Assembly: GCF_003967355.1 (NCBI RefSeq) | Contig: NZ_BIFH01000040.1 | Coordinates: 62,001-126,000, forward strand | From: Embleya hyalina | Lineage (GTDB): Bacteria > Actinomycetota > Actinomycetes > Streptomycetales > Streptomycetaceae | DNA: 64,000 nt | Direction: 5' to 3' | Part shown: positions 1-64,000 of the stretch, piece by piece | Position numbering within the stretch: position 1 is the stretch's first letter | Layout of the letters: each line of letters opens with the position of its first letter | Notes under the pieces: generated by a model | What the model was told of the DNA's origin: nothing | The model's database searches: none | Seen by the model: only the letters and a program-made list of their open reading frames with translations | Position numbers and translations under genes: made by a program

Positions 1-1361
1 GCGGCGAGCGCAAGCGGGCCAGCATCGCGGTGGAGTTGCTGACCCGGCCCAGGGTGCTGTTCCTGGACGAGCCGACGTCCGGCCTCGACCCGGCCGCCGC
101 GGCCGAACTGATGTCCCTGCTGCACGAGTTGGCCCGCGCGGGCACCACCGTCGTGCTCACCACGCACGCCCCGGCCGACCTCGCCCGCTGCGACCGGGTG
201 GCGTTCCTGGCGCCCGACGGACGGCCCGCCTACGTCGGGGATCCCCGGGCGATGTGCGCGCACTTCGGCGTGGCGACCGAGGCCGACGTGTACGCCGCGG
301 TGGCCTCCCGAGGGGCGAGCGTGGACGCGGGCCGTGAGCCGGAACTCCAGCTGGAACCCGAACTCGGGGCACTGGAACCGGAGTTGGAGCGAAATGCCGG
401 ACCGGGAGGGACGTCGGGTCCGGCCGCCGAGTCGGTGCCCGGATCGGAACGCGCGGCCGAGACACGTCCCGCCGGCCCGAAACCCGCGGCCGTCCGCGGG
501 CCGGGACCCGCCCGCGGCGCGGGCGCCGATCACCCGCTGCGCCAATGGTCGATCCTGGCCCGCCGCGACCTCGAACTGATCACCCGGGACCGGCTGACCG
601 CCGCGATGCTGATCGGCTCGCCGCTGGTGATCGTGGCCATGTTCGCGATGCTCTTTCGCCCCGGCGCCTTCGATCCGCTCGCGCCGAGTCCGTCCGGAGC
701 GGCGATGATCCTGTTCTGGATCGCGTTCGGCGGCTTCTTCTTCGGGCTGACCTACGGGCTGTTGCAGATCTGCGTGGAACTGCCGATCGTGCGCCGCGAA
801 CGGCTGAGCGTGCTGCGGATCGGGCCGTACCTCGCGGCGAAGTTCACCGTGTTGTTGCCGATCCTGGTACTGGCCGACGTAGTGCTGCTCGCGGTGCTGC
901 GCGGGATGAACCGGCTGCCCGCCGCGTCCTGGAGCGTGTACGGATCCCTCCTGGTGACGCTGCTGCTCGCCTCGGCCGCGGCGCTCGCGCTCGGGCTGCT
1001 CACCTCCGCCGCGGTGACCGAGGTCGGCCAGGCCACCCTGATGTTGCCGCTGCTGTGCTTTCCCCAGGTGCTCTTCTCCGGCGCGTTCGTACCCGTGCCC
1101 CGGATGCCCACGATCGGGTACACGCTCAGCTACGCGATGACCAACCGATGGGCGTTCGAGGCCCTGGGCAGCGACCTGGACCTGTCCGGCCGCTGGGCGC
1201 ACAGCCGTTCCCCGCTCGGGCCGCCGCTGCTCGCCTCGTACGGGGACAGCTTCGACCACTCGCCGCTGCTCGGCTGGGCGGTACTCGCGGGCTGCGCCGC
1301 GCTGTTCGTCGCCGCGACCTGCGCCGTGCTGGCCCGCCGCTGCCCCCGGGCCGGGTGGTGA
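1..1361 (+). CDS. ABC transporter, ATPase-permease fusion (ABCG-like), 5' truncated
   Basis: The gene enters from the left edge in the frame starting at base 3, so only the end of the nucleotide-binding domain is present. The first residues GERKRASIAVELL are the end of the ABC signature. They are followed by Walker B and D-loop (LFLDEPTSGLDP) and the H-loop (TTHAP). A Glu/Pro/Gly-rich linker of about 70 residues follows. The C-terminal ABC-2-type membrane domain has about six hydrophobic segments (for example LTAAMLIGSPLVIVAMFAML and ATLMLPLLCFPQVLFSGAF). ATPase followed by permease in one chain is the ABCG/White half-transporter layout, common in actinomycetes, often with an N-terminal FHA domain that would lie outside this window. 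Export is likely; the substrate is unknown. The gene converges on the PLP enzyme that ends 17 bases downstream. Confidence 0.9.
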   Translation, partial: GERKRASIAVELLTRPRVLFLDEPTSGLDPAAAAELMSLLHELARAGTTVVLTTHAPADLARCDRVAFLAPDGRPAYVGDPRAMCAHFGVATEADVYAAVASRGASVDAGREPELQLEPELGALEPELERNAGPGGTSGPAAESVPGSERAAETRPAGPKPAAVRGPGPARGAGADHPLRQWSILARRDLELITRDRLTAAMLIGSPLVIVAMFAMLFRPGAFDPLAPSPSGAAMILFWIAFGGFFFGLTYGLLQICVELPIVRRERLSVLRIGPYLAAKFTVLLPILVLADVVLLAVLRGMNRLPAASWSVYGSLLVTLLLASAAALALGLLTSAAVTEVGQATLMLPLLCFPQVLFSGAFVPVPRMPTIGYTLSYAMTNRWAFEALGSDLDLSGRWAHSRSPLGPPLLASYGDSFDHSPLLGWAVLAGCAALFVAATCAVLARRCPRAGW

Positions 1362-1377
1362 GCGCGCGCGGGCATGG

Positions 1378-2778
1378 TCAGCAGCGCAGTCGCGGGGCCA
1401 GTCCGTGCGGGTCGGCCGGTCGGTCGCGGTAGGTGCGGACCAGGAAGTCGAGGAAGGCGTCGACGTCGGCGTGGGTGGACGGCAGGCCGAGCGAGACCCG
1501 GACCGCGCCGCCCGAGGGCAGGCCGAGCCGGGTCAGGTGGTCGTCGAGGGTGCCGCCGGAGGCGGCGGTGCGCGACACAGCGCCACGCAGCGTGCGTCGG
1601 CCGATCGCGAACGCCGCCTCGCCCGCGCCGGGATTGCAGAAGCAGCCGGTGCGCACACAGATCCGGGCGGCGGCGGTGTCGCGCGCCACGGCCCGCTCGT
1701 CCACCACCTGCCCGGCGGCGTCCAGGACGTTGAGCGCCACCGTCGCACCCCGCTCGTTCGTCGTGCCCGGCCCGTACAGCCGGATCAGCGGTTCGCCGCC
1801 GTGATGGCGCAACTCGGCCAACCCGGCGAGGAGATACCCGGTCAGCGCGTCCACCCGCTCGTGGATCGCCCGCATGCCCACCTCCTCGACCCAGGCCAGG
1901 CCGTGCGCCACGTCGGGAACGGCCAGGAAGTTGAGCGTGCCGTCCTCGTACGCGGACTCGTCGTCGGCCATCCGATGCCAGCCGCCCTGCGCGCTGGCCG
2001 CCTCGATGGTGCCGCCGGCGAACCACGGCCGGCGCAGCCGGGCCAGCGCGTCCCGACGGGCGATCAGAGCGCCCACGCCGGTCGGGTACCCGAACACCTT
2101 GTACCAGCTGACCGCGACGAACTCCGGTTGTACGACCGACAGATCGAGCACGTTGGTGGGGGCGTACGCGGCCGCGTCGAGCAGCACGTCCCAGCCGTGT
2201 TCGTGGGCGACGTCGATCCAGTCCAGGCAGTGGCGCACGCCGGTGAAGTTGCTCTGCGCGGGGAACGCGAACAGGCCCCGGCGGCGGGCCAGCACGGCGC
2301 GTAATCGTTCGCCGTCCAGCCGCAGTTCGGGTCCGGACAGGCCGATGTACTCGGTGCGGGCGCCGTGGGCGCGGGCGTACTCGCGGATCCCGTTCACCGA
2401 GTTGTGGTTGTCGATCGGCAGCACGAACCGGCCGCCGCGCCGGAACGGGTAGGCCTCGCCGACCAGTCGGCAGGCGCCGGTGGCGTTCGCGGTGAACACC
2501 GCCGCGTAGCGGTCCGGATCGGCGTTGAAGTGCTCCAGGATCGCCCGGCGGGTGTGCTCGACCAGGTTCGTGGAGGCGACCGAGGCCGGGTGTTCGGAGT
2601 GCGGATTGCCGTAGGTGCGGCCCGCCATGCGCGCGGCGTGCGCCTGCCACTGGCGGCGCGCGGCCAGGCCGGCGCCGGTGTGGTCGAGGTAGACGAGGCC
2701 CTGGTCGTCGAGGTAGCCGTACTCCCTGCGGCGGATCGCCTCGAAGTCCGCCGGTTGTGCCGGCTCGACGATTCCCAC
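1378..2778 (-). CDS. Aminotransferase class V-fold enzyme, molybdenum-cofactor-sulfurase-like
   Basis: A 466-residue fold-type I PLP enzyme. The segment SWYKVFGYPTGVG holds the likely Schiff-base lysine (about K227). RTGCFCNPGAG near residues 377-386 matches the catalytic-cysteine loop of eukaryotic Moco sulfurase N-terminal domains better than the IscS/SufS loop. The start is the GTG at 2778, preceded by a GGGGAGGTG ribosome site; an upstream extension in the same frame is low-complexity and lacks a better site. There is no MOSC domain, so it is either a stand-alone sulfurase/desulfurase or a specialised PLP enzyme. It is a single gene convergent with the ABC exporter. The family assignment is firm; the substrate is not known. 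Confidence 0.82.
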   Translation of the reverse strand: MGIVEPAQPADFEAIRRREYGYLDDQGLVYLDHTGAGLAARRQWQAHAARMAGRTYGNPHSEHPASVASTNLVEHTRRAILEHFNADPDRYAAVFTANATGACRLVGEAYPFRRGGRFVLPIDNHNSVNGIREYARAHGARTEYIGLSGPELRLDGERLRAVLARRRGLFAFPAQSNFTGVRHCLDWIDVAHEHGWDVLLDAAAYAPTNVLDLSVVQPEFVAVSWYKVFGYPTGVGALIARRDALARLRRPWFAGGTIEAASAQGGWHRMADDESAYEDGTLNFLAVPDVAHGLAWVEEVGMRAIHERVDALTGYLLAGLAELRHHGGEPLIRLYGPGTTNERGATVALNVLDAAGQVVDERAVARDTAAARICVRTGCFCNPGAGEAAFAIGRRTLRGAVSRTAASGGTLDDHLTRLGLPSGGAVRVSLGLPSTHADVDAFLDFLVRTYRDRPADPHGLAPRLRC

Positions 2779-2984
2779 GGTCCCCACCTCCCCGGACGTC
2801 CGAGTCTCGCGCCCCCGCGGAGCGCACGTCAACGGATTCGGTGGTGCGCGGATCGGTGCGGCGCGCGGGTCGGCGGGGTCGGCGGCGCGCCGACCCTCGC
2901 GTCGAAAGGATCCCGACGGCGTGTTCCGGATGCCCGTTCTCACCCCTGATGGCGGTTCCGCGCCAAGCATCCTCTAGGGTGAGG

Positions 2985-3003
2985 AAAGGTAAGCCTTACC
3001 TGA
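2985..3003. promoter_or_regulatory. Iron box (IdeR/DmdR1-type operator)
   Basis: AAAGGTAAGCCTTACCTGA agrees at 13 of 19 positions with the actinobacterial iron-box consensus (TTAGGTTAGGCTAACCTAA) and is nearly palindromic. It lies 73 bases upstream of a siderophore-binding lipoprotein gene, where iron-dependent repression is expected. Confidence 0.8.
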
Positions 3004-3076
3004 GCACAACTGGGTCGTTCGTCGCCGCACCGCGGTGTTCGGCCCGCGTCCCCCACGCGCCAAGGAACCAGGACCC

Positions 3077-4099
3077 ATGCCGATACCCCGCCGCCGGATC
3101 GCCGCCGTCGCCGTGACCCTGTCCGCCGCCCTGCTCACCGGAGCCTGCGGCGGCTCGGACTCCTCCGACGGGAACAAGGGCGGCAAGCCCGCCGTCGCCG
3201 CCGGCGGCAAGGAGTTCGGCAACGCCGGTCAGGTCACCACCGGCCTGGGCACCGACGCGGCGCCGGGGCAGTACCCGCGCACCATCCGTACCGCGATGGG
3301 CGACGTGGTCCTCAAGGCGCGGCCGAAGCGGGTCGTCGTGTTGGACACCGGCGAATTGGACAACGTCGCCGCGCTCGGTGTGCAGCCGGTCGGCGTCGCG
3401 TTCACCGACGGCTCCCAGGAACTGCCCGCCTACCTGGAGGGCAAGGCCGGCAAGCCGGCCAAGGTCGGCACGATCAACAGCCTCAACCTCGAGGCGATCG
3501 AGAACCTGAAGCCCGACCTGATCCTGGGCAGCAAGCTGCGCGCGGAACAGCAGTACGCCACGCTGGCCAAGATCGCGCCGACCGTGTTCTCCGTGCGTCC
3601 CGGCTACACCTGGAAGGAGAACTTCCTGCTCAACGCCGCGGCTCTGGACAAGACCGCCGAGGCGAAGCAGCAGCTGGACGCCTACCAGGCCCGGGCCAAG
3701 GCGCTCGGCGAGAAGCTGGGTCCGAACAAGCCGACCATCTCGATGGTGCGGTTCATGCCGGGCAAGATCCGCCTGTACGCGAACAAGTCGCTGATCGGCA
3801 CGGTGCTCCAGGACGTCGGCCTGCCGCGCCCGGCCAACCAGAACATCGACGACCTGGCGGTGGAGCTGTCCGAGGAGCGGATCACCGAGGCGGACGCCGA
3901 CCGGATCTTCGTCGGCACCTACGGCCCGGCGGACAAGACCGCGCAGGGCAGGGTCACCGACAACCCGCTGTGGAAGAAGCTCGGCGCGGTGGAGAAGGGC
4001 AAGGCCGTCACCGTCCCCGACGAGACCTGGTACCTCGGCCTCGGCGTGGTCGCGGCGAACTCGATCCTGGGCGACCTGGAGAAGAACCTGGCCGGCTGA
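3077..4099 (+). CDS. Iron-siderophore ABC transporter substrate-binding lipoprotein
   Basis: A 340-residue periplasmic-binding-protein type III (FecB/FhuD-like) protein. Residues 1-25 form a lipoprotein signal: basic MPIPRRR, a hydrophobic core, then the lipobox LLTGACGG with the lipidated Cys. The PKRVVVLDTGELDNVAALG segment near residue 85 and LNLEAIENLKPDLILGSKL near 135 are the conserved lobes of ferric-siderophore binding proteins. The ATG at 3077 is chosen because AAGGAA lies just upstream and the signal peptide starts there. An iron box sits in the promoter, which supports iron repression. No permease or ATPase gene is adjacent, so it must use a transporter encoded elsewhere, or is an orphan receptor. 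The exact siderophore is unknown. Confidence 0.93.
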   Translation: MPIPRRRIAAVAVTLSAALLTGACGGSDSSDGNKGGKPAVAAGGKEFGNAGQVTTGLGTDAAPGQYPRTIRTAMGDVVLKARPKRVVVLDTGELDNVAALGVQPVGVAFTDGSQELPAYLEGKAGKPAKVGTINSLNLEAIENLKPDLILGSKLRAEQQYATLAKIAPTVFSVRPGYTWKENFLLNAAALDKTAEAKQQLDAYQARAKALGEKLGPNKPTISMVRFMPGKIRLYANKSLIGTVLQDVGLPRPANQNIDDLAVELSEERITEADADRIFVGTYGPADKTAQGRVTDNPLWKKLGAVEKGKAVTVPDETWYLGLGVVAANSILGDLEKNLAG

Positions 4100-4114
4100 G
4101 GTCGCCACTCGCGG

Positions 4115-4147
4115 TGGGACCGGCCGTGCCGCGTCAGGCCGGTCCCA
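4115..4147. terminator. Shared bidirectional terminator hairpin
   Basis: An 11-bp perfect stem (TGGGACCGGCC with its complement) around an 11-base loop. It lies between the convergent binding-protein gene and the giant repeat-protein gene, and overlaps the latter's stop codon at 4134-4136. No U-tract, as is usual in this GC range. Confidence 0.65.
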
Positions 4148-7100
4148 GCGGTTCGCGGGCCGCGTACCTCAGCAGGCCGGCGATTCCGGCGGCCGGGCCG
4201 TGTGCGCGGCGCCAGTGTTCGTCGCGCTCGGTCAGTGCCGCGAACAGGCGCTGCCACGAGCGGTCCTCGGTGCCCAGCAGGTCCACGGTCAGCGCGGCGA
4301 CCTCCACGTATGCCGCGTCGACCGCCGCGCGCACCGGCCCGCACAGGTCGACCCGCGCCCGGGCGTCGGCGAGGTAGCGCAGCGCCCGTTCCGCGTGGCC
4401 GACCTCGTGTACCAGGTCGCGGCCGGTCAACAGCCCCGCCTCGACCAGCCGTTCCACCTCCGCGTGCCACTCGGCGGTGCCGCCGTCGGGCACCACCCGT
4501 GAGGTGACCGCCCGGGCCGCGTGCGGGCCGCGCCGGGCCGCGGCGAACGCCTCCGCCGGGTGCAGGTCGGCCAGCATCGCCAGCACGATCTCGTCGGGCG
4601 CGTCCGGCCGGCTCGCGAGCGCGTGCCGCACCCCCGCCGGCCACGGCTCGCGCGCGTGCTCCCGCGCCAACAGCGCCCAGTCCCGCCGGTAGGGCCGATC
4701 CAGGACCCGCTCCGCGTCCGGCAGCCGCCGACATCCGCGCAGCCGGGCCACCAGCCGGGCCGGCGACGACTCCCGCTCGACCCGCTCGCTCAGCACCGCC
4801 ACCCCGGCGTCGAGCGCGGCACGCGCCGGCGGGGACACGTCGAGCCCGGCCCGCCCCCCGGCAGGCGGGGCATCGAGCGCCCGATCGTGCGCCTCCAGGG
4901 CCTTGCCGGCGATCCTGGCGGCGCCGCTGCCCAGGAGACCGCCGTCGATCACCGCGTGCAGCCGGTGCGCGCCGCCGAAGCGCAACACGTTGCGGGCCGC
5001 GATCAGTTGATCCAGCAGGGACAACTTCCCGGACATCGCCGCCAGGGCCGGCTCGACCACGTCCGCGTCGGCCGCCTCGACGGTGATCCGCAACGCGTCC
5101 ACCCAATACGCCGAGAACACGCCGGGTTCGAGCAGCCGGGCCCGCAGCGCGGCGGACAGCGGCCGGGGGTCGTCCGCCGCCCGGGCCAGGATCCGCCGCC
5201 GCTCGACCACGTCGCCGCGCCGCTTCACATCGCCGTAGAGCCGGTCGTCCAGGGCCGGATCGCGCCGCGCGAGCAGGCGTTCGCGCACGTGTCGGGTGTG
5301 TGGCGAGCGGGCCTCGCCCTCGGCCAGGATCAGCGCGGGTTCGACGTCGGTCAGGCCGAGTACGTACTCGACCAGGTCGGCGGTGACATGCCGACCCCGC
5401 TCGGCGTCGCGGGCCAGGATGCTCGGCGCGCCGGGTGCCAGCAGTGGCAGGACGGTGCGCAGCACCCGGACGTCGGCGTAGACGAGCAGGGCCGACCCGG
5501 CGGTGGAGAGCACCGCGGGCGGCCCGTCCCCCGGCGGTTCCGGTGCGCCGGCGGTGACCCGCTCCAGCAGCTCGGGCAGCGGCAGTTCGCCGCCGTCGCC
5601 GTCCATCACCGCCAGTGCGGCGAGCCAGTGCCGCGGGTCGTGGCCGAGGCGTTCGGCGAGCAGTGCGCGCACCGCCCGGGTCAGCGGTTCCCGGGCGAGC
5701 TGGGAGAACTCGCCCGGCCGTGCGGCGCTCAACGCGCGGGCGGGGGTGTCGGCGATCAACTCGGCGGGGCCGACCAGCCCGGCGCGGTAGCGCACCGAGG
5801 CCGAGGCGCCGGCGCGGAAGCCGACCGGATCGCGCCGGGCCAACCGCTCGCGCGGCAGGTCCGCGGGAGCCGCCGCGCAGGCCGCGCGCAACCAGTCCGG
5901 GTGGGCCAGCCCGGGTACATCCGCCTCCGGGGTCTCCGCGAACACCGTGAGCACGGCCGGATCGGTGGGGATCGGCGCGCCCGGCACCATCGACCGCAGC
6001 AGATGCGCGGCGGCCAGCGCACAACCCCGGTCCGGGGTGCCGCGCCGCCCGCACCGGGTGGGCAAGGTCGGCCCGACCCGCTCGCGGGTGGGCGTCGCCG
6101 GTGCGGACCCGTCCGGTTCGCGGGCCGACTCGGCGATCTCGGCGTCGGCGGCGGCGCGTTGCTCGGGCCCGGGCGGCGGTCCGGCGGCCTGTGCCGCGAC
6201 ATCGATCAGCTCGCCGACGGTGCCGGTGAACGAGTCGAGCAGGCTCAGCGCGATCACGGTCGCCTCGACGTGCCCGGCGAGTCGGGTCCGCACCAGCGCG
6301 CCGATCCGGGCCCGGACCGGGGCGGCGACGGTGTCCCGGGTCAGCTTGGGCAGCGCGCGCAACACCTCGCCGGCCGGGCGGGCGGTGTCCACCAGGCGTA
6401 TCGGGTCCAGGAGTTCGTGCTCGACGCAGTCGTTCACCCAGCCGGCGTCGGTGCGGCGGAAGGCGACCTCGCGCAGTCGGTCGATCGGCTCGCGGTTCAG
6501 GTCCTCGGCGGTCGTCCCGCAGGCCCGGTTGACCACCGCGAGGCGCAGCAGGCGGGCCGGTTCGCCGACGGCGTCCTCGTGGCGCAGGAGTTCGTCGATC
6601 GACTCGGGCGCGAAGGGCGTCTCGCGATGCCGGGCGACCAGGCGCGGCAGGTCGTACGCGTACGGCTCGTGCACCAGCGTGGCCAGGAGCCGGCGGGTGG
6701 CGTTGCGCCCGCGCACGCCGGCCAGCACGCTCGGCAGCGCGTCGGGGTCCTCGTACGGGATCCGCACCGCGCCCGATCGGCCAGGTCCGGCGTCGATTTC
6801 GAGGTGGTCCGGGAGGGCGTCGGCCCGGTGGGCGGGCCCGAGTCCGCCGATCGGTTCCACCAGGCGCCGGGCCGCGTCGGGGCCGCCGCGTCGCCACACC
6901 TTCAGGAACGCGAACGCCCGCGCGTCGGCGGAGGGGAACGCGTACAGCGCGGCGCGCACCAGTTCCGGGTCGCCGCTGACCGCCAGCGGGGTGAGCAGGC
7001 GCCGATCCGCGCAGTCGAGCAGTTCGGCGCGCAACACCGGGTCCAGCGGCACCGGTTGGGTCCGATCCGGAGTGCACGGCACGCCGGAGGCGATGCGGCG

Positions 7101-8636
7101 GCGCAGGGTGAGCGGGCTGTGGTGGTTGCGGTACACCGCGGCGTTCACGTGTGGTTCGTCCAGCGCGGCGAGCCGGCCCAGCCGGCGTGGATCCAGGCCC
7201 GAGTTGGCCGCCAACGCCGCGCACACCCTCGGGTCGCGGCCGGCGAGGGCGGCCTCGAAGGTGTGCTCGGGGAGCGGGCCGCGGCCGAGCAGGTCGCGCA
7301 ACAACTCGTCGGGCAGGTGCGGCAGCAGGGCGCGCAGATCCTCGGCCGGGGCGGCGTGGAGCAGGAAGCGGTAGGGCCGGGACAGCGCCGGGGGAGGAAC
7401 GTGTCCGGGGCCGGGCACGGAGCCGTCGGCGATGCCGGCCAGGAGGTCGGCCAGGGTGCCCCGGTACCGGGACAAGGCGCCGCGCAGGGTGGCCCATCGG
7501 TCGGCCGAGCAACCCAGGTGGCGGTGGATCAGCTCGGCGAGCGGGCGGCCGGGCGGGAGTTCGGCGAGCACGGCCACCCCGACGCGGGCGGGGGCGACAC
7601 GGCTCGGTATCGGTACGGCGTGTCGTTCGTCGGCCAGTCCGGACGCGGCGGCAGCGGCGGCGATCCGGGTCGCCTCGACATGGCCCGGCAGGTGCACCGC
7701 GGCCTCCAGGAGGGCGACCGAGGGGCGGGCGACGTGGGCCACCGCGGCCGGGTGGGCCCGATACAGCTCGGCGAGCAGCACCTCGGGACAGTCCGGCCGG
7801 GCGGCCAGCGCGACGGCGGCCGATTCGGGCAGCGGGTCGGCGCGGTGCGCGGCCGGCAGCCGGGTCCAGTCGAGATGCCGGCGCCAGGTCGGTTCCGGCT
7901 CGCCGGCCCGCAGTCCCGCGATCAGCCCGGCGGAGCCCTCCGCGGCGAGCACCGCGGCCCGCAGCGGCCCGTCGTCCCCGGACGCGAGCGCGGCGGCGGC
8001 GAGATCGGCGACACCGGGCCCGGGCGCGCCGCCGGGCTCGGGCGGCACGCCGGGCCGAAACCGCACCTCGCCGAGCAGCGCGCCCAGCCGCTCCGGGTCG
8101 TCGAACAGGCCGAGCAGCCCGCGTAGTTGCTCGGCGCGGGTCAGCCGTGCGCCACCGGTGCGCAGCGCGTGCTCGATCAGCGCCGGGACGCCGCAGACCA
8201 CCGCGGCGCCGACGAAGTGCGGGTGGTCCGGCGGGTCTTCGGTACAGGCGCGGATCTCCTCCCACAACACCGCGAGGGCGATCGGATCCGGGTGCCGGCC
8301 CGGGGCGAGGATCTCCCGGCGCATCCACGGCAGCGCGGTGGCGTGCCGGTAGACCAGGCGATCGACGACCGGGTCGGGCCGTTCCAGGAGCGCGGCCAGA
8401 TCGGCCGGGGTGGCCCGGGGATTGCGCGCCACCGCGCGGCGCACCGACACGTCCGGGTCGCGAACCGCCCGTCGACGTGCGGTGATCGGCAGCGCCGCAT
8501 CGGCCAACCAGGCCGGATCGCGCACGCCGAGCCGGTGTCGCAGCCGGCCCGCGTCGCCCGGCTCGCCGCTCGCCACCGCGATTCCGAGCAGCACCTCCGC
8601 GGCGGGGTCGGATCGCCGCGCGGCTCCCTGCGTCAC
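4134..8636 (-). CDS. Giant helical repeat protein (LRV/HEAT-like), function unknown
   Basis: A 1,500-residue protein read as one uninterrupted frame. The start is the GTG at 8636 behind GGGGAGG. It has no signal peptide or membrane segment and should be cytoplasmic. Degenerate Arg/Ala/Leu-rich helical units run along the chain. Examples are VRDPDVSVRRAVARNP-RATPADLAALLERPD near residue 45 and later ALAANSGLDPRRLGRLAAL. These resemble leucine-rich-repeat-variant (LRV) or HEAT-type solenoid units, with the recurring pattern of a NP or DP turn followed by LLxxL. No catalytic motif was recognised. Such solenoids usually serve as protein-interaction scaffolds; that role is inference. The gene is monocistronic and shares a terminator with the siderophore gene. 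I do not recognise a named family for the whole chain. Confidence 0.8.
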   Translation of the reverse strand: MTQGAARRSDPAAEVLLGIAVASGEPGDAGRLRHRLGVRDPAWLADAALPITARRRAVRDPDVSVRRAVARNPRATPADLAALLERPDPVVDRLVYRHATALPWMRREILAPGRHPDPIALAVLWEEIRACTEDPPDHPHFVGAAVVCGVPALIEHALRTGGARLTRAEQLRGLLGLFDDPERLGALLGEVRFRPGVPPEPGGAPGPGVADLAAAALASGDDGPLRAAVLAAEGSAGLIAGLRAGEPEPTWRRHLDWTRLPAAHRADPLPESAAVALAARPDCPEVLLAELYRAHPAAVAHVARPSVALLEAAVHLPGHVEATRIAAAAAASGLADERHAVPIPSRVAPARVGVAVLAELPPGRPLAELIHRHLGCSADRWATLRGALSRYRGTLADLLAGIADGSVPGPGHVPPPALSRPYRFLLHAAPAEDLRALLPHLPDELLRDLLGRGPLPEHTFEAALAGRDPRVCAALAANSGLDPRRLGRLAALDEPHVNAAVYRNHHSPLTLRRRIASGVPCTPDRTQPVPLDPVLRAELLDCADRRLLTPLAVSGDPELVRAALYAFPSADARAFAFLKVWRRGGPDAARRLVEPIGGLGPAHRADALPDHLEIDAGPGRSGAVRIPYEDPDALPSVLAGVRGRNATRRLLATLVHEPYAYDLPRLVARHRETPFAPESIDELLRHEDAVGEPARLLRLAVVNRACGTTAEDLNREPIDRLREVAFRRTDAGWVNDCVEHELLDPIRLVDTARPAGEVLRALPKLTRDTVAAPVRARIGALVRTRLAGHVEATVIALSLLDSFTGTVGELIDVAAQAAGPPPGPEQRAAADAEIAESAREPDGSAPATPTRERVGPTLPTRCGRRGTPDRGCALAAAHLLRSMVPGAPIPTDPAVLTVFAETPEADVPGLAHPDWLRAACAAAPADLPRERLARRDPVGFRAGASASVRYRAGLVGPAELIADTPARALSAARPGEFSQLAREPLTRAVRALLAERLGHDPRHWLAALAVMDGDGGELPLPELLERVTAGAPEPPGDGPPAVLSTAGSALLVYADVRVLRTVLPLLAPGAPSILARDAERGRHVTADLVEYVLGLTDVEPALILAEGEARSPHTRHVRERLLARRDPALDDRLYGDVKRRGDVVERRRILARAADDPRPLSAALRARLLEPGVFSAYWVDALRITVEAADADVVEPALAAMSGKLSLLDQLIAARNVLRFGGAHRLHAVIDGGLLGSGAARIAGKALEAHDRALDAPPAGGRAGLDVSPPARAALDAGVAVLSERVERESSPARLVARLRGCRRLPDAERVLDRPYRRDWALLAREHAREPWPAGVRHALASRPDAPDEIVLAMLADLHPAEAFAAARRGPHAARAVTSRVVPDGGTAEWHAEVERLVEAGLLTGRDLVHEVGHAERALRYLADARARVDLCGPVRAAVDAAYVEVAALTVDLLGTEDRSWQRLFAALTERDEHWRRAHGPAAGIAGLLRYAAREPLGPA

Positions 8637-9006
8637 TGTTCGCCTCCCCTTGCCTGTCGGGCCCACCGTCGTCCGCCGGGTTCCGGGCGGCATCGCGAGG
8701 ACCACCCCACCACAGCCCACCGACGATCGGCCGTCGAGCGCGGATCGGTCAGGGGTCGACAGGGGTCCCGACAGGGGCGCGGGCCGAGGTCGGCGGTGAT
8801 CGCCCGGGGCGGTCGCCGGGATCGCCGACGAGCGCCCGCGCATCGCGACCGCACCCGCCCCGATCCGCGCGAACCTGCCCGGGTCGGTACCCGATACACG
8901 CCTGGAGCGCCGGTTCGGACGCGACCGATCATAAAAGCCCGCGGTGGCATCGGTGCGCGCCGGCACGCCGTCGAGCACGAGCGTGCGGGTCCGGGTTGCC
9001 GGGAAA
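8637..9006. other. Non-coding interval upstream of the giant repeat protein
   Basis: About 370 bases separate the GTG of the giant protein from the terminator of the cupin gene. In-frame extensions of the giant protein run through it but lack a ribosome site and read as Arg/Pro/Gly-rich filler. It presumably contains the promoter for the leftward gene. No palindrome or recognisable operator was seen. Confidence 0.5.
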
Positions 9007-9049
9007 CGCGCGGGACCCGGACCACGAGAGGTGGTCCGGGTCCCGCGCG
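9007..9049 (-). terminator. Rho-independent-like terminator of the cupin gene
   Basis: A perfect 19-bp stem (left arm 9007-9025, right arm 9031-9049) with a 5-base loop GAGAG, 13 bases past the stop of the leftward cupin gene. Among the longest stems in the window. Confidence 0.85.
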
Positions 9050-9062
9050 GCGGTGGGTGGGT

Positions 9063-9572
9063 TCACTCCCCGGCGATGGCCTCGCGCCACACCGGGCTGT
9101 CGACGTAGTGGTTGTCGAACCGCTCGGACGTCGCGCGCAGCTCGGCGAAGTCGGCCTCGCCGCGGTGCACCCGCTCCAGCAGGCGGTAGTAGTCGAAGCG
9201 GTCCATGCCGGGCGTGAAGACCACCAGCATCTTGGCCTCGGTGTCCGGGGCCGGGGCGAAGGCGTGCGTGGTGTGCGGCGGCACGAGCAGGAAGTCGCCC
9301 GTCTCCAAAGTGACGATCTCCTCGCCGAGCAGGATGCGCATGGTGCCCTCGGTGACGTGGAACATCTCGCTCGCCCGGGTGTGGAAGTGCGCGGGCGCGC
9401 CCGGCGAGCCCTTCCGGAACGTGGCCAGGTTCGCGGTCAGCCCGGGGGTGTCGGCCAGCAGTGTGATCAGGCTGGTCGGACCGTCCTGGATGATCTCGGC
9501 GTCCCGGGTACGGACCAGGACGGGGACCTCGCCGGTGGTGGCGGCGGCGGTGTTCGAGGCGTTCGCGGACAT
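9063..9572 (-). CDS. Cupin domain-containing protein
   Basis: A 169-residue single-domain cupin. The first cupin motif is visible at GAPAHFHTRASEMFHVTEG, with two His and a Glu as metal ligands. The second is GDFLLVPPHTTHAF, with its His. This pattern is typical of small quercetinase-like or isomerase-like cupins. The ATG at 9572 has AAGGAG five bases upstream, whereas an upstream in-frame start has none. The gene is followed by a strong terminator and so is monocistronic, lying downstream of the FMN reductase on the same strand but separated from it by that gene's own terminator. The reaction cannot be predicted from sequence. Confidence 0.85.
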   Translation of the reverse strand: MSANASNTAAATTGEVPVLVRTRDAEIIQDGPTSLITLLADTPGLTANLATFRKGSPGAPAHFHTRASEMFHVTEGTMRILLGEEIVTLETGDFLLVPPHTTHAFAPAPDTEAKMLVVFTPGMDRFDYYRLLERVHRGEADFAELRATSERFDNHYVDSPVWREAIAGE

Positions 9573-9787
9573 GGTGGCTCCTTGCGTGCGGGATGTGTGA
9601 GGTGCGCCGGTGTGCGGCATCGGTCGACCGGGACGGCCGGTGGGGGCGCTTCGGTGCTTCCTCCGAGCCCGGCCCCGCCGTTCCTCGATACCAATCTACG
9701 ACCGCTTTCGACCTCCACAATGGTGCATTCCGAGGCTGAAATGATGGGTCAATTGTGTGATCCCCGATCCACCCCGGACAGACAAAA

Positions 9788-9825
9788 GGAGGGGTTTCGC
9801 CGCCCCGTGACGGCGAAACCCCTCC
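9788..9825 (-). terminator. Terminator of the FMN reductase gene
   Basis: A 15-bp perfect inverted repeat (GGAGGGGTTTCGCCG and its complement) around the 8-base loop CCCCGTGA, beginning 26 bases after the leftward reductase stop. Confidence 0.85.
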
Positions 9826-9851
9826 CACGCCCCCGAAGGAGTCCCGGACGC

Positions 9852-10418
9852 CTACTTCGCGTCGATCTTGTCCCGCAGCGCGGCCAGCAGGTCGCGGAGC
9901 AGGCCGATGGTCGTCTCGTCGGTGAGGTTGCCCGCCTCGTCGAAGCGCTCGTGCGACCGGAACGCGATCACCTCGGGCTTGACCACCACGTCGGTGTGCG
10001 TCCAGACGAACACCTGACGCAGCGCCAACTGGGCTCGTACGGAACCGAAGTTGGTGGGCGCGGCGCCCATGATCGCGGTCGGCTTGTGCAGCAGCGGCAA
10101 GCCCTCGGTGCCGCTCCAGTCGGTGCTCGCCCAGTCGAGCGCGTTCTTCAGCACACCGGGGATCGAGTAGTTGAACTCGGGCGTGGCGATCAGCAGCCCG
10201 TCCGCCTCGGTGATCCGCCGCCGCAGGTCCGCGGCCGCGGCGGGCCGATCGTCCGGGGTGTCCTGGTCCATGTCGTACGGGGGAATCTCGCGTAGGCCCT
10301 CGTAGATCTCGATGTCCACCCCACCCGGGGCGAACTTCCGTGCCGCGTGCAGCAGCCGGGTGTTGTGCGATTCGGCGCGCAGGCTGCCGGAGACGGCCAG
10401 GATCTTGACGTCGCGCAC
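9852..10418 (-). CDS. NADPH-dependent FMN reductase (flavodoxin-fold)
   Basis: A 188-residue protein of the NADPH-dependent FMN reductase / chromate-quinone reductase family. SGSLRAESHNTRLL near residue 10 is the FMN phosphate-binding loop. TPEFNYSIPGVLKNALDW near residue 80 is the isoalloxazine-contact signature. The GTG at 10418 is preceded by GAAGGAG at good spacing; upstream residues in the same frame are unsupported. The role is probably transfer of two electrons from NADPH to quinones or free flavin. Divergent from the sigma-factor operon, it has its own terminator and no operon partners. Confidence 0.92.
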   Translation of the reverse strand: MRDVKILAVSGSLRAESHNTRLLHAARKFAPGGVDIEIYEGLREIPPYDMDQDTPDDRPAAAADLRRRITEADGLLIATPEFNYSIPGVLKNALDWASTDWSGTEGLPLLHKPTAIMGAAPTNFGSVRAQLALRQVFVWTHTDVVVKPEVIAFRSHERFDEAGNLTDETTIGLLRDLLAALRDKIDAK

Positions 10419-10627
10419 GCGATGGCTCCTTCGGGTGGATGTGGCCGGGTTCGGCGACCGGGGTGGTCGACGGTGCGCCCGTTCCCGGGCCCCGAACCAA
10501 CGTATGGCCCGTTCGATGTCGGTATGACCGGCCCGACATGCCAATTGGGGGACCGATTGCGACACGCGTACGACTCCCGGGAGGGGGACCTCCGGCCGAC
10601 CGGCCGACGCTGTGACGCAGGACACGT

Positions 10628-10683
10628 GCATCCGGCCCCTCCTCCGGATGCGTATGGATCAGGGACGGACGAGACAGGAGGGG
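10628..10683 (+). promoter_or_regulatory. 5' UTR hairpin whose loop is complementary to the sigma-factor ribosome site
   Basis: GCATCCGG and CCGGATGC (10628-10635, 10644-10651) form an 8-bp stem whose whole 8-base loop is CCCCTCCT. Twenty-four bases later the Shine-Dalgarno region contains AGGAGGGG (10676-10683), the exact complement of that loop, just before the ATG at 10692. A loop-SD pseudoknot could hide the ribosome site. This is seen directly in sequence; any regulatory effect is inference. Confidence 0.45.
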
Positions 10684-10691
10684 AGGTCGGG

Positions 10692-11204
10692 ATGGGACGG
10701 CAGGGCCGCGACGGGTTCACCGAGTTCGCCGAGTCCTCGGCGCAACGCCTGTGCCGGACGGCGTATCTGCTGTGCGGCGACTGGCATCTCGCCGAGGACC
10801 TGACCCAGATCGCCCTGGAGAAGTTGTACGTGGCCTGGCGCCGCATAGAGCACACCGACCAGCCGCACGCGTACGCGAAGCGGGTGCTCCTGAACGCCTA
10901 CCTGGACCGCAGGCGCCGGCGCAGCTCCACCGAGCTGCCGGGCATCGACGCGGCGAGCCTGGAGCACCGCCCCGACGCGGCGGCCGACGCCGATCTCCCG
11001 GACGTACGGCTGACCCTGATCGACGCGCTGATGCGGCTGCCGCCGAGGGACCGGGCGGTGGTGGTGCTGCGGTATTGGGAGGACCACAGCGTGGAGGCGG
11101 TCGCCGAGATGCTCGGCATGTCCCCCTCGGCGGTCAAGAGCGCCGGCCCCCGCGCGCTGGCCCGGCTGCGCGGCACGCTCGAGGTCAATCCCCTGATCGG
11201 CTGA
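10692..11204 (+). CDS. SigE-family ECF RNA polymerase sigma factor
   Basis: A 170-residue group-4 sigma factor. Region 2 is visible from about residue 12: LCRTAYLLCGDWHLAEDLTQ. Region 4 from about residue 110 reads LPPRDRAVVVLRYWEDHSVEAVAE, followed by the recognition helix MSPSAVKSAG. The hallmark LCGDWHLAEDLTQ places it in the actinobacterial SigE-like (SigE-family, 70 kDa ECF) group. The ATG at 10692 follows AGGAGGGGAGG. The second gene starts 87 bases after its stop and the third is translationally coupled to the second, so it probably works with those two membrane/exported proteins. Its ribosome site is complementary to an upstream hairpin loop, which suggests translational control. Confidence 0.93.
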   Translation: MGRQGRDGFTEFAESSAQRLCRTAYLLCGDWHLAEDLTQIALEKLYVAWRRIEHTDQPHAYAKRVLLNAYLDRRRRRSSTELPGIDAASLEHRPDAAADADLPDVRLTLIDALMRLPPRDRAVVVLRYWEDHSVEAVAEMLGMSPSAVKSAGPRALARLRGTLEVNPLIG

Positions 11205-11291
11205 GTGGAGGAGAGCGGTGACGAGCGAGACCGGGAACGACGAAACCGAAGCCGATACGGGAAACGAAGTCGGCCGGAACGGGAGGCGGGA

Positions 11292-12224
11292 ATGGCAGCG
11301 GATCGGGTGACACCACGATCCGGGACCGAGTCGGGGCGACGGTCCCCCACCGGAGCGGACACCGATCTCGACCTCGATGATGTCGTGCTCGACGTCGACC
11401 CCGGACTCGAAGTGGCCTTCCGACGGCAACTGCACGCCGAGTTGGGGAGCCAGGACGCCCGCCCGATGGCCGAGGTGGTGGCCCGTGCCGCCGCCCGGGG
11501 CCGGCGGCGGGTGTGGATCCGCGCGGGCGCCGTCGTGGCCTCGATGGCCGCGGTGACGACGATCGGGGTGGCCTCGGCGGTGGTCGCCCTGGACGCCGGC
11601 GAGCCCGACTCGCGGCAGGCGATGTCGTCCGCGTCGAGCGGTGTACCGGAGTCGCGGCCCCGGTCGGAGGACCGGACGGCCGAGACCCGGATCGCGCGGG
11701 CCCGCGAGGTGATCGCGCGGCAACTGGGCGACCTGCTCGTCGCCATGCTGCCGCCGGAGGGGACGAAGTCGGCGGTACGGACCGGGTATTCGCCGGAATA
11801 CGGCATCTCGGCCGAGCTGACCTGGGACAACGGCCAGGGACCGGCCGGGGTGTCGGTGTCGCTGCGCTCGGGCGAACCGGCGGTGTGCGCCCCGGACGCC
11901 CCCACCGAGCCCACCCGGATCGACGAGTACGGGCGCAGTCACCATCTCAAGTGCATCGGCCCGCCCCAAAAGCCCGGCCGCTTCGCGACGGAGGCCGTGC
12001 GCAGGTCCGAGGCGGGCGTGCTCTGGGGGCAGGGCCTCCAGTTTCCGTCGGGTCCGACCGTGCTTCGGCTGTTCTGGGCCATCGGACCGCTGGACCGGGT
12101 GGAGATCACGGACGAGAAACGACGGATGCCGTTGACCGACGACCAGGCGCAGGCGATCGTGCGGGACGCGCGCTGGCTGGACGTCTCCCGGCAGTTGCGG
12201 GCAGCCGAACCGGGGACGGGGTGA
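11292..12224 (+). CDS. Single-pass membrane protein, putative sigma-factor partner
   Basis: A 310-residue protein with an acidic N-terminal cytoplasmic part (DTDLDLDDVVLDVD near residue 22). One transmembrane segment follows at about 75-97 (AGAVVASMAAVTTIGVASAV), then an extracytoplasmic domain of roughly 200 residues with three Cys. The ATG at 11292 is chosen because GGGAGGCGGG lies directly before it; a GTG at 11205 in the same frame would add an Arg/Glu-rich tail without a good ribosome site. Its position directly after a SigE-family sigma gene and its topology suit an anti-sigma factor or sensor, but no zinc-binding anti-sigma (HxxxCxxC) motif is seen, so this remains inference. Confidence 0.78.
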   Translation: MAADRVTPRSGTESGRRSPTGADTDLDLDDVVLDVDPGLEVAFRRQLHAELGSQDARPMAEVVARAAARGRRRVWIRAGAVVASMAAVTTIGVASAVVALDAGEPDSRQAMSSASSGVPESRPRSEDRTAETRIARAREVIARQLGDLLVAMLPPEGTKSAVRTGYSPEYGISAELTWDNGQGPAGVSVSLRSGEPAVCAPDAPTEPTRIDEYGRSHHLKCIGPPQKPGRFATEAVRRSEAGVLWGQGLQFPSGPTVLRLFWAIGPLDRVEITDEKRRMPLTDDQAQAIVRDARWLDVSRQLRAAEPGTG

Positions 12225-13132
12225 GCGGGCGAACCATGGGCCGTCGATCGAGATCACGCCCCCGGGCCGAGAGCCGAGCGGGAGCCAGGGCGCGGGCCCG
12301 CTCGGACGCCCGTCGGCGGATCGTGGCCCGCGCCTGGGTCGTGGCCGGGGCGGTGACCGCCGTGCTGCTCCTGATCGCGCTGATACCGCACGGTTCCCGC
12401 GGCGGCGCGCCGACCGTCGACGTCGGCGCCACCCGGCTCGACGCACCGACCGGCCGGCCGGCCGAGGCCACCCCGAGACCGGACGAGCCGTCGGCGCAAC
12501 GGGACCTGCCGGTACGGTCGTCCGCCTCGCCGGACCCCGAGGCACAGGCGAGCGTGCCGTTCGCCCTGGACCCCGAACTGCGGCTCGCCGGCACGTTCGT
12601 CACCGTGCCCGGGGAGGCGGCGGCGCCGGGCCCGGGCCGGCGGGTCGCCTACCGGGTGGAGATCGAGCAGGGACTCCCCCTGGACGGCGCGCTGTTCGCC
12701 GACGTGGTGCAGCACACCCTCAACGATCCGCGGAGCTGGTCCCGGGACGGGCTCGCCTTCGCCCGCACCGACGGCGCCGCGTCGTTCGTGGTGCGGTTGT
12801 CCAGTCCCGGCACCCTGCATCGGATCTGCTCGCCGATCGTGGGCGACACCAGCAGGTCCAACGTGTCGTGCAATGCCAACGGCACACCCTGGGTGATGAT
12901 CAACGGCTGGCGCTGGGCCCAGGGTTCGACCGCGTACGGGGACGACCTCCTCGGCTACCGCCACATGCTGATCAACCACGAGGTCGGCCACCGTATGGGC
13001 CACCAGCACAGCACCAGGTGTGCCGCCGGCGGCGTGGCCCCGGTGATGATGCAGCAGACCAAGTCGCGGGTGGCGGACAACGGCAAACTGTGCGAGGCCA
13101 ACCCCTGGCCCTACCCGAACGCCTCCGGCTGA
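12221..13132 (+). CDS. DUF3152-type membrane-anchored, metzincin-like protein
   Basis: A 303-residue protein with a basic N terminus, one membrane anchor at about residues 37-56 (VARAWVVAGAVTAVLLLIAL), a Pro-rich spacer and a C-terminal DUF3152 domain. The motif HEVGHRMGHQH at 253-263 fits the zinc-metalloprotease consensus HExxHxxGxxH, and VMMQQ just after it resembles a Met-turn. The GTG at 12221 overlaps the previous stop (GTGA), indicating translational coupling. An ATG five codons in is an alternative. Family knowledge: DUF3152 proteins are exported actinobacterial proteins with a putative zinc-peptidase fold; activity has not been shown to my knowledge. Probably the output or substrate-processing partner of the neighbouring sigma system (inference). 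Confidence 0.85.
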   Translation: MSGRTMGRRSRSRPRAESRAGARARARSDARRRIVARAWVVAGAVTAVLLLIALIPHGSRGGAPTVDVGATRLDAPTGRPAEATPRPDEPSAQRDLPVRSSASPDPEAQASVPFALDPELRLAGTFVTVPGEAAAPGPGRRVAYRVEIEQGLPLDGALFADVVQHTLNDPRSWSRDGLAFARTDGAASFVVRLSSPGTLHRICSPIVGDTSRSNVSCNANGTPWVMINGWRWAQGSTAYGDDLLGYRHMLINHEVGHRMGHQHSTRCAAGGVAPVMMQQTKSRVADNGKLCEANPWPYPNASG

Positions 13133-13224
13133 CGAGCCCGCGCCCTCCACACCCTGTCACATCCGGGCAACTGCCCGGCCGGTGGCCCGCGCGACGGCTT
13201 CCCCGCCACCACCCGGCTGACCGC

Positions 13225-15267
13225 TCAGCGCGGTGCGAGCCGCAAGTGCCTGCGCAGGAAGTCGAGTTGATGGGCCAACAACTTCTCGAACAGGTTCTCG
13301 TCGGTGGGTGCGTGGCCGGTGCGCACCAGCGGCAGCACCTCGTGCGGCCGTCCGGCGGCGAGCAGTGCGCCGGACAGCCGCAACGTGTTGGCCGGCCATA
13401 CGTTGTCGTCGGCGAGTCCGTGGATCAGCAACAGGGGTCGGCGCAAGTCGGCGGCCCAGGACAGCGGTGAGCAGGCGGCATAACGTTCGGGGTGCTCGTC
13501 GGGACGGCCGAGGAAACGTTCGCGCCAATGCGTGTCGTACAGGCGCTGATCGGTGACGCCGCCGCCGGCGATCGCGGCGTGGAAGACGTCCGGGCGGCGC
13601 AGGATCGCGGTCAGCGCCAGCGTCGCGCCGAACGACCAACCTCGTACGGCCACCGTCGATGGATCCAACTCCGGTCGTCGCCGCACCACTTCGGCCAGCG
13701 CGGCGACCTGATCGGCGAGCACCGGGCCCAGGATGTCGCCGGCCACTTCGCGTTCCCAGGCCGGACCGCGCCCGGGCGTCCCGCTGCCGTCGGTGATCAG
13801 CACGGCGAAGCCCTGTTCGGCGAACCACTGGGAGACGAAGGCCATCGGCGCCTGCCAAGCGGTGACGCGCTGCAGGGCCGGACCCCCGTACGGGTCGACG
13901 AGCACGGGCAGCGGCGGGTCGCCCGCGCGATGCCAGGACGGCAGCAACACCTGGCTGTGCAGGCCGCGTTCGGTGGTGGTGATCCGGGTCGCGCGCAGCC
14001 GCAGGACCGGCTCGGCCGGATACGAGCGGATCGGCACGGCGGGGTGATCCGCACGCAGCACGTGCGTACGGGCGCCGGGGCGATCGGGGGTTCGGGCGGT
14101 GTGCACGAGCGTGCCGGCACGGCGTACGGCGGTGTGTACGCCGGCCTCCCCGTCGAGCCGCTCGGCGCCGGTGCCCGCTCGGTACGTCCAGATCCCGGTC
14201 TCGGTGGGGTCGTCGGCGGCGCCGAACAACACGTCGTCGCCGTCCACCCCGAACACCTCGCGCACCTGAAGTCCCGCCGGGGTGATCGGCACGCCGTCCA
14301 GGGTGAGGCGGCGGGTGTCGTCGGCGTCGCAGTGCCCGACCAGCGCGCCGGACGCGGTCCGCGCCGGCGTGCCGGGCAGCAGGTGCACCCAGTGCGCGTC
14401 GTGCCGTTCGGCGAGGAGGCGGGTACGACCGTTGGCCTCGTCCACGGCCAGCACGCGGACGGTGCGCTGGTCGCGGCTCTGCACCTCGGCGAACGGGCCG
14501 TGGACGTCCCAGCCGGCGGCGGTCAGGTATTCGAACCCGGCTCGGTCCCAGGGCACTTCGATCCGCTCGCCGTCGAGGGCGACGAGCCACAGGGTGACCT
14601 CGGCGTTGGGGTCGCCGGCCGCCGGGTAGCGCAGGGCGCGCGGCGCGACGTCCGGATCCGTCGGATCGGCGAGCAGGCGGATCGGCACGTCGCCCTCGTC
14701 CACGCGGGCGACCAGGAGCCTCGTGCCGTCCGGCGACCACCAGTAGCCGCGGTCCCGGCCGATCGACGCGGTCGCGACATACTCGGCGACCCCGAAACGC
14801 ACATGCGCACCGTCGGGTTCGGCGACCGCCCGGTCCCCGGTGCCGTCCGCCTCGACCACCCGCAGCGCACCGTCGGCCCGATAGGCGATCCGCCGCCCGG
14901 TCGGGTCGGGGCGGGGGTCGGCCGGCGGCCCCTCGACGGGCAACCGACGCGCGTGTCCGGTCGGCACGTCGACCACCCACAACCCGTCGGGCAGCACGAA
15001 CGCGGCGAGCCGGGCCGCGTCGTCGGTGGCGTACGCGGCGATCCCGGCCCGACCGGCCGTCTTCGCCGAGCGGGCGGGATCCACGAGCAGCCGCTCCGTG
15101 GCGGTGTGGAGGTCCAGGCACCACAGACAGCCCACCGGATCCTCCCCGGAACGACTGCGCAGGAACAGCACCGACGCGCCGTCGGCGGACACGGTGAACG
15201 CGGTGGGCGAACCCGAGGTGAACCGCCGGGTGCGCACGAACTGCCGGGGCAAACCGATCATCGACAT
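13225..15267 (-). CDS. S9 family peptidase (DPP-IV/prolyl oligopeptidase type)
   Basis: A 680-residue protein. The N-terminal two thirds have beta-propeller-like blades (repeats such as YWWSPDGTRLLVARVDE, near residue 170, typical of DPP-IV N domains). The C-terminal alpha/beta-hydrolase domain carries the catalytic triad: nucleophile in GWSFG (about residue 540), Asp in HGLADDNVWP and His in RTGHAP near 645. There is no signal peptide, so it is cytoplasmic. The ATG at 15267 has only a weak ribosome site; an ATG two codons later is equally possible. It cleaves X-Pro or similar dipeptides from N termini of oligopeptides by family. It is monocistronic, convergent with the DUF3152 gene, and its start faces an interval containing a large inverted repeat. 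Confidence 0.92.
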   Translation of the reverse strand: MSMIGLPRQFVRTRRFTSGSPTAFTVSADGASVLFLRSRSGEDPVGCLWCLDLHTATERLLVDPARSAKTAGRAGIAAYATDDAARLAAFVLPDGLWVVDVPTGHARRLPVEGPPADPRPDPTGRRIAYRADGALRVVEADGTGDRAVAEPDGAHVRFGVAEYVATASIGRDRGYWWSPDGTRLLVARVDEGDVPIRLLADPTDPDVAPRALRYPAAGDPNAEVTLWLVALDGERIEVPWDRAGFEYLTAAGWDVHGPFAEVQSRDQRTVRVLAVDEANGRTRLLAERHDAHWVHLLPGTPARTASGALVGHCDADDTRRLTLDGVPITPAGLQVREVFGVDGDDVLFGAADDPTETGIWTYRAGTGAERLDGEAGVHTAVRRAGTLVHTARTPDRPGARTHVLRADHPAVPIRSYPAEPVLRLRATRITTTERGLHSQVLLPSWHRAGDPPLPVLVDPYGGPALQRVTAWQAPMAFVSQWFAEQGFAVLITDGSGTPGRGPAWEREVAGDILGPVLADQVAALAEVVRRRPELDPSTVAVRGWSFGATLALTAILRRPDVFHAAIAGGGVTDQRLYDTHWRERFLGRPDEHPERYAACSPLSWAADLRRPLLLIHGLADDNVWPANTLRLSGALLAAGRPHEVLPLVRTGHAPTDENLFEKLLAHQLDFLRRHLRLAPR

Positions 15268-15366
15268 GCGCTACAGACTGACCGCCGGGCCCGGGCCCAC
15301 CGAATGTTTCGCCACCCGGCGAAACAACCCCGACCGCCCGGCCGACGAGCGCGCCTCGCGCCTGGC

Positions 15367-15522
15367 CGTGTCCGGTGGATCGGATCGGATCGGGCGGTGT
15401 CCGGCACGCACGCCTGCGGCGTTGCGAGGCCTCGCGAGTACGACCGGGTACGAGCTTCGGCCGCACGCCTTGCGATCGCCCGGACCGGGCACCGCCCGAT
15501 CCGATCCGATCCACCGGACACG
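15367..15522. repeat. 38-bp near-perfect inverted repeat with 80-bp spacer
   Basis: The left arm (15367-15404) begins CGTGTCCGGTGGATCGGATC. The right arm (15485-15522) is its reverse complement with one mismatch out of 38. The arms contain three tandem GATCG units. The spacer holds a perfect 12-bp palindrome GCGAGGCCTCGC. It lies in the divergent interval between the S9 peptidase and a small secreted protein, too long and too widely spaced for an ordinary terminator. It could be a small non-autonomous mobile element (MITE-like), though no clear target-site duplication is visible. Confidence 0.7.
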
Positions 15523-15752
15523 TGGGCCGGGCGTTCGTGCTTTCCTCTCGGCTTCGCAGCGCTTGCGGTCCTTTCGGTGTGCGTGGCCGACTGTTCGGTT
15601 GTGTACTCCGTCGCCCACCCCGGCCGGCGGCCCGGTCGGGGCCGTAACGCCCTCGGCACCCGGCCTGTTCGGGGTATCGGCGGCAACCTCGCGATGCCGA
15701 CGGCCGGTTGCCCGCCGCACACGCGAGCGCGGCCGTGTGTCAGGGTGCTGTC

Positions 15753-16460
<708 letters not shown>

Positions 16461-16538
16461 CCGTGGGCGCACCGGCCCGGTCGACACGCGGCGGCGAGTG
16501 CGTCGACCGGGTCCGGGCCGTCGCGGGCCTCGGGTGGA

Positions 16539-16745
16539 TCAGTGCGCGAGGCCGCCGACGAGGGAGGTCACGGCGGTGTTCAGGGCCTGCTGCGGGTCCA
16601 CGCCGTCGGCGGCCGAGGCCGTGCTGTCCGGGGTGGTGAGGGCGATGTCCGGGGGCGGGGTGCCCGCGTTCGCGACCGGGGTGGCGAGTGCGGCGGCGCC
16701 CGCCGCCAGGGCCACGGCGGCGATGATGCGTCGAGTCTGGGTCAT
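16539..16745 (-). CDS. Small secreted protein
   Basis: A 68-residue precursor. MTQTRRIIAAVALAAGAAAL is a classic signal peptide, with a predicted cleavage after the Ala-rich ANA at about residue 27, leaving a mature peptide of about 40 residues with no Cys. The mature sequence is acidic and ends in a short amphipathic LNTAVTSLVGGLAH. Similar tiny secreted proteins are common in Streptomyces and lack an assigned function. The start codon has only a weak upstream purine tract. No neighbours on the same strand are close enough to form an operon. Confidence 0.7.
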   Translation of the reverse strand: MTQTRRIIAAVALAAGAAALATPVANAGTPPPDIALTTPDSTASAADGVDPQQALNTAVTSLVGGLAH

Positions 16746-17068
16746 ACCGTGCTCAACGTCGGGATGGGCCGAGGGCTACGCCATGTCACCCGCCCGGGCC
16801 TGCACGGGGACGGTCCGCCCCGGCGTACCCCGGCGCTGGTCGACGGCGCGAAGACCGCGCGCCCCCGTACCGGCTCAGCCGGGCCGTCGCGCCTCGAACA
16901 GCACCCGGGTCGAGTGCGCGACGAACGGTTCCGCGTCGATACCCGCGCCACACAATGCATCCGGCAAACGCTTTCCACCCCGGCCCGTCGTCGTGGACCG
17001 GCCGCGCGGGCGGTGCGGGAGGCGACGAACGCCGCCGTCACCGCGTCCCGCGCCGCCCGGTCGACGCG
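16746..17068. other. Interval without a supportable gene
   Basis: 323 bases between the small secreted protein and the leftward two-gene UbiB unit. Open frames here are short, Arg/Pro-rich and lack ribosome sites. It must hold the promoter for the small secreted protein; no operator or terminator stem was recognised. Confidence 0.4.
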
Positions 17069-17689
17069 CTAGCCGACGAACTCCCGGTCCCCGTAGTGGA
17101 TCGTGGCCCGCGACCAGTCGCCGCCCAGGGTGTCGACGAAGCGCTCGACCAGAGCCGCGTCGGCGCGGTCGGCGACCAGGATCAGCTTGCCGCCGCGCAC
17201 CGTGACCGAGCCGCCGAAGAGGCGCTCGCGCGCCTCCGGGTCGGCGGCCAGTCCGTCGTGCAGCCGCCGCACGCTCACATCCGGCACCTCGACCTCGATC
17301 GCGTCCGCGCGCGGGGAGTCGGCGCGCAGGTACTCGAAGGTGAGCACCGACTGCTGGTGGTAGCGCTTGCGCAGTACGTCGGCGATGTGGTTGAGCCGCG
17401 CCGCGTCGAGGCCGTCGACGTCGAACTCGCGCGAGCGCTCGTACGTGACGTTCCGCGACTCGTCGGACCAGAACACCCCGTCGAGCAGCGAGGATTTGTC
17501 CGGGTCGGCACCCCGCGCGCGGATCGTCGAGCGCACCTCGCAGGCGAAGCGGTTCAGTTGCGTCCGCAGTCGGGGATCGTTCGGATCGCTGATCACGGCG
17601 GTGTTGTCGGTCACGAAGATCTCCGCCACCGGCAGATGCCGGCGCGTGTGCCCGGGCGAGGCGTCGGCCACGCAGGACGGGCCGAGCAC
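17069..17689 (-). CDS. Conserved hypothetical protein, cotranscribed with UbiB-like kinase
   Basis: A protein of up to 206 residues that I do not recognise. No signal peptide, membrane segment or Cys cluster. It has a regular alpha/beta composition, with a C-terminal half containing VTVRGGKLILVADRADAALVERF, which resembles a small RNA- or ligand-binding alpha/beta domain but is not diagnostic. The start is uncertain: GTG at 17689 is 9 bases past the UbiB stop and would suit operon coupling, while GTG at 17629 (VAEIFVTDNTAV) begins where the composition becomes clearly protein-like. It lies immediately downstream of the UbiB-family kinase gene on the same strand, so the two probably share a transcript. 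Confidence 0.65.
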   Translation of the reverse strand: MLGPSCVADASPGHTRRHLPVAEIFVTDNTAVISDPNDPRLRTQLNRFACEVRSTIRARGADPDKSSLLDGVFWSDESRNVTYERSREFDVDGLDAARLNHIADVLRKRYHQQSVLTFEYLRADSPRADAIEVEVPDVSVRRLHDGLAADPEARERLFGGSVTVRGGKLILVADRADAALVERFVDTLGGDWSRATIHYGDREFVG

Positions 17690-17698
17690 GGCGGTTCG

Positions 17699-19657
17699 TC
17701 AGCGCCGACTCTCGACCCGCTCCGCACGGAAGATGGTGAACAACACCCGCAACACCAGTACACAGCTGACCACGAGCAGGTTGTAGCCGAACACCTGGTA
17801 CAGACCCACGCTTTCGCCCACCCGCGGCCCGCCCTCCGTGCCCAGGAGCAGGACCGCCATGATCCCGGCGGTCGCCCCGAGCACCGTCAGCAGCGTCTGA
17901 TGCAGCATCGAGGTGACCACCCGGCGATCGCGCTCGTCGGCCAACAGCCGTACGTTGACGCCCAGCCGGCCCTCCTCCAGCGCCCCGGTCAGCCGCTCGA
18001 AGCGGCGCGGAAGTCGGCGCAACACCGGCAGCAGGTGCAGCAGTTCGCTCGTCGCCGCGTCGCGCAGGCTGCCCGGTTCGAACTGTTCGCTGATGTGTGC
18101 GGTCGCATAGCCGCGTGCCTCGGCGAAGATGTCGAAGCCCGGTTCGATCCCGGTGAGCGTGCCCTCGACCGTGGCCAGCGCCCGGAACACGGCCGCGATC
18201 TCCGGCGCCACGGTCAGCTCGAACGCGGACACCAGCCGGAACAGGTCGGTGAACATGGCCATGTCCGGCGCCAGACCCGCGCTGAGGTGGCGGGCCATGA
18301 ACTGGCCGAGCGCACGTTGCAGCCGCTGCTCGTCCAACTCCGCCGGCCGGGTCACCACCCGAAGCAGCGCGTCGGACATCGCGACGGGATCGGCCCGGCC
18401 GAGCGCGAGCAGCAGATCCTGCAATCCGCCGCGCAGTTGCGCGTCGATCCGGCCCACCGAGCCGAAGTCGAGCAGCGCCAACCGGCCGTCGGTCAGCAAC
18501 ATGATGTTGCCCGGATGCGGGTCGGCGTGGAACACCCCGTCGAACATGATCTGCCGCAACAATTCGCCGAGCAGCGTGCGGGCCAACCCGCCCCGGTCGA
18601 CCCCACGCTCGTCGAGCGTCGCCATGGCCGTCCCCAGCGGTACCCCGTCCAGCCGGTCCAGGACCAGCACCCGCGCGGTGCTCAGCTCGGGATGCAGTCG
18701 CGGCAGGACCAGATTCGGATCCCGCCGCCCGGAACCGGCGGCCAGCACGGCGGCGGTATTGCGCGCCTCGATCCGGAAGTCCAACTCCTCGCGCAACGCG
18801 ACCGCGAAGCCGTCGGCCAACTCGACGAGACCGAGCGCGTGTCCCCACGCGGTGCGCCGATCCAGACTCGCCGCGAGCCGAGCCAGGATGTCCAGGTCCC
18901 GCTCGACGATCGGCCCGATCCCGGGCCGCTGTATCTTCACCACGACCTCGTCGCCCGACCGCAACCGGGCCCGATGCACCTGGGCGATCGACGCGGCCGC
19001 CAGCGGCTCCGGGTCGAACTCGGCGAAGACGTCGCACACCGGCGCGCCCGACTCGGCGGTCAGTACCGCCTCGACCTCGGCCCACGGAGCGGGCGCGACC
19101 CGGTGCTGGAGCAGCGCGAGCGCGTCCACGAACTCGACGGGCAGCAGGTCGCGGCGGGTGGACAACACCTGGCCCAGCTTGACGAAGGTGACCCCGCCCT
19201 CCTGGAGCGCCTGTCGCAACGACCGGGCCAGGACCGCACGCCGGCCGTCGGGATCGGCCCGACGCCGACCGCGCAGATACGGGCCCAGTCCGTGCCGGGC
19301 GGCGATCCGGCTGATCTGCGAGTAGCGCCGCCCCCGCGCGGCGCGCCGGCGCAGTCCGCGGACGAACTCGACCGTGCCGGGCCACGAACCGCTCGGCACC
19401 AGCGCCTCGATCACCACGATGAACGTCATCGAGGCGAGCAGCGCCACGCCGAGCGTCACGGTCATGAAGACGCCGGGGTTGTGCCGTTGGATGTTGCCGC
19501 CGACGGCCCACGACACGACCATGCCGAGCAGCCCCGCGGCGAGCGTACGCCTCGTCCCCACCGGCAATCCCAGCAACCGCCGGGCGCCCCAGGCCAGTCC
19601 GACGGCGAGGGCCAGTGCGGTGAGCGTGGTGGCCACCCACAACACGCCCCGATCCAC
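17699..19657 (-). CDS. ABC1/UbiB (AarF) family atypical kinase, membrane-anchored
   Basis: A 652-residue protein. Three hydrophobic segments precede the kinase-like domain (residues about 5-90) and two follow it near the C terminus (about 585-640). UbiB signature motifs occur in order: VTFVKLGQVLSTR (KxGQ), AAASIAQVHRA (Ala-rich loop replacing the Gly-rich loop), VVVKIQRP (ATP Lys), EELDFRIEARN, HADPHPGNIML and LLDFGSVG (metal-binding DFG). By family it supports isoprenoid quinone or lipid metabolism through ATPase rather than protein-kinase activity. The GTG at 19657 follows GGTGAGG. An in-frame GTG at 19681 would add eight residues. Convergent with nothing; heads a two-gene unit with the hypothetical protein downstream. 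Confidence 0.92.
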   Translation of the reverse strand: MDRGVLWVATTLTALALAVGLAWGARRLLGLPVGTRRTLAAGLLGMVVSWAVGGNIQRHNPGVFMTVTLGVALLASMTFIVVIEALVPSGSWPGTVEFVRGLRRRAARGRRYSQISRIAARHGLGPYLRGRRRADPDGRRAVLARSLRQALQEGGVTFVKLGQVLSTRRDLLPVEFVDALALLQHRVAPAPWAEVEAVLTAESGAPVCDVFAEFDPEPLAAASIAQVHRARLRSGDEVVVKIQRPGIGPIVERDLDILARLAASLDRRTAWGHALGLVELADGFAVALREELDFRIEARNTAAVLAAGSGRRDPNLVLPRLHPELSTARVLVLDRLDGVPLGTAMATLDERGVDRGGLARTLLGELLRQIMFDGVFHADPHPGNIMLLTDGRLALLDFGSVGRIDAQLRGGLQDLLLALGRADPVAMSDALLRVVTRPAELDEQRLQRALGQFMARHLSAGLAPDMAMFTDLFRLVSAFELTVAPEIAAVFRALATVEGTLTGIEPGFDIFAEARGYATAHISEQFEPGSLRDAATSELLHLLPVLRRLPRRFERLTGALEEGRLGVNVRLLADERDRRVVTSMLHQTLLTVLGATAGIMAVLLLGTEGGPRVGESVGLYQVFGYNLLVVSCVLVLRVLFTIFRAERVESRR

Positions 19658-20030
19658 GCCGGCCTCACCCGCGCTCAGCACGAGCGTCCCCGAGGGTCGA
19701 CCGCGAGCGTGGTGTGTCCGTCGGCGGGCGCCGAGAATCCGTGCGACATGCTGATGAGACCTTCCCCGAGTGATCTTGCACGTGCGGGGGAGAACCTACC
19801 GCCCGAGGCCCCGCCCGGCGGCGACCCGCGGATTCGGGCCTGCGAACCGCGAGGCGGATCCCGACGACCCGACGCGGCGGCCGTCGCGCCCCCGGGCGAA
19901 GCGCCGTCGAGGGCTTGGATCATCATCGTGGTAGGGGTTCCCGGCATCGTCGTGGCCGTCGACGCGTCTCGTCGTCGTATTCGGCGTCGCCGCCCTCGCC
20001 CTCGTCGTCGGGAAGAAGATCGGAAAGCAC
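19658..20030. other. Divergent promoter interval
   Basis: 373 bases between the leftward UbiB-like gene and the rightward thioesterase gene. It should contain both promoters. Open frames are short and Arg-rich. No palindrome longer than chance was noticed. Confidence 0.45.
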
Positions 20031-20525
20031 ATGACTCGGTCGCGCACGTTCACCTGGCAGGACCCGAAGCTCTCCGCGGTCGCCGTGGGCACCATGTCGG
20101 GTCTGGACTTCCTGCGCGAGATGGTGGCCGGACGGCTGCCGGGACCGCCGATCGCGGCCAACCTCGACTTCACCCTGGAGGAGGTCGAGGAGGGCCGGGC
20201 CGTGTTCGCCGTCGTCCCGGGGGAGGAGCACTACAACCCGATCGGCAGCGTGCACGGCGGGCTCTACGCCACCCTGCTCGACTCGGCGGCCGGCTGCGCC
20301 GTGCACACCACCCTCGCCAAGGGCGTCGGCTACACCTCGCTCGACCTGTCCACCCGGTTCCTGCGGCCGATGACGGTGGACACGGGCAAGGTCCGGGCGA
20401 TCGGCACCGTGCTTACCCGGGGCCGGCGCACCGCCCTCGCCGAGGCCGGCCTGTACGACGCGAACGACCGGCTGCTGGCCCACGCCACCAGCACGTGCAT
20501 GCTCTTCGACCTGCCGACGCCCTGA
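20031..20525 (+). CDS. PaaI-type hotdog-fold thioesterase
   Basis: A 164-residue single hotdog domain. The motif HYNPIGSVHGGLYATLLDSAAG near residues 64-84 is the PaaI-family active site (HGG loop plus the catalytic Asp in LLDSAAG). The downstream LSTRFLRP and ATSTCMLF strands complete the fold. By family it hydrolyses acyl- or phenylacetyl-CoA thioesters. The ATG at 20031 follows GGAAAG. It is a single gene, convergent with the cold-shock gene. The physiological acyl-CoA is not indicated by neighbours. Confidence 0.92.
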   Translation: MTRSRTFTWQDPKLSAVAVGTMSGLDFLREMVAGRLPGPPIAANLDFTLEEVEEGRAVFAVVPGEEHYNPIGSVHGGLYATLLDSAAGCAVHTTLAKGVGYTSLDLSTRFLRPMTVDTGKVRAIGTVLTRGRRTALAEAGLYDANDRLLAHATSTCMLFDLPTP

Positions 20526-20622
20526 CCCGAGCGGTCGTCGCGTTCCTCGCGTGAAACGTGGTCCGCCGGGTGAGACGCGGCCGGGGCACCGGCGGGACCG
20601 TGGTCCCGGCGATGCCCCGGTA

Positions 20623-20670
20623 TGTGGTCGAGCGTGTGTGTGGTCGAGCGTGTGTGTGCGGTCGAACGCG
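20623..20670. repeat. Short tandem repeat, 16-bp unit
   Basis: TGTGGTCGAGCGTGTG occurs twice head to tail (20623-20638, 20639-20654), with a degenerate third copy to about 20670. It lies between the convergent thioesterase and cold-shock genes, just past the cold-shock stop. Confidence 0.7.
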
Positions 20671-20680
20671 CGACCGCGAC

Positions 20681-20890
20681 TCAGTCGCGGATGACGCCGA
20701 CGTTCTCCGCCTGAGGACCCTTGGGGCCCTGGGTGACGTCGTACTCCACCCTGTCGTTCTCCTCCAACTGCTTGAAGCCGGTGCCCTGGATGGCGGAGAA
20801 GTGGACGAAGACGTCCGGACCCTTGTCATCCTGCTCGATGAAGCCGAAGCCCTTGTCCGCGTTGAACCACTTCACCTTGCCTGTTGCCAT
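20681..20890 (-). CDS. CspA-family cold-shock protein
   Basis: A 69-residue single cold-shock domain. RNP1 is KGFGFIEQ (residues about 14-21) and RNP2 is VFVHFSAI (about 27-34), with WFN at 8-10 as the third aromatic contact. It binds single-stranded DNA/RNA and acts as an RNA chaperone. The length is that of the family. The ATG at 20890 has AAGGAATGA-type purines upstream. A single gene; the NOS gene ends about 145 bases upstream on the same strand without a clear terminator between, so some read-through is possible. Confidence 0.97.
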
Positions 20891-21035
20891 CGTTCATTCC
20901 TTCATCTGATCCACGACGCGCGACGGGCGCGTCCGCCGGAGCCTCGTCGCTACTGCGGCCCCCGAGATTTCCCGCCCGGCCGGCGGCGAAACACGCGGTG
21001 GACGCGGGCGGCGGCCTCGACCGAGTCCGGGTCGG

Positions 21036-22403
21036 TCATGTCCCGACCTCGCCCGCCGCCCGTCGGGTCGCCGCCTCGTCGAGGACGTACGCCGGGGTCA
21101 GGGTGTGTTCGTCGTGATCGTCGTAGTAGCGGTGGTACACCGGGGTCAGTGCGCCCGAGACCGGCGGCACGATCCAGCTCCAATCCGCCGGGCAGGCGCG
21201 GCCCGCCTCGGCCTCGCGCTCGACGTGGCGCAGGAAGCGGGTGGACTCGGTGTGGTGGTCGGTGATGGTCGCGCCGGCCGTATCGAAGGAGTGCAGTACG
21301 GCCCGGTTGAGCTCGATCAGGGCCCGATCCCGCCACAGCGTGCGCTCGCTGGAGGTGTCCAGCGCGAACAACTCGGCGATCGCCGGCAGCGCGTCGTAGC
21401 GATCCGCGTCGACCAGGTTGCGGGCGCCGATCTCGGTGCCCATGTACCAGCCGTTGAACGGCGCCGCGCTGTACGAGACGCCGCCGATCTCCAGGCGCAT
21501 GTTGGAGATCGCCGGGACCGCGTGCCAGCGGAGCCCCAGGTCGGCGAAGCCCGGGTGTTCGGGGTGGGTCAGGGCGATCTCGCGGATCGCGTCCGGGGGC
21601 AGCGCGTACGGTCGCAACCGGCCGTCCCGGCCCTCGATGATCAGCGGCAGCGGGTCGAACTCGGTGCCCTCGCCGCGCCAGCCGAGTTCGTGCGCGAGTT
21701 CGGTGATGCCGAGGTTGCGGCCGTCGCCCACCGGGGTGCCGTCCGCACGGCGGTAGCCGGCGTAGCGGATCAACTGCTCGTTCCAGATCCGTACCCGCGG
21801 ACCGGTGGGGGTGTCCGGGGCGAACACCGTGAGGGTCGGACGGATCCGGCCGCCGCGCCAGGTCTCGCGCAGGTGCCCGGCGCACTGCGCGGCGACTTCG
21901 TCGGGCCGGCTCACGTGTCGGCGGTCGCGGACGGCCAGGCTGTTCCAGTACAAACGGCCGATGCAGCGGGCCGAGTTGCGCCAGGCGACGCGAGCACCCC
22001 AGGTGAGTTCGGCGGAGGTGTGGGTGTAGGTGCCGGTGTCCCGGATCTGCTCGGCGATCGCACGCCATCGACCGGCGGGATCCACGGGGGCCTTGGTCTC
22101 GCTGAGGAAACGTTCCAGGAAGGACCGGGCGAGTTCGGGGTCGACGGCGCCGAGGGGGCGTGGGGAGTGGATCGGTGGCGGTGGGGCGGGTGGCGTCGGT
22201 GGGGTGGGCCGCGACGCCGCATGGGAGGGGAGTCGGGCCGGTATCGCGGCCATTTCGACCGCCGGTGCGGGAGGGTGCGCCGGTGGGGAGGTGAATCGGC
22301 CCGTGGGGCAGGTGACTTCGTCGGGCGGTGACGGAACTTCGGGATGGGACCCGACGGGGGACGGCTGATCCTCGCGGATTCGGGTGCTGCCGTGTTCGGT
22401 CAA
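21036..22403 (-). CDS. nos: Bacterial nitric oxide synthase oxygenase
   Basis: A 455-residue protein of the NOS oxygenase family. WRNSARCIGR (residues 141-150) holds the axial heme-thiolate Cys147. PFNGWYMGTEIGARN (315-329) holds Glu324, the L-Arg guanidinium ligand. DWSWIVPPVSG near 418 forms the pterin/heme wall. It oxidises L-arginine to citrulline and NO. The first 85 residues are Pro-rich and absent from compact bacterial NOS. The TTG at 22403 is preceded by CCAGGAGAACG, while a later in-frame ATG at 22253 has a poor ribosome site and would give a more typical length. There is no reductase domain. The gene lies 97 bases downstream of a globin-FAD/NAD reductase gene on the same strand, so the two are probably co-transcribed. 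Confidence 0.95.
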   Translation of the reverse strand: MTEHGSTRIREDQPSPVGSHPEVPSPPDEVTCPTGRFTSPPAHPPAPAVEMAAIPARLPSHAASRPTPPTPPAPPPPIHSPRPLGAVDPELARSFLERFLSETKAPVDPAGRWRAIAEQIRDTGTYTHTSAELTWGARVAWRNSARCIGRLYWNSLAVRDRRHVSRPDEVAAQCAGHLRETWRGGRIRPTLTVFAPDTPTGPRVRIWNEQLIRYAGYRRADGTPVGDGRNLGITELAHELGWRGEGTEFDPLPLIIEGRDGRLRPYALPPDAIREIALTHPEHPGFADLGLRWHAVPAISNMRLEIGGVSYSAAPFNGWYMGTEIGARNLVDADRYDALPAIAELFALDTSSERTLWRDRALIELNRAVLHSFDTAGATITDHHTESTRFLRHVEREAEAGRACPADWSWIVPPVSGALTPVYHRYYDDHDEHTLTPAYVLDEAATRRAAGEVGT

Positions 22404-22500
22404 CGTTCTCCTGGGAACCGGCTCGGCGGCGCGACCACGGGGTCGCGGGAGCCTGTTTCGGGTCTGGGCGGGGTACGAGACGGCGAGGGTGCCCCGAGGG

Positions 22501-23697
22501 TCAGCCGGGTGCCTCGGCGGCGACGGGGGTCGGTGTCTCGACCTCGGCCTCGGCGGCGTACGCGCCGACGACCGGGTCGTGGTGGATCTGGCTTCTGTTC
22601 AGGCCCAGTCGGCGCAGGACGCGGGCGCTGTCGAGCACCATCGCGGGTGGTCCGCTGAGATAGGCGTCGCAGTCGAAGCGCGGCCCGTACTCGCCGACCA
22701 CTTCCGAGATCCCTCCGCTGATCCCGGCCAGGGTCAGATCGTCGAGCGCGGGTCTGACCCGCAGCCAGGACACCTTCTGGGACAGGCGGAGCAGGTCCTC
22801 CAGGCCGTACAGGCCGCTGTGCGCGCTGGCGCCGTAGAACAGGTCGACGAACCGATCGGTGCCGTAGTAGGCCAGTTCCTCCACCATCGCCTTCAGCGGC
22901 GCCAGTCCGGTGCCGCCCGCGACGCACAACACCGGGTTGGGCGCCAGGTGGTCGACGACCATCTCGCCCATGGCGGCGCCGAGTTTGATCCGGTCGCCCG
23001 GCTTGGCCTTGTGGACCAGGGCGTTGCTGACCCAGCCGGCCGGCACCGAGCGCACGTGGAAGGTGAGCAGGCCCTGGGGGTTCGGCGCGTTGGCGATCGA
23101 GTAGGCCCGCCATACCCGTGGCCACCAGGGGGTTTCCAGGAACGTGTACTGGCCCGCCCGGTACGGGAACGGGACGTCGGGGCGGACGGTGACCACCGCG
23201 ATGTCGTCGGCGGCCTTGTGGTGCGAGACGATTTCGGCCGCCCAGTGCGGGGGGTTGGTTCGGGCGTCCTCGTCGGCGGCGCCGATCATGATGCCGGCCG
23301 CCGCGCCGTAGGCGCGTGTCCAGGCGGCCTGTACCGCGTCGTTCCAGGTTTCGCCGCTGTAGCGGGCGAGGGCGGCGACCAGGCATTCCCCGACCAGGTC
23401 GTAGTGTTCGGCGATCACGTCGAACTTGCGATGGTCGCGTCCGAGTTGGCCGAGGTAGCCGTGCAGCGCGGGAGCGTCGTCCAGATCGCCGACGATGCGG
23501 ATCAGTGCGTGCAGCAGGCGATCGCGCTGGACGTCCATCGCCGGGGGGAACAGGTCGCGCAGTTCGGGCCGCCGCAGGAAGAGCAGCGCGTAGAAGTGGG
23601 ACGTGACGTCGGCGGCCCGAGGAGCGACGACCGCGAGGTTGTGCCGGATGAAGTCGGCGTCGTTATGTCGGATGTGGTCTGCGTCGTTGGATTCCAA
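22501..23697 (-). CDS. Flavohemoglobin-like globin-FAD/NAD oxidoreductase
   Basis: About 398 residues. The N-terminal globin domain (residues about 10-145) carries the proximal His in LGRDHRKFDV and a LFPPAM turn. The ferredoxin-NADP-reductase-like module has RAYSIANAP (FAD), CVAGGTGLAPLKAM (NAD pyrophosphate) and YLSGPPAMV (C-terminal NAD motif). By family it is an NO dioxygenase or a heme/flavin electron-transfer enzyme. The start is poorly defined. TTG at 23697 is the only start that keeps the globin N-terminal helix without running into low-complexity sequence, and its ribosome site is weak. It is followed by the NOS gene, so it could detoxify the NO made there or supply NOS with electrons. 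Confidence 0.88.
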   Translation of the reverse strand: MESNDADHIRHNDADFIRHNLAVVAPRAADVTSHFYALLFLRRPELRDLFPPAMDVQRDRLLHALIRIVGDLDDAPALHGYLGQLGRDHRKFDVIAEHYDLVGECLVAALARYSGETWNDAVQAAWTRAYGAAAGIMIGAADEDARTNPPHWAAEIVSHHKAADDIAVVTVRPDVPFPYRAGQYTFLETPWWPRVWRAYSIANAPNPQGLLTFHVRSVPAGWVSNALVHKAKPGDRIKLGAAMGEMVVDHLAPNPVLCVAGGTGLAPLKAMVEELAYYGTDRFVDLFYGASAHSGLYGLEDLLRLSQKVSWLRVRPALDDLTLAGISGGISEVVGEYGPRFDCDAYLSGPPAMVLDSARVLRRLGLNRSQIHHDPVVGAYAAEAEVETPTPVAAEAPG

Positions 23698-23851
23698 GAT
23701 CGGCCCATCGGTAGCCCTTCCGCAAGAGGGTTGCTCGGCCGGTTCCGTCGCGAGTCCGTCGCGAGTCGATCGCGGAACACCGGCGGCCGGAACACGATCA
23801 TCGGATCGTCGTCCCGCCGTCAAGTCGAGGGCCCGGTTCCGGTTCTGGATG

Positions 23852-23865
23852 AACAGAAGTCTGTT
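23852..23865. promoter_or_regulatory. Palindrome upstream of the flavoglobin-NOS unit
   Basis: AACAGAAGTCTGTT has perfect 6-bp arms and a 2-base centre, about 155 bases before the flavoglobin start in a comparatively AT-rich patch. Its position suits an operator or promoter element for the two-gene unit. It does not match an NsrR or other NO-sensor consensus that I can recall with confidence. Confidence 0.3.
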
Positions 23866-24091
23866 ATGGGACGGTTGATCGGTAATCCACCCACACTCTC
23901 CGCAGCCGTACGTACACGTATGGGAGTGGTAAACCCCCAGGTCGGAGCGCAAATCCGGCCGGCGGAGAGCGGCGCGAAGGGACGCGGAGAACCGCCGTCC
24001 GCGACCCGGGACGACCGAGTGCGTCGCCGAGGCGGCCGGCCGCACGCGCCGAATCGGGTCTACGCGCGTCGCCGACGCATCGCGCGAGTGG

Positions 24092-24120
24092 CCGCGTCCG
24101 CCGGTCGTCGGCGGACGCGG
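24092..24120. other. Hairpin between carbonic anhydrase and flavoglobin genes
   Basis: A 12-bp stem (CCGCGTCCGCCG-type arms) with a 5-base loop. It lies within the 540-base interval 23698-24236, which otherwise holds no supportable gene: one end has the carbonic-anhydrase terminator, the other a palindrome near the flavoglobin start. It may be a second terminator protecting the flavoglobin promoter from read-through. Confidence 0.4.
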
Positions 24121-24179
24121 GAAGCCCGGGGATCGGCTCGACGGAGCGCCGCGTCCGTCCGGAAAGTCCGCATACGCGC

Positions 24180-24219
24180 ACGGACCGCGCCCCGGTTCGG
24201 TACGCGGGGCGCGGTCCGT
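24180..24219 (-). terminator. Terminator of the carbonic anhydrase gene
   Basis: A 15-bp perfect stem (ACGGACCGCGCCCCG and its complement) with a 10-base loop, starting 17 bases after the leftward stop. Confidence 0.85.
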
Positions 24220-24236
24220 CGACCGTGCGGGCGGGG

Positions 24237-24764
24237 TCAGAGCGGGGCGATCTCGCCGTGGGCCCGCGCCAGGAACAGGTAACCGGCGCCGTTGGCCTTG
24301 ATGCCGGCGCGTTCCTCCTCGGTGAGTTCGCGCCGGATCCGGCCCGGAACCCCGGCGACCAACACGCCCGGCGGCACCCGCATGCCCTGCGGGACCACCG
24401 CGCCGGCGGCGATCAGGGCGCCGGCGCCGATGTGCGCGCCGTTGAGGACGGTGGAGTTCATCCCGATCAGGACGTCGTCCTCGATCGTGCAGCCGTGCAG
24501 CACCGCGTTGTGGCCCACCGACACCCGCGCGCCGATCACCGTGGGGAAATCGGGGTCGCTGTGCACGGTGCAGTTGTCCTGGATATTGGTTTCGGGGCCC
24601 ACGGCGATCGACTCGGCGTCGCCGCGCAACACCGCGCCGTACCAGACGTTCGATCCGGCGGCGAGGGTGACGGCGCCGACCACGGTGGCGTTCACCGCGA
24701 CGAACGCGGTGGGATCGACCTGCGGAACGAGTCCGCCCACGGCGGCGATCAGCGGGTTGGACAT
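24237..24764 (-). CDS. Gamma-class carbonic anhydrase family protein
   Basis: A 175-residue left-handed beta-helix protein built from hexapeptide repeats (IGARVS, VLHGCT, LIGMNS, HIGAGALIAAGAVV). His68, His85 and His90 match the three zinc ligands of gamma carbonic anhydrases. The ATG at 24764 has AAGGAGGGTC directly before it. A trimeric cytoplasmic enzyme by family. Many such bacterial homologues (YrdA/PaaY-like) have low or no measured anhydrase activity, so the reaction is not certain. It is monocistronic, with its own terminator, and not obviously linked to the NOS unit. Confidence 0.92.
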   Translation of the reverse strand: MSNPLIAAVGGLVPQVDPTAFVAVNATVVGAVTLAAGSNVWYGAVLRGDAESIAVGPETNIQDNCTVHSDPDFPTVIGARVSVGHNAVLHGCTIEDDVLIGMNSTVLNGAHIGAGALIAAGAVVPQGMRVPPGVLVAGVPGRIRRELTEEERAGIKANGAGYLFLARAHGEIAPL

Positions 24765-24889
24765 GACCCTCCTTCGACACGCGGACCACCCGATCCGCGA
24801 CCCCGGCACTGTAGCCGCGCCCCGCGGCCGCGGGACGGCCGTCGTCGGGTGGGCCGTTCGAGGGCCGCCGACCTGGGCATACTGGCGGG

Positions 24890-25312
24890 ATGGCTGATGC
24901 GCGGCGGTTGGCGGGGATGGGTGCGGGGCGGCTTCGGGGGGTGTGCCTCGGGTTCAACGGGGCCGTCGAGGAGTTTCCGTTCGGACGGAATCCGGATGTG
25001 TCGACGTTCAAGGTCGGTGGGAAGATCTTCGCCCTGTCCACGCTGACCGACACGCCGCCGCTGCGGGTGAGCCTGAAGTGCGATCCGGACCTGGCGGTTC
25101 GGCTGCGCAGCGATCACCCCGCGATCGTGCCCGGCTACCACCTCAACAAGCGGCACTGGAACACCGTGACCCTGGACGGCTCGTTGCCGGAGGCGATGGT
25201 GCGGGACCTGATCGAGGACTCCTACGACCTGGTGGTCGCCTCGCTGCCGCGACTGCAACGGCTCCGACTCGACTGGCCGGGGCAGCGGGAGCGCGATCGC
25301 GAGGACGGGTAG
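24890..25312 (+). CDS. MmcQ/YjbR family protein
   Basis: A 140-residue protein of the MmcQ/YjbR (CyaY-like fold) family. The central segment VEEFPFGRNPDVSTFKVGGKIFAL and the later GYHLNKRHWNTVTLDGSLP are the family's signature strands and the HLNKxHW motif. Annotated as a DNA-binding protein by family naming; a biochemical role is not established. The ATG at 24890 has only GGCGGG upstream. It is divergent from the carbonic anhydrase gene. The next gene on the same strand starts 151 bases later and probably has its own promoter. Confidence 0.9.
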   Translation: MADARRLAGMGAGRLRGVCLGFNGAVEEFPFGRNPDVSTFKVGGKIFALSTLTDTPPLRVSLKCDPDLAVRLRSDHPAIVPGYHLNKRHWNTVTLDGSLPEAMVRDLIEDSYDLVVASLPRLQRLRLDWPGQRERDREDG

Positions 25313-25369
25313 CGGCGGCGCCGATCCGGGGGCGAGCGCTCGTCGGCCGGTCCGGCCGGGGTCGAAGTC

Positions 25370-25385
25370 TGGACTTGCCGGTCCA
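25370..25385. promoter_or_regulatory. Candidate TetR-family operator before the quinone oxidoreductase
   Basis: TGGAC-N6-GTCCA, a short dyad about 78 bases upstream of the oxidoreductase start, whose operon encodes a TetR-type regulator as second gene. TetR sites of the GGACxxGTCC kind are common before such pairs. Position and symmetry are suggestive only. Confidence 0.35.
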
Positions 25386-25462
25386 TTTTCGCCGACCTAC
25401 GGTTGCCGGCATTCCCACACGACGTGCCCGCTCGCGCGGACGGCCGGAGAGGTTCCACCCCC

Positions 25463-26425
25463 ATGCATGCGATCCGTATCGAAGAGCACGGCGGCCCCGA
25501 GGTCATGCGCTGGACCGAACTGCCGGACCCGTCCCCGGGCCCCGGCGAGGTGCTGGTGCGCCTGGGCGCCGCCGGAGTGAACTACATGGACGTCGGCGCC
25601 CGCGCCCGGGGCGGCCCCGGCTGGGCCGCGCCGGCGATCCTCGGCGTCGAAGGCATGGGTCGCGTCGTCGCGCTCGGCGAGGGTGTTCGGGACCCGGCCG
25701 AGGGCGACCGCGTGGCCTGGTTCTACCACCCCGGCAGCTACGCCGAACTCCTCGTCGTTCCGGTGCACTCGCTGGTCGCGGTGCCCGACGGTGTCGACGA
25801 CGAGACGGCCGCCGCCGTGCTGATGCAGGGCCTGACCGCGAGCCACCTGAGCACCGAGACCCATGCGATCGCGCCGGGCGACACCGCCGTGGTGCACGCG
25901 GCGGCGGGCGGGGTCGGCCTGATGCTCACGCAACTGGTCAAGGCGCGCGGCGGCCGGGTGATCGGTCTGGTCTCCCGCGAGGACAAGGTTCCCGCGGCGA
26001 AGGAGGCCGGCGCCGACCACGTGCTGGTCCACTCCGGCGGCGGTTTCGAGGACCGGATCAGGGAGCTGACCGGCGGTCGGGGGGCCGACGTCGTCTACGA
26101 CGGAGGCGGCGCCGACACCTTCCGGTCCTCCCAGCTGGCCCTGCGGCCGCACGGGGTGCACGCGTACTACGGCCCGTTCATGGGCGTCCCGACGCTGCGG
26201 CCCACCGACCTGCCGAACAGCATCCTGCTGACCTATCCCGTGGTGCATCACCACGTCGACACCCGTGCGGCGCTGCTCCGGCGCACCGGCGAGATCTTCG
26301 ACCTCGTCCTGGCCGACCGCCTGACCCCGCGCGTCACCGGCCGCTACGCCCTCGCGGACGCCGCTCGCGCCCACGCGGACCTCGAGTCGCGCCGGACCAC
26401 CGGCAAGCTGCTGCTCCTGCCGTGA
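25463..26425 (+). CDS. NADPH:quinone oxidoreductase-like MDR enzyme
   Basis: A 320-residue medium-chain dehydrogenase/reductase lacking the structural zinc Cys cluster, as in the QOR (zeta-crystallin) subfamily. AGVNYMDVGARARGG (about residues 35-49) is the quinone-oxidoreductase signature. HAAAGGVGLMLTQLVKARGG near 145 is the Rossmann NADPH site (AAGGVG). The ATG at 25463 is chosen over an earlier one because MHAIRIEEHGGPEVM is the canonical QOR N terminus; GGAGAGG lies upstream at long spacing. A TetR regulator gene follows 47 bases later on the same strand, the usual pairing for a small-molecule-inducible oxidoreductase. Confidence 0.95.
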   Translation: MHAIRIEEHGGPEVMRWTELPDPSPGPGEVLVRLGAAGVNYMDVGARARGGPGWAAPAILGVEGMGRVVALGEGVRDPAEGDRVAWFYHPGSYAELLVVPVHSLVAVPDGVDDETAAAVLMQGLTASHLSTETHAIAPGDTAVVHAAAGGVGLMLTQLVKARGGRVIGLVSREDKVPAAKEAGADHVLVHSGGGFEDRIRELTGGRGADVVYDGGGADTFRSSQLALRPHGVHAYYGPFMGVPTLRPTDLPNSILLTYPVVHHHVDTRAALLRRTGEIFDLVLADRLTPRVTGRYALADAARAHADLESRRTTGKLLLLP

Positions 26426-26472
26426 CACGGCCCGACCCGGTTCGACGGGAACCGACCACACCGGGAGGACAC

Positions 26473-27075
26473 ATGCCGTTGACCCGCAAGGGCGCCGCGA
26501 CCAGGCGACGCATCATCGAGGGCGCCGCCGAGCAGATCCGGGCCGAGGGCGTGTTCGCGTTGCGGCTGGAGGACGTCATGGCCCGCACCGCGACCAGCAA
26601 GAGCCAGCTCTTCCACTACTTCCCGGACGGGAAGGACGAACTGCTCCTCGCGGTGGCCCGGCACGAGGCCGCCCGGGTGATCGACGACCAGCAGCCGGAG
26701 CTGGGCGCGCTCACCTCCTGGGACGCCTGGTATCGGTGGCGGGACAAGGTCCTCGCCCGCTACCGCGCGCAGGGCGTCGACTGTCCCCTGCACGTGGCGC
26801 TGTCCCGGGTGGGAGCGGCCACCGACGCCGGCCGGAGCGTCGCCGGCGAACTGCTCGACCGGTGGCAGGGGCAGTTGGCCGAGGGCATCCGCCGCATGCA
26901 GGAGGGCGGCGAGATCGCCCCCGAACTGGACGCCGACCGCGAGGCCGCCGCCCTGTTGGCCGGCATCCAGGGCGGTGTGCTGATCCTGCTGACCACGGGC
27001 GGTACGGCCCACCTGGAGGCCGCGCTCGACCTGGGCATCGCCCACCTGCGCACCGGAAATCACCGGGATCGCTGA
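26473..27075 (+). CDS. TetR/AcrR family transcriptional regulator
   Basis: A 200-residue regulator. The N-terminal helix-turn-helix spans about residues 12-55 (RRRIIEGAAEQIRAEGVFALRLED, then TATSKSQLFHYFPDGKDEL). It is followed by an alpha-helical ligand domain of the LmrA/YxaF C-terminal type, judging from its length and the VDCPLHVALSRVGAA segment. The ATG at 26473 follows GGGAGG. Likely represses its own operon with the quinone oxidoreductase, through the dyad at 25370 or a similar site (inference). The ligand is unknown. Confidence 0.93.
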   Translation: MPLTRKGAATRRRIIEGAAEQIRAEGVFALRLEDVMARTATSKSQLFHYFPDGKDELLLAVARHEAARVIDDQQPELGALTSWDAWYRWRDKVLARYRAQGVDCPLHVALSRVGAATDAGRSVAGELLDRWQGQLAEGIRRMQEGGEIAPELDADREAAALLAGIQGGVLILLTTGGTAHLEAALDLGIAHLRTGNHRDR

Positions 27076-28638
27076 GGACGGACCCGGTGGACGGGTCGAG
27101 GGTGGGGACGGGCACGTGACCCACCGTCGTCGGCACCGCGGCAGCGGGGGATCCGACGCTCTCCCGCCGGGGTTCGGCGTGTGCCGGGCTTCGACCGGGT
27201 CGCCGGGTCGCCGGCCGTGATGTGCCATAACCGGTCGGACGCGCAGGCGGGTTCGGCGGCGGCTCGCGCAACAGGACGACCGCTGCCACGAGTTCTCGGC
27301 GGGACGGCTCGCGGTCGTCGACGTCGCCCCGGGGCGGGGCCACCCGGTCGCCGGTGGCGGCACGTATCGGGTGGGTATGGGCTCGGGCCGTGCGGCCGTG
27401 GGCGATCGGGTGGGGACCGTCGGGGCGGGCGGCGGTGGGTCGCCCGCCCCGACGGTCGCGTCGGAGCGTGGGGCGGGGCCGCCGGTTCGCCCGGGACGGG
27501 GGCGCGGGTTCCGGACGCTGTTCGATTTATCGCTCATTCGTTCGCTTTCCCGGGTCCGCCAACCGCTTTTCGGCGGACCGAAGTCGGAATTCCGGAACGG
27601 GCGAGGCGAGGCGATACGGATCGGGTGCGAGGGTGACTGAGGGTGAGTCTCCGAGGTCGTCGGCCCGTGGGAGTGCGGCGGATCGGGCCGCCCGGTTCGA
27701 CCGCCGGTGTTCGGCGACGCTCCGGCGGACGCGCGGTTCCCGGTGAATTCGGAGTGCCGTCGGGCGCGGTGAGCTGCGGGTTCACGAAGCCGCGCCGCCG
27801 TGGATCCGCCCGCCTCGGGATCCGGTTCGCCCTGGACCGCCCTGAATCGCCCTCCACGGGCCTCGAGTCCATCGCCCGTCCCCGGGGTCGACCGGGGTGC
27901 TTTGAGCGACTCTGTCCCGCGTGTGGGCCCTTCCATGGGCCGACGCACGGCGTCCCCGGCCGCGTATCCGCCGTCGAGAGCCCCGGATCGGCGTCCGCTC
28001 GCGGCCTTTCCGCCACCGGTGTCCATCCCGCCGCGGGGCCGCCCGGTGTCCCGAGTTCGGCCCGCGAGCACGCCTTCGGCCCGGCCGACGCCTCGTGTTG
28101 GGCCCCGACCCGGGCTTCCGGACCCGGAGCGGATCCGGCCGACGGGTGCGCACGCCGTCCCGAGTCGGTGGTGGCGGTGGGCTTTCGAAGGGCCGGGTGA
28201 ACCGAGTTCCGTCCCGCGCGCCGGCGGGCGTTGGCGCGCCGGGGCGGGAAATCGGTTTCGACGGGCCGCGAGTCGGCGCGTATTTCCCGATTACCGGACC
28301 CTCGACAGGGGGCCGAAGGGGTGTTTCGTGCGCCGGATCCGAGGACCCTCGTGCCGCCTCGGGCCTTGTCCCACAAGGGGAAAACGGTCCTCGGGCGGCG
28401 AACGTCGGGACCGGATACGCGGATTTGCCCGGTGTCGGACCGATCTCCGTGCGGGGTCCGCGTCGTTGATCCAAGGGGGTGTTTCGAGCGCGTCGTTACC
28501 GCAGTTCGAAATGCCCCTCGTGTGACGGAGAGTTACAGTCATGGAAATGGGTACTGGCGCAACGGCGTTCGACCCGATCGGTCGGATGGTCCGGCCGGTC
28601 GAAAGCGATCGGTACCCCCGCACCACGAAAGGCGTCTC
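27076..28638. other. 1.56-kb interval with no supportable gene
   Basis: Long open frames exist on both strands but read as Arg/Pro/Gly-rich sequence without domains, and none has a convincing ribosome site. The region includes AT-rich patches (about 27530-27600 and 28260-28320) unlike neighbouring genes, a 17-bp hairpin at 27415-27457 and an 8-bp hairpin at 27553-27579. It could be a gene remnant, a non-coding RNA locus, or the long regulatory region of hupS. It lies between a TetR gene and hupS, both rightward. Confidence 0.5.
27415..27457. terminator. Isolated strong hairpin, terminator-like
   Basis: A 17-bp perfect stem (GACCGTCGGGGCGGGCG with complement) and 9-base loop, 340 bases past the TetR stop. 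It may end that transcript or an unannotated leftward RNA. Confidence 0.55.
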
Positions 28639-29331
28639 ATGAACAAGGCACAACTCGTCGAAGCCATCGCCGACAAGCTCGGCGGCCGGGCTGCGGCCGA
28701 GGAAGCGGTCGACGCGGTTTTGGACACCATCATTCGTTCGGTCGTCGCGGGCGACCGGGTCTCGGTCACCGGCTTCGGGTCGTTCGAGAAGGTCGACCGG
28801 GCCGCTCGCTACGCCCGTAACCCCCAGACGGGCGAACGGGTTCGGGTCAAGAAGACGTCGGTGCCGCGCTTCCGCCCGGGCCAGGGCTTCAAGGACCTCA
28901 CCGGCGGCACCAAGAAGCTGACCAAGGGCGAGACCGCGATCAAGAAGGCGTCCCCGGGCACCGTGTCCGGCGGCACCACGGTCGCGGGCAAGAAGGCCGC
29001 GGCCAAGAAGACCACCGCGAAGAAGGCCACCGCCAAGAAGACGGCCAAGAAGGCCACCACGCGCGCCGCCGCGGCCGCTCCGGCCAAGAAGGCCACCGCG
29101 AAGAAGGCCACCACCCGGGCGACCGCGGCGGCCAAGACCACTGCGGCGAAGAAGACCACCGCCAAGAAGGTGACCGCCAAGAAGACGACCGCCAAGAAGA
29201 CCACGGCCAAGGCGACCCCGGCGAAGACCACCGCCAAGAAGGCCGCCAAGCCGCCGACGCGCGGCGCGTCCGGTCGCAAGGGGACCGCCGCCAAGCGCGC
29301 GACCGGCGCCCGTACCGCCAAGCGCGCCTGA
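28639..29331 (+). CDS. hupS: HU-family DNA-binding protein with Lys/Ala-rich tail (HupS type)
   Basis: A 230-residue protein. Residues 1-95 are a complete HU domain: MNKAQLVEAIADKLGG, VTGFGSFEKVDRAARYARNPQTGE (the DNA-binding arm) and PRFRPGQGFKDL. Residues about 96-230 are a histone-H1-like tail of repeated AKKT/AKKA units. This two-part layout is that of actinobacterial HupS/HupB-type nucleoid proteins, as opposed to the short HupA. The ATG at 28639 follows GAAAGG. In Streptomyces the long form is linked to spore nucleoid compaction. A strong terminator follows, so it is monocistronic. Upstream lies a long interval with no gene. Confidence 0.96.
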   Translation: MNKAQLVEAIADKLGGRAAAEEAVDAVLDTIIRSVVAGDRVSVTGFGSFEKVDRAARYARNPQTGERVRVKKTSVPRFRPGQGFKDLTGGTKKLTKGETAIKKASPGTVSGGTTVAGKKAAAKKTTAKKATAKKTAKKATTRAAAAAPAKKATAKKATTRATAAAKTTAAKKTTAKKVTAKKTTAKKTTAKATPAKTTAKKAAKPPTRGASGRKGTAAKRATGARTAKRA

Positions 29332-29353
29332 GGACCACCCGGTCGGACGCGAT

Positions 29354-29384
29354 GGTCGGACCGCCCACACGGGGCGGTCCGACC
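29354..29384 (+). terminator. hupS terminator
   Basis: A 13-bp perfect stem (GGTCGGACCGCCC and complement) with loop ACACG, 23 bases past the hupS stop. Confidence 0.85.
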
Positions 29385-29596
29385 GGGCTCGCCGTGCCGG
29401 CGCGGCACGGTGGCCCGTCTCCCGATACGCACACGCTCCGGCGGGGCGACCCGCCGAGGCACCGTCTCGTCGACCGCCCGCTGCGGTACACCGTGGTGGG
29501 CGACCACTCCCGACCGGGCACCGCCGTGTCGCCCGGCCGATTCCGCCCCGAACCCGTCCGCGGCGCGCCCGCCGCCGCGACGGGCCCCGGTGCCGG

Positions 29597-30652
29597 CTAC
29601 CGCCCGTTCGACTCGGCCACGATCGACGCCGGTGTATGGCCGCTCCCGTCCGACAGTCGATGGAAGTCGACCGCGACGAAGTTCGGGGCTCGGCCCGCCG
29701 CCCGCTCGCACTGCTGTGCGATCCGATTCCGGAGCTTGGTCCCGTTGTCCAGGGCCGCGGTGCCCACCGTCGGCACATTGCGGAAGTGGCTCATCACGAA
29801 CAACCGGCGAAAGCCCGGTTCGGTCCGGTCCAACGGCACGTCCGACCAGCGGCTCGTACAGGCGAGGTCGTTGCCCAGGTCGCCCAGGCTCCAGTAGTTC
29901 TGCACGGTCCACGCCTTGTCGTACATCACCCCGAGGCTCGTCTTGTCCGAGCGGTCGGAGAACATCAACAGTCGCTTGTTCGCGGTGACCAGGTCCGCCA
30001 CCCTCGGCCAGCCGTTGTCGCGCACCCCGGCGGCGTCCGGGCGGAACAACAGATCCGACAGGCCGCGCACACGGTCGAGCGAGCCGCGGAGTTGCCCGGT
30101 GTCGACGTAGTCCTCCAGGAAGACGGTCACCACCTCCAGCGGATTCGCGGTCAGGAAGTCCACGACGGTCTGCATCGTGCCCGCGAAGCTCTGCCGGGGC
30201 AGTGCGTACGTCACGCCCGCGAACGCCTTGCAGTCGCCGTGGCACAGGTAGACGTCGCTCGGGTAGCAGTCGCTGCCGAAACTGATCACGCACAGCGCGG
30301 TGCTGTGCTCGTACCAGTGCGTGTCGAGCATCAATCCGCGTACGCCGCCCGCCAACTGGCCGCGCACCGACTCGGATTGGTTGACCGAGGACCATCGGGA
30401 GTCCTCGTGGTTGGTGAACGAGTTGTGCGTGGTCAGCGAACCCACCTGATCCAGCCGGGCGTTGCCCCAGCGCTGCTCCGCGGCGGTGAGGGGTGCCGCG
30501 GAGGAGGTCGAGGGGAGCAGGGCGACCAGGAGGGCGAGCACCACGACGAGCAGGCCGAGTCCGGGCCCGCCGAACGGGCGCGACCCGCCGCGCGTACCAC
30601 GGTGTTCCGGGGATCCGAGAGGGGCGGCCGAGACGCCGCCGGAAGAGTCCAT
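29597..30652 (-). CDS. Secreted PI-PLC X-domain-like protein
   Basis: A 351-residue exported protein. A hydrophobic signal segment (LGLLVVVLALLVALLPSTSSA, about residues 33-53) follows a longer basic N terminus. The mature part starts with RLDQVGSLTTHNSFTN, where His is the first catalytic His of PLC-X-like TIM barrels. It continues with GVRGLMLDTHWY, VYLCHGDC and VVTVFLEDYVDTGQL, the usual strand order of bacterial PI-PLC-like phosphodiesterases. Cys pairs suggest disulfides. The ATG at 30652 has only a weak ribosome site. It lies 92 bases downstream of the lanthipeptide cyclase on the same strand, but no link to peptide maturation is indicated. It converges on hupS. Confidence 0.85.
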   Translation of the reverse strand: MDSSGGVSAAPLGSPEHRGTRGGSRPFGGPGLGLLVVVLALLVALLPSTSSAAPLTAAEQRWGNARLDQVGSLTTHNSFTNHEDSRWSSVNQSESVRGQLAGGVRGLMLDTHWYEHSTALCVISFGSDCYPSDVYLCHGDCKAFAGVTYALPRQSFAGTMQTVVDFLTANPLEVVTVFLEDYVDTGQLRGSLDRVRGLSDLLFRPDAAGVRDNGWPRVADLVTANKRLLMFSDRSDKTSLGVMYDKAWTVQNYWSLGDLGNDLACTSRWSDVPLDRTEPGFRRLFVMSHFRNVPTVGTAALDNGTKLRNRIAQQCERAAGRAPNFVAVDFHRLSDGSGHTPASIVAESNGR

Positions 30653-30744
30653 GGCCCGGGAACGTACCCGCGATCGCCCACGATGTGACCCCCCACGAAC
30701 CGGCCGGCCGGCGTCCCCGGCCGCCGACCACCCGGAGCCGGGCG

Positions 30745-32127
30745 TCAGGCCACCATCAACACCCGATCCCAGCCCGCCCTCGCCCGTCCCTCCGCGTACG
30801 CGTCCAACGCGAGCGCGATGCCCGCGGCACCCTCCATGAACGACGGTACGTCCGCACCCTCCGGCACGTTGGTCATCGCCGAGCGGTAGCCGAAGCGGTA
30901 CTCCTCGTGGTACCGATCCAGGATCAGCGCGGCCAACTCGTCCCGAACGAGCGGTAGTCGAGGGTCGTCCACGTGTTCGCCGAGCAGCCCGAGCAGGTGC
31001 AGCAGGCCGCCCCAGCCGTGGCACAGCGCCGAGTCCTCGACGCCCCAGTCCGCCGGCGGGGTGTCGAGCAGCCCGGTGAGCGACCGTCGGGTCGACTCGT
31101 GCCAGTCGGGCCGGTCGAGCGCGAGCGCGGCGAGCTGGAGCGCCCGGGACACCCCGGGTACGCCGTAACACCAGGACGGGCGGGGCGGCTTGGCGTCGAG
31201 CGCGGGCCCCGCCGACCACCGGTCCAGCGAGTACGCCGGCGGCCACCACAGCGCGTCGCCGGCCGGGACGGCGCACCTGGTGAGCAACGCCACCAGGCTT
31301 TCCAGCGCCGCGCGCTGCCCCGGGACCCGCACCCCCGCGCTCCACGCCAGCGCGAGCAACGCCAGCGGTCCGGCCACGCCGTGCGACAGACCCAGATTGA
31401 GATGGCCGTCGGGGAGTTCGTCCTCCTGACCGATCTTCGGCGCGGCCGTCGTCCACCAGCGCGGTACCCCGCGCCCGCGCCGGGTGACCTCGCCGTCGGC
31501 GAGCCCGACCAGATACGACAACACCATCCGCAACTCGTCGGCGCCGCCCTCGGGGGCATCCTCGCCCCCCGCGCCCTCGAACCGCGCCAGCAGGTACCGC
31601 CCGATCCCGGTCAGCCCGCGCACCGTCTCGAACTCCGCGTTCGAGGCGAGCGGTTCGTGGGTCCGCGGACGCGGCAGCGTGGCCCGCACCACCCGGCGTT
31701 GATGGTCGTGCAACCGGGCCAGGGCCGACACATATCCACCGGTCGCGTCGTGCGCGATCAGCGTGGCGTACGCGACCGAGCCCGGGCCGTCGAACACGCC
31801 ACCGGCCGGGAAGGGTTCGCGAGCCAGTACCGCCATCGCCCGAGCCAGGTAGGCGTGCGCCCGGGCCGCGTGCTCCGGGCCGCGTGCGGTGGTGCCGCTG
31901 AAGGCCAGGGACACCCCCGGGAAGCCGCCCGACAGCGACGAGTCCACCCACAGCGGGGCGCCCTCGCCGGCCCACGACCGTGCGGCCAGCGCGTCGGTGT
32001 CCTCGGCGACGGCCGTCGGATCGGCGAGTCGATCCAGGACGCGTGCCACCGTCGCACGGGCGCGCTCGGCATGCCGGGGTTCGACGGTGCCGGTGGTTCG
32101 CTCAGCCGTGTCGGCCGTCTCGGGCAT
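30745..32127 (-). CDS. lanC: Lanthipeptide cyclase (LanC)
   Basis: A 460-residue stand-alone LanC. Zinc ligands are visible: Cys320 in SWCYGVPG and Cys369-His370 in ALCHGWGG. The catalytic His249 lies in GLSHGVAGPLALL. GGFPGVSLAFSGT and GLTGIGRYLL are earlier alpha/alpha-toroid repeats, giving the expected barrel. It forms (methyl)lanthionine by adding Cys thiols to dehydrated Ser/Thr. The ATG at 32127 overlaps the end of lanB by 26 bases, so the two are translationally linked. It is the last gene of the precursor-lanB-lanC unit; no protease or transporter gene is adjacent. Confidence 0.95.
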   Translation of the reverse strand: MPETADTAERTTGTVEPRHAERARATVARVLDRLADPTAVAEDTDALAARSWAGEGAPLWVDSSLSGGFPGVSLAFSGTTARGPEHAARAHAYLARAMAVLAREPFPAGGVFDGPGSVAYATLIAHDATGGYVSALARLHDHQRRVVRATLPRPRTHEPLASNAEFETVRGLTGIGRYLLARFEGAGGEDAPEGGADELRMVLSYLVGLADGEVTRRGRGVPRWWTTAAPKIGQEDELPDGHLNLGLSHGVAGPLALLALAWSAGVRVPGQRAALESLVALLTRCAVPAGDALWWPPAYSLDRWSAGPALDAKPPRPSWCYGVPGVSRALQLAALALDRPDWHESTRRSLTGLLDTPPADWGVEDSALCHGWGGLLHLLGLLGEHVDDPRLPLVRDELAALILDRYHEEYRFGYRSAMTNVPEGADVPSFMEGAAGIALALDAYAEGRARAGWDRVLMVA

Positions 32128-35100
32128 CTCGACCGTCCCCCTTCGGATCGTCGGTGCGGGTCCGCGGCGCGTGCGCCAGTCGGCCCAGGTGGTCGCTCGC
32201 GATGCCGCGCAGGATCTCGTAGCCGCGATCCTCGCTCGCCGGGTCGATGCCGAGCAGCCGGTTGTGCTGCATGTGCAGCAGGCCGAGCAGGGCGTTCTCG
32301 TGCGCGGCACCGGCGGGCCCGCGGCCGTTGTCGGACAGCACGATCCCGCCGTAGGCACGTGCTCGCGGCGCCCGGGTCCACGCTTGTGCCAGTGCCGGTG
32401 CGCCCAGCCGATCGCCGACCGCCGCGGCCGTCCGACCGGGTCGGATCAACTCGCGCACCAGCGCCCGATGCCGGCGGAACACGGTCTGCGCGGGCGACTT
32501 GGTGAACGCGTCCTCGACCCACGAACACCAGTCCCAATCCCCCAGGCCCTCCAGGAGGAGCGCGTGGTTGACGGCGATCAGCACCTCGTTCGGCACGGCG
32601 AGCCCGCCGCGGCCCCGAAGGCCCAGTTGGGCCAGCACCGACCTGCTGTCCAGGGTGAACAGGTGCTCGGCCGCGGCGAGCGCGTGCGACCCGCCGTACC
32701 GCTCGGTCTCGGGTTCGTACACGTCGAGCGCCATCGTGCGCAGCACGCCCGCCGTGCGCATGGCCCGCACCCGGCGGGCGAGTTCCGGCAGTACCCGCTC
32801 GCGCAGCCGGTCCGGATCGCCGTGCAGGCGGATCCGGATGTGCGGTTCGGGATCGCGGTAGCGGATGAAGAACCAGCGGTCGACGTGCTCGCCGACGGCG
32901 GCGAGCAGCTCGGGCAGATGCCCCCGGAGCAGTTCGTCGTGTGTGTCGGGAGTCGCGTACAGCTTTGCGAACAGCCAGTCCTCGCCGGGCAGATGGTAGG
33001 TGTCCGGGGCGGGCTCGGCCGGGCGCGCGCGGGCCGTCGCCACGGTCGCCGCAGTGGTCCGGGGCGAGTGGGGTCGGGTCAGCGGGACGACCAACTCGGT
33101 GCTGTACCCGGCCGCCCAGCCGAAACCGCGCCCCTGGTCGGTCAGGTCCTCGTACAGGGCCACCCGGTCCCGACGCATCTCGTGGCGCAGCAGTGTGCGG
33201 TGCCAGGACGCGTCCAGGTCGAGACCGTACGCGCGGTCCCAGCGCACCAGTTGCACCCGATCCGGCACGTCGTGACGATCGCTCCATTCGCGCAGCGCAC
33301 GGTCGAATTCCCGGGGCTCGTCGGCCGCGGCGCGCATGGCGTGGTCCGGGGTCCACCGCCGGGGTACGGCGACCACCCGGCCGAGGGTCACCCTCGGCAG
33401 CGACGGCAGCACGTCCAGGTCGGCCCAATCCCAGCCGGTCCAGGTGCGGGATCGGCCGAAGACGATGTCCACCATCAGCCGGACCACATCGGGCGCCTCG
33501 CTGTCCAGGGCGACCATGTGCGGCACCACGGGCAGCACGCGTTGCCCGGTCCCGGGCAGGGTCAGCGTCAGGCCGACCGGGTCGACCCCCACGAGCAGTT
33601 CGCGCCAGTCCAGGCAGTACGGATCGCGCCGGTCGGCGTATGTGCCGACGGGGATTTCGTAGGGCAACAGTCGGGGCACCCGGGCCATGTTCGACGCACG
33701 GGCGGAGTTGGGGGCGAAGCGGACCTGGGCGGCCACCGTGTCGGGGCTCGCCGCGGCCGCGACCAGCTCGGCCAGTTCGACCGTGCTGTCCGTGAGTTCG
33801 GCGAAGCGACCGGTCATCGCCCCGGCCAGCCACGAGCCGGCGTGCGGGGTGCCGACCAGGCGGAACGCGCCCCGGTCGAGGGCGGCGGCGTCGTCGGCCA
33901 GGAGTTGGAAACACAGTTCGAGCGAATTCGGCGGTTCGGCGGGTCCGACGCCGTCGAGTCGCGCGGTGCGGGCCAGCCGGTCGATCCGGTCCGGGGTCAG
34001 CCGCAGTTCGCGATCGTCGCGAAGGAGGGCCTCCTGGACCCATTCGGCGGTCAGCACGCGCCGTTCGCGAGTGGGCCGGTATCCCGTTTCGGACCGCTCG
34101 TCCGCGCCCAGGCGTGCGCCGTATCCGGCGGGGAGGCCGAGGCCGCGGTGCGGGTCCACGAGTTCGGCCAGCGGGACGGCCCCGGTGGTGCCGTAGCGGT
34201 CGATGAATCGAAGGCGATAGTCGCGGATGTGCGGATGGGTGACCCACGCGTCCGACAGTGTCCACATCGCGCGGGCGTAGGCGCTCACCTCCTCGCCCAC
34301 GGCCGACGGCAGCACGATGTCGGTGTCCATCCGCAGGTCCACCTGCACCGGTGGACGGGGCGCGTCGCCGTGCGGATCGACCAGGGCCGTCAATCGGCGC
34401 AGGGAATCGGCACCCTCGCCGGGCCGGGCCTTCTCGTACTCGCGCACGGCGACCCTGGTCGCCCGCAGCTCGGCGACCGCATCGGGGAGTTCCGTGATCG
34501 CGGCATCGATCCGATCGAACAGTGCCCCGTCCAGGCGGTGCGGGGTGATCGAGCTGATCAGGAAGCCGTGGCGCAACAATTGCGCCACCACGCCGTCGAG
34601 CCGATCGCGGGGCACCTCGGGGAAGGTCTCGCCGGTCCGATCCAGCAGGCTCTCGTACGGGACGGGATGGGTCGCGGCGGCGCAGACGTGCGCGACCAGT
34701 GCGCTGTGGCGCACCGAGAGCCCCCGCGTGGAGCCGGGCAGGGTCAGTCGACCGTCCCGGACTCGGCACAGGTCGTTGAGCACCACGTCGACCCGTCGCC
34801 GGACCGTGGGTTCGGCGAGCCACGCCAGGACCCGTTCGTGCAGGAGTTCGGCGTCCACGCGGACGGCCTTGGGGCCGGGGCCACGCACGGACACGCGCGC
34901 CGCCGGGCCGAAGCGGGCGGTGGTGACACCCGCGAACAGGCCGAACGGGGTCGGCCGACCGGTCATCCGCAGCACGTATCGGGTCACCGACAAGGCGGTG
35001 CCCGTGAGCCGCTTCGGGCCGGGGTCGATGTCCGCGTCGCATCGATCCAGCGCCGCGGACAGGCTGCCGCTGGCGAGCCGGACGGCCTCGCGCAGCAGTG

Positions 35101-35296
35101 GGTCGGCGGTGATCCGGCGCAACCCCTCGGGGGTGTTCGCGTCGGTCGTGTCCGGGCCGGCGGCGGGCTCGACCCGCGGCAGGATCGCCATCCGTACCAG
35201 GATCGGGCCGGCCGGTTCGTATTCGTCGTCTCGCGCGCCGCCCGGTCTCTCGTGAAGACCGTCGTCGCGCCCGGGATTCCGCTCGGAGTGTCGCAT
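32102..35296 (-). CDS. lanB: Class I lanthipeptide dehydratase (LanB)
   Basis: About 1,064 residues, the length of full class I dehydratases. The glutamylation domain occupies roughly the first 720 residues (GRPTPFGLFAGVTTARFG is a conserved LanB segment, and RFAPNSARASNMARVPRLLPYE lies later). The C-terminal elimination domain (SpaB_C/thiopeptide-type) covers about 770-1,030, containing WLFAKLYATPDTHDELL and WFFIRYRDPEPHIRIRLHG. By family it uses glutamyl-tRNA to dehydrate Ser/Thr in the precursor. Start uncertain: ATG 35296, GTG 35308 or TTG 35317, all with weak ribosome sites. This fits low translation after the hairpin that separates it from the precursor gene. Confidence 0.95.
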   Translation of the reverse strand: MRHSERNPGRDDGLHERPGGARDDEYEPAGPILVRMAILPRVEPAAGPDTTDANTPEGLRRITADPLLREAVRLASGSLSAALDRCDADIDPGPKRLTGTALSVTRYVLRMTGRPTPFGLFAGVTTARFGPAARVSVRGPGPKAVRVDAELLHERVLAWLAEPTVRRRVDVVLNDLCRVRDGRLTLPGSTRGLSVRHSALVAHVCAAATHPVPYESLLDRTGETFPEVPRDRLDGVVAQLLRHGFLISSITPHRLDGALFDRIDAAITELPDAVAELRATRVAVREYEKARPGEGADSLRRLTALVDPHGDAPRPPVQVDLRMDTDIVLPSAVGEEVSAYARAMWTLSDAWVTHPHIRDYRLRFIDRYGTTGAVPLAELVDPHRGLGLPAGYGARLGADERSETGYRPTRERRVLTAEWVQEALLRDDRELRLTPDRIDRLARTARLDGVGPAEPPNSLELCFQLLADDAAALDRGAFRLVGTPHAGSWLAGAMTGRFAELTDSTVELAELVAAAASPDTVAAQVRFAPNSARASNMARVPRLLPYEIPVGTYADRRDPYCLDWRELLVGVDPVGLTLTLPGTGQRVLPVVPHMVALDSEAPDVVRLMVDIVFGRSRTWTGWDWADLDVLPSLPRVTLGRVVAVPRRWTPDHAMRAAADEPREFDRALREWSDRHDVPDRVQLVRWDRAYGLDLDASWHRTLLRHEMRRDRVALYEDLTDQGRGFGWAAGYSTELVVPLTRPHSPRTTAATVATARARPAEPAPDTYHLPGEDWLFAKLYATPDTHDELLRGHLPELLAAVGEHVDRWFFIRYRDPEPHIRIRLHGDPDRLRERVLPELARRVRAMRTAGVLRTMALDVYEPETERYGGSHALAAAEHLFTLDSRSVLAQLGLRGRGGLAVPNEVLIAVNHALLLEGLGDWDWCSWVEDAFTKSPAQTVFRRHRALVRELIRPGRTAAAVGDRLGAPALAQAWTRAPRARAYGGIVLSDNGRGPAGAAHENALLGLLHMQHNRLLGIDPASEDRGYEILRGIASDHLGRLAHAPRTRTDDPKGDGRDARDGRHG

Positions 35297-35348
35297 CGTG
35301 TCTCGCACCGACCCCAAAACCGTGTCACCGGCTCTCGCCGGGAGCCGA

Positions 35349-35380
35349 CCCGGGGGCGGGCGCAGCCGCCCGCCCCCGGG
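35349..35380 (-). terminator. Intercistronic hairpin between lanthipeptide precursor and lanB
   Basis: A 14-bp perfect stem (CCCGGGGGCGGGCG and complement) with loop CAGC, 7 bases after the precursor stop. Partial termination or 3'-end stabilisation here would give excess precursor mRNA over enzyme mRNA, a known arrangement in lanthipeptide operons. Confidence 0.8.
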
Positions 35381-35386
35381 GAATCA

Positions 35387-35569
35387 CTACCAGCAGCAGA
35401 CCCAGCAGCGGGACTGGACGCCGCGGGTGCTCGGGGAGAGGGTGACGGAGGCGCCGGACGCGCCGAAGTCCGCCGCGCCGAGGTCGCCGTCCGCGATGCG
35501 GACATCGAGGTCCAGATCGGCGAGGTCGCGCGTCTCGATGGTTTCTTCGAGCAGAATCTTGTCGTTCAT
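35387..35569 (-). CDS. lanA: Class I lanthipeptide precursor peptide
   Basis: A 60-residue peptide. Leader: acidic, with ETIETRDLADLDLDV near residues 9-23, which resembles the FNLD-type recognition motif of class I leaders. Then comes a Gly/Ala/Ser stretch ending about GASGA, where cleavage is likely. Core: SVTLSPSTRG followed by VQSRCWVCCW at the C terminus. The core has six Ser/Thr and three Cys, enough for three (methyl)lanthionine rings. The ATG at 35569 has CGGGAG upstream. It sits directly before lanB-lanC behind a hairpin, so the assignment rests on size, composition and context. The core does not match nisin-, planosporicin/microbisporicin- or cinnamycin-type cores that I know. The exact cleavage site is inferred. 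Confidence 0.88.
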   Translation of the reverse strand: MNDKILLEETIETRDLADLDLDVRIADGDLGAADFGASGASVTLSPSTRGVQSRCWVCCW

Positions 35570-35645
35570 GACAACTCCCGCGATATCGGCCGCCGGGCAT
35601 TGATGAGCCCGGCGATTCGAAGAGATCTGTTTGATCTCGGGGAGG

Positions 35646-35675
35646 ACGCTAAGCCGGCGATAGGCGGCCGAACAA
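35646..35675 (-). promoter_or_regulatory. Candidate promoter of the lanthipeptide operon
   Basis: On the minus strand TTGTTC and TAGCGT are separated by 18 bases, about 75-105 bases before the precursor ATG. This resembles a housekeeping -35/-10 pair. The surrounding interval 35570-35959 (390 bases) holds no supportable gene and is lower in GC than the flanks. Confidence 0.35.
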
Positions 35676-35959
35676 GAACGATTACCGGCCATACGCGCCG
35701 GCTGGAAATCTGCCTGCGAAAAGCGTGATCAGGCTCCTACCCTGCAAGGATGCCGAGCCGGTGCGGGCCGCTCGGCGCCCGATACAAGGGGGTCGTCCGA
35801 GTCGGAAGGCGATTGCGGGTGAATCGCCGTCAACCAATTTCACCGACACCTTCTGCGGCGAGAATATTCCGCGTGACAATTGCTGTCGCGGCGCACCGGT
35901 GCCTCTCGTCAATTCGCCGGCGACGCCCTTTTCGGTCGCGGTATTACGAATGCCGGCGT

Positions 35960-37246
35960 TCAGGCCAACGTCACCGTCACCGGGAGTTCCTTGATGCCGT
36001 TGACGAAGTTCGAGCGGACCCGGCGGACCTCGCCCGCCAGGCGGATGTCGGCGATCCGGGGGAGCAGTTCCTCGAACATGATCCGCATCTCCAGGCGGGC
36101 CAGGGCGTTGCCGAGGCAGAAGTGCGGGCCGCCCTTGCCGAAGGTGACGTGGTCGACGCCGCGTCGGGTGACGTCGAAGCTGTACGGGTTCTCGAACACC
36201 GCCTCGTCCCGGTTGCCCGAGGCGAACCACATCACCACCTTGTCGCCCTCGCGGATGCGCCTGCCGCCGACCTCGGCGTCCCGGGTCGCGGTGCGGCGGA
36301 AGTGGTAGACGGGCGAGGCCCAGCGCAGGAACTCCTCGACGGCGTCCGGCATCAGCGCGAGATCGTCGCGCAGCAGCTCCAGCTGTGTCGGGTTGCGCAG
36401 CAGGGCCAGCATCGTGTGCGAGATCGCGTGTCGGGTGGTCTCGTTGCCGGCCACGACCAGGAGCAGGAAGTAGTTGTCGAAGTCGTGCCGCGACAGCGGC
36501 ACACCGTCCGAGGGGCAATGGTTGACCAGCCGGCTGACCAGGTCGGTGCCCTCGCCGCCACGGCGCGCGGCGGCCAACTCACGTCCGTAGGCGAAGACTT
36601 CGAGCGACGCCGGGCTGCGGAAGGGCAAGTCGCGATAGCGCTCGCTCTCCGCGCTCTCCAGGAGTACGTCCGCGTAGTCCGGGTCGGTGTTGCCGATGAT
36701 CCGGTTGCCCCAGTCGATCAGTTTCTCGGTGTCCTCGCCCGGCACGTCCAGCATCTTGGCCAGTACGTTGATCGGGAAGTCGGCGGAGACCTCGTGCACG
36801 AAGTCGAACGTGCCCTTGGCCAGCGCGTTGTCGAGGGTGCGAGCGGTCAGCCCGCGCAGGAACGTGCCGTAGTCGGCGATCGCGCGCGGGGTGAACTGCT
36901 TCTGCAGCAGCCTGCGCAGGGCGCCGTGGCGCAGGCCGTCGGTCTCCAGGAGCGAGCGGCGGATGGCGATCTGCGAGTCGTCGACCTCCTCCAGGTTGGT
37001 GAAGCGCGTGGAGGTGAAGGTCCGCGGATCGCGGTCGACCGCGACGATGTCGGCATGCCGGGTCAACGCCCAGAAGCCGCTGTTCGGCGCCGGCTCGGGC
37101 TGCCAGTGCACGGGATCCTCACGGCGCAGCGTGTGGAACATCCGCCACGGCGTCTCGCCGTCGAGGAAAAGGTCGTTGTCCGCGAGGTCGATCTCGTCGA
37201 GCGGCATCGGCTCGGGCGTCGTCGAGGCGTTGGTGGGGGTGCGCAC
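35960..37246 (-). CDS. Cytochrome P450 (CYP124/125/142-like)
   Basis: A 428-residue soluble P450. The I-helix oxygen-binding motif is AGNETTRHAI. The PERF-like segment and ASPVYHFRRTATRDAEVGG follow. The heme loop FGKGGPHFCLGNALARLE contains the thiolate Cys377. AGNETT plus the HFRRTA substrate strand is typical of the actinobacterial CYP124/125/142 clan, but also of P450s of amine-degrading clusters, so family alone does not fix the substrate. The GTG at 37246 follows GAGGAG. The gene starts 9 bases after the stop of the glutamine-synthetase-like gene, in one operon controlled by the dyad at 38658. Its ferredoxin and reductase are probably those at 48.2-49.6 kb, under the same operator. Confidence 0.93.
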   Translation of the reverse strand: MRTPTNASTTPEPMPLDEIDLADNDLFLDGETPWRMFHTLRREDPVHWQPEPAPNSGFWALTRHADIVAVDRDPRTFTSTRFTNLEEVDDSQIAIRRSLLETDGLRHGALRRLLQKQFTPRAIADYGTFLRGLTARTLDNALAKGTFDFVHEVSADFPINVLAKMLDVPGEDTEKLIDWGNRIIGNTDPDYADVLLESAESERYRDLPFRSPASLEVFAYGRELAAARRGGEGTDLVSRLVNHCPSDGVPLSRHDFDNYFLLLVVAGNETTRHAISHTMLALLRNPTQLELLRDDLALMPDAVEEFLRWASPVYHFRRTATRDAEVGGRRIREGDKVVMWFASGNRDEAVFENPYSFDVTRRGVDHVTFGKGGPHFCLGNALARLEMRIMFEELLPRIADIRLAGEVRRVRSNFVNGIKELPVTVTLA

Positions 37247-37255
37247 GCGGGCTCC

Positions 37256-38614
37256 TCAGAGGTGGTAGGCGTACTCGGTGAACTCCCAGTCGGTGACGTG
37301 CCGGTGGAAGCGGGCGACCTCGTCGCGCTTGTAGGTGAGGAAGGCGTCGGTGAACTCCGGGCCGAGCAGCGCGGTGAGCGCGTCGTCGGCCGCGAAGGCG
37401 TCCAGCGCCTCGGTCAGCGTCGCGGGCAGGATCGGCGCCTTGGCGGTGTCGTAGCCGTACCCCTCCAGCGGGGGCGGCGGCATCGCCTTGTCGCGCAGGC
37501 CCAGATGCACCGCGGCGAGCAGCCCGGCGACGGCCAGATACGGGTTGGCGCTCGCGTCGCCGAGACGGATCTCCAGCCGCGCGCCGGCGCCGCGCTCGGG
37601 CGGTATCCGGATCATCGCGCTGCGGTTGTCCAGGCCCCAGTCGATCAGCCACGGCGCGAGCGTGTCCGGGCCGAAACGTTTGTACGAGTTGACCGTCGGG
37701 TTCAGCAGCGCGGCCAGCGCGGGGGCGTGTGCGAGCACGCCGGCGATGGCGTGGTGCGCGACCGTGGACAGGCCGTGTGCCCCGTCGGGGTCGTCGAACG
37801 CGTTGGCCCCGTCCGGATCCACGCAGCTCAGGTGCAGATGGAAGCCGGAACCACCCTCGTCCGCGAAGGGTTTGGCCATGAAGGTGGCCAACCGGCCCTC
37901 CATGCGGGCGAGTTCCTTCACCGAGGCCTTGAAGCGGAAGGCCCGGTCGGCGGCGTCGAGCGCGTCCGAGTGGTGCAGGTTGATCTCGAACTGACCCGAG
38001 CAGTACTCGTGGTTGCCGGTGGTGGCGCCGATGCCCAGGCGGCCGAGGTGACGCAGGGTACGCAGCAGGTGGCCGTCCGGGTCCCCGCGTCGGCCCGCGA
38101 CGTAGACGTTGCCCGGCGCGTCGCCGTACCGCCGCCACCCGCCCCGGCCGTCCGGGTCCGGCTCGCACAGGAAGTATTCCAACTCGGGCCCGACCACCGG
38201 CCGAAGTCCGGTCTCGTCGGCCATCCGACGCAGTACGTCGCGCAGCAGCGAGCGCGGCGCCTCGGCGGCCAGTCGCCCGGTCGCCGGGTCCACAGTCTCG
38301 CCCAGACACCACGCCACGCCCGGCTCCCACGGGATGTCGACCAGGGTGTCCAGGTCCGGGTACACGCAGATGTCCGGCAGCCCGGCGTCCATGCCGCCGG
38401 CGACCGCGACGGTCTCGCCCCGGGGCGTGGTGTGGAAGACCGCGCGACAGAAGGCCAGTCCGTGGGCCTGTACCGAGGGCAGGTGGTCCACCAGCACGTC
38501 GCGACCACGATCGGTGCCGATCAGGTCCGGGTAGGCGACCCGGACCACGTCGATCCCGCGCGCCCGCAGGTCGGCGACGATGTCGTGGACCCGGTCCGAC
38601 TCGGATGGATTCAC
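37256..38614 (-). CDS. Glutamine-synthetase-like ligase (gamma-glutamylamide synthetase type)
   Basis: A 452-residue glutamine synthetase homologue (GlnT/PuuA/TdnQ-like group). VVGPELEYFLCEPD, GNHEYCSGQFEINL, GGSGFHLHLS and NPTVNSYKRFGPDTLAPW are the conserved catalytic strands of the fold. ENRSAMIRIPPER-like DNRSAMIRIPPE follows. The composition and the PuuD/PuuC-like neighbours suggest ATP-dependent gamma-glutamylation of an amine rather than ammonia assimilation. The GTG at 38614 has GAGGAG upstream at normal spacing. It is the first gene of an operon with the P450, 44 bases downstream of a copy of the regulon dyad. The amine substrate is unknown. Confidence 0.9.
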   Translation of the reverse strand: MNPSESDRVHDIVADLRARGIDVVRVAYPDLIGTDRGRDVLVDHLPSVQAHGLAFCRAVFHTTPRGETVAVAGGMDAGLPDICVYPDLDTLVDIPWEPGVAWCLGETVDPATGRLAAEAPRSLLRDVLRRMADETGLRPVVGPELEYFLCEPDPDGRGGWRRYGDAPGNVYVAGRRGDPDGHLLRTLRHLGRLGIGATTGNHEYCSGQFEINLHHSDALDAADRAFRFKASVKELARMEGRLATFMAKPFADEGGSGFHLHLSCVDPDGANAFDDPDGAHGLSTVAHHAIAGVLAHAPALAALLNPTVNSYKRFGPDTLAPWLIDWGLDNRSAMIRIPPERGAGARLEIRLGDASANPYLAVAGLLAAVHLGLRDKAMPPPPLEGYGYDTAKAPILPATLTEALDAFAADDALTALLGPEFTDAFLTYKRDEVARFHRHVTDWEFTEYAYHL

Positions 38615-38657
38615 CGGATTCTCCTCGCACGGGATGGACGGCGGCGGCACGAGCCGA

Positions 38658-38677
38658 TTCGTTTGAGCCCAAACCAT
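38658..38677. promoter_or_regulatory. Regulon dyad, copy 1
   Basis: TTCGTTTG-N4-CAAACCAT, 44 bases upstream of the glutamine-synthetase-like gene. One of seven copies of ATCGTTTG-N4-CAAACGAT in the window. Confidence 0.7.
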
Positions 38678-38750
38678 ATGAAGGTCGCAGGTGTCGCACA
38701 AGGGGTTGGGCAAGCCTTTTACGCACGTGACAACGCGGAGTGGGGGGCAT

Positions 38751-38770
38751 ATCGTACGGACCCAAACGAT
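38751..38770. promoter_or_regulatory. Regulon dyad, copy 2
   Basis: ATCGTACG-N4-CAAACGAT, 38 bases upstream of the acetoacetate-decarboxylase-like gene, facing copy 1 across the same divergent interval. Confidence 0.7.
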
Positions 38771-38808
38771 CCATTCGGCTCGGCTTCGGGCTCGCAGAGG
38801 GAGGCGCC

Positions 38809-39624
38809 ATGACCGGCGTACGCGGTGTACACGGTTTCTTCCACCCCAAGACCGGCACGGGCCGGTCGTCGATGATCCCCGCACCCCCGTGGCACTACTC
38901 CGGCGACCTGCTCACCGTCGAGTACCGCACCGACCCCGCCCGGGTGGCCGAACTGCTGCCCCCGCAACTCGAACTCGCCGACGAGGACCCCGGCGCGGTC
39001 GCGCTGATCTGGGCCGATTGGCAGTCCTGCTCGGCCGGGCGGGGCGAACTGCTCGACCCGGTGCGCGCGCAGTACAAGGAGTGCTTCGTGGTGGTGCGCT
39101 GCCGCTACGCGGGGGTGACCTACTCGCGCTGCGTGTACATCTGGGTGGACAAGGACTTCGCCATCGCGCGCGGGCTGCACCAGGGCTATCCGAAGAAGCT
39201 GGGCTCGATCCACCAGACCCGCCCGCACCCGTACGGCCCGGCGCCCCGGATCGAGGCGGGCGCGACGTTCGGTGCCACCCTGGCCGCCGCCGACCGGCGC
39301 CTGGCCGAGGTGGTGGTGACGCTGCGCGAGCCGGCGCCCACCAACGGCTTCGTCAACGGGCATCCGATGGCGCACCACCGCTGGTTGCCGTCGATCGCCC
39401 CGGGCGGGGGCCTGGCCCTGGACGAACTGGTGGTCACCGGCGCCGAGTCCGCCGAGGGCGGGCAGGCGTGGGCCGGCGACGCGGAGTTGACCCTGTTCGA
39501 GGCGCCCACGGAGGAACTGGCCCGGCTGGAGCCGATCGAGCCGATCGGCGCCTACTACCGCCAGGTCGGCGTGGTCTGGAACGGCGGCACGCTGCTGGCG
39601 AGCGGCGCGTCGGGCGCGCGGTAG
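38809..39624 (+). CDS. Acetoacetate decarboxylase-superfamily protein
   Basis: A 271-residue protein of the acetoacetate decarboxylase superfamily. The segment GLHQGYPKKLGSIHQTRPHPYG (from about residue 122) contains the paired lysines (129-130) where ADC forms its Schiff base. PPAPWHYSGDLLTVEY-like start and the YAGVTYSRCVYIWVD strand complete the fold. Members include true decarboxylases and Schiff-base hydratases/aldolases such as MppR, so the reaction is open. The ATG at 38809 follows AGAGGGAGG. It is preceded by regulon dyad copy 2 and divergent from the GS-P450 operon, which ties it to the same catabolic scheme. It ends at a symmetrical terminator shared with the permease gene. Confidence 0.88.
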   Translation: MTGVRGVHGFFHPKTGTGRSSMIPAPPWHYSGDLLTVEYRTDPARVAELLPPQLELADEDPGAVALIWADWQSCSAGRGELLDPVRAQYKECFVVVRCRYAGVTYSRCVYIWVDKDFAIARGLHQGYPKKLGSIHQTRPHPYGPAPRIEAGATFGATLAAADRRLAEVVVTLREPAPTNGFVNGHPMAHHRWLPSIAPGGGLALDELVVTGAESAEGGQAWAGDAELTLFEAPTEELARLEPIEPIGAYYRQVGVVWNGGTLLASGASGAR

Positions 39625-39644
39625 GCCCGGCGGCGGTACCCGCG

Positions 39645-39676
39645 CGAAGGACCCTGCCGATCGGCAGGGTCCTTCG
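39645..39676. terminator. Perfect 32-bp palindromic bidirectional terminator
   Basis: CGAAGGACCCTGCCGA and its exact complement without a spacer (functional loop GATC). It lies between the convergent decarboxylase-like and permease genes, 12-20 bases from each stop. Confidence 0.88.
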
Positions 39677-39687
39677 TGTGTCCGCGG

Positions 39688-41151
39688 TCAGCCGCGCCCC
39701 CGCCCGATGCCCGCGTAGACGTGCGGTCGGGCCGTGCGCAGGTACACCGCGAACAGCGCGCCGACCACCCCCGCGCCGAGCACCAGCGCGGGCAGCACCC
39801 AGCGCAGCGCGGAGCCCGAGTCGACACCGAGGAGTACGCCGAAGTTGTCCAGGGCGGCGACGAACACCACCGCGAGCAGTACCGCCGCGACGGCGGGCGC
39901 GAGCAACCGGCTCCACGCGTTCTCGCCGTCGGCGCCGTGCCGCAGGAAGAAGGCGATCACCGCGAGCGAGGTCAGCACCAGGAGCAACATCACGCCGAGC
40001 GCGCCCAGGTTGGTGAACCAGTTGAACAGGGTCGCCATCGGGTCGCGGTCGAGCACGACGAACACGATCACCACGGCCGCGGCGAGCACGGTCTGGGTGG
40101 CCGAACCCAGGTGCGGGGAGTCGGTGCGCGGGTGGGTGCGGCCCAGCGGCGTCGGCAGCACCCCCTCGCGACCGAGCGCGAAGAAGTAGCGGGCGACCGC
40201 GTTGTGGAAGGACAGCAGCGCGGCGAACAGGCTGGTGATCAGGAACACCTGGGCCACGTCGGCGAAACCCGAGCCGATCTGGTCGCCGCCGAGGACGAAG
40301 ATCAGGTTCGGCCCGTTCTCGGCCGCCGCCGCGACCGCCTTGTCGGTACCCGCCCCGCTGATCAGCGCCCAGGCGGTGATCGCGTACAGCACGCCGATCA
40401 CGCCGACCGAGATGTAGGTCGAGCGGGCCACGGTGCGCCGGGGATCCTTGCACTCCTCGCCGTAGATCGCGGCCGACTCGAAGCCGGTGAAGGAGGCCAT
40501 CACGAAGCAGAAGGCCGCGCCCATCGAGCCGGTGGTCAGCGCGTCCCAGGAGAAGGGGTGCAGCGACACGCCCTCGGGGGCGTGGCCGAACGCGCCGATG
40601 TCGAAGACCAGTACGGTGATCGTCTCCGCGACCAGCAGTGCGGCCAGCACCCGCGCGTTGAGGTCGATCCGCAGGTAGCCGAGGGTGCCGACGATCGCGA
40701 TGCCGACCAGGACGATCACCCACCAGTCGACGTGCCACCCGAACTTGGCGTCCAGGAAGTCGGCCGTGGTGAAGCCGAACAGGCCGTAGATGCCGATCTG
40801 CATGGCGTTGTAGGAGATCAGCGCGACGAACGCGGCGCCGAGGCCGGCCACCCGGCCCAGGCCCTGGGCCACGTAGGCGTAGAAGGCGCCCGCGCCGGTG
40901 ATCCGCCGGCTCATCGCCGCGTAGCCGACGCTGAAGACGGCGAGCAGGGCGGCCAGGACGAGGTAGGCCGCCGGTATTCCGGAGGTCTCGGTGACCGCGA
41001 GGCTCTGCGGGATGCCGCCGGCGGCGACGGTGAGGGGGGCGGAGGCCGCCACCACGAAGAAGACGATGTGTGCGACGCCGAGCGAGCCGCGGGAGGGTAC
41101 GGCCGGGTCGGAATCGGAGGAGTTGTTCGTCGACGCTTCTCTGACTGCCAT
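39688..41151 (-). CDS. APC-superfamily amino acid/amine permease
   Basis: A 487-residue permease with 12 predicted membrane segments. VFFVVAASAPLTVAAGGIPQSL is the TM1 unwound substrate motif. GAGAFYAYVAQGLGRVAG is the APC TM3 region, and FTGFESAAIYGEECKDPRRTVARST, near residue 215, is the APC TM6-loop signature. By family it imports an amino acid or amine by proton symport. The ATG at 41151 follows GGAGG. Two regulon dyads (41210, 41245) separate it from the divergent MarR gene. The uptake role for the pathway substrate is inferred from this shared control. Confidence 0.93.
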   Translation of the reverse strand: MAVREASTNNSSDSDPAVPSRGSLGVAHIVFFVVAASAPLTVAAGGIPQSLAVTETSGIPAAYLVLAALLAVFSVGYAAMSRRITGAGAFYAYVAQGLGRVAGLGAAFVALISYNAMQIGIYGLFGFTTADFLDAKFGWHVDWWVIVLVGIAIVGTLGYLRIDLNARVLAALLVAETITVLVFDIGAFGHAPEGVSLHPFSWDALTTGSMGAAFCFVMASFTGFESAAIYGEECKDPRRTVARSTYISVGVIGVLYAITAWALISGAGTDKAVAAAAENGPNLIFVLGGDQIGSGFADVAQVFLITSLFAALLSFHNAVARYFFALGREGVLPTPLGRTHPRTDSPHLGSATQTVLAAAVVIVFVVLDRDPMATLFNWFTNLGALGVMLLLVLTSLAVIAFFLRHGADGENAWSRLLAPAVAAVLLAVVFVAALDNFGVLLGVDSGSALRWVLPALVLGAGVVGALFAVYLRTARPHVYAGIGRGRG

Positions 41152-41209
41152 GTCCGGCGCCTCCGAGGGTGGGAGCGGATGGGGACCGGTGGGAGCGGGC
41201 GGGAACCCG

Positions 41210-41229
41210 TTCGTTTGGGCCCGTACGAT
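41210..41229. promoter_or_regulatory. Regulon dyad, copy 3
   Basis: TTCGTTTG-N4-CGTACGAT, 59 bases upstream of the permease start. Confidence 0.7.
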
Positions 41230-41244
41230 CTAGGAGTGTCGCCG

Positions 41245-41264
41245 ATCGTACGGATGCAAACAGG
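41245..41264. promoter_or_regulatory. Regulon dyad, copy 4 (degenerate right arm)
   Basis: ATCGTACG-N4-CAAACAGG, 84 bases upstream of the MarR start and 15 bases from copy 3. Suggests autoregulation of the regulator. Confidence 0.55.
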
Positions 41265-41348
41265 TCCTCACAAGAGCTAGATTTCACGGTGCACAGGGCG
41301 TATCGGGCCGGGGTCGGATACGCGCACGACTAGATAAGGCGGGGCACG

Positions 41349-41921
41349 TTGGTCGGCAAGCGGTCCATCACCGAGACGGAGAAGGCCGTTCGGGCCCGGC
41401 TGGGCGACATCCCGCTGCGGCGCGAGCAGATGGCCGCGGTGTCGAACATCTATCGGGCCGCCGCCGCGGTGCGCCAGCACCTGGAGAACTCGGTGCTGCG
41501 CGACGCGGAACTCACCTGGACCGCGTTCACGGTGTTGTGGGAGGTGTGGATCTGGGGCGAGAGCGAGACCCGGCACGTCGCCGAGGAGGCGGGCATCTCC
41601 AAGGGCACGCTCACCGGCGTGGCCCGCACGCTGGAGACGCGCGGGCTGCTCCATCGGGCGGCGCACGCCACCGACGGCCGGCTCGTGCTGCTCTCGCTGA
41701 CCCCGGCCGGCGAGGAGCTGATGGCCCGGGTCTTCCCGGCCTTCAACGCGGAGGAGGCCTTCGTCGCCGACGACCTGACCGCGGACGAATGCCTCACCCT
41801 GGCCGACGGCCTGCGCCGCATCGTGGCGCGGTTGGAGGCCAAGGGAGAGGAACGCCGCCAGGAACTCCTGGCCGGCGGCGAACCGAAGCCGAGGCGCGGG
41901 GGGCGGCGCCCGAAGGGGTAG
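41349..41921 (+). CDS. MarR-family transcriptional regulator
   Basis: A 190-residue winged-helix regulator. The HTH reads ETRHVAEEAGISKGTLTGVARTLETRGLLHR (about residues 75-107), followed by the wing ATDGRLVLLSLTPAGEEL. A Lys/Arg/Pro-rich C-terminal tail (KPRRGGRRPKG) is unusual. The start is TTG at 41349 with AAGGCGGGG upstream; the next Met would remove the first helix. It lies in the centre of the catabolic block, divergent from the permease, with two regulon dyads between. It is therefore the best candidate to bind ATCGTTTG-N4-CAAACGAT throughout the regulon (inference). Usually a ligand-released repressor. Confidence 0.92.
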   Translation: MVGKRSITETEKAVRARLGDIPLRREQMAAVSNIYRAAAAVRQHLENSVLRDAELTWTAFTVLWEVWIWGESETRHVAEEAGISKGTLTGVARTLETRGLLHRAAHATDGRLVLLSLTPAGEELMARVFPAFNAEEAFVADDLTADECLTLADGLRRIVARLEAKGEERRQELLAGGEPKPRRGGRRPKG

Positions 41922-42010
41922 GCGGGGTCGCGGGGTCGGGGCGGATGTCGGACGGGTCTGCTTCGCTCGGTGCGCCGCATCGAGCGGGCGGGTCCGGACG
42001 AGGAGGAAAC

Positions 42011-42388
42011 GTGGGTACGTGGGGCAGTGGCAACTTCGACAGCGATCCCGCCCATGAGCACTTGACGATGATCGTCGATCGGCTCGTCGACGAGGTCGCC
42101 GAGGTGATGGCGGCGGACGATCCGGTGCAGCTGGAGCCGGACGAGTACTGGGGTGTGGCGATCCCCTGCAACCTGGAACTGGTGTGCGCGCTGTACGACG
42201 CCGGCTATGTCGCCGACCGGATGCCCGCCGCCGAGGTGGTCGAGGGGTGGAAGCAGACCTTCGTGGGTGTCTGGGAGCGGACCATCGACGGTCTGGGGCC
42301 GTCGGAGGAGTGGAAACGGGAGCGGCGGGCGATACTGGTCGCCACGTTCGACCGCATGGCGCGGGCGTGTACCGAGGCCGCCCGGTAG
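42011..42388 (+). CDS. DUF4259 domain-containing protein
   Basis: A 125-residue protein beginning MGTWGSGNFDSDPAHEHL (GTG-initiated), the hallmark N terminus of DUF4259 proteins, followed by an all-helical body. The GTG at 42011 has the near-perfect ribosome site AGGAGGAAAC. Function unknown in the family. It lies 89 bases downstream of the MarR gene on the same strand without a regulon dyad, and converges with the PuuD-like gene. Its place in the catabolic block may be coincidental. Confidence 0.88.
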   Translation: MGTWGSGNFDSDPAHEHLTMIVDRLVDEVAEVMAADDPVQLEPDEYWGVAIPCNLELVCALYDAGYVADRMPAAEVVEGWKQTFVGVWERTIDGLGPSEEWKRERRAILVATFDRMARACTEAAR

Positions 42389-42419
42389 CACGCCGCGCGC
42401 CGTGTCGTGGTGCGGATGG

Positions 42420-43109
42420 TCAGTGCGTGGCCGCCTCGATCAGTGCGTCGAACAGGGCCTGTTGCCTCGGGTCGATGGCTGCGGTGTCCTCGGGGTGCCA
42501 CTGGATCGCGACGAACCAGCCCGCGGGGTCGACGAGTTCGACCGCCTCGACGATGCCGTCGGCGGCGGTGCCGGTGACCCGGAGCCCGGGGGCCGGGCGG
42601 TCGATCGCCTGGTGGTGGTAGCAGGAGACGTCCAGGTCCTCGGCGCCGGCGGCGCGGGCGGTGGTCGAGTCGGGGGTCAGCGTCACCGGGTGGACGACGT
42701 GGCGGTGGTGGACGGGCATGTCCTGGGACAGCGTGCCGCCGAGCGCCACATTGACCACCTGCAGGCCCCGACAGACGGCGAGGGTGGGCAGGCCGACGGC
42801 CAGCGCGTGGCGGGCGGCGGCGAGGTCGAAGGCATCCTGGTCGGCATCGACGTCGTACACCTCGTCATGCGTGGTGTCCGCGCCGTAGGTGCTCGGCGCC
42901 AGGTCGCCGCCGCCGGGCAGCAGCAGGCCGTCGGCGCGGGCCAACCGGGCCGCGGCACCGGCGGGTTCGGCCGGGTGCATCATGAACGGCTCGCCGCCCG
43001 CCCGGTACACCGCCTCGGCGAGGGCGCGGGCGGTCACCTCGGCGGCGTGGCGCAGGGCGGACGTGGTGGCGGCGAACCGGCAGGGGAGGGCTATCAGGGG
43101 GCGGGGCAC
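42420..43109 (-). CDS. Gamma-glutamyl-gamma-aminobutyrate hydrolase-like (PuuD family)
   Basis: A 229-residue class I glutamine-amidotransferase-fold hydrolase. The nucleophile Cys113 lies in LAVCRGLQVVN. The catalytic His205 and Glu207 are in QWHPED. LLLPGGGDLAPSTYG is the oxyanion strand. PuuD-type enzymes hydrolyse the gamma-glutamyl bond after oxidation of a gamma-glutamylated amine. The GTG at 43109 has CGGAG upstream. It is the second gene of a leftward operon, 106 bases after the PuuC-like aldehyde dehydrogenase, driven by the dyad at 44810. Together with the GS-like ligase and permease it reproduces a Puu-type gamma-glutamylation route. Confidence 0.92.
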   Translation of the reverse strand: MPRPLIALPCRFAATTSALRHAAEVTARALAEAVYRAGGEPFMMHPAEPAGAAARLARADGLLLPGGGDLAPSTYGADTTHDEVYDVDADQDAFDLAAARHALAVGLPTLAVCRGLQVVNVALGGTLSQDMPVHHRHVVHPVTLTPDSTTARAAGAEDLDVSCYHHQAIDRPAPGLRVTGTAADGIVEAVELVDPAGWFVAIQWHPEDTAAIDPRQQALFDALIEAATH

Positions 43110-43215
43110 GGGGGTCTCCGAAAATGCGGGGGAACGGTGGTGCGCTGCGGGGACGGCGGCCCGGCCGCTCGGGAGGAACCGCCGGGCGGGTCGGGGGAGT
43201 CGCCGGCCCTCGGTG

Positions 43216-44745
43216 TCACAGGCGGATCCAGGTGGTCTTGAGGTCGGTGTACTTGTCGAGCGCGTGCAGCGACTTGTCCCGGCCGTGGCCCGATTGTTTG
43301 ACGCCGCCGAACGGCACGTTGAGGCCGCCCTCCTCGTAGCAGTTGACCCAGACCGTGCCGGCGCGGACGGCCCGGGACAGGCGGTGCGCGGCGGAGAGGT
43401 CGGTGGTCCACACGCCCGCCGCGAGGCCGTACTCGGTCGCGTTGGCCAGACGGACCGCCTCGTCCTCGGTGTCGAACGTGAGTACCGCGAGCACCGGGCC
43501 GAACACCTCCTCGCGTGCGAGCGCCATGTCGGGGGTGACCCGGTCGAACACGGTCGGCTCCAGGTAGTGGCCCGGGCGATCGAGCCGGGTCCCGCCGGTG
43601 CGCAGCCGGGCGCCGGCGGCGTCGGCGCGGGCGATGTGGTCCCCGACCCGGGCCAGGTGCTCGGCGGTCACCAGCGCGCCCATCGTGGTGGCCGGGTCGA
43701 GCGGGTCGCCGACGCGCAGCGCGCGGGCCCGGTCGACCACCGCGTCCACCACCTCGTCGGCGATCGAGGAGTGCACGAGCAGCCGGGACGGCGCGGTGCA
43801 CATCTCGCCCTGGTTGAAGAAGATGCCCCAGGCCGCGCTCGCCGCGGCGGCCGGTATGTCGGCGTCGGGCAGCACGATGTGCGGGGACTTCCCGCCCAGT
43901 TCGAGCCAGACCCGCTTGAGGTTGGAGTCGGCGGCGTAGCGCAGGAAGTGCCGGCCGACGGCGGTGGAGCCGGTGAACGCGAGCACGTCGACGTCCGGGT
44001 GCAGACCCAGGGCGCGGCCCGTGGTCGGGCCCTCGCCGGCGATCACGTTGAACACCCCCGGCGGCAGGCCGGCCTCGCTCGCCAGGCGGCCCAGCCGCAG
44101 GGCGGACAGTGGTGACTGCTCGGCGGGCTTGAGCACGACGGTGCAGCCGGCCGCCAGTGCCGGAGCGACCTTCCAGGCGGCCATGGTGAGCGGGAAGTTC
44201 CACGGGACGACCGCCGCGACCACGCCCACCGGCTCGCGGGTGACCAGGGCCAGGGCGTCGGCGGGGGTCTGCGGCGCCTCGTCGACCAGCTTGTCGGCGA
44301 CCTCGCCGTACCAGCGGAACGTGGCCGCCACGGCGCGCAGTTCGATGTCGTACGCCTCGGTGATCGGCTTGCCCATCTCCAGCGAGACGGTCAGCGCGAG
44401 TTCGGCTCGGTGGGCCTCGACCGCGTCGGCGAGCCGGATCAGCGCACGGCCGCGTTCGGCCGGGGCGAGTCGGGGCCAGGGCCCGGCGTCGAAGGCGCGG
44501 CGGGCGGCGGCGACGGCGAGGTCGACCTCGTGCTGCCCGGCGCGGGCGGGTTCGGCGAGGGGGGTGCCGTCGCGCGGGGCGATCACGGTGAAGGTGTCGC
44601 CGCCGCCGGGGTGGTCCTCGCCGTCGATGTGATGGACCGTTACGGGACGGAGGCGGTCGGCGCGGTGCAGCCAGTCGTCGTGCGTGGGGTGGTCGCCGGG
44701 GGCGCTTGGGGCGCCCGGGTCGATCGGGTGGGGGTGCTCCGTCAT
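43216..44745 (-). CDS. Aldehyde dehydrogenase (PuuC-like)
   Basis: A 509-residue NAD(P)-dependent ALDH. VPWNFPLTMAAWKVAPALAAGCTVVLKPAEQSP is the cofactor region. FTGSTAVGRHFLRYAA is the NAD-binding Rossmann loop. LELGGKSPHIV carries the general-base Glu and FNQGEMCTAPSRLLVHSS the nucleophilic Cys. The N terminus is about 35 residues longer than usual and His/Pro-rich. The ATG at 44745 follows an AAGCGGA tract. It is the first gene of the operon with the PuuD-like hydrolase, with the regulon dyad 65 bases upstream. It would oxidise a gamma-glutamylated or free amino-aldehyde (inference from context). Confidence 0.93.
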   Translation of the reverse strand: MTEHPHPIDPGAPSAPGDHPTHDDWLHRADRLRPVTVHHIDGEDHPGGGDTFTVIAPRDGTPLAEPARAGQHEVDLAVAAARRAFDAGPWPRLAPAERGRALIRLADAVEAHRAELALTVSLEMGKPITEAYDIELRAVAATFRWYGEVADKLVDEAPQTPADALALVTREPVGVVAAVVPWNFPLTMAAWKVAPALAAGCTVVLKPAEQSPLSALRLGRLASEAGLPPGVFNVIAGEGPTTGRALGLHPDVDVLAFTGSTAVGRHFLRYAADSNLKRVWLELGGKSPHIVLPDADIPAAAASAAWGIFFNQGEMCTAPSRLLVHSSIADEVVDAVVDRARALRVGDPLDPATTMGALVTAEHLARVGDHIARADAAGARLRTGGTRLDRPGHYLEPTVFDRVTPDMALAREEVFGPVLAVLTFDTEDEAVRLANATEYGLAAGVWTTDLSAAHRLSRAVRAGTVWVNCYEEGGLNVPFGGVKQSGHGRDKSLHALDKYTDLKTTWIRL

Positions 44746-44809
44746 GGTGTCCGCTTTCGTCGGGGCGGTCGGCCGCGCGAGGCGACCGGAGGGCGGGGTC
44801 TCGGTGGTG

Positions 44810-44829
44810 ATTGTTTGGGAGCAAACGAT
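44810..44829. promoter_or_regulatory. Regulon dyad, copy 5
   Basis: ATTGTTTG-N4-CAAACGAT, 65 bases upstream of the PuuC-like gene. One of the two best-conserved copies. Confidence 0.75.
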
Positions 44830-44885
44830 ACAGCGGAACGGCCTTCCCGGGAGAGGGCTTGACCGTCGTGTTCGGCGCCGGCTAA

Positions 44886-44905
44886 ATTGTTTGGGGTCAA
44901 ACGAC
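44886..44905. promoter_or_regulatory. Regulon dyad, copy 6
   Basis: ATTGTTTG-N4-CAAACGAC, ending 14 bases before the start codon of the second aldehyde dehydrogenase, just upstream of its ribosome site. Binding here would block initiation of the five-gene rightward operon. Confidence 0.75.
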
Positions 44906-44919
44906 TTGGAGGGGTATCC

Positions 44920-46380
<1,461 letters not shown>

Positions 46381-46382
46381 CC

Positions 46383-47339
46383 ATGGGAGAGATCGTCGGC
46401 GCGGGCATCCTGGCCCACTCGCCCACCATCATGCTGCCCCCGGACGTGCGGTACGAGCTGAACGAGGGACGGGAGATCAGCCTGGTCCCGGCCCTGGCCC
46501 GGCTGCGCGCCGAGGTGTTCGAACGGCTCGACTACGACACCGTCGTGGTCTTCGACTCGCACTGGGCGACCACCGTCGAGTTCGTCATCGCCGCCCAGGC
46601 GCACCGCGCCGGGTTGTACACCTCGGAGGAACTGCCGCGCGGCATGCGGCAGATCCCCTACTCCTTCCCCGGCGACCCGGAACTGGCACACGCCACCGCC
46701 GGGTTCGCGGCCAGGCACGGCACCTGGATCACGCCGATCGAGGATCCGTTCCTGCCGATCCACTACGCCACCGTCAACCTGTGGCACCACCTCGGCGTCC
46801 CCGGCAAACGCTGGCTGGGCATCGGCTGCTGTCAGACCGCCGACGTCGAGGACAACCTGCGGCTCGGCCGGGCACTCGCCGACGGCATCGCGGCCACCGA
46901 CCGCAGGGTGCTCCTGATCGCGTCCGGCGCGTTCTCGCACACGTTCTGGAGCCTGCGCGAACTGCGCGACCACGAGGCGTCGGACCCGGTGCACGTGCGC
47001 ACCCCGCAGGGGCGCGCCGCCGACGAGCGGCGCATCGCCTGGATGGAGCGCGGAGACCACGCGAGCGTACTCGCGGGCATGCCGGACTTCCTGCGCCACA
47101 AGCCCGAGGCCCGCTTCGGGCACTACCTGATGATGCTCGGCGCGCTCGGCGAGGAGCGCTGCACCGCACCGGGGCGGCTGGTCGGCGAGTACGAGAACGC
47201 CACCGGCACCGGGCAGGCACACGTCTGGTTCGACCGGCCGGCGGGCGGCTGGACGGCGCCCGACGCACCCGCCTCGCGGCTCGCCGACCCCCATTCCCGA
47301 GTCGCCGACCCCCACACCTCCCGAGGACGAGCCGAATGA
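46383..47339 (+). CDS. LigB-type extradiol ring-cleavage dioxygenase (HpaD-like)
   Basis: A 318-residue class III extradiol dioxygenase. GAGILAHSPTIMLP near residue 6 and DSHWATTVEF near 60 supply Fe(II)-ligand His residues. HYATVNLWHHLG near 135 and SGAFSHTFWSLRELRDHE near 180 supply the remaining active-site His. The overall sequence is that of 3,4-dihydroxyphenylacetate 2,3-dioxygenases (HpcB/HpaD). It opens a catechol ring next to the hydroxyls. The ATG at 46383 starts 2 bases after the ALDH stop; an in-frame ATG at 46371 overlapping the ALDH is possible. The Pro/Ser-rich C terminus (after residue 295) is outside the conserved domain. Confidence 0.9.
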   Translation: MGEIVGAGILAHSPTIMLPPDVRYELNEGREISLVPALARLRAEVFERLDYDTVVVFDSHWATTVEFVIAAQAHRAGLYTSEELPRGMRQIPYSFPGDPELAHATAGFAARHGTWITPIEDPFLPIHYATVNLWHHLGVPGKRWLGIGCCQTADVEDNLRLGRALADGIAATDRRVLLIASGAFSHTFWSLRELRDHEASDPVHVRTPQGRAADERRIAWMERGDHASVLAGMPDFLRHKPEARFGHYLMMLGALGEERCTAPGRLVGEYENATGTGQAHVWFDRPAGGWTAPDAPASRLADPHSRVADPHTSRGRAE

Positions 47340-48187
47340 CCACCACCGAGTACCGCCGCATCCTGCTCGACGGCGCCGTCGTCGAGGTCGTCCGCGAAGG
47401 GGCCGAACTGGTCGCCGCCGACGGCCGACGGATCAAGGCGGCCGACGCGCACCACCTGCCGCCCGTCGCACCGGGCAAGATCGTCGCGGTGCACCTCAAC
47501 CACCGCAGCCGGGTCGAGGAGTTCGGCACCTCGCTGCCGTCCGCGCCGACCTACTTCCACAAGCCGACGTCGTCGTTGAACGCGCACGGCGGTGCGGTCG
47601 TTCGGCCGGCCGGGTGCAAATACCTCAACTACGAGGGCGAGATCGCGATCGTCATCGGCCGCACCTGCCGCAACATCGCCCCCGCCGACGCGGGCGCGTA
47701 CATCCGCGGGTACACCCTCGCCAACGACTACGGCCTGCACGACTTCCGGGACACCGACGCCGGCTCGATGTTGCGGGTCAAGGGCTCGGACACGCTGTGT
47801 CCGCTGGGCCCCGGTCTGGTCGAGGGCTGGGACTTCCGCGGCAAGGCGCTGCGTACCTACGTCAACGGTCTGGTGGTGCAGGAGGGTTCCACCGACGAGA
47901 TGGAGTGGGACATGCACTACCTCGTCGCCGACATCGCCCGCACGATCACGCTGGACCCCGGCGACGTGCTCCTGTCCGGCACCCCGGCCGGCTCGCGTCC
48001 CGTACAGCCGGGCGATGTGGTCGAGGTCGAGGCGGAGGGTCTGGGCCGACTGGCCAACCACATCGTCACCGGCCCGACCCCCATTCGTACCGACTGCGGC
48101 GCGCAGCCCACCGAGTCCGAAGAGGTGCGCTCCACGGCCCTCGGCGGCGACTGGGAGCTGCGCGGAATCCGCGCGCCCAGGCGGTGA
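47336..48187 (+). CDS. Fumarylacetoacetate hydrolase-family enzyme (HpaG-like)
   Basis: A 283-residue FAH-fold protein. KIVAVHLNHRSRVEEFG, YFHKPTSSLNAHGGAVVRP, LNYEGEIAIVIGRTCRN and GYTLANDYGLHDF contain the Glu/Asp metal ligands of the family. By family and position it is a 2-hydroxyhepta-2,4-diene-1,7-dioate isomerase / OPET decarboxylase. The ATG at 47336 overlaps the dioxygenase stop (ATGA), so the two are translationally coupled. It follows GAGGACGAG. Later lower-pathway enzymes (HpaF, HpaH, HpaI types) are not found in the window. Confidence 0.92.
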   Translation: MTTTEYRRILLDGAVVEVVREGAELVAADGRRIKAADAHHLPPVAPGKIVAVHLNHRSRVEEFGTSLPSAPTYFHKPTSSLNAHGGAVVRPAGCKYLNYEGEIAIVIGRTCRNIAPADAGAYIRGYTLANDYGLHDFRDTDAGSMLRVKGSDTLCPLGPGLVEGWDFRGKALRTYVNGLVVQEGSTDEMEWDMHYLVADIARTITLDPGDVLLSGTPAGSRPVQPGDVVEVEAEGLGRLANHIVTGPTPIRTDCGAQPTESEEVRSTALGGDWELRGIRAPRR

Positions 48188-48242
48188 GTTGCCCGCCACT
48201 CGCTCGGCCCACCACCTCATCCGATCGGAAGGGACCACCACC

Positions 48243-48431
48243 GTGAAGGTCATCGTCGACATGGACCGGTGTCAGGACCACGGGCAATGCGTGTTCTCCG
48301 CGCCCGAGGTGTTCCGCATCAACGACGCCGGACGCCTGGAGTTCGTCGCCGAACCGGACGACACGCTGCGCGACGCGGTCGAGGACGCCGCCGACGTCTG
48401 CCCGTTGCAAGCCATCACGATCGAGGACTGA
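48243..48431 (+). CDS. Small ferredoxin, [3Fe-4S]-type
   Basis: A 62-residue ferredoxin. Cluster residues are Cys10-x2-His13-x2-Cys16 (CQDHGQC) and Cys53 in DVCPLQAI. The second Cys of a four-iron motif is replaced by His, as in several actinobacterial ferredoxins that serve P450s. GTG at 48243 follows GAAGGG. It lies directly before a ferredoxin reductase (3-base gap) and after the meta-cleavage genes, in the operon controlled by the dyad at 44886. It is the likely electron donor of the regulon's P450 at 36 kb, the only P450 in the window. Confidence 0.95.
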   Translation: MKVIVDMDRCQDHGQCVFSAPEVFRINDAGRLEFVAEPDDTLRDAVEDAADVCPLQAITIED

Positions 48432-48434
48432 GCG

Positions 48435-49616
48435 ATGGCCGGGCGTCGGGTGGTGGTCGTCGGCGCGTCCATGGGCGGTCTGCGGGCCGCCGAACAACTG
48501 CGCGCGGCCGGCTGGACCGGCGGCATCACCGTCGTCGGCGACGAGCCGCACATGCCGTACAACCGGCCGCCGTTGTCCAAGGACGTGCTCGCCGGCGACG
48601 TGACGCACGCGGCGGTCGCCTTTCGGCCACGCACGAGTTGCGCGGACGTCGACTGGCGGCTGGGCGAGGCGGTGACCGGGGTCGACCTGGAGGCGCGTCG
48701 CGTTCGGCTGGCGGGCGGATCGTCGTTGTCGTACGCGGGTCTGGTGGTGGCCACCGGGTTGCGTGCGCGCCGGTTGGGCTGCCCGGGGCCGGCGGTGGGG
48801 CGACACGTGGTGCGCACCCTCGACGACGCGCGCCGGCTGCGCGACGCCCTCGGTCCCGGGCGCCGGGTGGTGATCGTGGGTGCGGGCTTCATCGGCTGTG
48901 AGGTCGCGGCCACGGCACGCCTGTTGGGGGCCGAGGTGACGGTGGTGGCGCCGGAGGCGGAGCCGATGTACCGCCCGCTCGGCGCCGAACTCGGCGCGGC
49001 CCTGCGCCGGCGGCACACGGCTCGCGGGGTGCGCTTCGAACTCGGCCGCACGGTCGAGCGGTTGACGGGTGAGGGGCACGTCACCGGAGTGGTCCTGGAC
49101 GACGGCCGCACGCTCGCGGCCGACGCGGTGGTCGAGGCGATCGGCGCGGTCCCGAACACCGAATGGCTGGCCGGAAACAGCCTCGACCTCACCGACGGCG
49201 TGCGCTGCGACGCGGCACTGCGCGTCGAATCCCGCCCCGACGTGGTGGCCGTCGGGGACGTGGCCCGCTTCGCCAACCCGCGCTACGACGACGTGCCGCG
49301 CCGCGTGGAACACTGGAGCATCCCCACCGACACGGCCAGACACGCGGCCCGCACCCTGGCCGCCCACCTGTCCGACACCGCCCCGCCCGCCGCCCCCTTC
49401 GCCCCGCTGCCCGGCTTCTGGTCCGACCAATACGAGGACCGCCTCCAGTCCTACGGTGCCCCCGCCCTCGGCGCCACCGACATCCGCCTCCTCGAAGGCA
49501 CGTGGACCACCGCCTGCGCGGTCGGCTACCACCGCGACGACACCCTGGTGGGTGTGGTGTCCCTGACCCCCGGATCCCACCCCTTGTCCACCAAATACCG
49601 CAGCCGGCTCGACTGA
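48435..49616 (+). CDS. FAD-dependent ferredoxin reductase
   Basis: A 393-residue oxidoreductase of the putidaredoxin-reductase type. VVVVGASMGGLRAAEQLR is the FAD Rossmann motif, VVIVGAGFIGCEVAATAR (about residue 145) the NAD(P)H Rossmann motif, and VVAVGDVARFAN (about 270) the second FAD contact. The ATG at 48435 comes 3 bases after the ferredoxin stop. It would pass electrons from NAD(P)H to the adjacent ferredoxin and on to the P450. It ends the rightward operon at a strong terminator. Confidence 0.95.
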   Translation: MAGRRVVVVGASMGGLRAAEQLRAAGWTGGITVVGDEPHMPYNRPPLSKDVLAGDVTHAAVAFRPRTSCADVDWRLGEAVTGVDLEARRVRLAGGSSLSYAGLVVATGLRARRLGCPGPAVGRHVVRTLDDARRLRDALGPGRRVVIVGAGFIGCEVAATARLLGAEVTVVAPEAEPMYRPLGAELGAALRRRHTARGVRFELGRTVERLTGEGHVTGVVLDDGRTLAADAVVEAIGAVPNTEWLAGNSLDLTDGVRCDAALRVESRPDVVAVGDVARFANPRYDDVPRRVEHWSIPTDTARHAARTLAAHLSDTAPPAAPFAPLPGFWSDQYEDRLQSYGAPALGATDIRLLEGTWTTACAVGYHRDDTLVGVVSLTPGSHPLSTKYRSRLD

Positions 49617-49625
49617 CCCCGACGC

Positions 49626-49667
49626 GACGAAGCAGCCCCCGACATCGAAGTCGGGGGCTGCTTCGTC
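49626..49667 (+). terminator. Terminator of the meta-cleavage/ferredoxin operon
   Basis: An 18-bp perfect stem (GACGAAGCAGCCCCCGAC and complement) with 6-base loop ATCGAA, 10 bases past the reductase stop. Confidence 0.9.
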
Positions 49668-50597
49668 CCGTGCGGCCGCCGCGTCCGGACGCGGGCAGCG
49701 CGTTTCGGGTCGCCGTCCGTGGCGACCGCGGGACCTGCGTGCCGCTTCCCGGGTGGACGGCTCGCGTGTGATTCCCGTGCCTTCGGGTGGGTTCGGCACG
49801 GTGATTGCCGAAGTGCCGAGCGAACTCCCGTGCAACCGAGGTCAAACGGCGTGCGAACACCTCGCCGGCCGCCGAGCGTCCGTTCTCCGCCTGCGTGATC
49901 ACGCGGAAACGCGCCGTTGCAAAAAGGATCATCGTGGGGGTTGACACTGAAAGTTGGTCTAGACCAACCTAGAGGTACGGGGATTGGAGAGGTGTGTGTC
50001 CCGGCATGGCCGCAGCGTGGCAGCGCGGCCGGTCGGTGAGGCATCTCGCGTTCGCTTTGGGTGTCCGCGATCGATCTGCGGCGCCGGATACGAGGAGGTA
50101 GGAATCCCGAACGAGGCTTCGTCGGGGATCACGGCCTCCCCGGACCACCACCCCTGTACCGCCGTACCCCCCGGCCGACCTCCCTCGGCCGATTCTCCCG
50201 GCTGACTCCCACAGCCGAACTCCCGAGCACCGCACACGGCAGCACATCGGCGGCCTCACCCGACACATGTTCCGCGACCGGCAGGTCCTCGCGGCACGCG
50301 CGGGCAGGCGAGGTTGTGATGTGTCCTGCCCTCGGTCGGATCGAGGCGACCCGCAGGCCGGGCGAGCGCGCACGAGCAGTCGCGCCCGTCCGATGACGAG
50401 CGAACCGCCCTTTCCCGTCCACGACTTCACCATGCCCGGGAACGGCCGACCGCCGCCCGTGCCTCGACTCGCCCGGTCGATCCCGGACGGCGACGGCCGG
50501 GGCGGGGCGATCGCGCCGACGCGCCGGTACGCCGGCACGAACCGCGATGCCCCACGCCCGCGTACCGACCAGATCGTTCGAGCCTTGGAGGGATCGT
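49668..50597. other. 930-base interval before the PLP/oxygenase operon
   Basis: No supportable gene. It carries a 12-bp palindrome GCGTGATCACGC (49893-49904), a TTGACA at 49941-49946 and a DasR-like site at 49953. A short frame of 31 codons from an ATG at about 50006 has no good ribosome site. If the TTGACA marks the promoter, the operon has a leader of roughly 600 bases; a closer promoter is equally possible. Confidence 0.45.
49953..49968. promoter_or_regulatory. DasR-like operator (GntR/HutC type)
   Basis: GTTGGTCTAGACCAAC is a perfect 16-bp palindrome containing TGGTCTAGACCA, the core of the Streptomyces DasR responsive element. It starts 6 bases after a TTGACA hexamer, where binding would block a promoter. 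It is the only such site noticed in the window. The controlled gene is probably the rightward operon starting at 50598, but this is inferred. Confidence 0.65.
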
Positions 50598-51671
50598 ATG
50601 CCGACGCCCGAATCCGACCCGTACCCGTACCCAGCCGCGTCCGAGATCCCCTACTTCAGTTCGATCGGCGAGACCTACCTGGCCCCGACGCCGCTGCGCG
50701 ACCTGAAGAAGACCCGACCCCTGCGGGTGCTCTCCGAAGCCGACTTCGACTTCTGGCAGACCTACGGGTACGTCGTCGTCAAAGAGGCCATCCCGGCCGA
50801 GGCCGCCGCGCGACTCCTCGAATTCGCCTGGGACTTCCAGGGGCTCGACCCGAACGACCCCGAGAGCTGGTACTCCGAGGACCGGCGGTTCCGCTCCGCG
50901 CTGGATCAGGAGCTGCACATCTACGGCTTCGTCGAGGCCTACCACCACCAACTCATCTGGGACAGCCGCCAGTCCGCCCGGGTCTACGACGCGTTCGTCG
51001 ACGTGTGGGACTGCGAGGAGCTGTGGGTGACCCTGGACCGGCTCAACCTGAACCCGCCCAACATCCGCGACCGCGACCGCGCGCACATCGCGCCCACGGA
51101 CAAGGGCTTCGACATCGAGCTGCACTGGGACGTCGACACCACCCTCGCGACACCCCCGCAGCGGGTCCAGGGCATCATCGCGCTCGACGACACCCGCCCG
51201 GACCACGGCGGTTTCCAGTGTTCGCCGGAGCTGTTCCACCGGTTCGAGCATTGGAAGTCCGGCCAACCCGAGGACCGCGACCCGATCCGGCCGGACGCGG
51301 ATCGCGCCGAATACCCCGTGGTACGACCGCAGTTGGCGGCCGGTGACCTGCTGATCTGGAACGGACTGCTCGCTCACGGCGTGGCCCGCAACACCTCCGA
51401 GCGCGGCGTGCGCGCAGTCCAGTACCTGTCCATGATGCCCGCGCTCGAAAGCAACCGGGAACTGACCGAATCCCGAGTCGACTCCTGGCGGCACCTGCGC
51501 ACCCCCGACTGGAACAAGACGCTGGTCGGCGACGCCCGCAAGCACGAATCCCTCAGGTACGAGACGGCGACGCTGAACGATCTCGGCAGGAAGCTCCTGG
51601 GCCTCGAATCCTGGAGCGGGCCCACACCCGCACCATCGACCGGAGAAGCGCGATGCACGCAATCTGCCTGA
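50598..51671 (+). CDS. Phytanoyl-CoA dioxygenase (PhyH)-family Fe(II)/2-oxoglutarate oxygenase
   Basis: A 357-residue PhyH-fold oxygenase. The iron facial triad is His176-x-Asp178 (HWDVD) and His260 (LLAHGVARN), with Arg272 as 2-oxoglutarate ligand. FDFWQTYGYVVVKEAIP near residue 50 is the typical N-terminal helix. The ATG at 50598 follows TTGGAGGG. It is the first gene of a five-gene operon and overlaps the next gene by 18 bases. PhyH-type enzymes hydroxylate or halogenate small molecules; here it probably tailors an amino acid or amine made by the PLP decarboxylase (inference). Confidence 0.93.
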   Translation: MPTPESDPYPYPAASEIPYFSSIGETYLAPTPLRDLKKTRPLRVLSEADFDFWQTYGYVVVKEAIPAEAAARLLEFAWDFQGLDPNDPESWYSEDRRFRSALDQELHIYGFVEAYHHQLIWDSRQSARVYDAFVDVWDCEELWVTLDRLNLNPPNIRDRDRAHIAPTDKGFDIELHWDVDTTLATPPQRVQGIIALDDTRPDHGGFQCSPELFHRFEHWKSGQPEDRDPIRPDADRAEYPVVRPQLAAGDLLIWNGLLAHGVARNTSERGVRAVQYLSMMPALESNRELTESRVDSWRHLRTPDWNKTLVGDARKHESLRYETATLNDLGRKLLGLESWSGPTPAPSTGEARCTQSA

Positions 51672-52966
51672 CCCTACCCACCAACAGGGCCTGCGCCGCC
51701 ACGATTTCGGCGATCGCCGCCGAGGCGGCCCACGCGGCCCGGCACTTCGACGTCGAGGTGCACCTGCTGATCCTCGACTCCTCCGACCCGGCGACGCTGA
51801 GCGGACACCGGCAGGCCGTCGCCGCCCTGCCGGCGACACCGCACGTGGTCGTGCACCATCTCGACGAAAGCGAACAGCGCGCCTTCCTCCGAGCGGTCGT
51901 CGCCCGCGCCGACGTCACCAAGCCGGACCTGCTGCTCGACCTGATGCTCCCGGACCGGGTCTCCTACGGCGCCTGCACGAACCGCGCGTTCCTGATCGCC
52001 GCCGCCCTCGGCTGCCGATCGATGCACCGCCGGGACTCGGACAGCACCTACCAAACGCTGCACGGCGCCCCGGTCTTCCCGATCCACCACGAGCTGATGT
52101 CGCTCGGCCGACCGGCGCGCGAGGCGAGCGCCGGCGTGTCGGAGACCACCCTGGATCCGGCCCTGGCCGCCGACCCCGTGGTCCTGGTCGGCAGCTCGTT
52201 CGTCGGCGAACTCTCGGTCGACATCGGCGAGATCCGCCGCCTCGACCCCGAGGTGTACTACGACGTGGTCGGCCTGTGGGCCCCGCCCGCCTGGTCCGAC
52301 GAGCGCAAACGGGAACTGGTCGACGAGTCGTTCACGGGCGCGGGCACCGCACCGTTCGTCGCGGACCACTCGCTCCTGACCGTCGTCGACCCGATGCGGG
52401 TGGACATGTGCAACGTCGCGTTCGACCACGCGGTGTACGAACGGGTACCGCTGCCGCCGGCCACCGACACCATCGGCAGCGACTACTTCCTCCTGCACCT
52501 GATCCACGACGCCGCACTGCCCGGAGTCCTGCACAACCGCAACATCGTGAACTTCTACACCGCGGAACGCCGCACCGACCCCGGATTCGCGGCCTACCAG
52601 ACCCGGTTGACCAAGTTCTTCCTCTCGATGCTCTACTTCGAGTTCATCTACGACCGCATGGCGGCGGCCGGTGGCACGCTCCTGGACGACGCACGCCACG
52701 TACGCCCCGCGGTGATCGCCGACCTCGCCCGCGAGAGCACCCGGTCGGACCGCACGGACAACATCGACCGACTGCACGCCCTGGACCGCTCCTACCGACG
52801 ACTGGGTGGCCGCTACGCCGAGTTCGCCGACACGCTCGTCACCCGCGGCCCACGCCTGCTCGACGAGGTCCAGGAGGACATCGAGGACTTCGCGCTGCTG
52901 ATCGAGACATGGGATTCGCTGGTCCGGGCGAGCCGGGCCACAAGCCTCCACGAACCGCACGGATAG
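51654..52966 (+). CDS. DUF6271-like protein, putative GT-A-fold transferase
   Basis: A 437-residue protein that I place, with moderate confidence, in the DUF6271 family. The N terminus (MHAICLTLPTNRACAATISAI) and the segment HRRDSDSTYQ near residue 125 (a DxD-like motif) suggest a nucleotide-sugar transferase-like (GT-A) fold. SFVGELSVDIGEIR and GSDYFLLHLIHDAALP follow. No signal peptide or membrane segment. The ATG at 51654 lies inside the end of the oxygenase gene, with GGAGAAG upstream, indicating coupling. The donor and acceptor are unknown. Its conserved company with a PLP decarboxylase and oxygenase suggests a step in building one small molecule. Confidence 0.75.
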
Positions 52967-52985
52967 TGGGACCCGGACCGACATC

Positions 52986-54170
52986 ATGCACGTAAACGCA
53001 CACATGCGCGCCGCCCTGGCCACCGCCGCCGACGACCTGATCGTCTTCGATCTCGCGGGCATCGAAGAACGCTACGACACGCTGATCCGCGAACTGCCCG
53101 ACGTCGCCGTGCGATTCGCGATGAAGGCCTGCCCCGTCGACGAGGTCCTCGGCTGCCTCGCCCGCCAGGGGGCGGGCTTCGACGCGGCCAGCCCGCAGGA
53201 GATCGCGCAGGCGATCGAGACCGGCGTACCCGTGGACCGCGTCCACTACGGCAACACCATCAAGTCCGACCGGAACATCGCCGACGCGTACCGGCTCGGC
53301 ATCCGCGACTTCGCCACGGACAGCGTCGAGGACGTCGTCGCGATCGCCGCGCACGCCCCCGGCTCGCGGGTCTTCTGCCGCCTCGCCACCAGCGGGGAGG
53401 GCGCGCTGTGGGGGCTCAGCCGCAAGTTCGGCTGCTCCGGCGCCGACGCCCTGCGGGTACTGGAACGAGCCCGCGCCGAGGGCCTGATCCCGGCCGGACT
53501 GTCCGTGCACGTCGGCTCGCAGCAGATGACCACCGAGGGCTGGCAGGAGGCGTTCGACCGGATCGCCGACACCCTCGCGGCACTGAATCGGCGCGGGATC
53601 CACCCCGACCACGTCAACCTCGGCGGCGGACTCCCGGCGCTGGGCTACCTCGACCGGCACGGCCAACCGCTGGAACCCCCGCTGGACAAGATCTTCGAGG
53701 TCATCCGCGAGGGCATCCGGCGGCTGCGCCGGGTGTCCGCCGTACCGCTCGACTTCCTGATGGAGCCGGGGCGTTACTTCGTCGCCGACAACGGCGCGAT
53801 CCGGGCCCGGGTGTCCCGGCTGACCACGCGCGAACAGCCCGACGGACAACGCCGCGGCTGGCTGTACCTGACCTGCGGCAAGTTCAACGGCCTGTACGAG
53901 ATGGACGAACTCCAGTACCGCCTGGTGTTCCCCACGCACGGCGGCGCCGAGTACGTGCCCGCCGTGGTCGCGGGACCCACCTGCGACAGTGACGACGCCT
54001 TCGGATCGGACGGCGATCTCGTCCAGGTGCCCAGGGCGGTCGCCTCCGGGGATCCGGTGTGGATCCTCTCCAGCGGCGCCTACGCGACCAGTTACACCAC
54101 ACAGGGCTTCAACGGGTTCGCCCCGCTGCCGTACACCTGCGTCGACGTATCCGTGGAAGGTCTGGTGTAG
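52986..54170 (+). CDS. Type III PLP-dependent decarboxylase (ornithine/DAP decarboxylase-like)
   Basis: A 394-residue fold-type III PLP enzyme. Lys47 in RFAMKACP is the Schiff-base lysine. LSVHVGSQ and LGGGLPALGY are the phosphate-binding strands. DFLMEPGRYFVADNG carries the Glu/Arg contact to PLP, and VVAGPTCDSDDAF the Cys-Asp pair reaching across the dimer. Decarboxylates a basic or 2,6-diamino acid by family. The ATG at 52986 is 19 bases after the previous stop. The next gene starts directly at its stop codon. It probably supplies the amine building block of the operon's product. Confidence 0.95.
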   Translation: MHVNAHMRAALATAADDLIVFDLAGIEERYDTLIRELPDVAVRFAMKACPVDEVLGCLARQGAGFDAASPQEIAQAIETGVPVDRVHYGNTIKSDRNIADAYRLGIRDFATDSVEDVVAIAAHAPGSRVFCRLATSGEGALWGLSRKFGCSGADALRVLERARAEGLIPAGLSVHVGSQQMTTEGWQEAFDRIADTLAALNRRGIHPDHVNLGGGLPALGYLDRHGQPLEPPLDKIFEVIREGIRRLRRVSAVPLDFLMEPGRYFVADNGAIRARVSRLTTREQPDGQRRGWLYLTCGKFNGLYEMDELQYRLVFPTHGGAEYVPAVVAGPTCDSDDAFGSDGDLVQVPRAVASGDPVWILSSGAYATSYTTQGFNGFAPLPYTCVDVSVEGLV

Positions 54171-54737
54171 ATGGACCACGACGTGCGCATTCGGCACATC
54201 ACCGAAGGCGACTGGGACGACATCGTCGCGCTGGAAGCCGATACCTATGCCGACGGCGCACTGTCGGAGGGACGGGCCGCGCTCCGCTCGCGGGCCCGTT
54301 CCTCGCCGGCCACCTGCTTCGTGCTGGAGGTCGGCCGACAACTCGCGGGCTACGTCCTGTCGTTGCCCTACCCGGTGGGGCAATACCCGGACCTGGATCG
54401 GGAGGAGGAGGTGGTCTTCCACTCGCGCAACCTGCACCTGCACGACCTCGTGGTCGGCGAGGCGCACCGCGGCGACGGGTTGGCGGGCGAACTGCTGCGC
54501 CGGGTGACCACCGCGGCGCGCGCCAAGCGGTACCAGCGCATCTCCCTCGTCTCCGTCGGCGGCAGCGAGGGGTTCTGGTCGGCGCAGGGGTTCCACGCCC
54601 TGCGCGAGATCGCACTCCCCGCGAACTACGGCCCGGACGCGGTGTACATGTCCATGGCGGTGGCCGCGGACCCCCGCCCGGAGCGGCGCAACCCCTCGAC
54701 GATCCGTCGCGCGGATCACCCTCGGATGACGAAGTAG
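54171..54737 (+). CDS. GNAT-family N-acetyltransferase
   Basis: A 188-residue GNAT. LHLHDLVVGEAHRGDGLAGELLRRV (about residues 85-110) contains the acetyl-CoA pyrophosphate loop (R-G-D-G-L-A form of Q/RxxGxG/A). The preceding strand FVLEVGRQLAGYVLSLP is motif D/A. The C terminus (after about 165) is Arg/Pro-rich. The ATG at 54171 follows the PLP-enzyme TAG immediately, so translation is coupled. It likely acylates the amine produced by the neighbouring decarboxylase, or protects the host from the product (inference). Confidence 0.92.
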   Translation: MDHDVRIRHITEGDWDDIVALEADTYADGALSEGRAALRSRARSSPATCFVLEVGRQLAGYVLSLPYPVGQYPDLDREEEVVFHSRNLHLHDLVVGEAHRGDGLAGELLRRVTTAARAKRYQRISLVSVGGSEGFWSAQGFHALREIALPANYGPDAVYMSMAVAADPRPERRNPSTIRRADHPRMTK

Positions 54738-54746
54738 GCCGATCAC

Positions 54747-56018
54747 ATGTTTCGCGTTCGCGATGATTTCCGCCGGGCACAGGTGGCGATCGCAGCACTG
54801 TTCTGTTTTCTGGGACTCCAGTACGCCACCTGGGCGTCGCGGCTGCCCGCGATCAAGAGCAGGCTCGACCTGGGCGAGGCCGAGGTCGGTCTGCTGCTGA
54901 TGGCCTGCGGGGCCGGTGCGGCGGCCTCGTTCCCGCTCGTCGCGATCCTGACCCGGCGGCTGGGCTCGCGCCTGCTCGCGCTGCTGTCCGCACTCGCGCT
55001 GGGTGTGTTGCTGCTCGCCCTGGCGGTGGCGCCGAACTACCCCGTCGCGCTGCTGATCATCTGCCTCGACGGGGTGGCGGTGGGCTGCCTGAACGTCGCG
55101 ATGAACGCGCAGGGCGCCGCGCTCGAAGTGCGTTACCAGCGCACGGCGATGGCCAAGCTGCACGCCACGTTCAGCGGCGGGTCGTTGTGCGCCGCGCTGC
55201 TCGCCTCCGGGATGAACGCGGTCACCTCCACGTTGGCCGCGCACTTCGCGGTGGCCGCCGTACTGCTGGCGCTGTTGATCGGCTACGCCCGGAACGGGCT
55301 GCTGACCGACGACGAGGCGGCGCCGAAGGCCGCACCGGAGCCGGTCGCCGCCGAGCCGGCGCCCACGGGTCGGCGCCGGTTGAGCATGCCGTCGCGGATC
55401 ACCGTCTGGATGGGCTGCGCGATGGCCTTCGGCACGGTGACCGAGGGCGCGATGAACGACTGGTCGGCGCTGTACATGAAGGACGTCGCGCACGCGTCGG
55501 CGGAGGTGGCCCCGCTGGGCATCGCCGTGGTCTCGGTGATGATGGTGCTCGCCCGGGTCTTCGCCGACGGGTGGCGCACCCGCTGGGGCGACGGGCGGAT
55601 CGTCCGGGCCGGGAGTGTGCTGGCCGGTGCCGGGTTGGCGGTCGCGCTCCTGGTCGGCGGCGTGGTGCCCGCGCTGATCGGCTTCGCGTGCGTCGGCCTG
55701 GGCGTGGCCGCGGTCACCCCGTGTGTGTATGTCGCGGCGGCGCGCGCGGGTTCGGACGCACTGGCCCTGGTCGCCGCGATGGGTACCACCGGCCTGCTGG
55801 CCGGGCCCGCCCTGATCGGCTTCATCGCGAGCGGCAGCAGCCTCGTGTGGGGGATGGGCGCGGTCGCCGTCTCGGCGCTCCTGGTCTCCCTCTGCGCCAC
55901 GCGGATCCACTGGACGAGCGTGACCGACACCGACACCGACACCGACGACGCCGAGCCCGCCCCCGCCCCGACTCCCGCCCCCGCCGACCGCACCCCGCTC
56001 ACCGACGCGCCCGCGTAG
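54747..56018 (+). CDS. MFS transporter
   Basis: A 423-residue major facilitator with about 12 membrane segments in two bundles split by a Pro/Glu-rich loop near residues 185-210. The first bundle starts QVAIAALFCFLGLQYATWASRLPAIKSRLDLGEAEVGLLLM, a signature of the FucP/YbjJ-like MFS subgroup. The C-terminal tail has a TDTDTDTDD repeat and is Pro/Ala-rich. The ATG at 54747 lies 9 bases after the GNAT stop. It is the last gene of the operon and is followed by a strong terminator. Export of the operon's product is the simplest role. Confidence 0.93.
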   Translation: MFRVRDDFRRAQVAIAALFCFLGLQYATWASRLPAIKSRLDLGEAEVGLLLMACGAGAAASFPLVAILTRRLGSRLLALLSALALGVLLLALAVAPNYPVALLIICLDGVAVGCLNVAMNAQGAALEVRYQRTAMAKLHATFSGGSLCAALLASGMNAVTSTLAAHFAVAAVLLALLIGYARNGLLTDDEAAPKAAPEPVAAEPAPTGRRRLSMPSRITVWMGCAMAFGTVTEGAMNDWSALYMKDVAHASAEVAPLGIAVVSVMMVLARVFADGWRTRWGDGRIVRAGSVLAGAGLAVALLVGGVVPALIGFACVGLGVAAVTPCVYVAAARAGSDALALVAAMGTTGLLAGPALIGFIASGSSLVWGMGAVAVSALLVSLCATRIHWTSVTDTDTDTDDAEPAPAPTPAPADRTPLTDAPA

Positions 56019-56061
56019 CCCGCGCGAGCCCGGTCCGTGGCCGCCGAGCCACGACACGGAC

Positions 56062-56107
56062 GGAAGCCCCGTCACCCGCTTACGAGAAGGCGGGCGACGG
56101 GGCTTCC
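56062..56107 (+). terminator. Terminator of the PLP/oxygenase operon
   Basis: An 18-base arm (GGAAGCCCCGTCACCCGC) pairs with its complement except for one A-C mismatch; loop of 10 bases. 43 bases after the MFS stop. Confidence 0.9.
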
Positions 56108-56205
56108 TCGTCTCCGCGCCCGGCCGGGCCGATCGGCGACCGCGACCCCAACCCGCGACCCGCGACCCGCCGTGTCGATCAATGCACACAAATAATGATC
56201 TTCCA

Positions 56206-56218
56206 TCACATAATGTGA
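56206..56218. promoter_or_regulatory. Palindrome before the surface-protein gene
   Basis: TCACATAATGTGA, with perfect 6-bp arms and one central base, in a rare AT-rich patch (56190-56218). It lies 42 bases before the ATG of the giant surface protein. Possible operator or -10 region; no regulator can be named. Confidence 0.35.
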
Positions 56219-56260
56219 CCGCCCGATCCCATGGAGTGCCGTAACCCCGCGAGGAAACGC

Positions 56261-59200
56261 ATGCGCGTACACCCGAGGCTGAACGTCGCCTGCCTCACCC
56301 TGGTCACGGCGATGGTCGCGGGCCTGTTCGCGCTTCCCTCCCGGGACGGTGTGTCGGCCGCCGAGGACGGGCGTACGCGGCCCGCGGCCCGGAAGGTCGT
56401 CGCCGCCGACGCCGTCGTGGGCATCCAAAAGAAGGTGACCGGGGCGACCGCGCCGCTGGAGCCCGGCGGGGTCTTCTCCTACGAACTGACGGCCAGCTGC
56501 TCGTCGTTGACCACGTCCTGTGTCGGTGCCGCGGTCGAGGACGTGCTCCCGGCCGGATTCGACGTCACCTCGTTGCCGATGACCACCGACACCCGGACCG
56601 TGAGCTACGACCCGGCCACCCGCCGGCTGGTGATCACCTTCACCGAGCCGCTGCCCAGCCCGCCCGCGCCGGCCGGCAGCACCGGCCTGCCCGCCGGTGC
56701 CAGTCGCAACCTCGCCATCGGCCTGCGGGTGCCCCGGGAGACCACGTTCGAGGACGGCACGCGGATCACCAACACCGCCACGATCAGGGCGGACAACGCC
56801 GACCCGGCCGAGGCGAGCGCGGACGTCACCGTGCACATCCCGCGCGAGGTCCGCCCGATCACCACCAAGCGGTGGGCCGACGGCTCCGCGGTGGCCCGGT
56901 CGAACGCGTGGAGCACCATCACCCTCGGCGTGCGCAACGCGTCGTCCACCTCGGCCCAGGTCACCCGACTCACCGTCGAGGACACCACCCCCGCCACCTT
57001 CGACGCCTTCGACCTGATCGGGGTCGGCCCGGTGGACCGCTTCCCGGCCGGCGCCGACCGGGTGCGGGTCCTGGTCTGCGTGAAGCCGATCGGCACCCCG
57101 TGTACCGACGCCGAGTACGTCGCCGGACCGCTCACCGCCGGCCCCGACGTACCGCTGCCCCCCGGCGTGGAGGCGGGCAAGGTCACCGGCGTGCGCCTGG
57201 AGTTCGCCAACGCGGCCGGCTCCGCGCTGCCCTACGACGCCACCGGCGGCGAAGTGCGGATGCGGCTCGCCCTGCGGGAGACGGTCCGCTCGACCGGTGA
57301 CCCGCTGGATCCGGCCACCCGCACGACGATCCACAACTGCGCCGCCGGCACCGCCCTGGATCCGATCGCGGGCAGCGTGGCCGGCGCCCCGGCCTGTGCC
57401 GACTTCGACATCCTGCCGAACATCGCCACGGTCACCGCGACCAAGGAGTTCTTCTCCGACACCAACGGCGACTTCGTCGCCGACGGCGCGGCCGTGTCGG
57501 GCACCCGCGCACCGGTGACCATGGTCGTCGGCGCCGGCAACACCGCCTCCTTCCCGGTCGCCTCGCTGACCATCACCGAGCCGTCCGGTTCCGCCGTGAG
57601 CGAGTTCGACAGGGTCGACGTCACCAAGCTCCGGGTCGACTTCCCGCGCGGCGCGGTCGCCGCGACGCTCACCGTCACCTGCCGCGACGGCAGCACCCCG
57701 AGCCCGGTCCCGCTGACCCGGCCGCCGGACCGGCAGGTGGTGCCGAACACCGGTTGTCCGAACGGCGGTCCGCCGAGTCGGGTCTCGATCACCTACACCG
57801 GCACGGACGCCGCCGGACACGGCACCATCGTGCCCAACGCGACCGGCGGCCTGGCCCTGCACGGCACGCTCAACGCCCGGGTCGACGAGTCCGACGCCCG
57901 CGACGGCGTGGCGAACTGCGCCGACGCCGGCGCGACCAACCCCGTGGACGGCTCCGGCTCCGGCTCGTCCACGGCCTGCACGTCGCTGCCGCTCGAATCG
58001 CCCCGGACCGACATCCGGCAGGGCAAGAGCGTCGACCAGGCCGAACTGCCGCCCGGCACCCCGGTCACGTTCACCCTGGACCTGGCCAACGAGGGCAACG
58101 GCGCGATGGACCGGCCCTCGATCACCGACCCGCCGGACCCCACCGCGACCGGCACCGTCTTCGACCTCGCCCGGCTGACCTCGCTGAGCGTCGCCTACCG
58201 CTACCCGTCGGGCCTGCCGATCGTGCTGGAGGTGTACGACCCGGCCGCCTCGGCCTGGGTGCCCTACGCCGCCGGCGACGCCGCGCTGCTCGGCCGGGCC
58301 CGAGGTGTGCGCGCCCGCGTCGAGGGCGGCCTGCCCTCGCGCGGCCGGATCATCCTCGACGTCACCGTGGAACGCCGCGACGGTGTCCCGGACGGCGCGG
58401 AGATCCACAACTGCATGCAGATCGGCTCCGCCGGCACCCCCATCGGCGGCCCCGCCTGTACCGGTGAGAACACCACCACCGCGCCCGCCCGAACCGGCGG
58501 TTCGGTACAGAAGAGCCTGGCTCCCGCCACCGTCGCACGGCCGCTGCCGGGAGTGCCGAGCCAGGAGGTGGACCTGCGGATCCGGGCCGAGAACACCGGC
58601 AACATCAACCTGAAGCAGCTCGTGGTCACCGACGACGACGCCGACTTCTTCGACGCCGCCGACCTGCTGCGGATCGCCGGGGTGAGCTTCCCGCCCGGCG
58701 CCGACCAGGTCCGGGTGGACGCCTGTACCACCGCCTGCGTCGATCCGGGCGCGACCTGGATCACCGGTACCGCGACCGGCGACAACACCCCCGGCCTGCC
58801 CGGCGGGGTCGCCGCCGCCGACGTGCGCGGCCTGCGCTTCACCTTCACCTCGTCCCGGGGCGGCCACGACCTCGTGCCCCGCTCCGACTACCCCGCCGAC
58901 GGCCCCTGTCCGCAGGCCACGGTCTGCCTGAAGGTGGCCGCCCGGGACTCGCTGCGCTCCGCGCCCGGCACCCCCGTGCCGGACACGCTCGCGGACACCG
59001 CCTCGGCGGCGGGCGAGAGCCGGCTGCAACAACCCGGTGAACTCTTCCCGTTCGGCGACAGCACCGCGACACTCACCCTCCAGGCGGGCACCGCGCGACT
59101 CGCGGTCACCAAGACCCCCGACTCGCGGATCGGACCCGGCGAGACCGCCCCGTTCACCATCACCGTGCGCAACACCGGCACCGGCGTGGTGCCCGACCCG

Positions 59201-62200
59201 GTGGTCGCCGACCCGATCCCCGACCTGCTGCGCTTCGACGAATCCTTCGCCGGCCCCGGCGGCATGCCCTTCCGGGTCACCGCGACCGGACCCGGCACCA
59301 GCCCGCCGCCCGTGCCCACGTACGAACCGCAGCGGGACGGCACCGGACGCATCACCAAGGTGATCTGGCGCTTCACCGGTACCGACCTGCTGCCGGGCGC
59401 CGAGCTGAAGATCACCTTCCAGGTCCGACTCGCGCCCGGCGTGCCTGGCGACTCGGTCATCCAGAACATCGCCGGCGCCGGCTCCGACCGGCGTCCCGAC
59501 CTGGACTGCGCACCCGGCTCGGCCCGCGAGGGCACCGCCGTGGACGACTCGGCCAACTTCGGCAGGGGCACCTACTGCACCTCCCGCGCCGAGGTCACCA
59601 CCCTGCCCGGCACCGCGTTCGAGGCATCCAAGTGGGTGACCGGCGACCCGACACTCGGGCTGTACAACTCGGTCACCCACACCTACGTCGCGCTCGACTC
59701 GCCCGCCTGCCCGCTGTTCAAGCGCGCCGGCGTCACCTACACGCAGTACCCGTGCACCGCGCTCGTCCTGCCGGGACAGCGGTTCGAATACCTGATCCGC
59801 GCGGTGAACACCGGCACCGAGCCGGGCCGCGAGGTCCGCGTCCTCGACGTCTTCCCCTACCGGGGCGACACCGGCGTACTGCTCGGCAACCAGCAGCGCG
59901 GCACCGAGTGGGTCCCGCGCCCGCTGCTGACCGGAGCCCCCGAGCTGGTCGGGCCGGGTACGCCGACCACCCGCTACTCCACTGTCGCGAGCCCCTGCGG
60001 CACCACCATCCAGACCCCGAGCCGCCCCTGTGCCCCGGGCAACTGGCAGTCCGCCCACACCCCGGACGCCACCGGAGTGGAGATGAGCGTCGCGTTCGAC
60101 CCGCTGCTCGCCCCCGGCGGCGAGATCCTGGTCCGGTTGCCGATGTCCGCGCCGGTGGACCTGCGGGAGCCCGGCGATCCCGCGATCGCCTGGAACTCGT
60201 TCGCCCACTCGGAGACCGTGGTGCGCAACGGCGCCGCCGAGGAACTCCCGGTCACCGAGCCGCCGAAGGTCGGCATCGGAATGCGCTTCGGCAACCTGCG
60301 GGTGGACAAGGCCGTGGTCGGCCTGCCCGACGGCCTGCCGCCCGGCCCGTACACGGTCGCCTACCAGTGCACCGTCACCCCCGCCGGCGGAACGCCACAG
60401 GTGGTGCGCGAGGGCACGTGGGAGATCACCCCGTACACCCCGATGGCCCTGGTCGGCGTGCCCGCCGGCGCGAACTGCCGGGTCTGGGAGACCGATTCCG
60501 CCGGCGCGCACAGCGTCGAGCTCGGCGAGGCCAACGCCCTGCGGGCGGTGATCACCCCGGCCCGGCCCGACGAGGAGGGCCAACACCTGGTGATCACCAA
60601 CGAGTACCGGAAGGCGAGCCTGCGCGTCGCCAAGACGGTCACCGGCGCCGCCGCCGGCGAGGTCGGTTCCGGGCCGTTCACCGTCCGGGTCGACTGCACC
60701 CTGGCCGACCGGCCGTTGACCGGCTACCCCAGGAACCTGGTGTTCGCGGGAGCCGGCCTGCAGACCCTGGACGAACTGCCCAGCGGCGCACACTGCACCG
60801 CGACCGAGCCGGTCGCCGGCGGAGCCGGCACGGTGACCGTCACGGCCGGCGACTCGGTCGGCGGAGCGCCCGACACGGCGGTGGTCGACTCGGTTCCGGA
60901 CCGGACCGCGAGCCTGACCGTCACCAACGACTTCCCGACCGGTTCGCTGCGCGTGGTCAAGCGGATCGAGGGCCCCGGCAGCGCGTTCGCCGACCGCACC
61001 TTCCGCTTCCACGTGGCCTGCTCGTTCGACGGCAGGGCCGACGCGGTGATCCGTACCCTCGCGCTCAAGGCGCCCGACCTGACCGGATCGCTCGACGACC
61101 TGCCGGCCGGCGCCGAGTGCGTCGTCACCGAGGCCGACCCGGCGGGCGCCGACCGGGCGCCGCCGCCGGTCGGCCCGATCACCATCCGGCCCGGCAGGGA
61201 CCAGGCCGACAGCGTCCTGGTGGACTTCACCAACACCTTCTCCACCGGATCGTTGACGCTGAACAAGCGGGTCGCCGGCGCGCCGGCCGACGCGCCGTAC
61301 GTCCGCGACGCGGTGTTCGGCTTCCGGGTCACCTGCATCCGGGAGGCGGAGGGCGACGGCGGATCCCCGGCCGTGGCCTTCGTGATCCGCAAACGCTACG
61401 AGCTGAGGGCCGGCGCGAGCCTGCACGTCCCCGACCTGCCGATCGGCGCCCGCTGCTGGGCCGAGGAGACGGCGACCGGGGGCGCCGCCGAGGTGACCAT
61501 CGACCACGGCAACCACGCCGACGCGGTGATCGTCACCAAGGACGCGCCGAACGTGGTGATCAACGCGGTCAACACCTTCTCCACCGGGAAGTTGCGCCTG
61601 GCCAAGCAGGTGACGGGCCCGGGCGCGGGGTTCGCCGCCGGCCGGGAGTACACGCTGCTCCTGACCTGTGTCCTGGACACCGGTGACGGGCGGGTGCAGA
61701 CCCTGGTCGACCGGCGCCCGTACAGCTTCGACGGCGCCGGACAACGTGAGGTCGACCTCGGCTACCCGCTGCCCACCGGGGCCCGCTGTCGGGCGACCGA
61801 ATCGCGCACCGGCGGGGCCGGCTCGGTGGTCGTGGACCACGACACCCCGGACAAGGCGGTGACGATCCGCAGCGACGAGCCGGTGACGATCACCGCCGTC
61901 AACACCTTCGACGTCGCGCGGCTCCTGGTCACCAAGCGGGTCACGGGCCCGGCCGGCGACGGTCGGTACACGATCACCGTCGAGTGTGTCGCCCGCGACT
62001 CGGACGGCGGCGAACTGCCGATCGTGCTGCCCGCCGGCGACGCGCGATTCACGCTGACCGTCGACCAGAGCAGGACCATCACGGTGCCGGCCGGTGCGCG
62101 CTGCACGGTCGAGGAGGTGAACCGGGCGCCGGACACCGACGTGACGTTCGTGGACACCGATCCGAGCACGCCGCCGGGGGTGGTCCAGGTGGGCGGTCAG

Positions 62201-62773
62201 GCGGCGGTGACGGTGACGAACAGCCACCGGGAGGTGCCGCCTACGACGCTGCCGCCGACGACGGCTCCGCCGACTACGGCTCCGCCCACGACGATGCCGC
62301 CCACGACGGCTCCGCCCACGACGGCGCCTCCGACGACGGCTCCGCCCACGACCGCACCGCCGACGACGGCTCCACCGACGACCGCACCGCCCACGACGGC
62401 TCCGCCGACCACTGCTCCGCCGACCACTGCTCCGCCGACGACGGTGCCTCCGACGACCACTGCGCCTCCGACGACAACCGCGCCGCCCACGACGCGGCCG
62501 CCGACCACCGGTCCGCCGACGGCACCGATCGTGCCCCCGACGGAGTCGCCCGAGCCGACCGAGCCCACGAAGCCCACCGAGCCGACCCGGCCGACCGGGC
62601 CGTCGACACCGCCCGCCCTGTTGCCGTCCCCGCCCGCACCCACGCCCAAGCCGCTCCCTGGCACCGGCGTCGGCCTCTCCCCGATGCTGCTCGCGACCCT
62701 GGCCGCGGCGCTCACCGGAATCGGCTTCGTGCTGATCCGCGTCGGGGCACGCAGGCGCCGGAAGCAGCAGTAG
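56261..62773 (+). CDS. Giant LPXTG-anchored surface protein with DUF11-like and DUF5979-like repeats
   Basis: A 2,170-residue cell-wall protein. The signal peptide spans about residues 1-35. Residues about 40-1340 hold DUF11-like beta-sandwich units (for example TVRNTGTGVVPDPVVADPIPDLL). Residues about 1346-1990 hold six DUF5979-like repeats of roughly 105-110 residues, each opening LRVxKxVxG and closing with a NTFSTG-type strand. Residues about 1995-2125 are a Pro/Thr mucin-like stalk of PPTTA units. The C terminus has LPGTG (2132-2136), a hydrophobic segment and RRRRKQQ: a complete sortase signal. ATG 56261 follows GAGGAAACGC; an ATG at 56231 is less likely. DUF5979 units resemble Cna_B/SpaA stalk domains. 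Function is probably adhesion or a hyphal surface layer. No sortase gene is in the window. Confidence 0.92.
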   Translation: MRVHPRLNVACLTLVTAMVAGLFALPSRDGVSAAEDGRTRPAARKVVAADAVVGIQKKVTGATAPLEPGGVFSYELTASCSSLTTSCVGAAVEDVLPAGFDVTSLPMTTDTRTVSYDPATRRLVITFTEPLPSPPAPAGSTGLPAGASRNLAIGLRVPRETTFEDGTRITNTATIRADNADPAEASADVTVHIPREVRPITTKRWADGSAVARSNAWSTITLGVRNASSTSAQVTRLTVEDTTPATFDAFDLIGVGPVDRFPAGADRVRVLVCVKPIGTPCTDAEYVAGPLTAGPDVPLPPGVEAGKVTGVRLEFANAAGSALPYDATGGEVRMRLALRETVRSTGDPLDPATRTTIHNCAAGTALDPIAGSVAGAPACADFDILPNIATVTATKEFFSDTNGDFVADGAAVSGTRAPVTMVVGAGNTASFPVASLTITEPSGSAVSEFDRVDVTKLRVDFPRGAVAATLTVTCRDGSTPSPVPLTRPPDRQVVPNTGCPNGGPPSRVSITYTGTDAAGHGTIVPNATGGLALHGTLNARVDESDARDGVANCADAGATNPVDGSGSGSSTACTSLPLESPRTDIRQGKSVDQAELPPGTPVTFTLDLANEGNGAMDRPSITDPPDPTATGTVFDLARLTSLSVAYRYPSGLPIVLEVYDPAASAWVPYAAGDAALLGRARGVRARVEGGLPSRGRIILDVTVERRDGVPDGAEIHNCMQIGSAGTPIGGPACTGENTTTAPARTGGSVQKSLAPATVARPLPGVPSQEVDLRIRAENTGNINLKQLVVTDDDADFFDAADLLRIAGVSFPPGADQVRVDACTTACVDPGATWITGTATGDNTPGLPGGVAAADVRGLRFTFTSSRGGHDLVPRSDYPADGPCPQATVCLKVAARDSLRSAPGTPVPDTLADTASAAGESRLQQPGELFPFGDSTATLTLQAGTARLAVTKTPDSRIGPGETAPFTITVRNTGTGVVPDPVVADPIPDLLRFDESFAGPGGMPFRVTATGPGTSPPPVPTYEPQRDGTGRITKVIWRFTGTDLLPGAELKITFQVRLAPGVPGDSVIQNIAGAGSDRRPDLDCAPGSAREGTAVDDSANFGRGTYCTSRAEVTTLPGTAFEASKWVTGDPTLGLYNSVTHTYVALDSPACPLFKRAGVTYTQYPCTALVLPGQRFEYLIRAVNTGTEPGREVRVLDVFPYRGDTGVLLGNQQRGTEWVPRPLLTGAPELVGPGTPTTRYSTVASPCGTTIQTPSRPCAPGNWQSAHTPDATGVEMSVAFDPLLAPGGEILVRLPMSAPVDLREPGDPAIAWNSFAHSETVVRNGAAEELPVTEPPKVGIGMRFGNLRVDKAVVGLPDGLPPGPYTVAYQCTVTPAGGTPQVVREGTWEITPYTPMALVGVPAGANCRVWETDSAGAHSVELGEANALRAVITPARPDEEGQHLVITNEYRKASLRVAKTVTGAAAGEVGSGPFTVRVDCTLADRPLTGYPRNLVFAGAGLQTLDELPSGAHCTATEPVAGGAGTVTVTAGDSVGGAPDTAVVDSVPDRTASLTVTNDFPTGSLRVVKRIEGPGSAFADRTFRFHVACSFDGRADAVIRTLALKAPDLTGSLDDLPAGAECVVTEADPAGADRAPPPVGPITIRPGRDQADSVLVDFTNTFSTGSLTLNKRVAGAPADAPYVRDAVFGFRVTCIREAEGDGGSPAVAFVIRKRYELRAGASLHVPDLPIGARCWAEETATGGAAEVTIDHGNHADAVIVTKDAPNVVINAVNTFSTGKLRLAKQVTGPGAGFAAGREYTLLLTCVLDTGDGRVQTLVDRRPYSFDGAGQREVDLGYPLPTGARCRATESRTGGAGSVVVDHDTPDKAVTIRSDEPVTITAVNTFDVARLLVTKRVTGPAGDGRYTITVECVARDSDGGELPIVLPAGDARFTLTVDQSRTITVPAGARCTVEEVNRAPDTDVTFVDTDPSTPPGVVQVGGQAAVTVTNSHREVPPTTLPPTTAPPTTAPPTTMPPTTAPPTTAPPTTAPPTTAPPTTAPPTTAPPTTAPPTTAPPTTAPPTTVPPTTTAPPTTTAPPTTRPPTTGPPTAPIVPPTESPEPTEPTKPTEPTRPTGPSTPPALLPSPPAPTPKPLPGTGVGLSPMLLATLAAALTGIGFVLIRVGARRRRKQQ
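62239..62515 (+). repeat. Pro-Thr coding repeat of the surface protein stalk
   Basis: About 15 units of a 15-base repeat encoding PPTTA, with silent third-base differences, then PPTTT/PPTTR variants. Encodes the wall-spanning stalk; copy number is likely to vary by recombination. Confidence 0.9.
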
Positions 62774-62778
62774 GCCAC

Positions 62779-62816
62779 GGGTCCGCGTCCCGAGCAGATC
62801 TCCGGGACGCGGACCC
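62779..62816. terminator. Terminator of the surface-protein gene
   Basis: A 13-bp perfect stem (GGGTCCGCGTCCC and complement) with a 12-base loop, 5 bases after the stop. It may also stop the convergent leftward gene ending at 62889. Confidence 0.85.
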
Positions 62817-62888
62817 ACGCCCGAAGCGGCTCCCCGGCGAGCACCCGAACCCGGGCGCTCGCCGAGGGGTGACCCGGGCACCCGTTGC

Positions 62889-63581
62889 TCAGAGCTTGGC
62901 GACCTCCGCCAGGAACCCGTCCACCAGCGCGGCGGCCCGCTCCCGCGCACCCGCCTCGGCCCGCCGCAAGTCATCGACATCCAGACCGAGTTCGCCGGCC
63001 TGGGCGGCACCGCCGTGGGCCAACCACGCGGCCGCGATGTCCGGGGTGACCTCCGGATGGAACTGCACGCCCATCGACCGGCCGACGACGTACGCCTGGG
63101 GCCCGACCGTCGAGCGGGCGATCTCCCGGCCACCCGGCGGGACGGTGAAGCGGTCGAAGTGCCACTGGTACCAGGGCCCGGCGGCGACCAGGTTCGGCTC
63201 GTCGGTCTCGATCCGATGCCACCCGAGCTCGTACTCCGAGGCCCGCTCGACCGTGCCGCCGAGCGCCGCGCTCAGTGCCTGGGCGCCGAAGCAGATGCCC
63301 AGGACCGGGACGTCCGCCGCGACCGCCTCGCGCAGCAGGTCGAGTTCGTCGCCCACCCAGGTGCCTATCGTCGCGGTGTCGTAGACCGACCACGGCGCGC
63401 CGAGCACCACGACCACGTCGAAGTCGGTCGCGCGCGGGAAGGCGAACCGGACGTCGGGGGAGTGGAAACGTTCGTCGGGGACGACGGTCACGTCGTGCGC
63501 ATCGAAGCCGCGTTCGGCCAGCCGCATGCCGACGAATCCCGCGTGTGAGGGATGGTCGTGGCGAATGATCAAGGCACGCAC
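62889..63581 (-). CDS. Class I glutamine amidotransferase-like hydrolase
   Basis: A 230-residue GATase-1 protein. The nucleophile is in LGICFGAQALSAALGG, and the His-Glu pair in MGVQFHPEVTPD. The N-terminal half (MRALIIRHDHPSHAGFVG) matches stand-alone GuaA-like/YLR126C-type GATases. It has no synthetase partner next to it. The GTG at 63581 follows GGAGAG. It is divergent from an amidohydrolase gene across an interval containing regulon dyad copy 7, so it is probably co-regulated with the 36-49 kb catabolic block. In aniline-type pathways a GATase-like protein works with a GS-like ligase on gamma-glutamylanilide, which is a tempting parallel (inference). Confidence 0.92.
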   Translation of the reverse strand: MRALIIRHDHPSHAGFVGMRLAERGFDAHDVTVVPDERFHSPDVRFAFPRATDFDVVVVLGAPWSVYDTATIGTWVGDELDLLREAVAADVPVLGICFGAQALSAALGGTVERASEYELGWHRIETDEPNLVAAGPWYQWHFDRFTVPPGGREIARSTVGPQAYVVGRSMGVQFHPEVTPDIAAAWLAHGGAAQAGELGLDVDDLRRAEAGARERAAALVDGFLAEVAKL

Positions 63582-63639
63582 CGGAGCTCTCCTTCCGTCA
63601 ATCCGGCCCGAGGTCTTGTGGCGGCCGGCTTCGATCCAT

Positions 63640-63659
63640 ATCGTTTGGCCTCAAATAAT
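63640..63659. promoter_or_regulatory. Regulon dyad, copy 7 (distal)
   Basis: ATCGTTTG-N4-CAAATAAT, in the divergent interval between the GATase-like gene (58 bases) and the amidohydrolase gene (77 bases), 18.7 kb from copy 6. Confidence 0.65.
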
Positions 63660-63736
63660 ATCGGGTGCGGACTCCCGGTGTCGCCGACGGATCACCACCG
63701 GCCCATCGCCGCGCAATCGCCGTTAGGAGATCCTCC

Positions 63737-64000
63737 ATGTCGGTCGACGCCGATCTCGTCCTGATCAATGGTCGCGTACTCACCGTCGATGCCGAGTTCA
63801 CCATCGCCGAGGCGCTCGCCGTCCGGGCCGGCCGGATCGTCGCGGTCGGCTCGGACGCCGAGATCGAGCCGCTGATCGGCCCCGAGACGACGGTGATCGA
63901 CCTGGCCGGCCGCAGTGCGCTGCCCGGCATCGACGACTCACATCTGCACGCGTGCGCGTTCGGCGCCACCCGTCCGCCGCTCGCGGTCGACGTGTCCCAT
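63737..64000 (+). CDS. Amidohydrolase family protein (YtcJ-like), 3' truncated by window
   Basis: The first 88 codons of a metal-dependent amidohydrolase. ADLVLINGRVLTVDAEFTIAEALAVRAGRIVAVGS is the N-terminal beta-sandwich half of these enzymes. ALPGIDDSHLHACAFG contains the first metal-ligand HxH-like motif in the YtcJ/exoenzyme-regulatory variant form (DSHLH). The ATG at 63737 follows AGGAG at slightly long spacing. Divergent from the GATase-like gene, with a regulon dyad between. The substrate is unknown; cleavage of an amide or imide fits the catabolic theme. Confidence 0.88.
   Translation, partial: MSVDADLVLINGRVLTVDAEFTIAEALAVRAGRIVAVGSDAEIEPLIGPETTVIDLAGRSALPGIDDSHLHACAFGATRPPLAVDVSH

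What the first reader, a model, noticed from the sequence alone, without database searches (positions are those of the whole stretch)
38658..63659. Seven-copy operator defines a local regulon
The dyad ATCGTTTG-N4-CAAACGAT occurs at 38658, 38751, 41210, 41245, 44810, 44886 and 63640. The spacing between half-sites is always 4 bases. Every copy lies in a divergent promoter interval, 14-84 bases from a start codon, and none was noticed inside a gene. It links a GS-like ligase, P450, ADC-like protein, permease, MarR, PuuC/PuuD-like enzymes, a ring-cleavage operon with ferredoxin/reductase and, 19 kb away, a GATase-like protein and an amidohydrolase. The MarR protein encoded at 41349, flanked by two copies, is the best candidate regulator.
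Basis: partly seen in the sequence, partly recalled or inferred. Interest (0 to 1): 0.75.

Follow-up and report, generated by a model that had tools for sequence, protein, structure and literature searches.

The report
MarR regulon for aromatic-amine breakdown
A repeated 20-base switch site in this soil actinomycete marks a widely conserved set of genes that probably breaks down tyramine- or dopamine-like amines by first capping them with glutamate, a route for which we found no published description.

Summary
The seven sites are real: imperfect copies (1-4 mismatches) of ATCGTTTG-N4-CAAACGAT in four divergent promoter gaps. An eighth strong copy lies on another contig, 17 bases before a tyrosine-decarboxylase-like gene. 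In 62 named loci found through the MarR protein, a matrix of the eight sites hits 281 places against 1 in the reversed control. Sites precede first genes of operons (GSL 41 of 41, permease 20 of 20) and not the inner genes HPAD, HPAG or P450 (0 of 44, 0 of 44, 0 of 29). The ring-cleavage operon carries the site in 33 of 34 family genomes that have it, including five where it lies 66 kb to 6.9 Mb from marR; the 34th contig is too short to tell. The MarR regulon is well supported; binding is untested. Best functional reading: catabolism of a gamma-glutamyl-capped aromatic amine. Glutamylation, extradiol cleavage and an MppR-like retro-aldol would yield pyruvate and gamma-glutamyl-aminobutyraldehyde, for PuuC and then PuuD. 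Streptomyces dysideae has decarboxylase, HpaE/D/G-, MppR-, PuuC- and PuuD-like genes in one run. Substrate and enzyme steps are inferred.

The parts
38658..38677 (+). operator copy 1 (GSL promoter side), TTCGTTTGAGCCCAAACCAT
38751..38770 (+). operator copy 2 (ADC-like promoter side)
41210..41229 (+). operator copy 3 (permease promoter side)
41245..41264 (+). operator copy 4 (marR promoter side; weakest copy)
   Evidence: conserved in Embleya and Yinghuangia loci
44810..44829 (+). operator copy 5 (puuC-like promoter side)
44886..44905 (+). operator copy 6 (hpaE-like promoter side, 14 bp from ATG)
63640..63659 (+). operator copy 7 (GATase / amidohydrolase gap)
35960..37246 (-). cytochrome P450, follows GSL; proposed to make the catechol
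   Evidence: role inferred
37256..38614 (-). GSL: glutamine-synthetase-like amine gamma-glutamylase
   Evidence: PF00120; catalytic residues kept, column of E. coli Glu327 replaced
38809..39624 (+). ADC/MppR-like Schiff-base enzyme; proposed hydratase / retro-aldolase
   Evidence: role inferred
39688..41151 (-). APC-type amino acid/amine permease
41349..41921 (+). MarR-family regulator, distantly HpaR-like; proposed repressor of all sites (TTG start)
42420..43109 (-). PuuD-like Peptidase_C26 gamma-glutamyl hydrolase
43216..44745 (-). PuuC-like aldehyde dehydrogenase
44920..46380 (+). HpaE-like semialdehyde dehydrogenase
46377..47339 (+). HpaD-like (LigB) extradiol dioxygenase (HPAD)
47336..48187 (+). 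HpaG-like FAH-family isomerase/decarboxylase (HPAG)
48246..48431 (+). single-cluster ferredoxin (start codon may be 48243)
48435..49616 (+). ferredoxin reductase
62889..63581 (-). class I GATase (GAT), a second possible gamma-glutamyl hydrolase; the gene caller put the start at 63527
   Evidence: operator in 15 of 18 relatives
63737..64000 (+). start of amidohydrolase (AMH, Amidohydro_3), followed beyond the window by an LLM oxidoreductase

Best explanation
The sites are operators of the MarR protein encoded at 41349, most likely a ligand-released repressor. It controls a dispersed catabolic regulon for a 2-arylethylamine (tyramine or dopamine type). Proposed route: a permease imports the amine, or a decarboxylase on another contig makes it from tyrosine or DOPA. 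GSL caps the amine with glutamate. The P450 with ferredoxin and reductase makes the catechol where needed. The HpaD-like enzyme opens the ring, the HpaE-like enzyme oxidises the semialdehyde, and the HpaG-like enzyme isomerises and decarboxylates. The MppR-like ADC protein hydrates and retro-aldol cleaves. Because the capped side chain is CH2CH2-NH-Glu and not CH2COOH, the aldehyde released would be gamma-glutamyl-4-aminobutyraldehyde, which PuuC and PuuD turn into glutamate and GABA. Shown by computation: the sites, their conservation, the gene set, and the link between sites and operon starts. Inferred: MarR binding, ligand, repression, substrate and every enzymatic step. I give about 0.9 to the regulon, 0.85 to this MarR as its regulator and 0.55-0.6 to the pathway.
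For: Regulon. The ring-cleavage operon has a site at 19.2 or more in all 29 genomes whose upstream DNA I fetched (5, 15, 9) and in 4 more seen, so in 33 of the 34 genomes with the gene at 65% identity or more; five of these have it 66 kb to 6.9 Mb from marR and six on a different contig (contig breaks may hide nearness). Cognate regulator: 34 of 34 such genomes hold the MarR ortholog. Pathway: a decarboxylase under the eighth operator, in the marR locus in 12 of 62 named loci, and in L102 and L062 in one co-directional run HpaE-HpaD-HpaG-decarboxylase-ADC-PuuC-PuuD. GSL keeps 11 ATP/Glu/metal residues in 42 of 42 sequences while the column of E. coli Glu327 is Leu in 36 of 42. The ADC protein's best solved relative is MppR (4jm3); PMC7820114 describes MppR as an aldolase for pyruvate and an aldehyde and proposes related archaeal proteins for phenol meta-cleavage (passages). 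PuuC- and PuuD-like families recur, and I recognised no HpaF/H/I or amine-oxidase family among the recurrent representatives (families in 4 or more loci, read by eye, five of them also by HMM). No HpaI match in the window genome at E<=1e-5 (genome 97.9% complete). Decarboxylase (12 loci) and the two permease families (26 loci) never share a locus of up to 20 kb, as expected for alternative amine supplies.
Against: No binding, expression or growth data. The 62 loci were found through MarR, so MarR's presence there is by construction, and many are closely related species. No pathway enzyme reaches an NCBIfam equivalog cut-off. Only 3 of 14 decarboxylase orthologs at 74% identity or more have a strong site next to them, though 12 of the 14 genomes hold MarR (in a fourth, G003, the gene lies beside marR and a weak site lies between them), so the gene is often outside the regulon. 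The P450's best solved relatives are CYP125/CYP124 types, named for steroids and lipids; six of 14 genomes with the decarboxylase near marR have the ring-cleavage gene but no P450 match at E<=1e-100, which needs DOPA as entry or another hydroxylase. PuuD-like score is weak (70 bits against a cut-off of 266). In the column of E. coli Asp50, GSL has D or E in 39 of 42, so not every feature of the ammonium site is lost, though that loop aligns poorly. GATase, amidohydrolase and LLM oxidoreductase have no assigned step. GABA transaminase genes beside some Actinomadura clusters carry no operator (0 of 8) and also occur near marR where the pathway genes are absent (L084, L087).
Confidence: 0.6

Rival explanations
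1. The regulon is an ordinary homoprotocatechuate route: tyramine loses its amine early (for example by P450 oxidation of the capped amine giving glutamine and 4-hydroxyphenylacetaldehyde, oxidised by the PuuC-like enzyme), and HpaD/E/G act on homoprotocatechuate.
For: HpaE and HpaD models are the best NCBIfam hits of their proteins and HpaG the second; the PuuC-like enzyme also matches phenylacetaldehyde dehydrogenase models; HpaH-like and HpaB-like proteins exist elsewhere in the genome.
Against: No HpaI match in the genome; HpaH and HpaB matches are below cut-off and on other contigs; no HpaF/H/I family recognised among recurrent neighbours; it leaves PuuD unexplained; HpaD-like score 120 against a cut-off of 316.
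Confidence: 0.2
2. The same regulon serves another glutamyl-capped aromatic amine (benzylamine, aminophenol or methoxylated phenethylamine type); the P450 may remove a methyl group.
For: P450 and decarboxylase never share a locus (P450 in none of the 12 decarboxylase loci), so the P450 may serve another amine; a GS-like enzyme with broad aromatic-amine range is known (PMC11335346, passages); aminophenol dioxygenases are the next solved relatives of the HpaD-like enzyme.
Against: Five of 14 genomes with the decarboxylase near marR do have the P450 elsewhere. The decarboxylase resembles tyrosine decarboxylases, and a two-carbon side chain is what makes PuuC and PuuD fit.
Confidence: 0.15
3. The sites are bound by a different regulator and MarR is only a target.
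For: marR itself carries the site in 48 of 62 loci, as a mere target would.
Against: MarR is present in all 34 family genomes that hold the ring-cleavage gene, whether near or far. PucR and LysR genes occur only in subsets.
Confidence: 0.07

Closest known systems
HpaR / hpa-meta regulon (E. coli W, Yersinia; PMC7180172, abstract and passages)
   Same: MarR-family repressor with palindromic operators with a 4-bp spacer on a homoprotocatechuate meta-cleavage operon; one of two overlaps the -10 element
   Different: Half-sites TTAA there, TTTG/CAAA core here; the regulon here adds amine glutamylation, PuuC/PuuD, P450 and an MppR-like enzyme; HpaR score 43.9 against a cut-off of 121.2
E. coli Puu pathway (puu genes)
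   Same: GS-like ligase, PuuC-like and PuuD-like enzymes ending in Glu + GABA (reaction order recalled)
   Different: No PuuB recognised among recurrent families; the aldehyde would come from a ring-derived retro-aldol and not from oxidation of putrescine
Ethanolamine utilisation by GlnA4 in Streptomyces coelicolor (PMC6529630, passages)
   Same: GS-like gamma-glutamylase, aldehyde dehydrogenase, glutamine amidotransferase, transporter and a negative regulator
   Different: No aromatic chemistry
1-Naphthylamine and aniline degradation by NpaA1/AtdA1 (PMC11335346, passages)
   Same: Aromatic amine is glutamylated before ring oxygenation
   Different: There the capped amine is oxidised to a dihydroxy compound without the cap; here the cap is proposed to persist until PuuD
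MppR-related proteins in archaeal phenol meta-cleavage (PMC7820114, passages)
   Same: ADC-superfamily proteins proposed to take part in a meta-cleavage pathway through aldolase activity
   Different: Different organism, substrate and gene set; 21-29% identical to MppR there

Membership tests
MarR family | MarR winged-helix domain | tested here: met
   PF01047 39.9 bits against a cut-off of 24.6
MarR family | palindromic operator near promoters, including its own | tested here: met
   site within 300 bp upstream of marR in 48 of 62 loci
MarR family | DNA binding relieved by ligand | not testable with these tools
   needs gel shift
HpaR | equivalog score | tested here: not met
   43.9 against 121.2 bits
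Homoprotocatechuate (hpa-meta) pathway | HpaD, HpaE, HpaG equivalogs | tested here: not met
   120, 521 and 210 bits against 316, 638 and 276
Homoprotocatechuate (hpa-meta) pathway | HpaI aldolase | tested here: not met
   no match at E<=1e-5 in the window genome; the control rang in 2 of 14 known genomes, none over cut-off
Homoprotocatechuate (hpa-meta) pathway | HpaH hydratase and HpaB hydroxylase equivalogs | tested here: not met
   best 206.9 against 351.5 and 308 against 480.2, on other contigs
Puu pathway | PuuC and PuuD equivalogs | tested here: not met
   553 against 850 and 70.3 against 266 bits; Peptidase_C26 domain itself met, 171 against 20.5
Puu pathway | PuuB gamma-glutamylputrescine oxidase | tested here: inconclusive
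   not recognised among families recurring in 4 or more loci; no direct model search run
GS-like amine gamma-glutamylases (PuuA / GoaS type) | GS fold with catalytic core kept | tested here: met
   PF00120 327 bits; 11 core residues in 42 of 42 (residue roles recalled)
GS-like amine gamma-glutamylases (PuuA / GoaS type) | loss of the ammonium-site residues | tested here: inconclusive
   Glu327 column Leu 36, Thr 4, Ile 1, Ala 1 of 42, but Asp50 column D/E in 39 of 42
GS-like amine gamma-glutamylases (PuuA / GoaS type) | PuuA (GGputSyn) equivalog score | tested here: not met
   254.8 against 650 bits; gln_synth_III 309.1 against 469.6
GS-like amine gamma-glutamylases (PuuA / GoaS type) | activity on an aromatic amine | not testable with these tools
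   needs an enzyme assay
MppR-like ADC superfamily | ADC family domain and Schiff-base lysine region | tested here: met
   PF06314 200 bits; the Pro-Lys of MppR is aligned and conserved in 98% or more of 41 sequences; which lysine is catalytic is recalled
MppR (enduracididine enzyme) | equivalog score | tested here: not met
   187 against 380 bits

The most novel reading that the evidence does not exclude
A new catabolic pathway in actinomycetes in which an aromatic monoamine is capped with glutamate and the cap is carried through hydroxylation, extradiol ring cleavage and an MppR-type retro-aldol. It joins aromatic meta-cleavage to the Puu route at gamma-glutamyl-aminobutyraldehyde, so that tyrosine- or DOPA-derived amines yield pyruvate, glutamate and GABA, all under one MarR repressor whose operators can lie far apart on the chromosome.
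Probability: 0.5. Interest if true: 0.78.

Novelty: new variant of a known kind. Interest (0 to 1): 0.62.

Why it matters
It would give a function to a gene set conserved from Embleya and Streptomyces to Actinomadura, Nonomuraea and Pseudonocardiaceae, with an operator that can be used to find further members. It would suggest a catabolic role for an MppR-like ADC-superfamily protein, and show how glutamyl capping can keep a reactive amine tethered while its ring is opened. Each step can be tested with purified enzymes and commercial amines.

Tried and rejected
Rejected: chance occurrence of the motif. Rejected: the TTTGGCCTCAA matches at C48, C26 and C43 as regulon members; they form a 26-bp tandem repeat (CAGCCCGGCCGGCG-YTTGAGGCCAA); the many other one-mismatch core matches were not looked at one by one. 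Weakened: GABA transaminase as a regulon member (operator 0 of 8). Weakened: the decarboxylase as a universal member. The tyramine and gamma-glutamyl paper searches showed no paper describing this pathway; one search showed 20 of 23 hits and 10 of 17, and the library holds open-licence papers only. I saw listings, and passages of PMC7820114, PMC10367076, PMC6529630, PMC7180172 and PMC11335346; nothing was read in full. The searches on MppR and aldolases and PauA7 gave mostly unrelated papers. Structure prediction was not used because sequence matches already named the folds.
Full report
OBSERVATION. The stated dyad was searched in the window with up to 3 mismatches: six of the seven sites match, 0.04 expected. 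The seventh (41245) has four mismatches by inspection. None is perfect; the spacer is 4 bases in all. All seven lie in four divergent gaps: GSL/ADC-like, permease/marR, puuC-like/hpaE-like and GATase/amidohydrolase, 14-84 bases from a start codon with the starts I assign. Each of the three paired gaps fits one site per promoter. A matrix made from these seven plus the eighth site below finds exactly these seven in the window at score 9 or more; being built from them, that is a check on specificity and not on discovery. In 20 first-order resamples of the window there were 9 hits at 12 or more and 1 at 18 or more in all.

GENOME. The window is part of a 12.05 Mb genome. A pattern search of the whole genome (113 places over both orientations, 22 in the backward control) lists six window sites with 0-1 mismatches, then 2-mismatch places, among them CTTGTTTGGCACCAAACAAT on contig C13. 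By matrix the six window sites and the C13 site score 26.5-32.1; the other 2-mismatch places score 19.0 or less, and the window copy at 41245 scores 19.1. The C13 site ends 17 bases before a PLP-dependent decarboxylase. That protein's best models are tyrosine decarboxylases, below cut-off, and its best solved relatives are a non-canonical aromatic amino acid decarboxylase and other decarboxylases. A looser core pattern is common in the genome (373 places per strand against 271 in its control).

PHYLOGENETIC FOOTPRINT. The MarR protein brought in 62 named loci. Over 1.17 Mb the matrix gives 281 hits at 10 or more, against 1 in the reversed sequences; 272 of the 281 are outside called genes. For genes with at least 320 bases upstream, a site (12 or more) within 300 bases was found for GSL 41 of 41, permease 20 of 20, hpaE-like 37 of 45, ADC-like 30 of 39, marR 48 of 62, puuC-like 25 of 30, LLM 19 of 24, GATase 15 of 18, amidohydrolase 5 of 6, ferredoxin 4 of 16, reductase 4 of 14, PuuD-like 4 of 32, second permease family 2 of 6, decarboxylase 2 of 12; HPAD 0 of 44, HPAG 0 of 44, P450 0 of 29; GabT 0 of 8, PucR 0 of 7, SSADH-like 0 of 10, carboxylase-like c15 0 of 8; unlabelled genes 22 of 465. 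Gene calls come from a simple codon-usage caller trained on window genes. The consensus of 237 hits at 18 or more is near-invariant at T5, G8, C13 and A16 of the 20 positions.

LINK TO MARR, FREE OF THE SEARCH BIAS. In 297 genomes of the family (an even sample), 46 match the MarR at the E-value used; 43 hold an ortholog at 68% identity or more, with the next full matches at 37% or less and one partial match at 53%. The HpaD-like protein at 65% or more is in 34 genomes, all 34 with the MarR ortholog; two more at 53-56% lack it. In 12 of the 34 the ring-cleavage gene is not on record near marR: 66 kb to 6.9 Mb away in 5, on another contig in 7, where assembly breaks may hide nearness. I fetched the upstream DNA in 29 of the 34: all 29 have a site at 19.2 or more (5, 15, 9), and 4 more show it, so 33 of 34. 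This includes all 5 far cases and 6 of the 7 on other contigs; the remaining one (G031) has a short contig with no site in it. This supports control in trans.

GENE SET. Families in the 62 loci (after taking off the window genome's own extra loci): HpaE-like 45, HpaD-like 44, HpaG-like 44, GSL 41, ADC-like 40, PuuD-like 33, PuuC-like 30, P450 29, LLM 24, permease 20, GATase 18, ferredoxin 16, reductase 15, decarboxylase 12, amidohydrolase 7. Decarboxylase and either permease family never share a locus (12 and 26 loci), nor do decarboxylase and P450. In L102 (Streptomyces dysideae) and L062 one co-directional run reads HpaE, HpaD, HpaG, decarboxylase, ADC, PuuC, PuuD with gaps of -8 to 184 bases. 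In the window genome amidohydrolase and LLM genes follow the seventh site as a likely operon.

ENZYMES. No pathway enzyme reaches an NCBIfam equivalog cut-off, as expected for relatives with a changed substrate, though this alone proves nothing. GSL keeps the catalytic core in 42 of 42 and has Leu in 36 of 42 at the column of E. coli Glu327, where PuuA has Tyr; the Asp50 column is still D or E in 39 of 42 (residue roles recalled). PMC11335346 says that amide synthetases of its kind lost a GS flap glutamate (which it numbers 357) and the catalytic Asp 50; by my alignment Glu357 is kept, Glu327 is lost and the Asp is mostly kept. The ADC-like protein is closest to MppR among solved structures. 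MppR is described as condensing pyruvate with an aldehyde, and related archaeal proteins are proposed to take part in phenol meta-cleavage (PMC7820114, passages). That other solved relatives are pyruvate aldolase-dehydratases is recalled.

MECHANISM. Carbon counting gives the key idea. In the homoprotocatechuate route (steps recalled) the side chain and two ring carbons end as succinic semialdehyde. If the side chain is CH2CH2-NH-gamma-Glu, the same steps end as gamma-glutamyl-4-aminobutyraldehyde, the substrate named for E. coli PuuC; PuuD then frees GABA and glutamate (products as annotated). This explains why PuuC- and PuuD-like genes sit with ring-cleavage genes without a recognised PuuB, and would make HpaI dispensable: none matches in the genome. 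HpaH- and HpaB-like proteins occur elsewhere, below cut-off. Site positions close to start codons suit a repressor that blocks transcription; HpaR uses N4-spaced palindromes on its operon, one overlapping the -10 element (PMC7180172, passages).

WEAK POINTS. Only 3 of 14 close decarboxylase orthologs carry a strong site. Of 14 genomes in which the decarboxylase lies near marR, five have a P450 match at E<=1e-100 and nine do not; six of those nine have the ring-cleavage gene, so hydroxylation may be unnecessary (DOPA entry) or done by another enzyme. P450 function is unproven; its best solved relatives are CYP125/CYP124 types. GATase, amidohydrolase and LLM oxidoreductase have no step. The small protein at 41957-42388 matched no family and, among the loci, hit only the window genome and one other Embleya genome (L013).

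VERDICT. The regulon is well supported and larger than reported. The pathway is the best reading, unproven. The paper searches I ran showed no description of it in a library of open-licence papers.

Noticed in passing
window 30745-35569 (-): Lanthipeptide locus: LanB-type dehydratase (Lant_dehydr_N and _C), LanC-like cyclase, and a 60-aa ORF at 35387-35569 with a Ser/Thr/Cys-containing tail that may be the precursor (the ORF matched no Pfam family).
   Followed up: partly
window 50547-56018 (+): A five-gene run: PhyH-like dioxygenase, DUF6271 protein, PLP decarboxylase related to LysA, GNAT acetyltransferase, MFS transporter; may be a small biosynthetic cluster.
   Followed up: partly
window 56231-62773 (+): 2180-aa probable surface protein with DUF11 and six DUF5979 stretches, a long TTAPPTT-like repeat and an LPGTG-like C-terminal end (seen in the translation).
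   Followed up: partly
L192 about 3965-3991 and 6917-6943; L193 about 2952-3187; L194 about 2276: 26-bp tandem repeat CAGCCCGGCCGGCG-YTTGAGGCCAA on three contigs of the genome; its core mimics the operator.
   Followed up: partly
L008 2516-3430 (+): F420-type LLM oxidoreductase just after the amidohydrolase; in relatives a site precedes it in 19 of 24 cases, so it probably belongs to the regulon, function unknown.
   Followed up: partly
G000 contig C42 84715-85482 and 100360-101784: HpaH-like and HpaB-like genes about 15 kb apart; possibly a separate aromatic pathway.
   Followed up: no
L102, L062 genomes (G308, G302): Two copies of the HpaD-like gene in one genome, one in the decarboxylase cluster and one a few kb from a P450, suggesting two parallel versions of the pathway.
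   Followed up: partly
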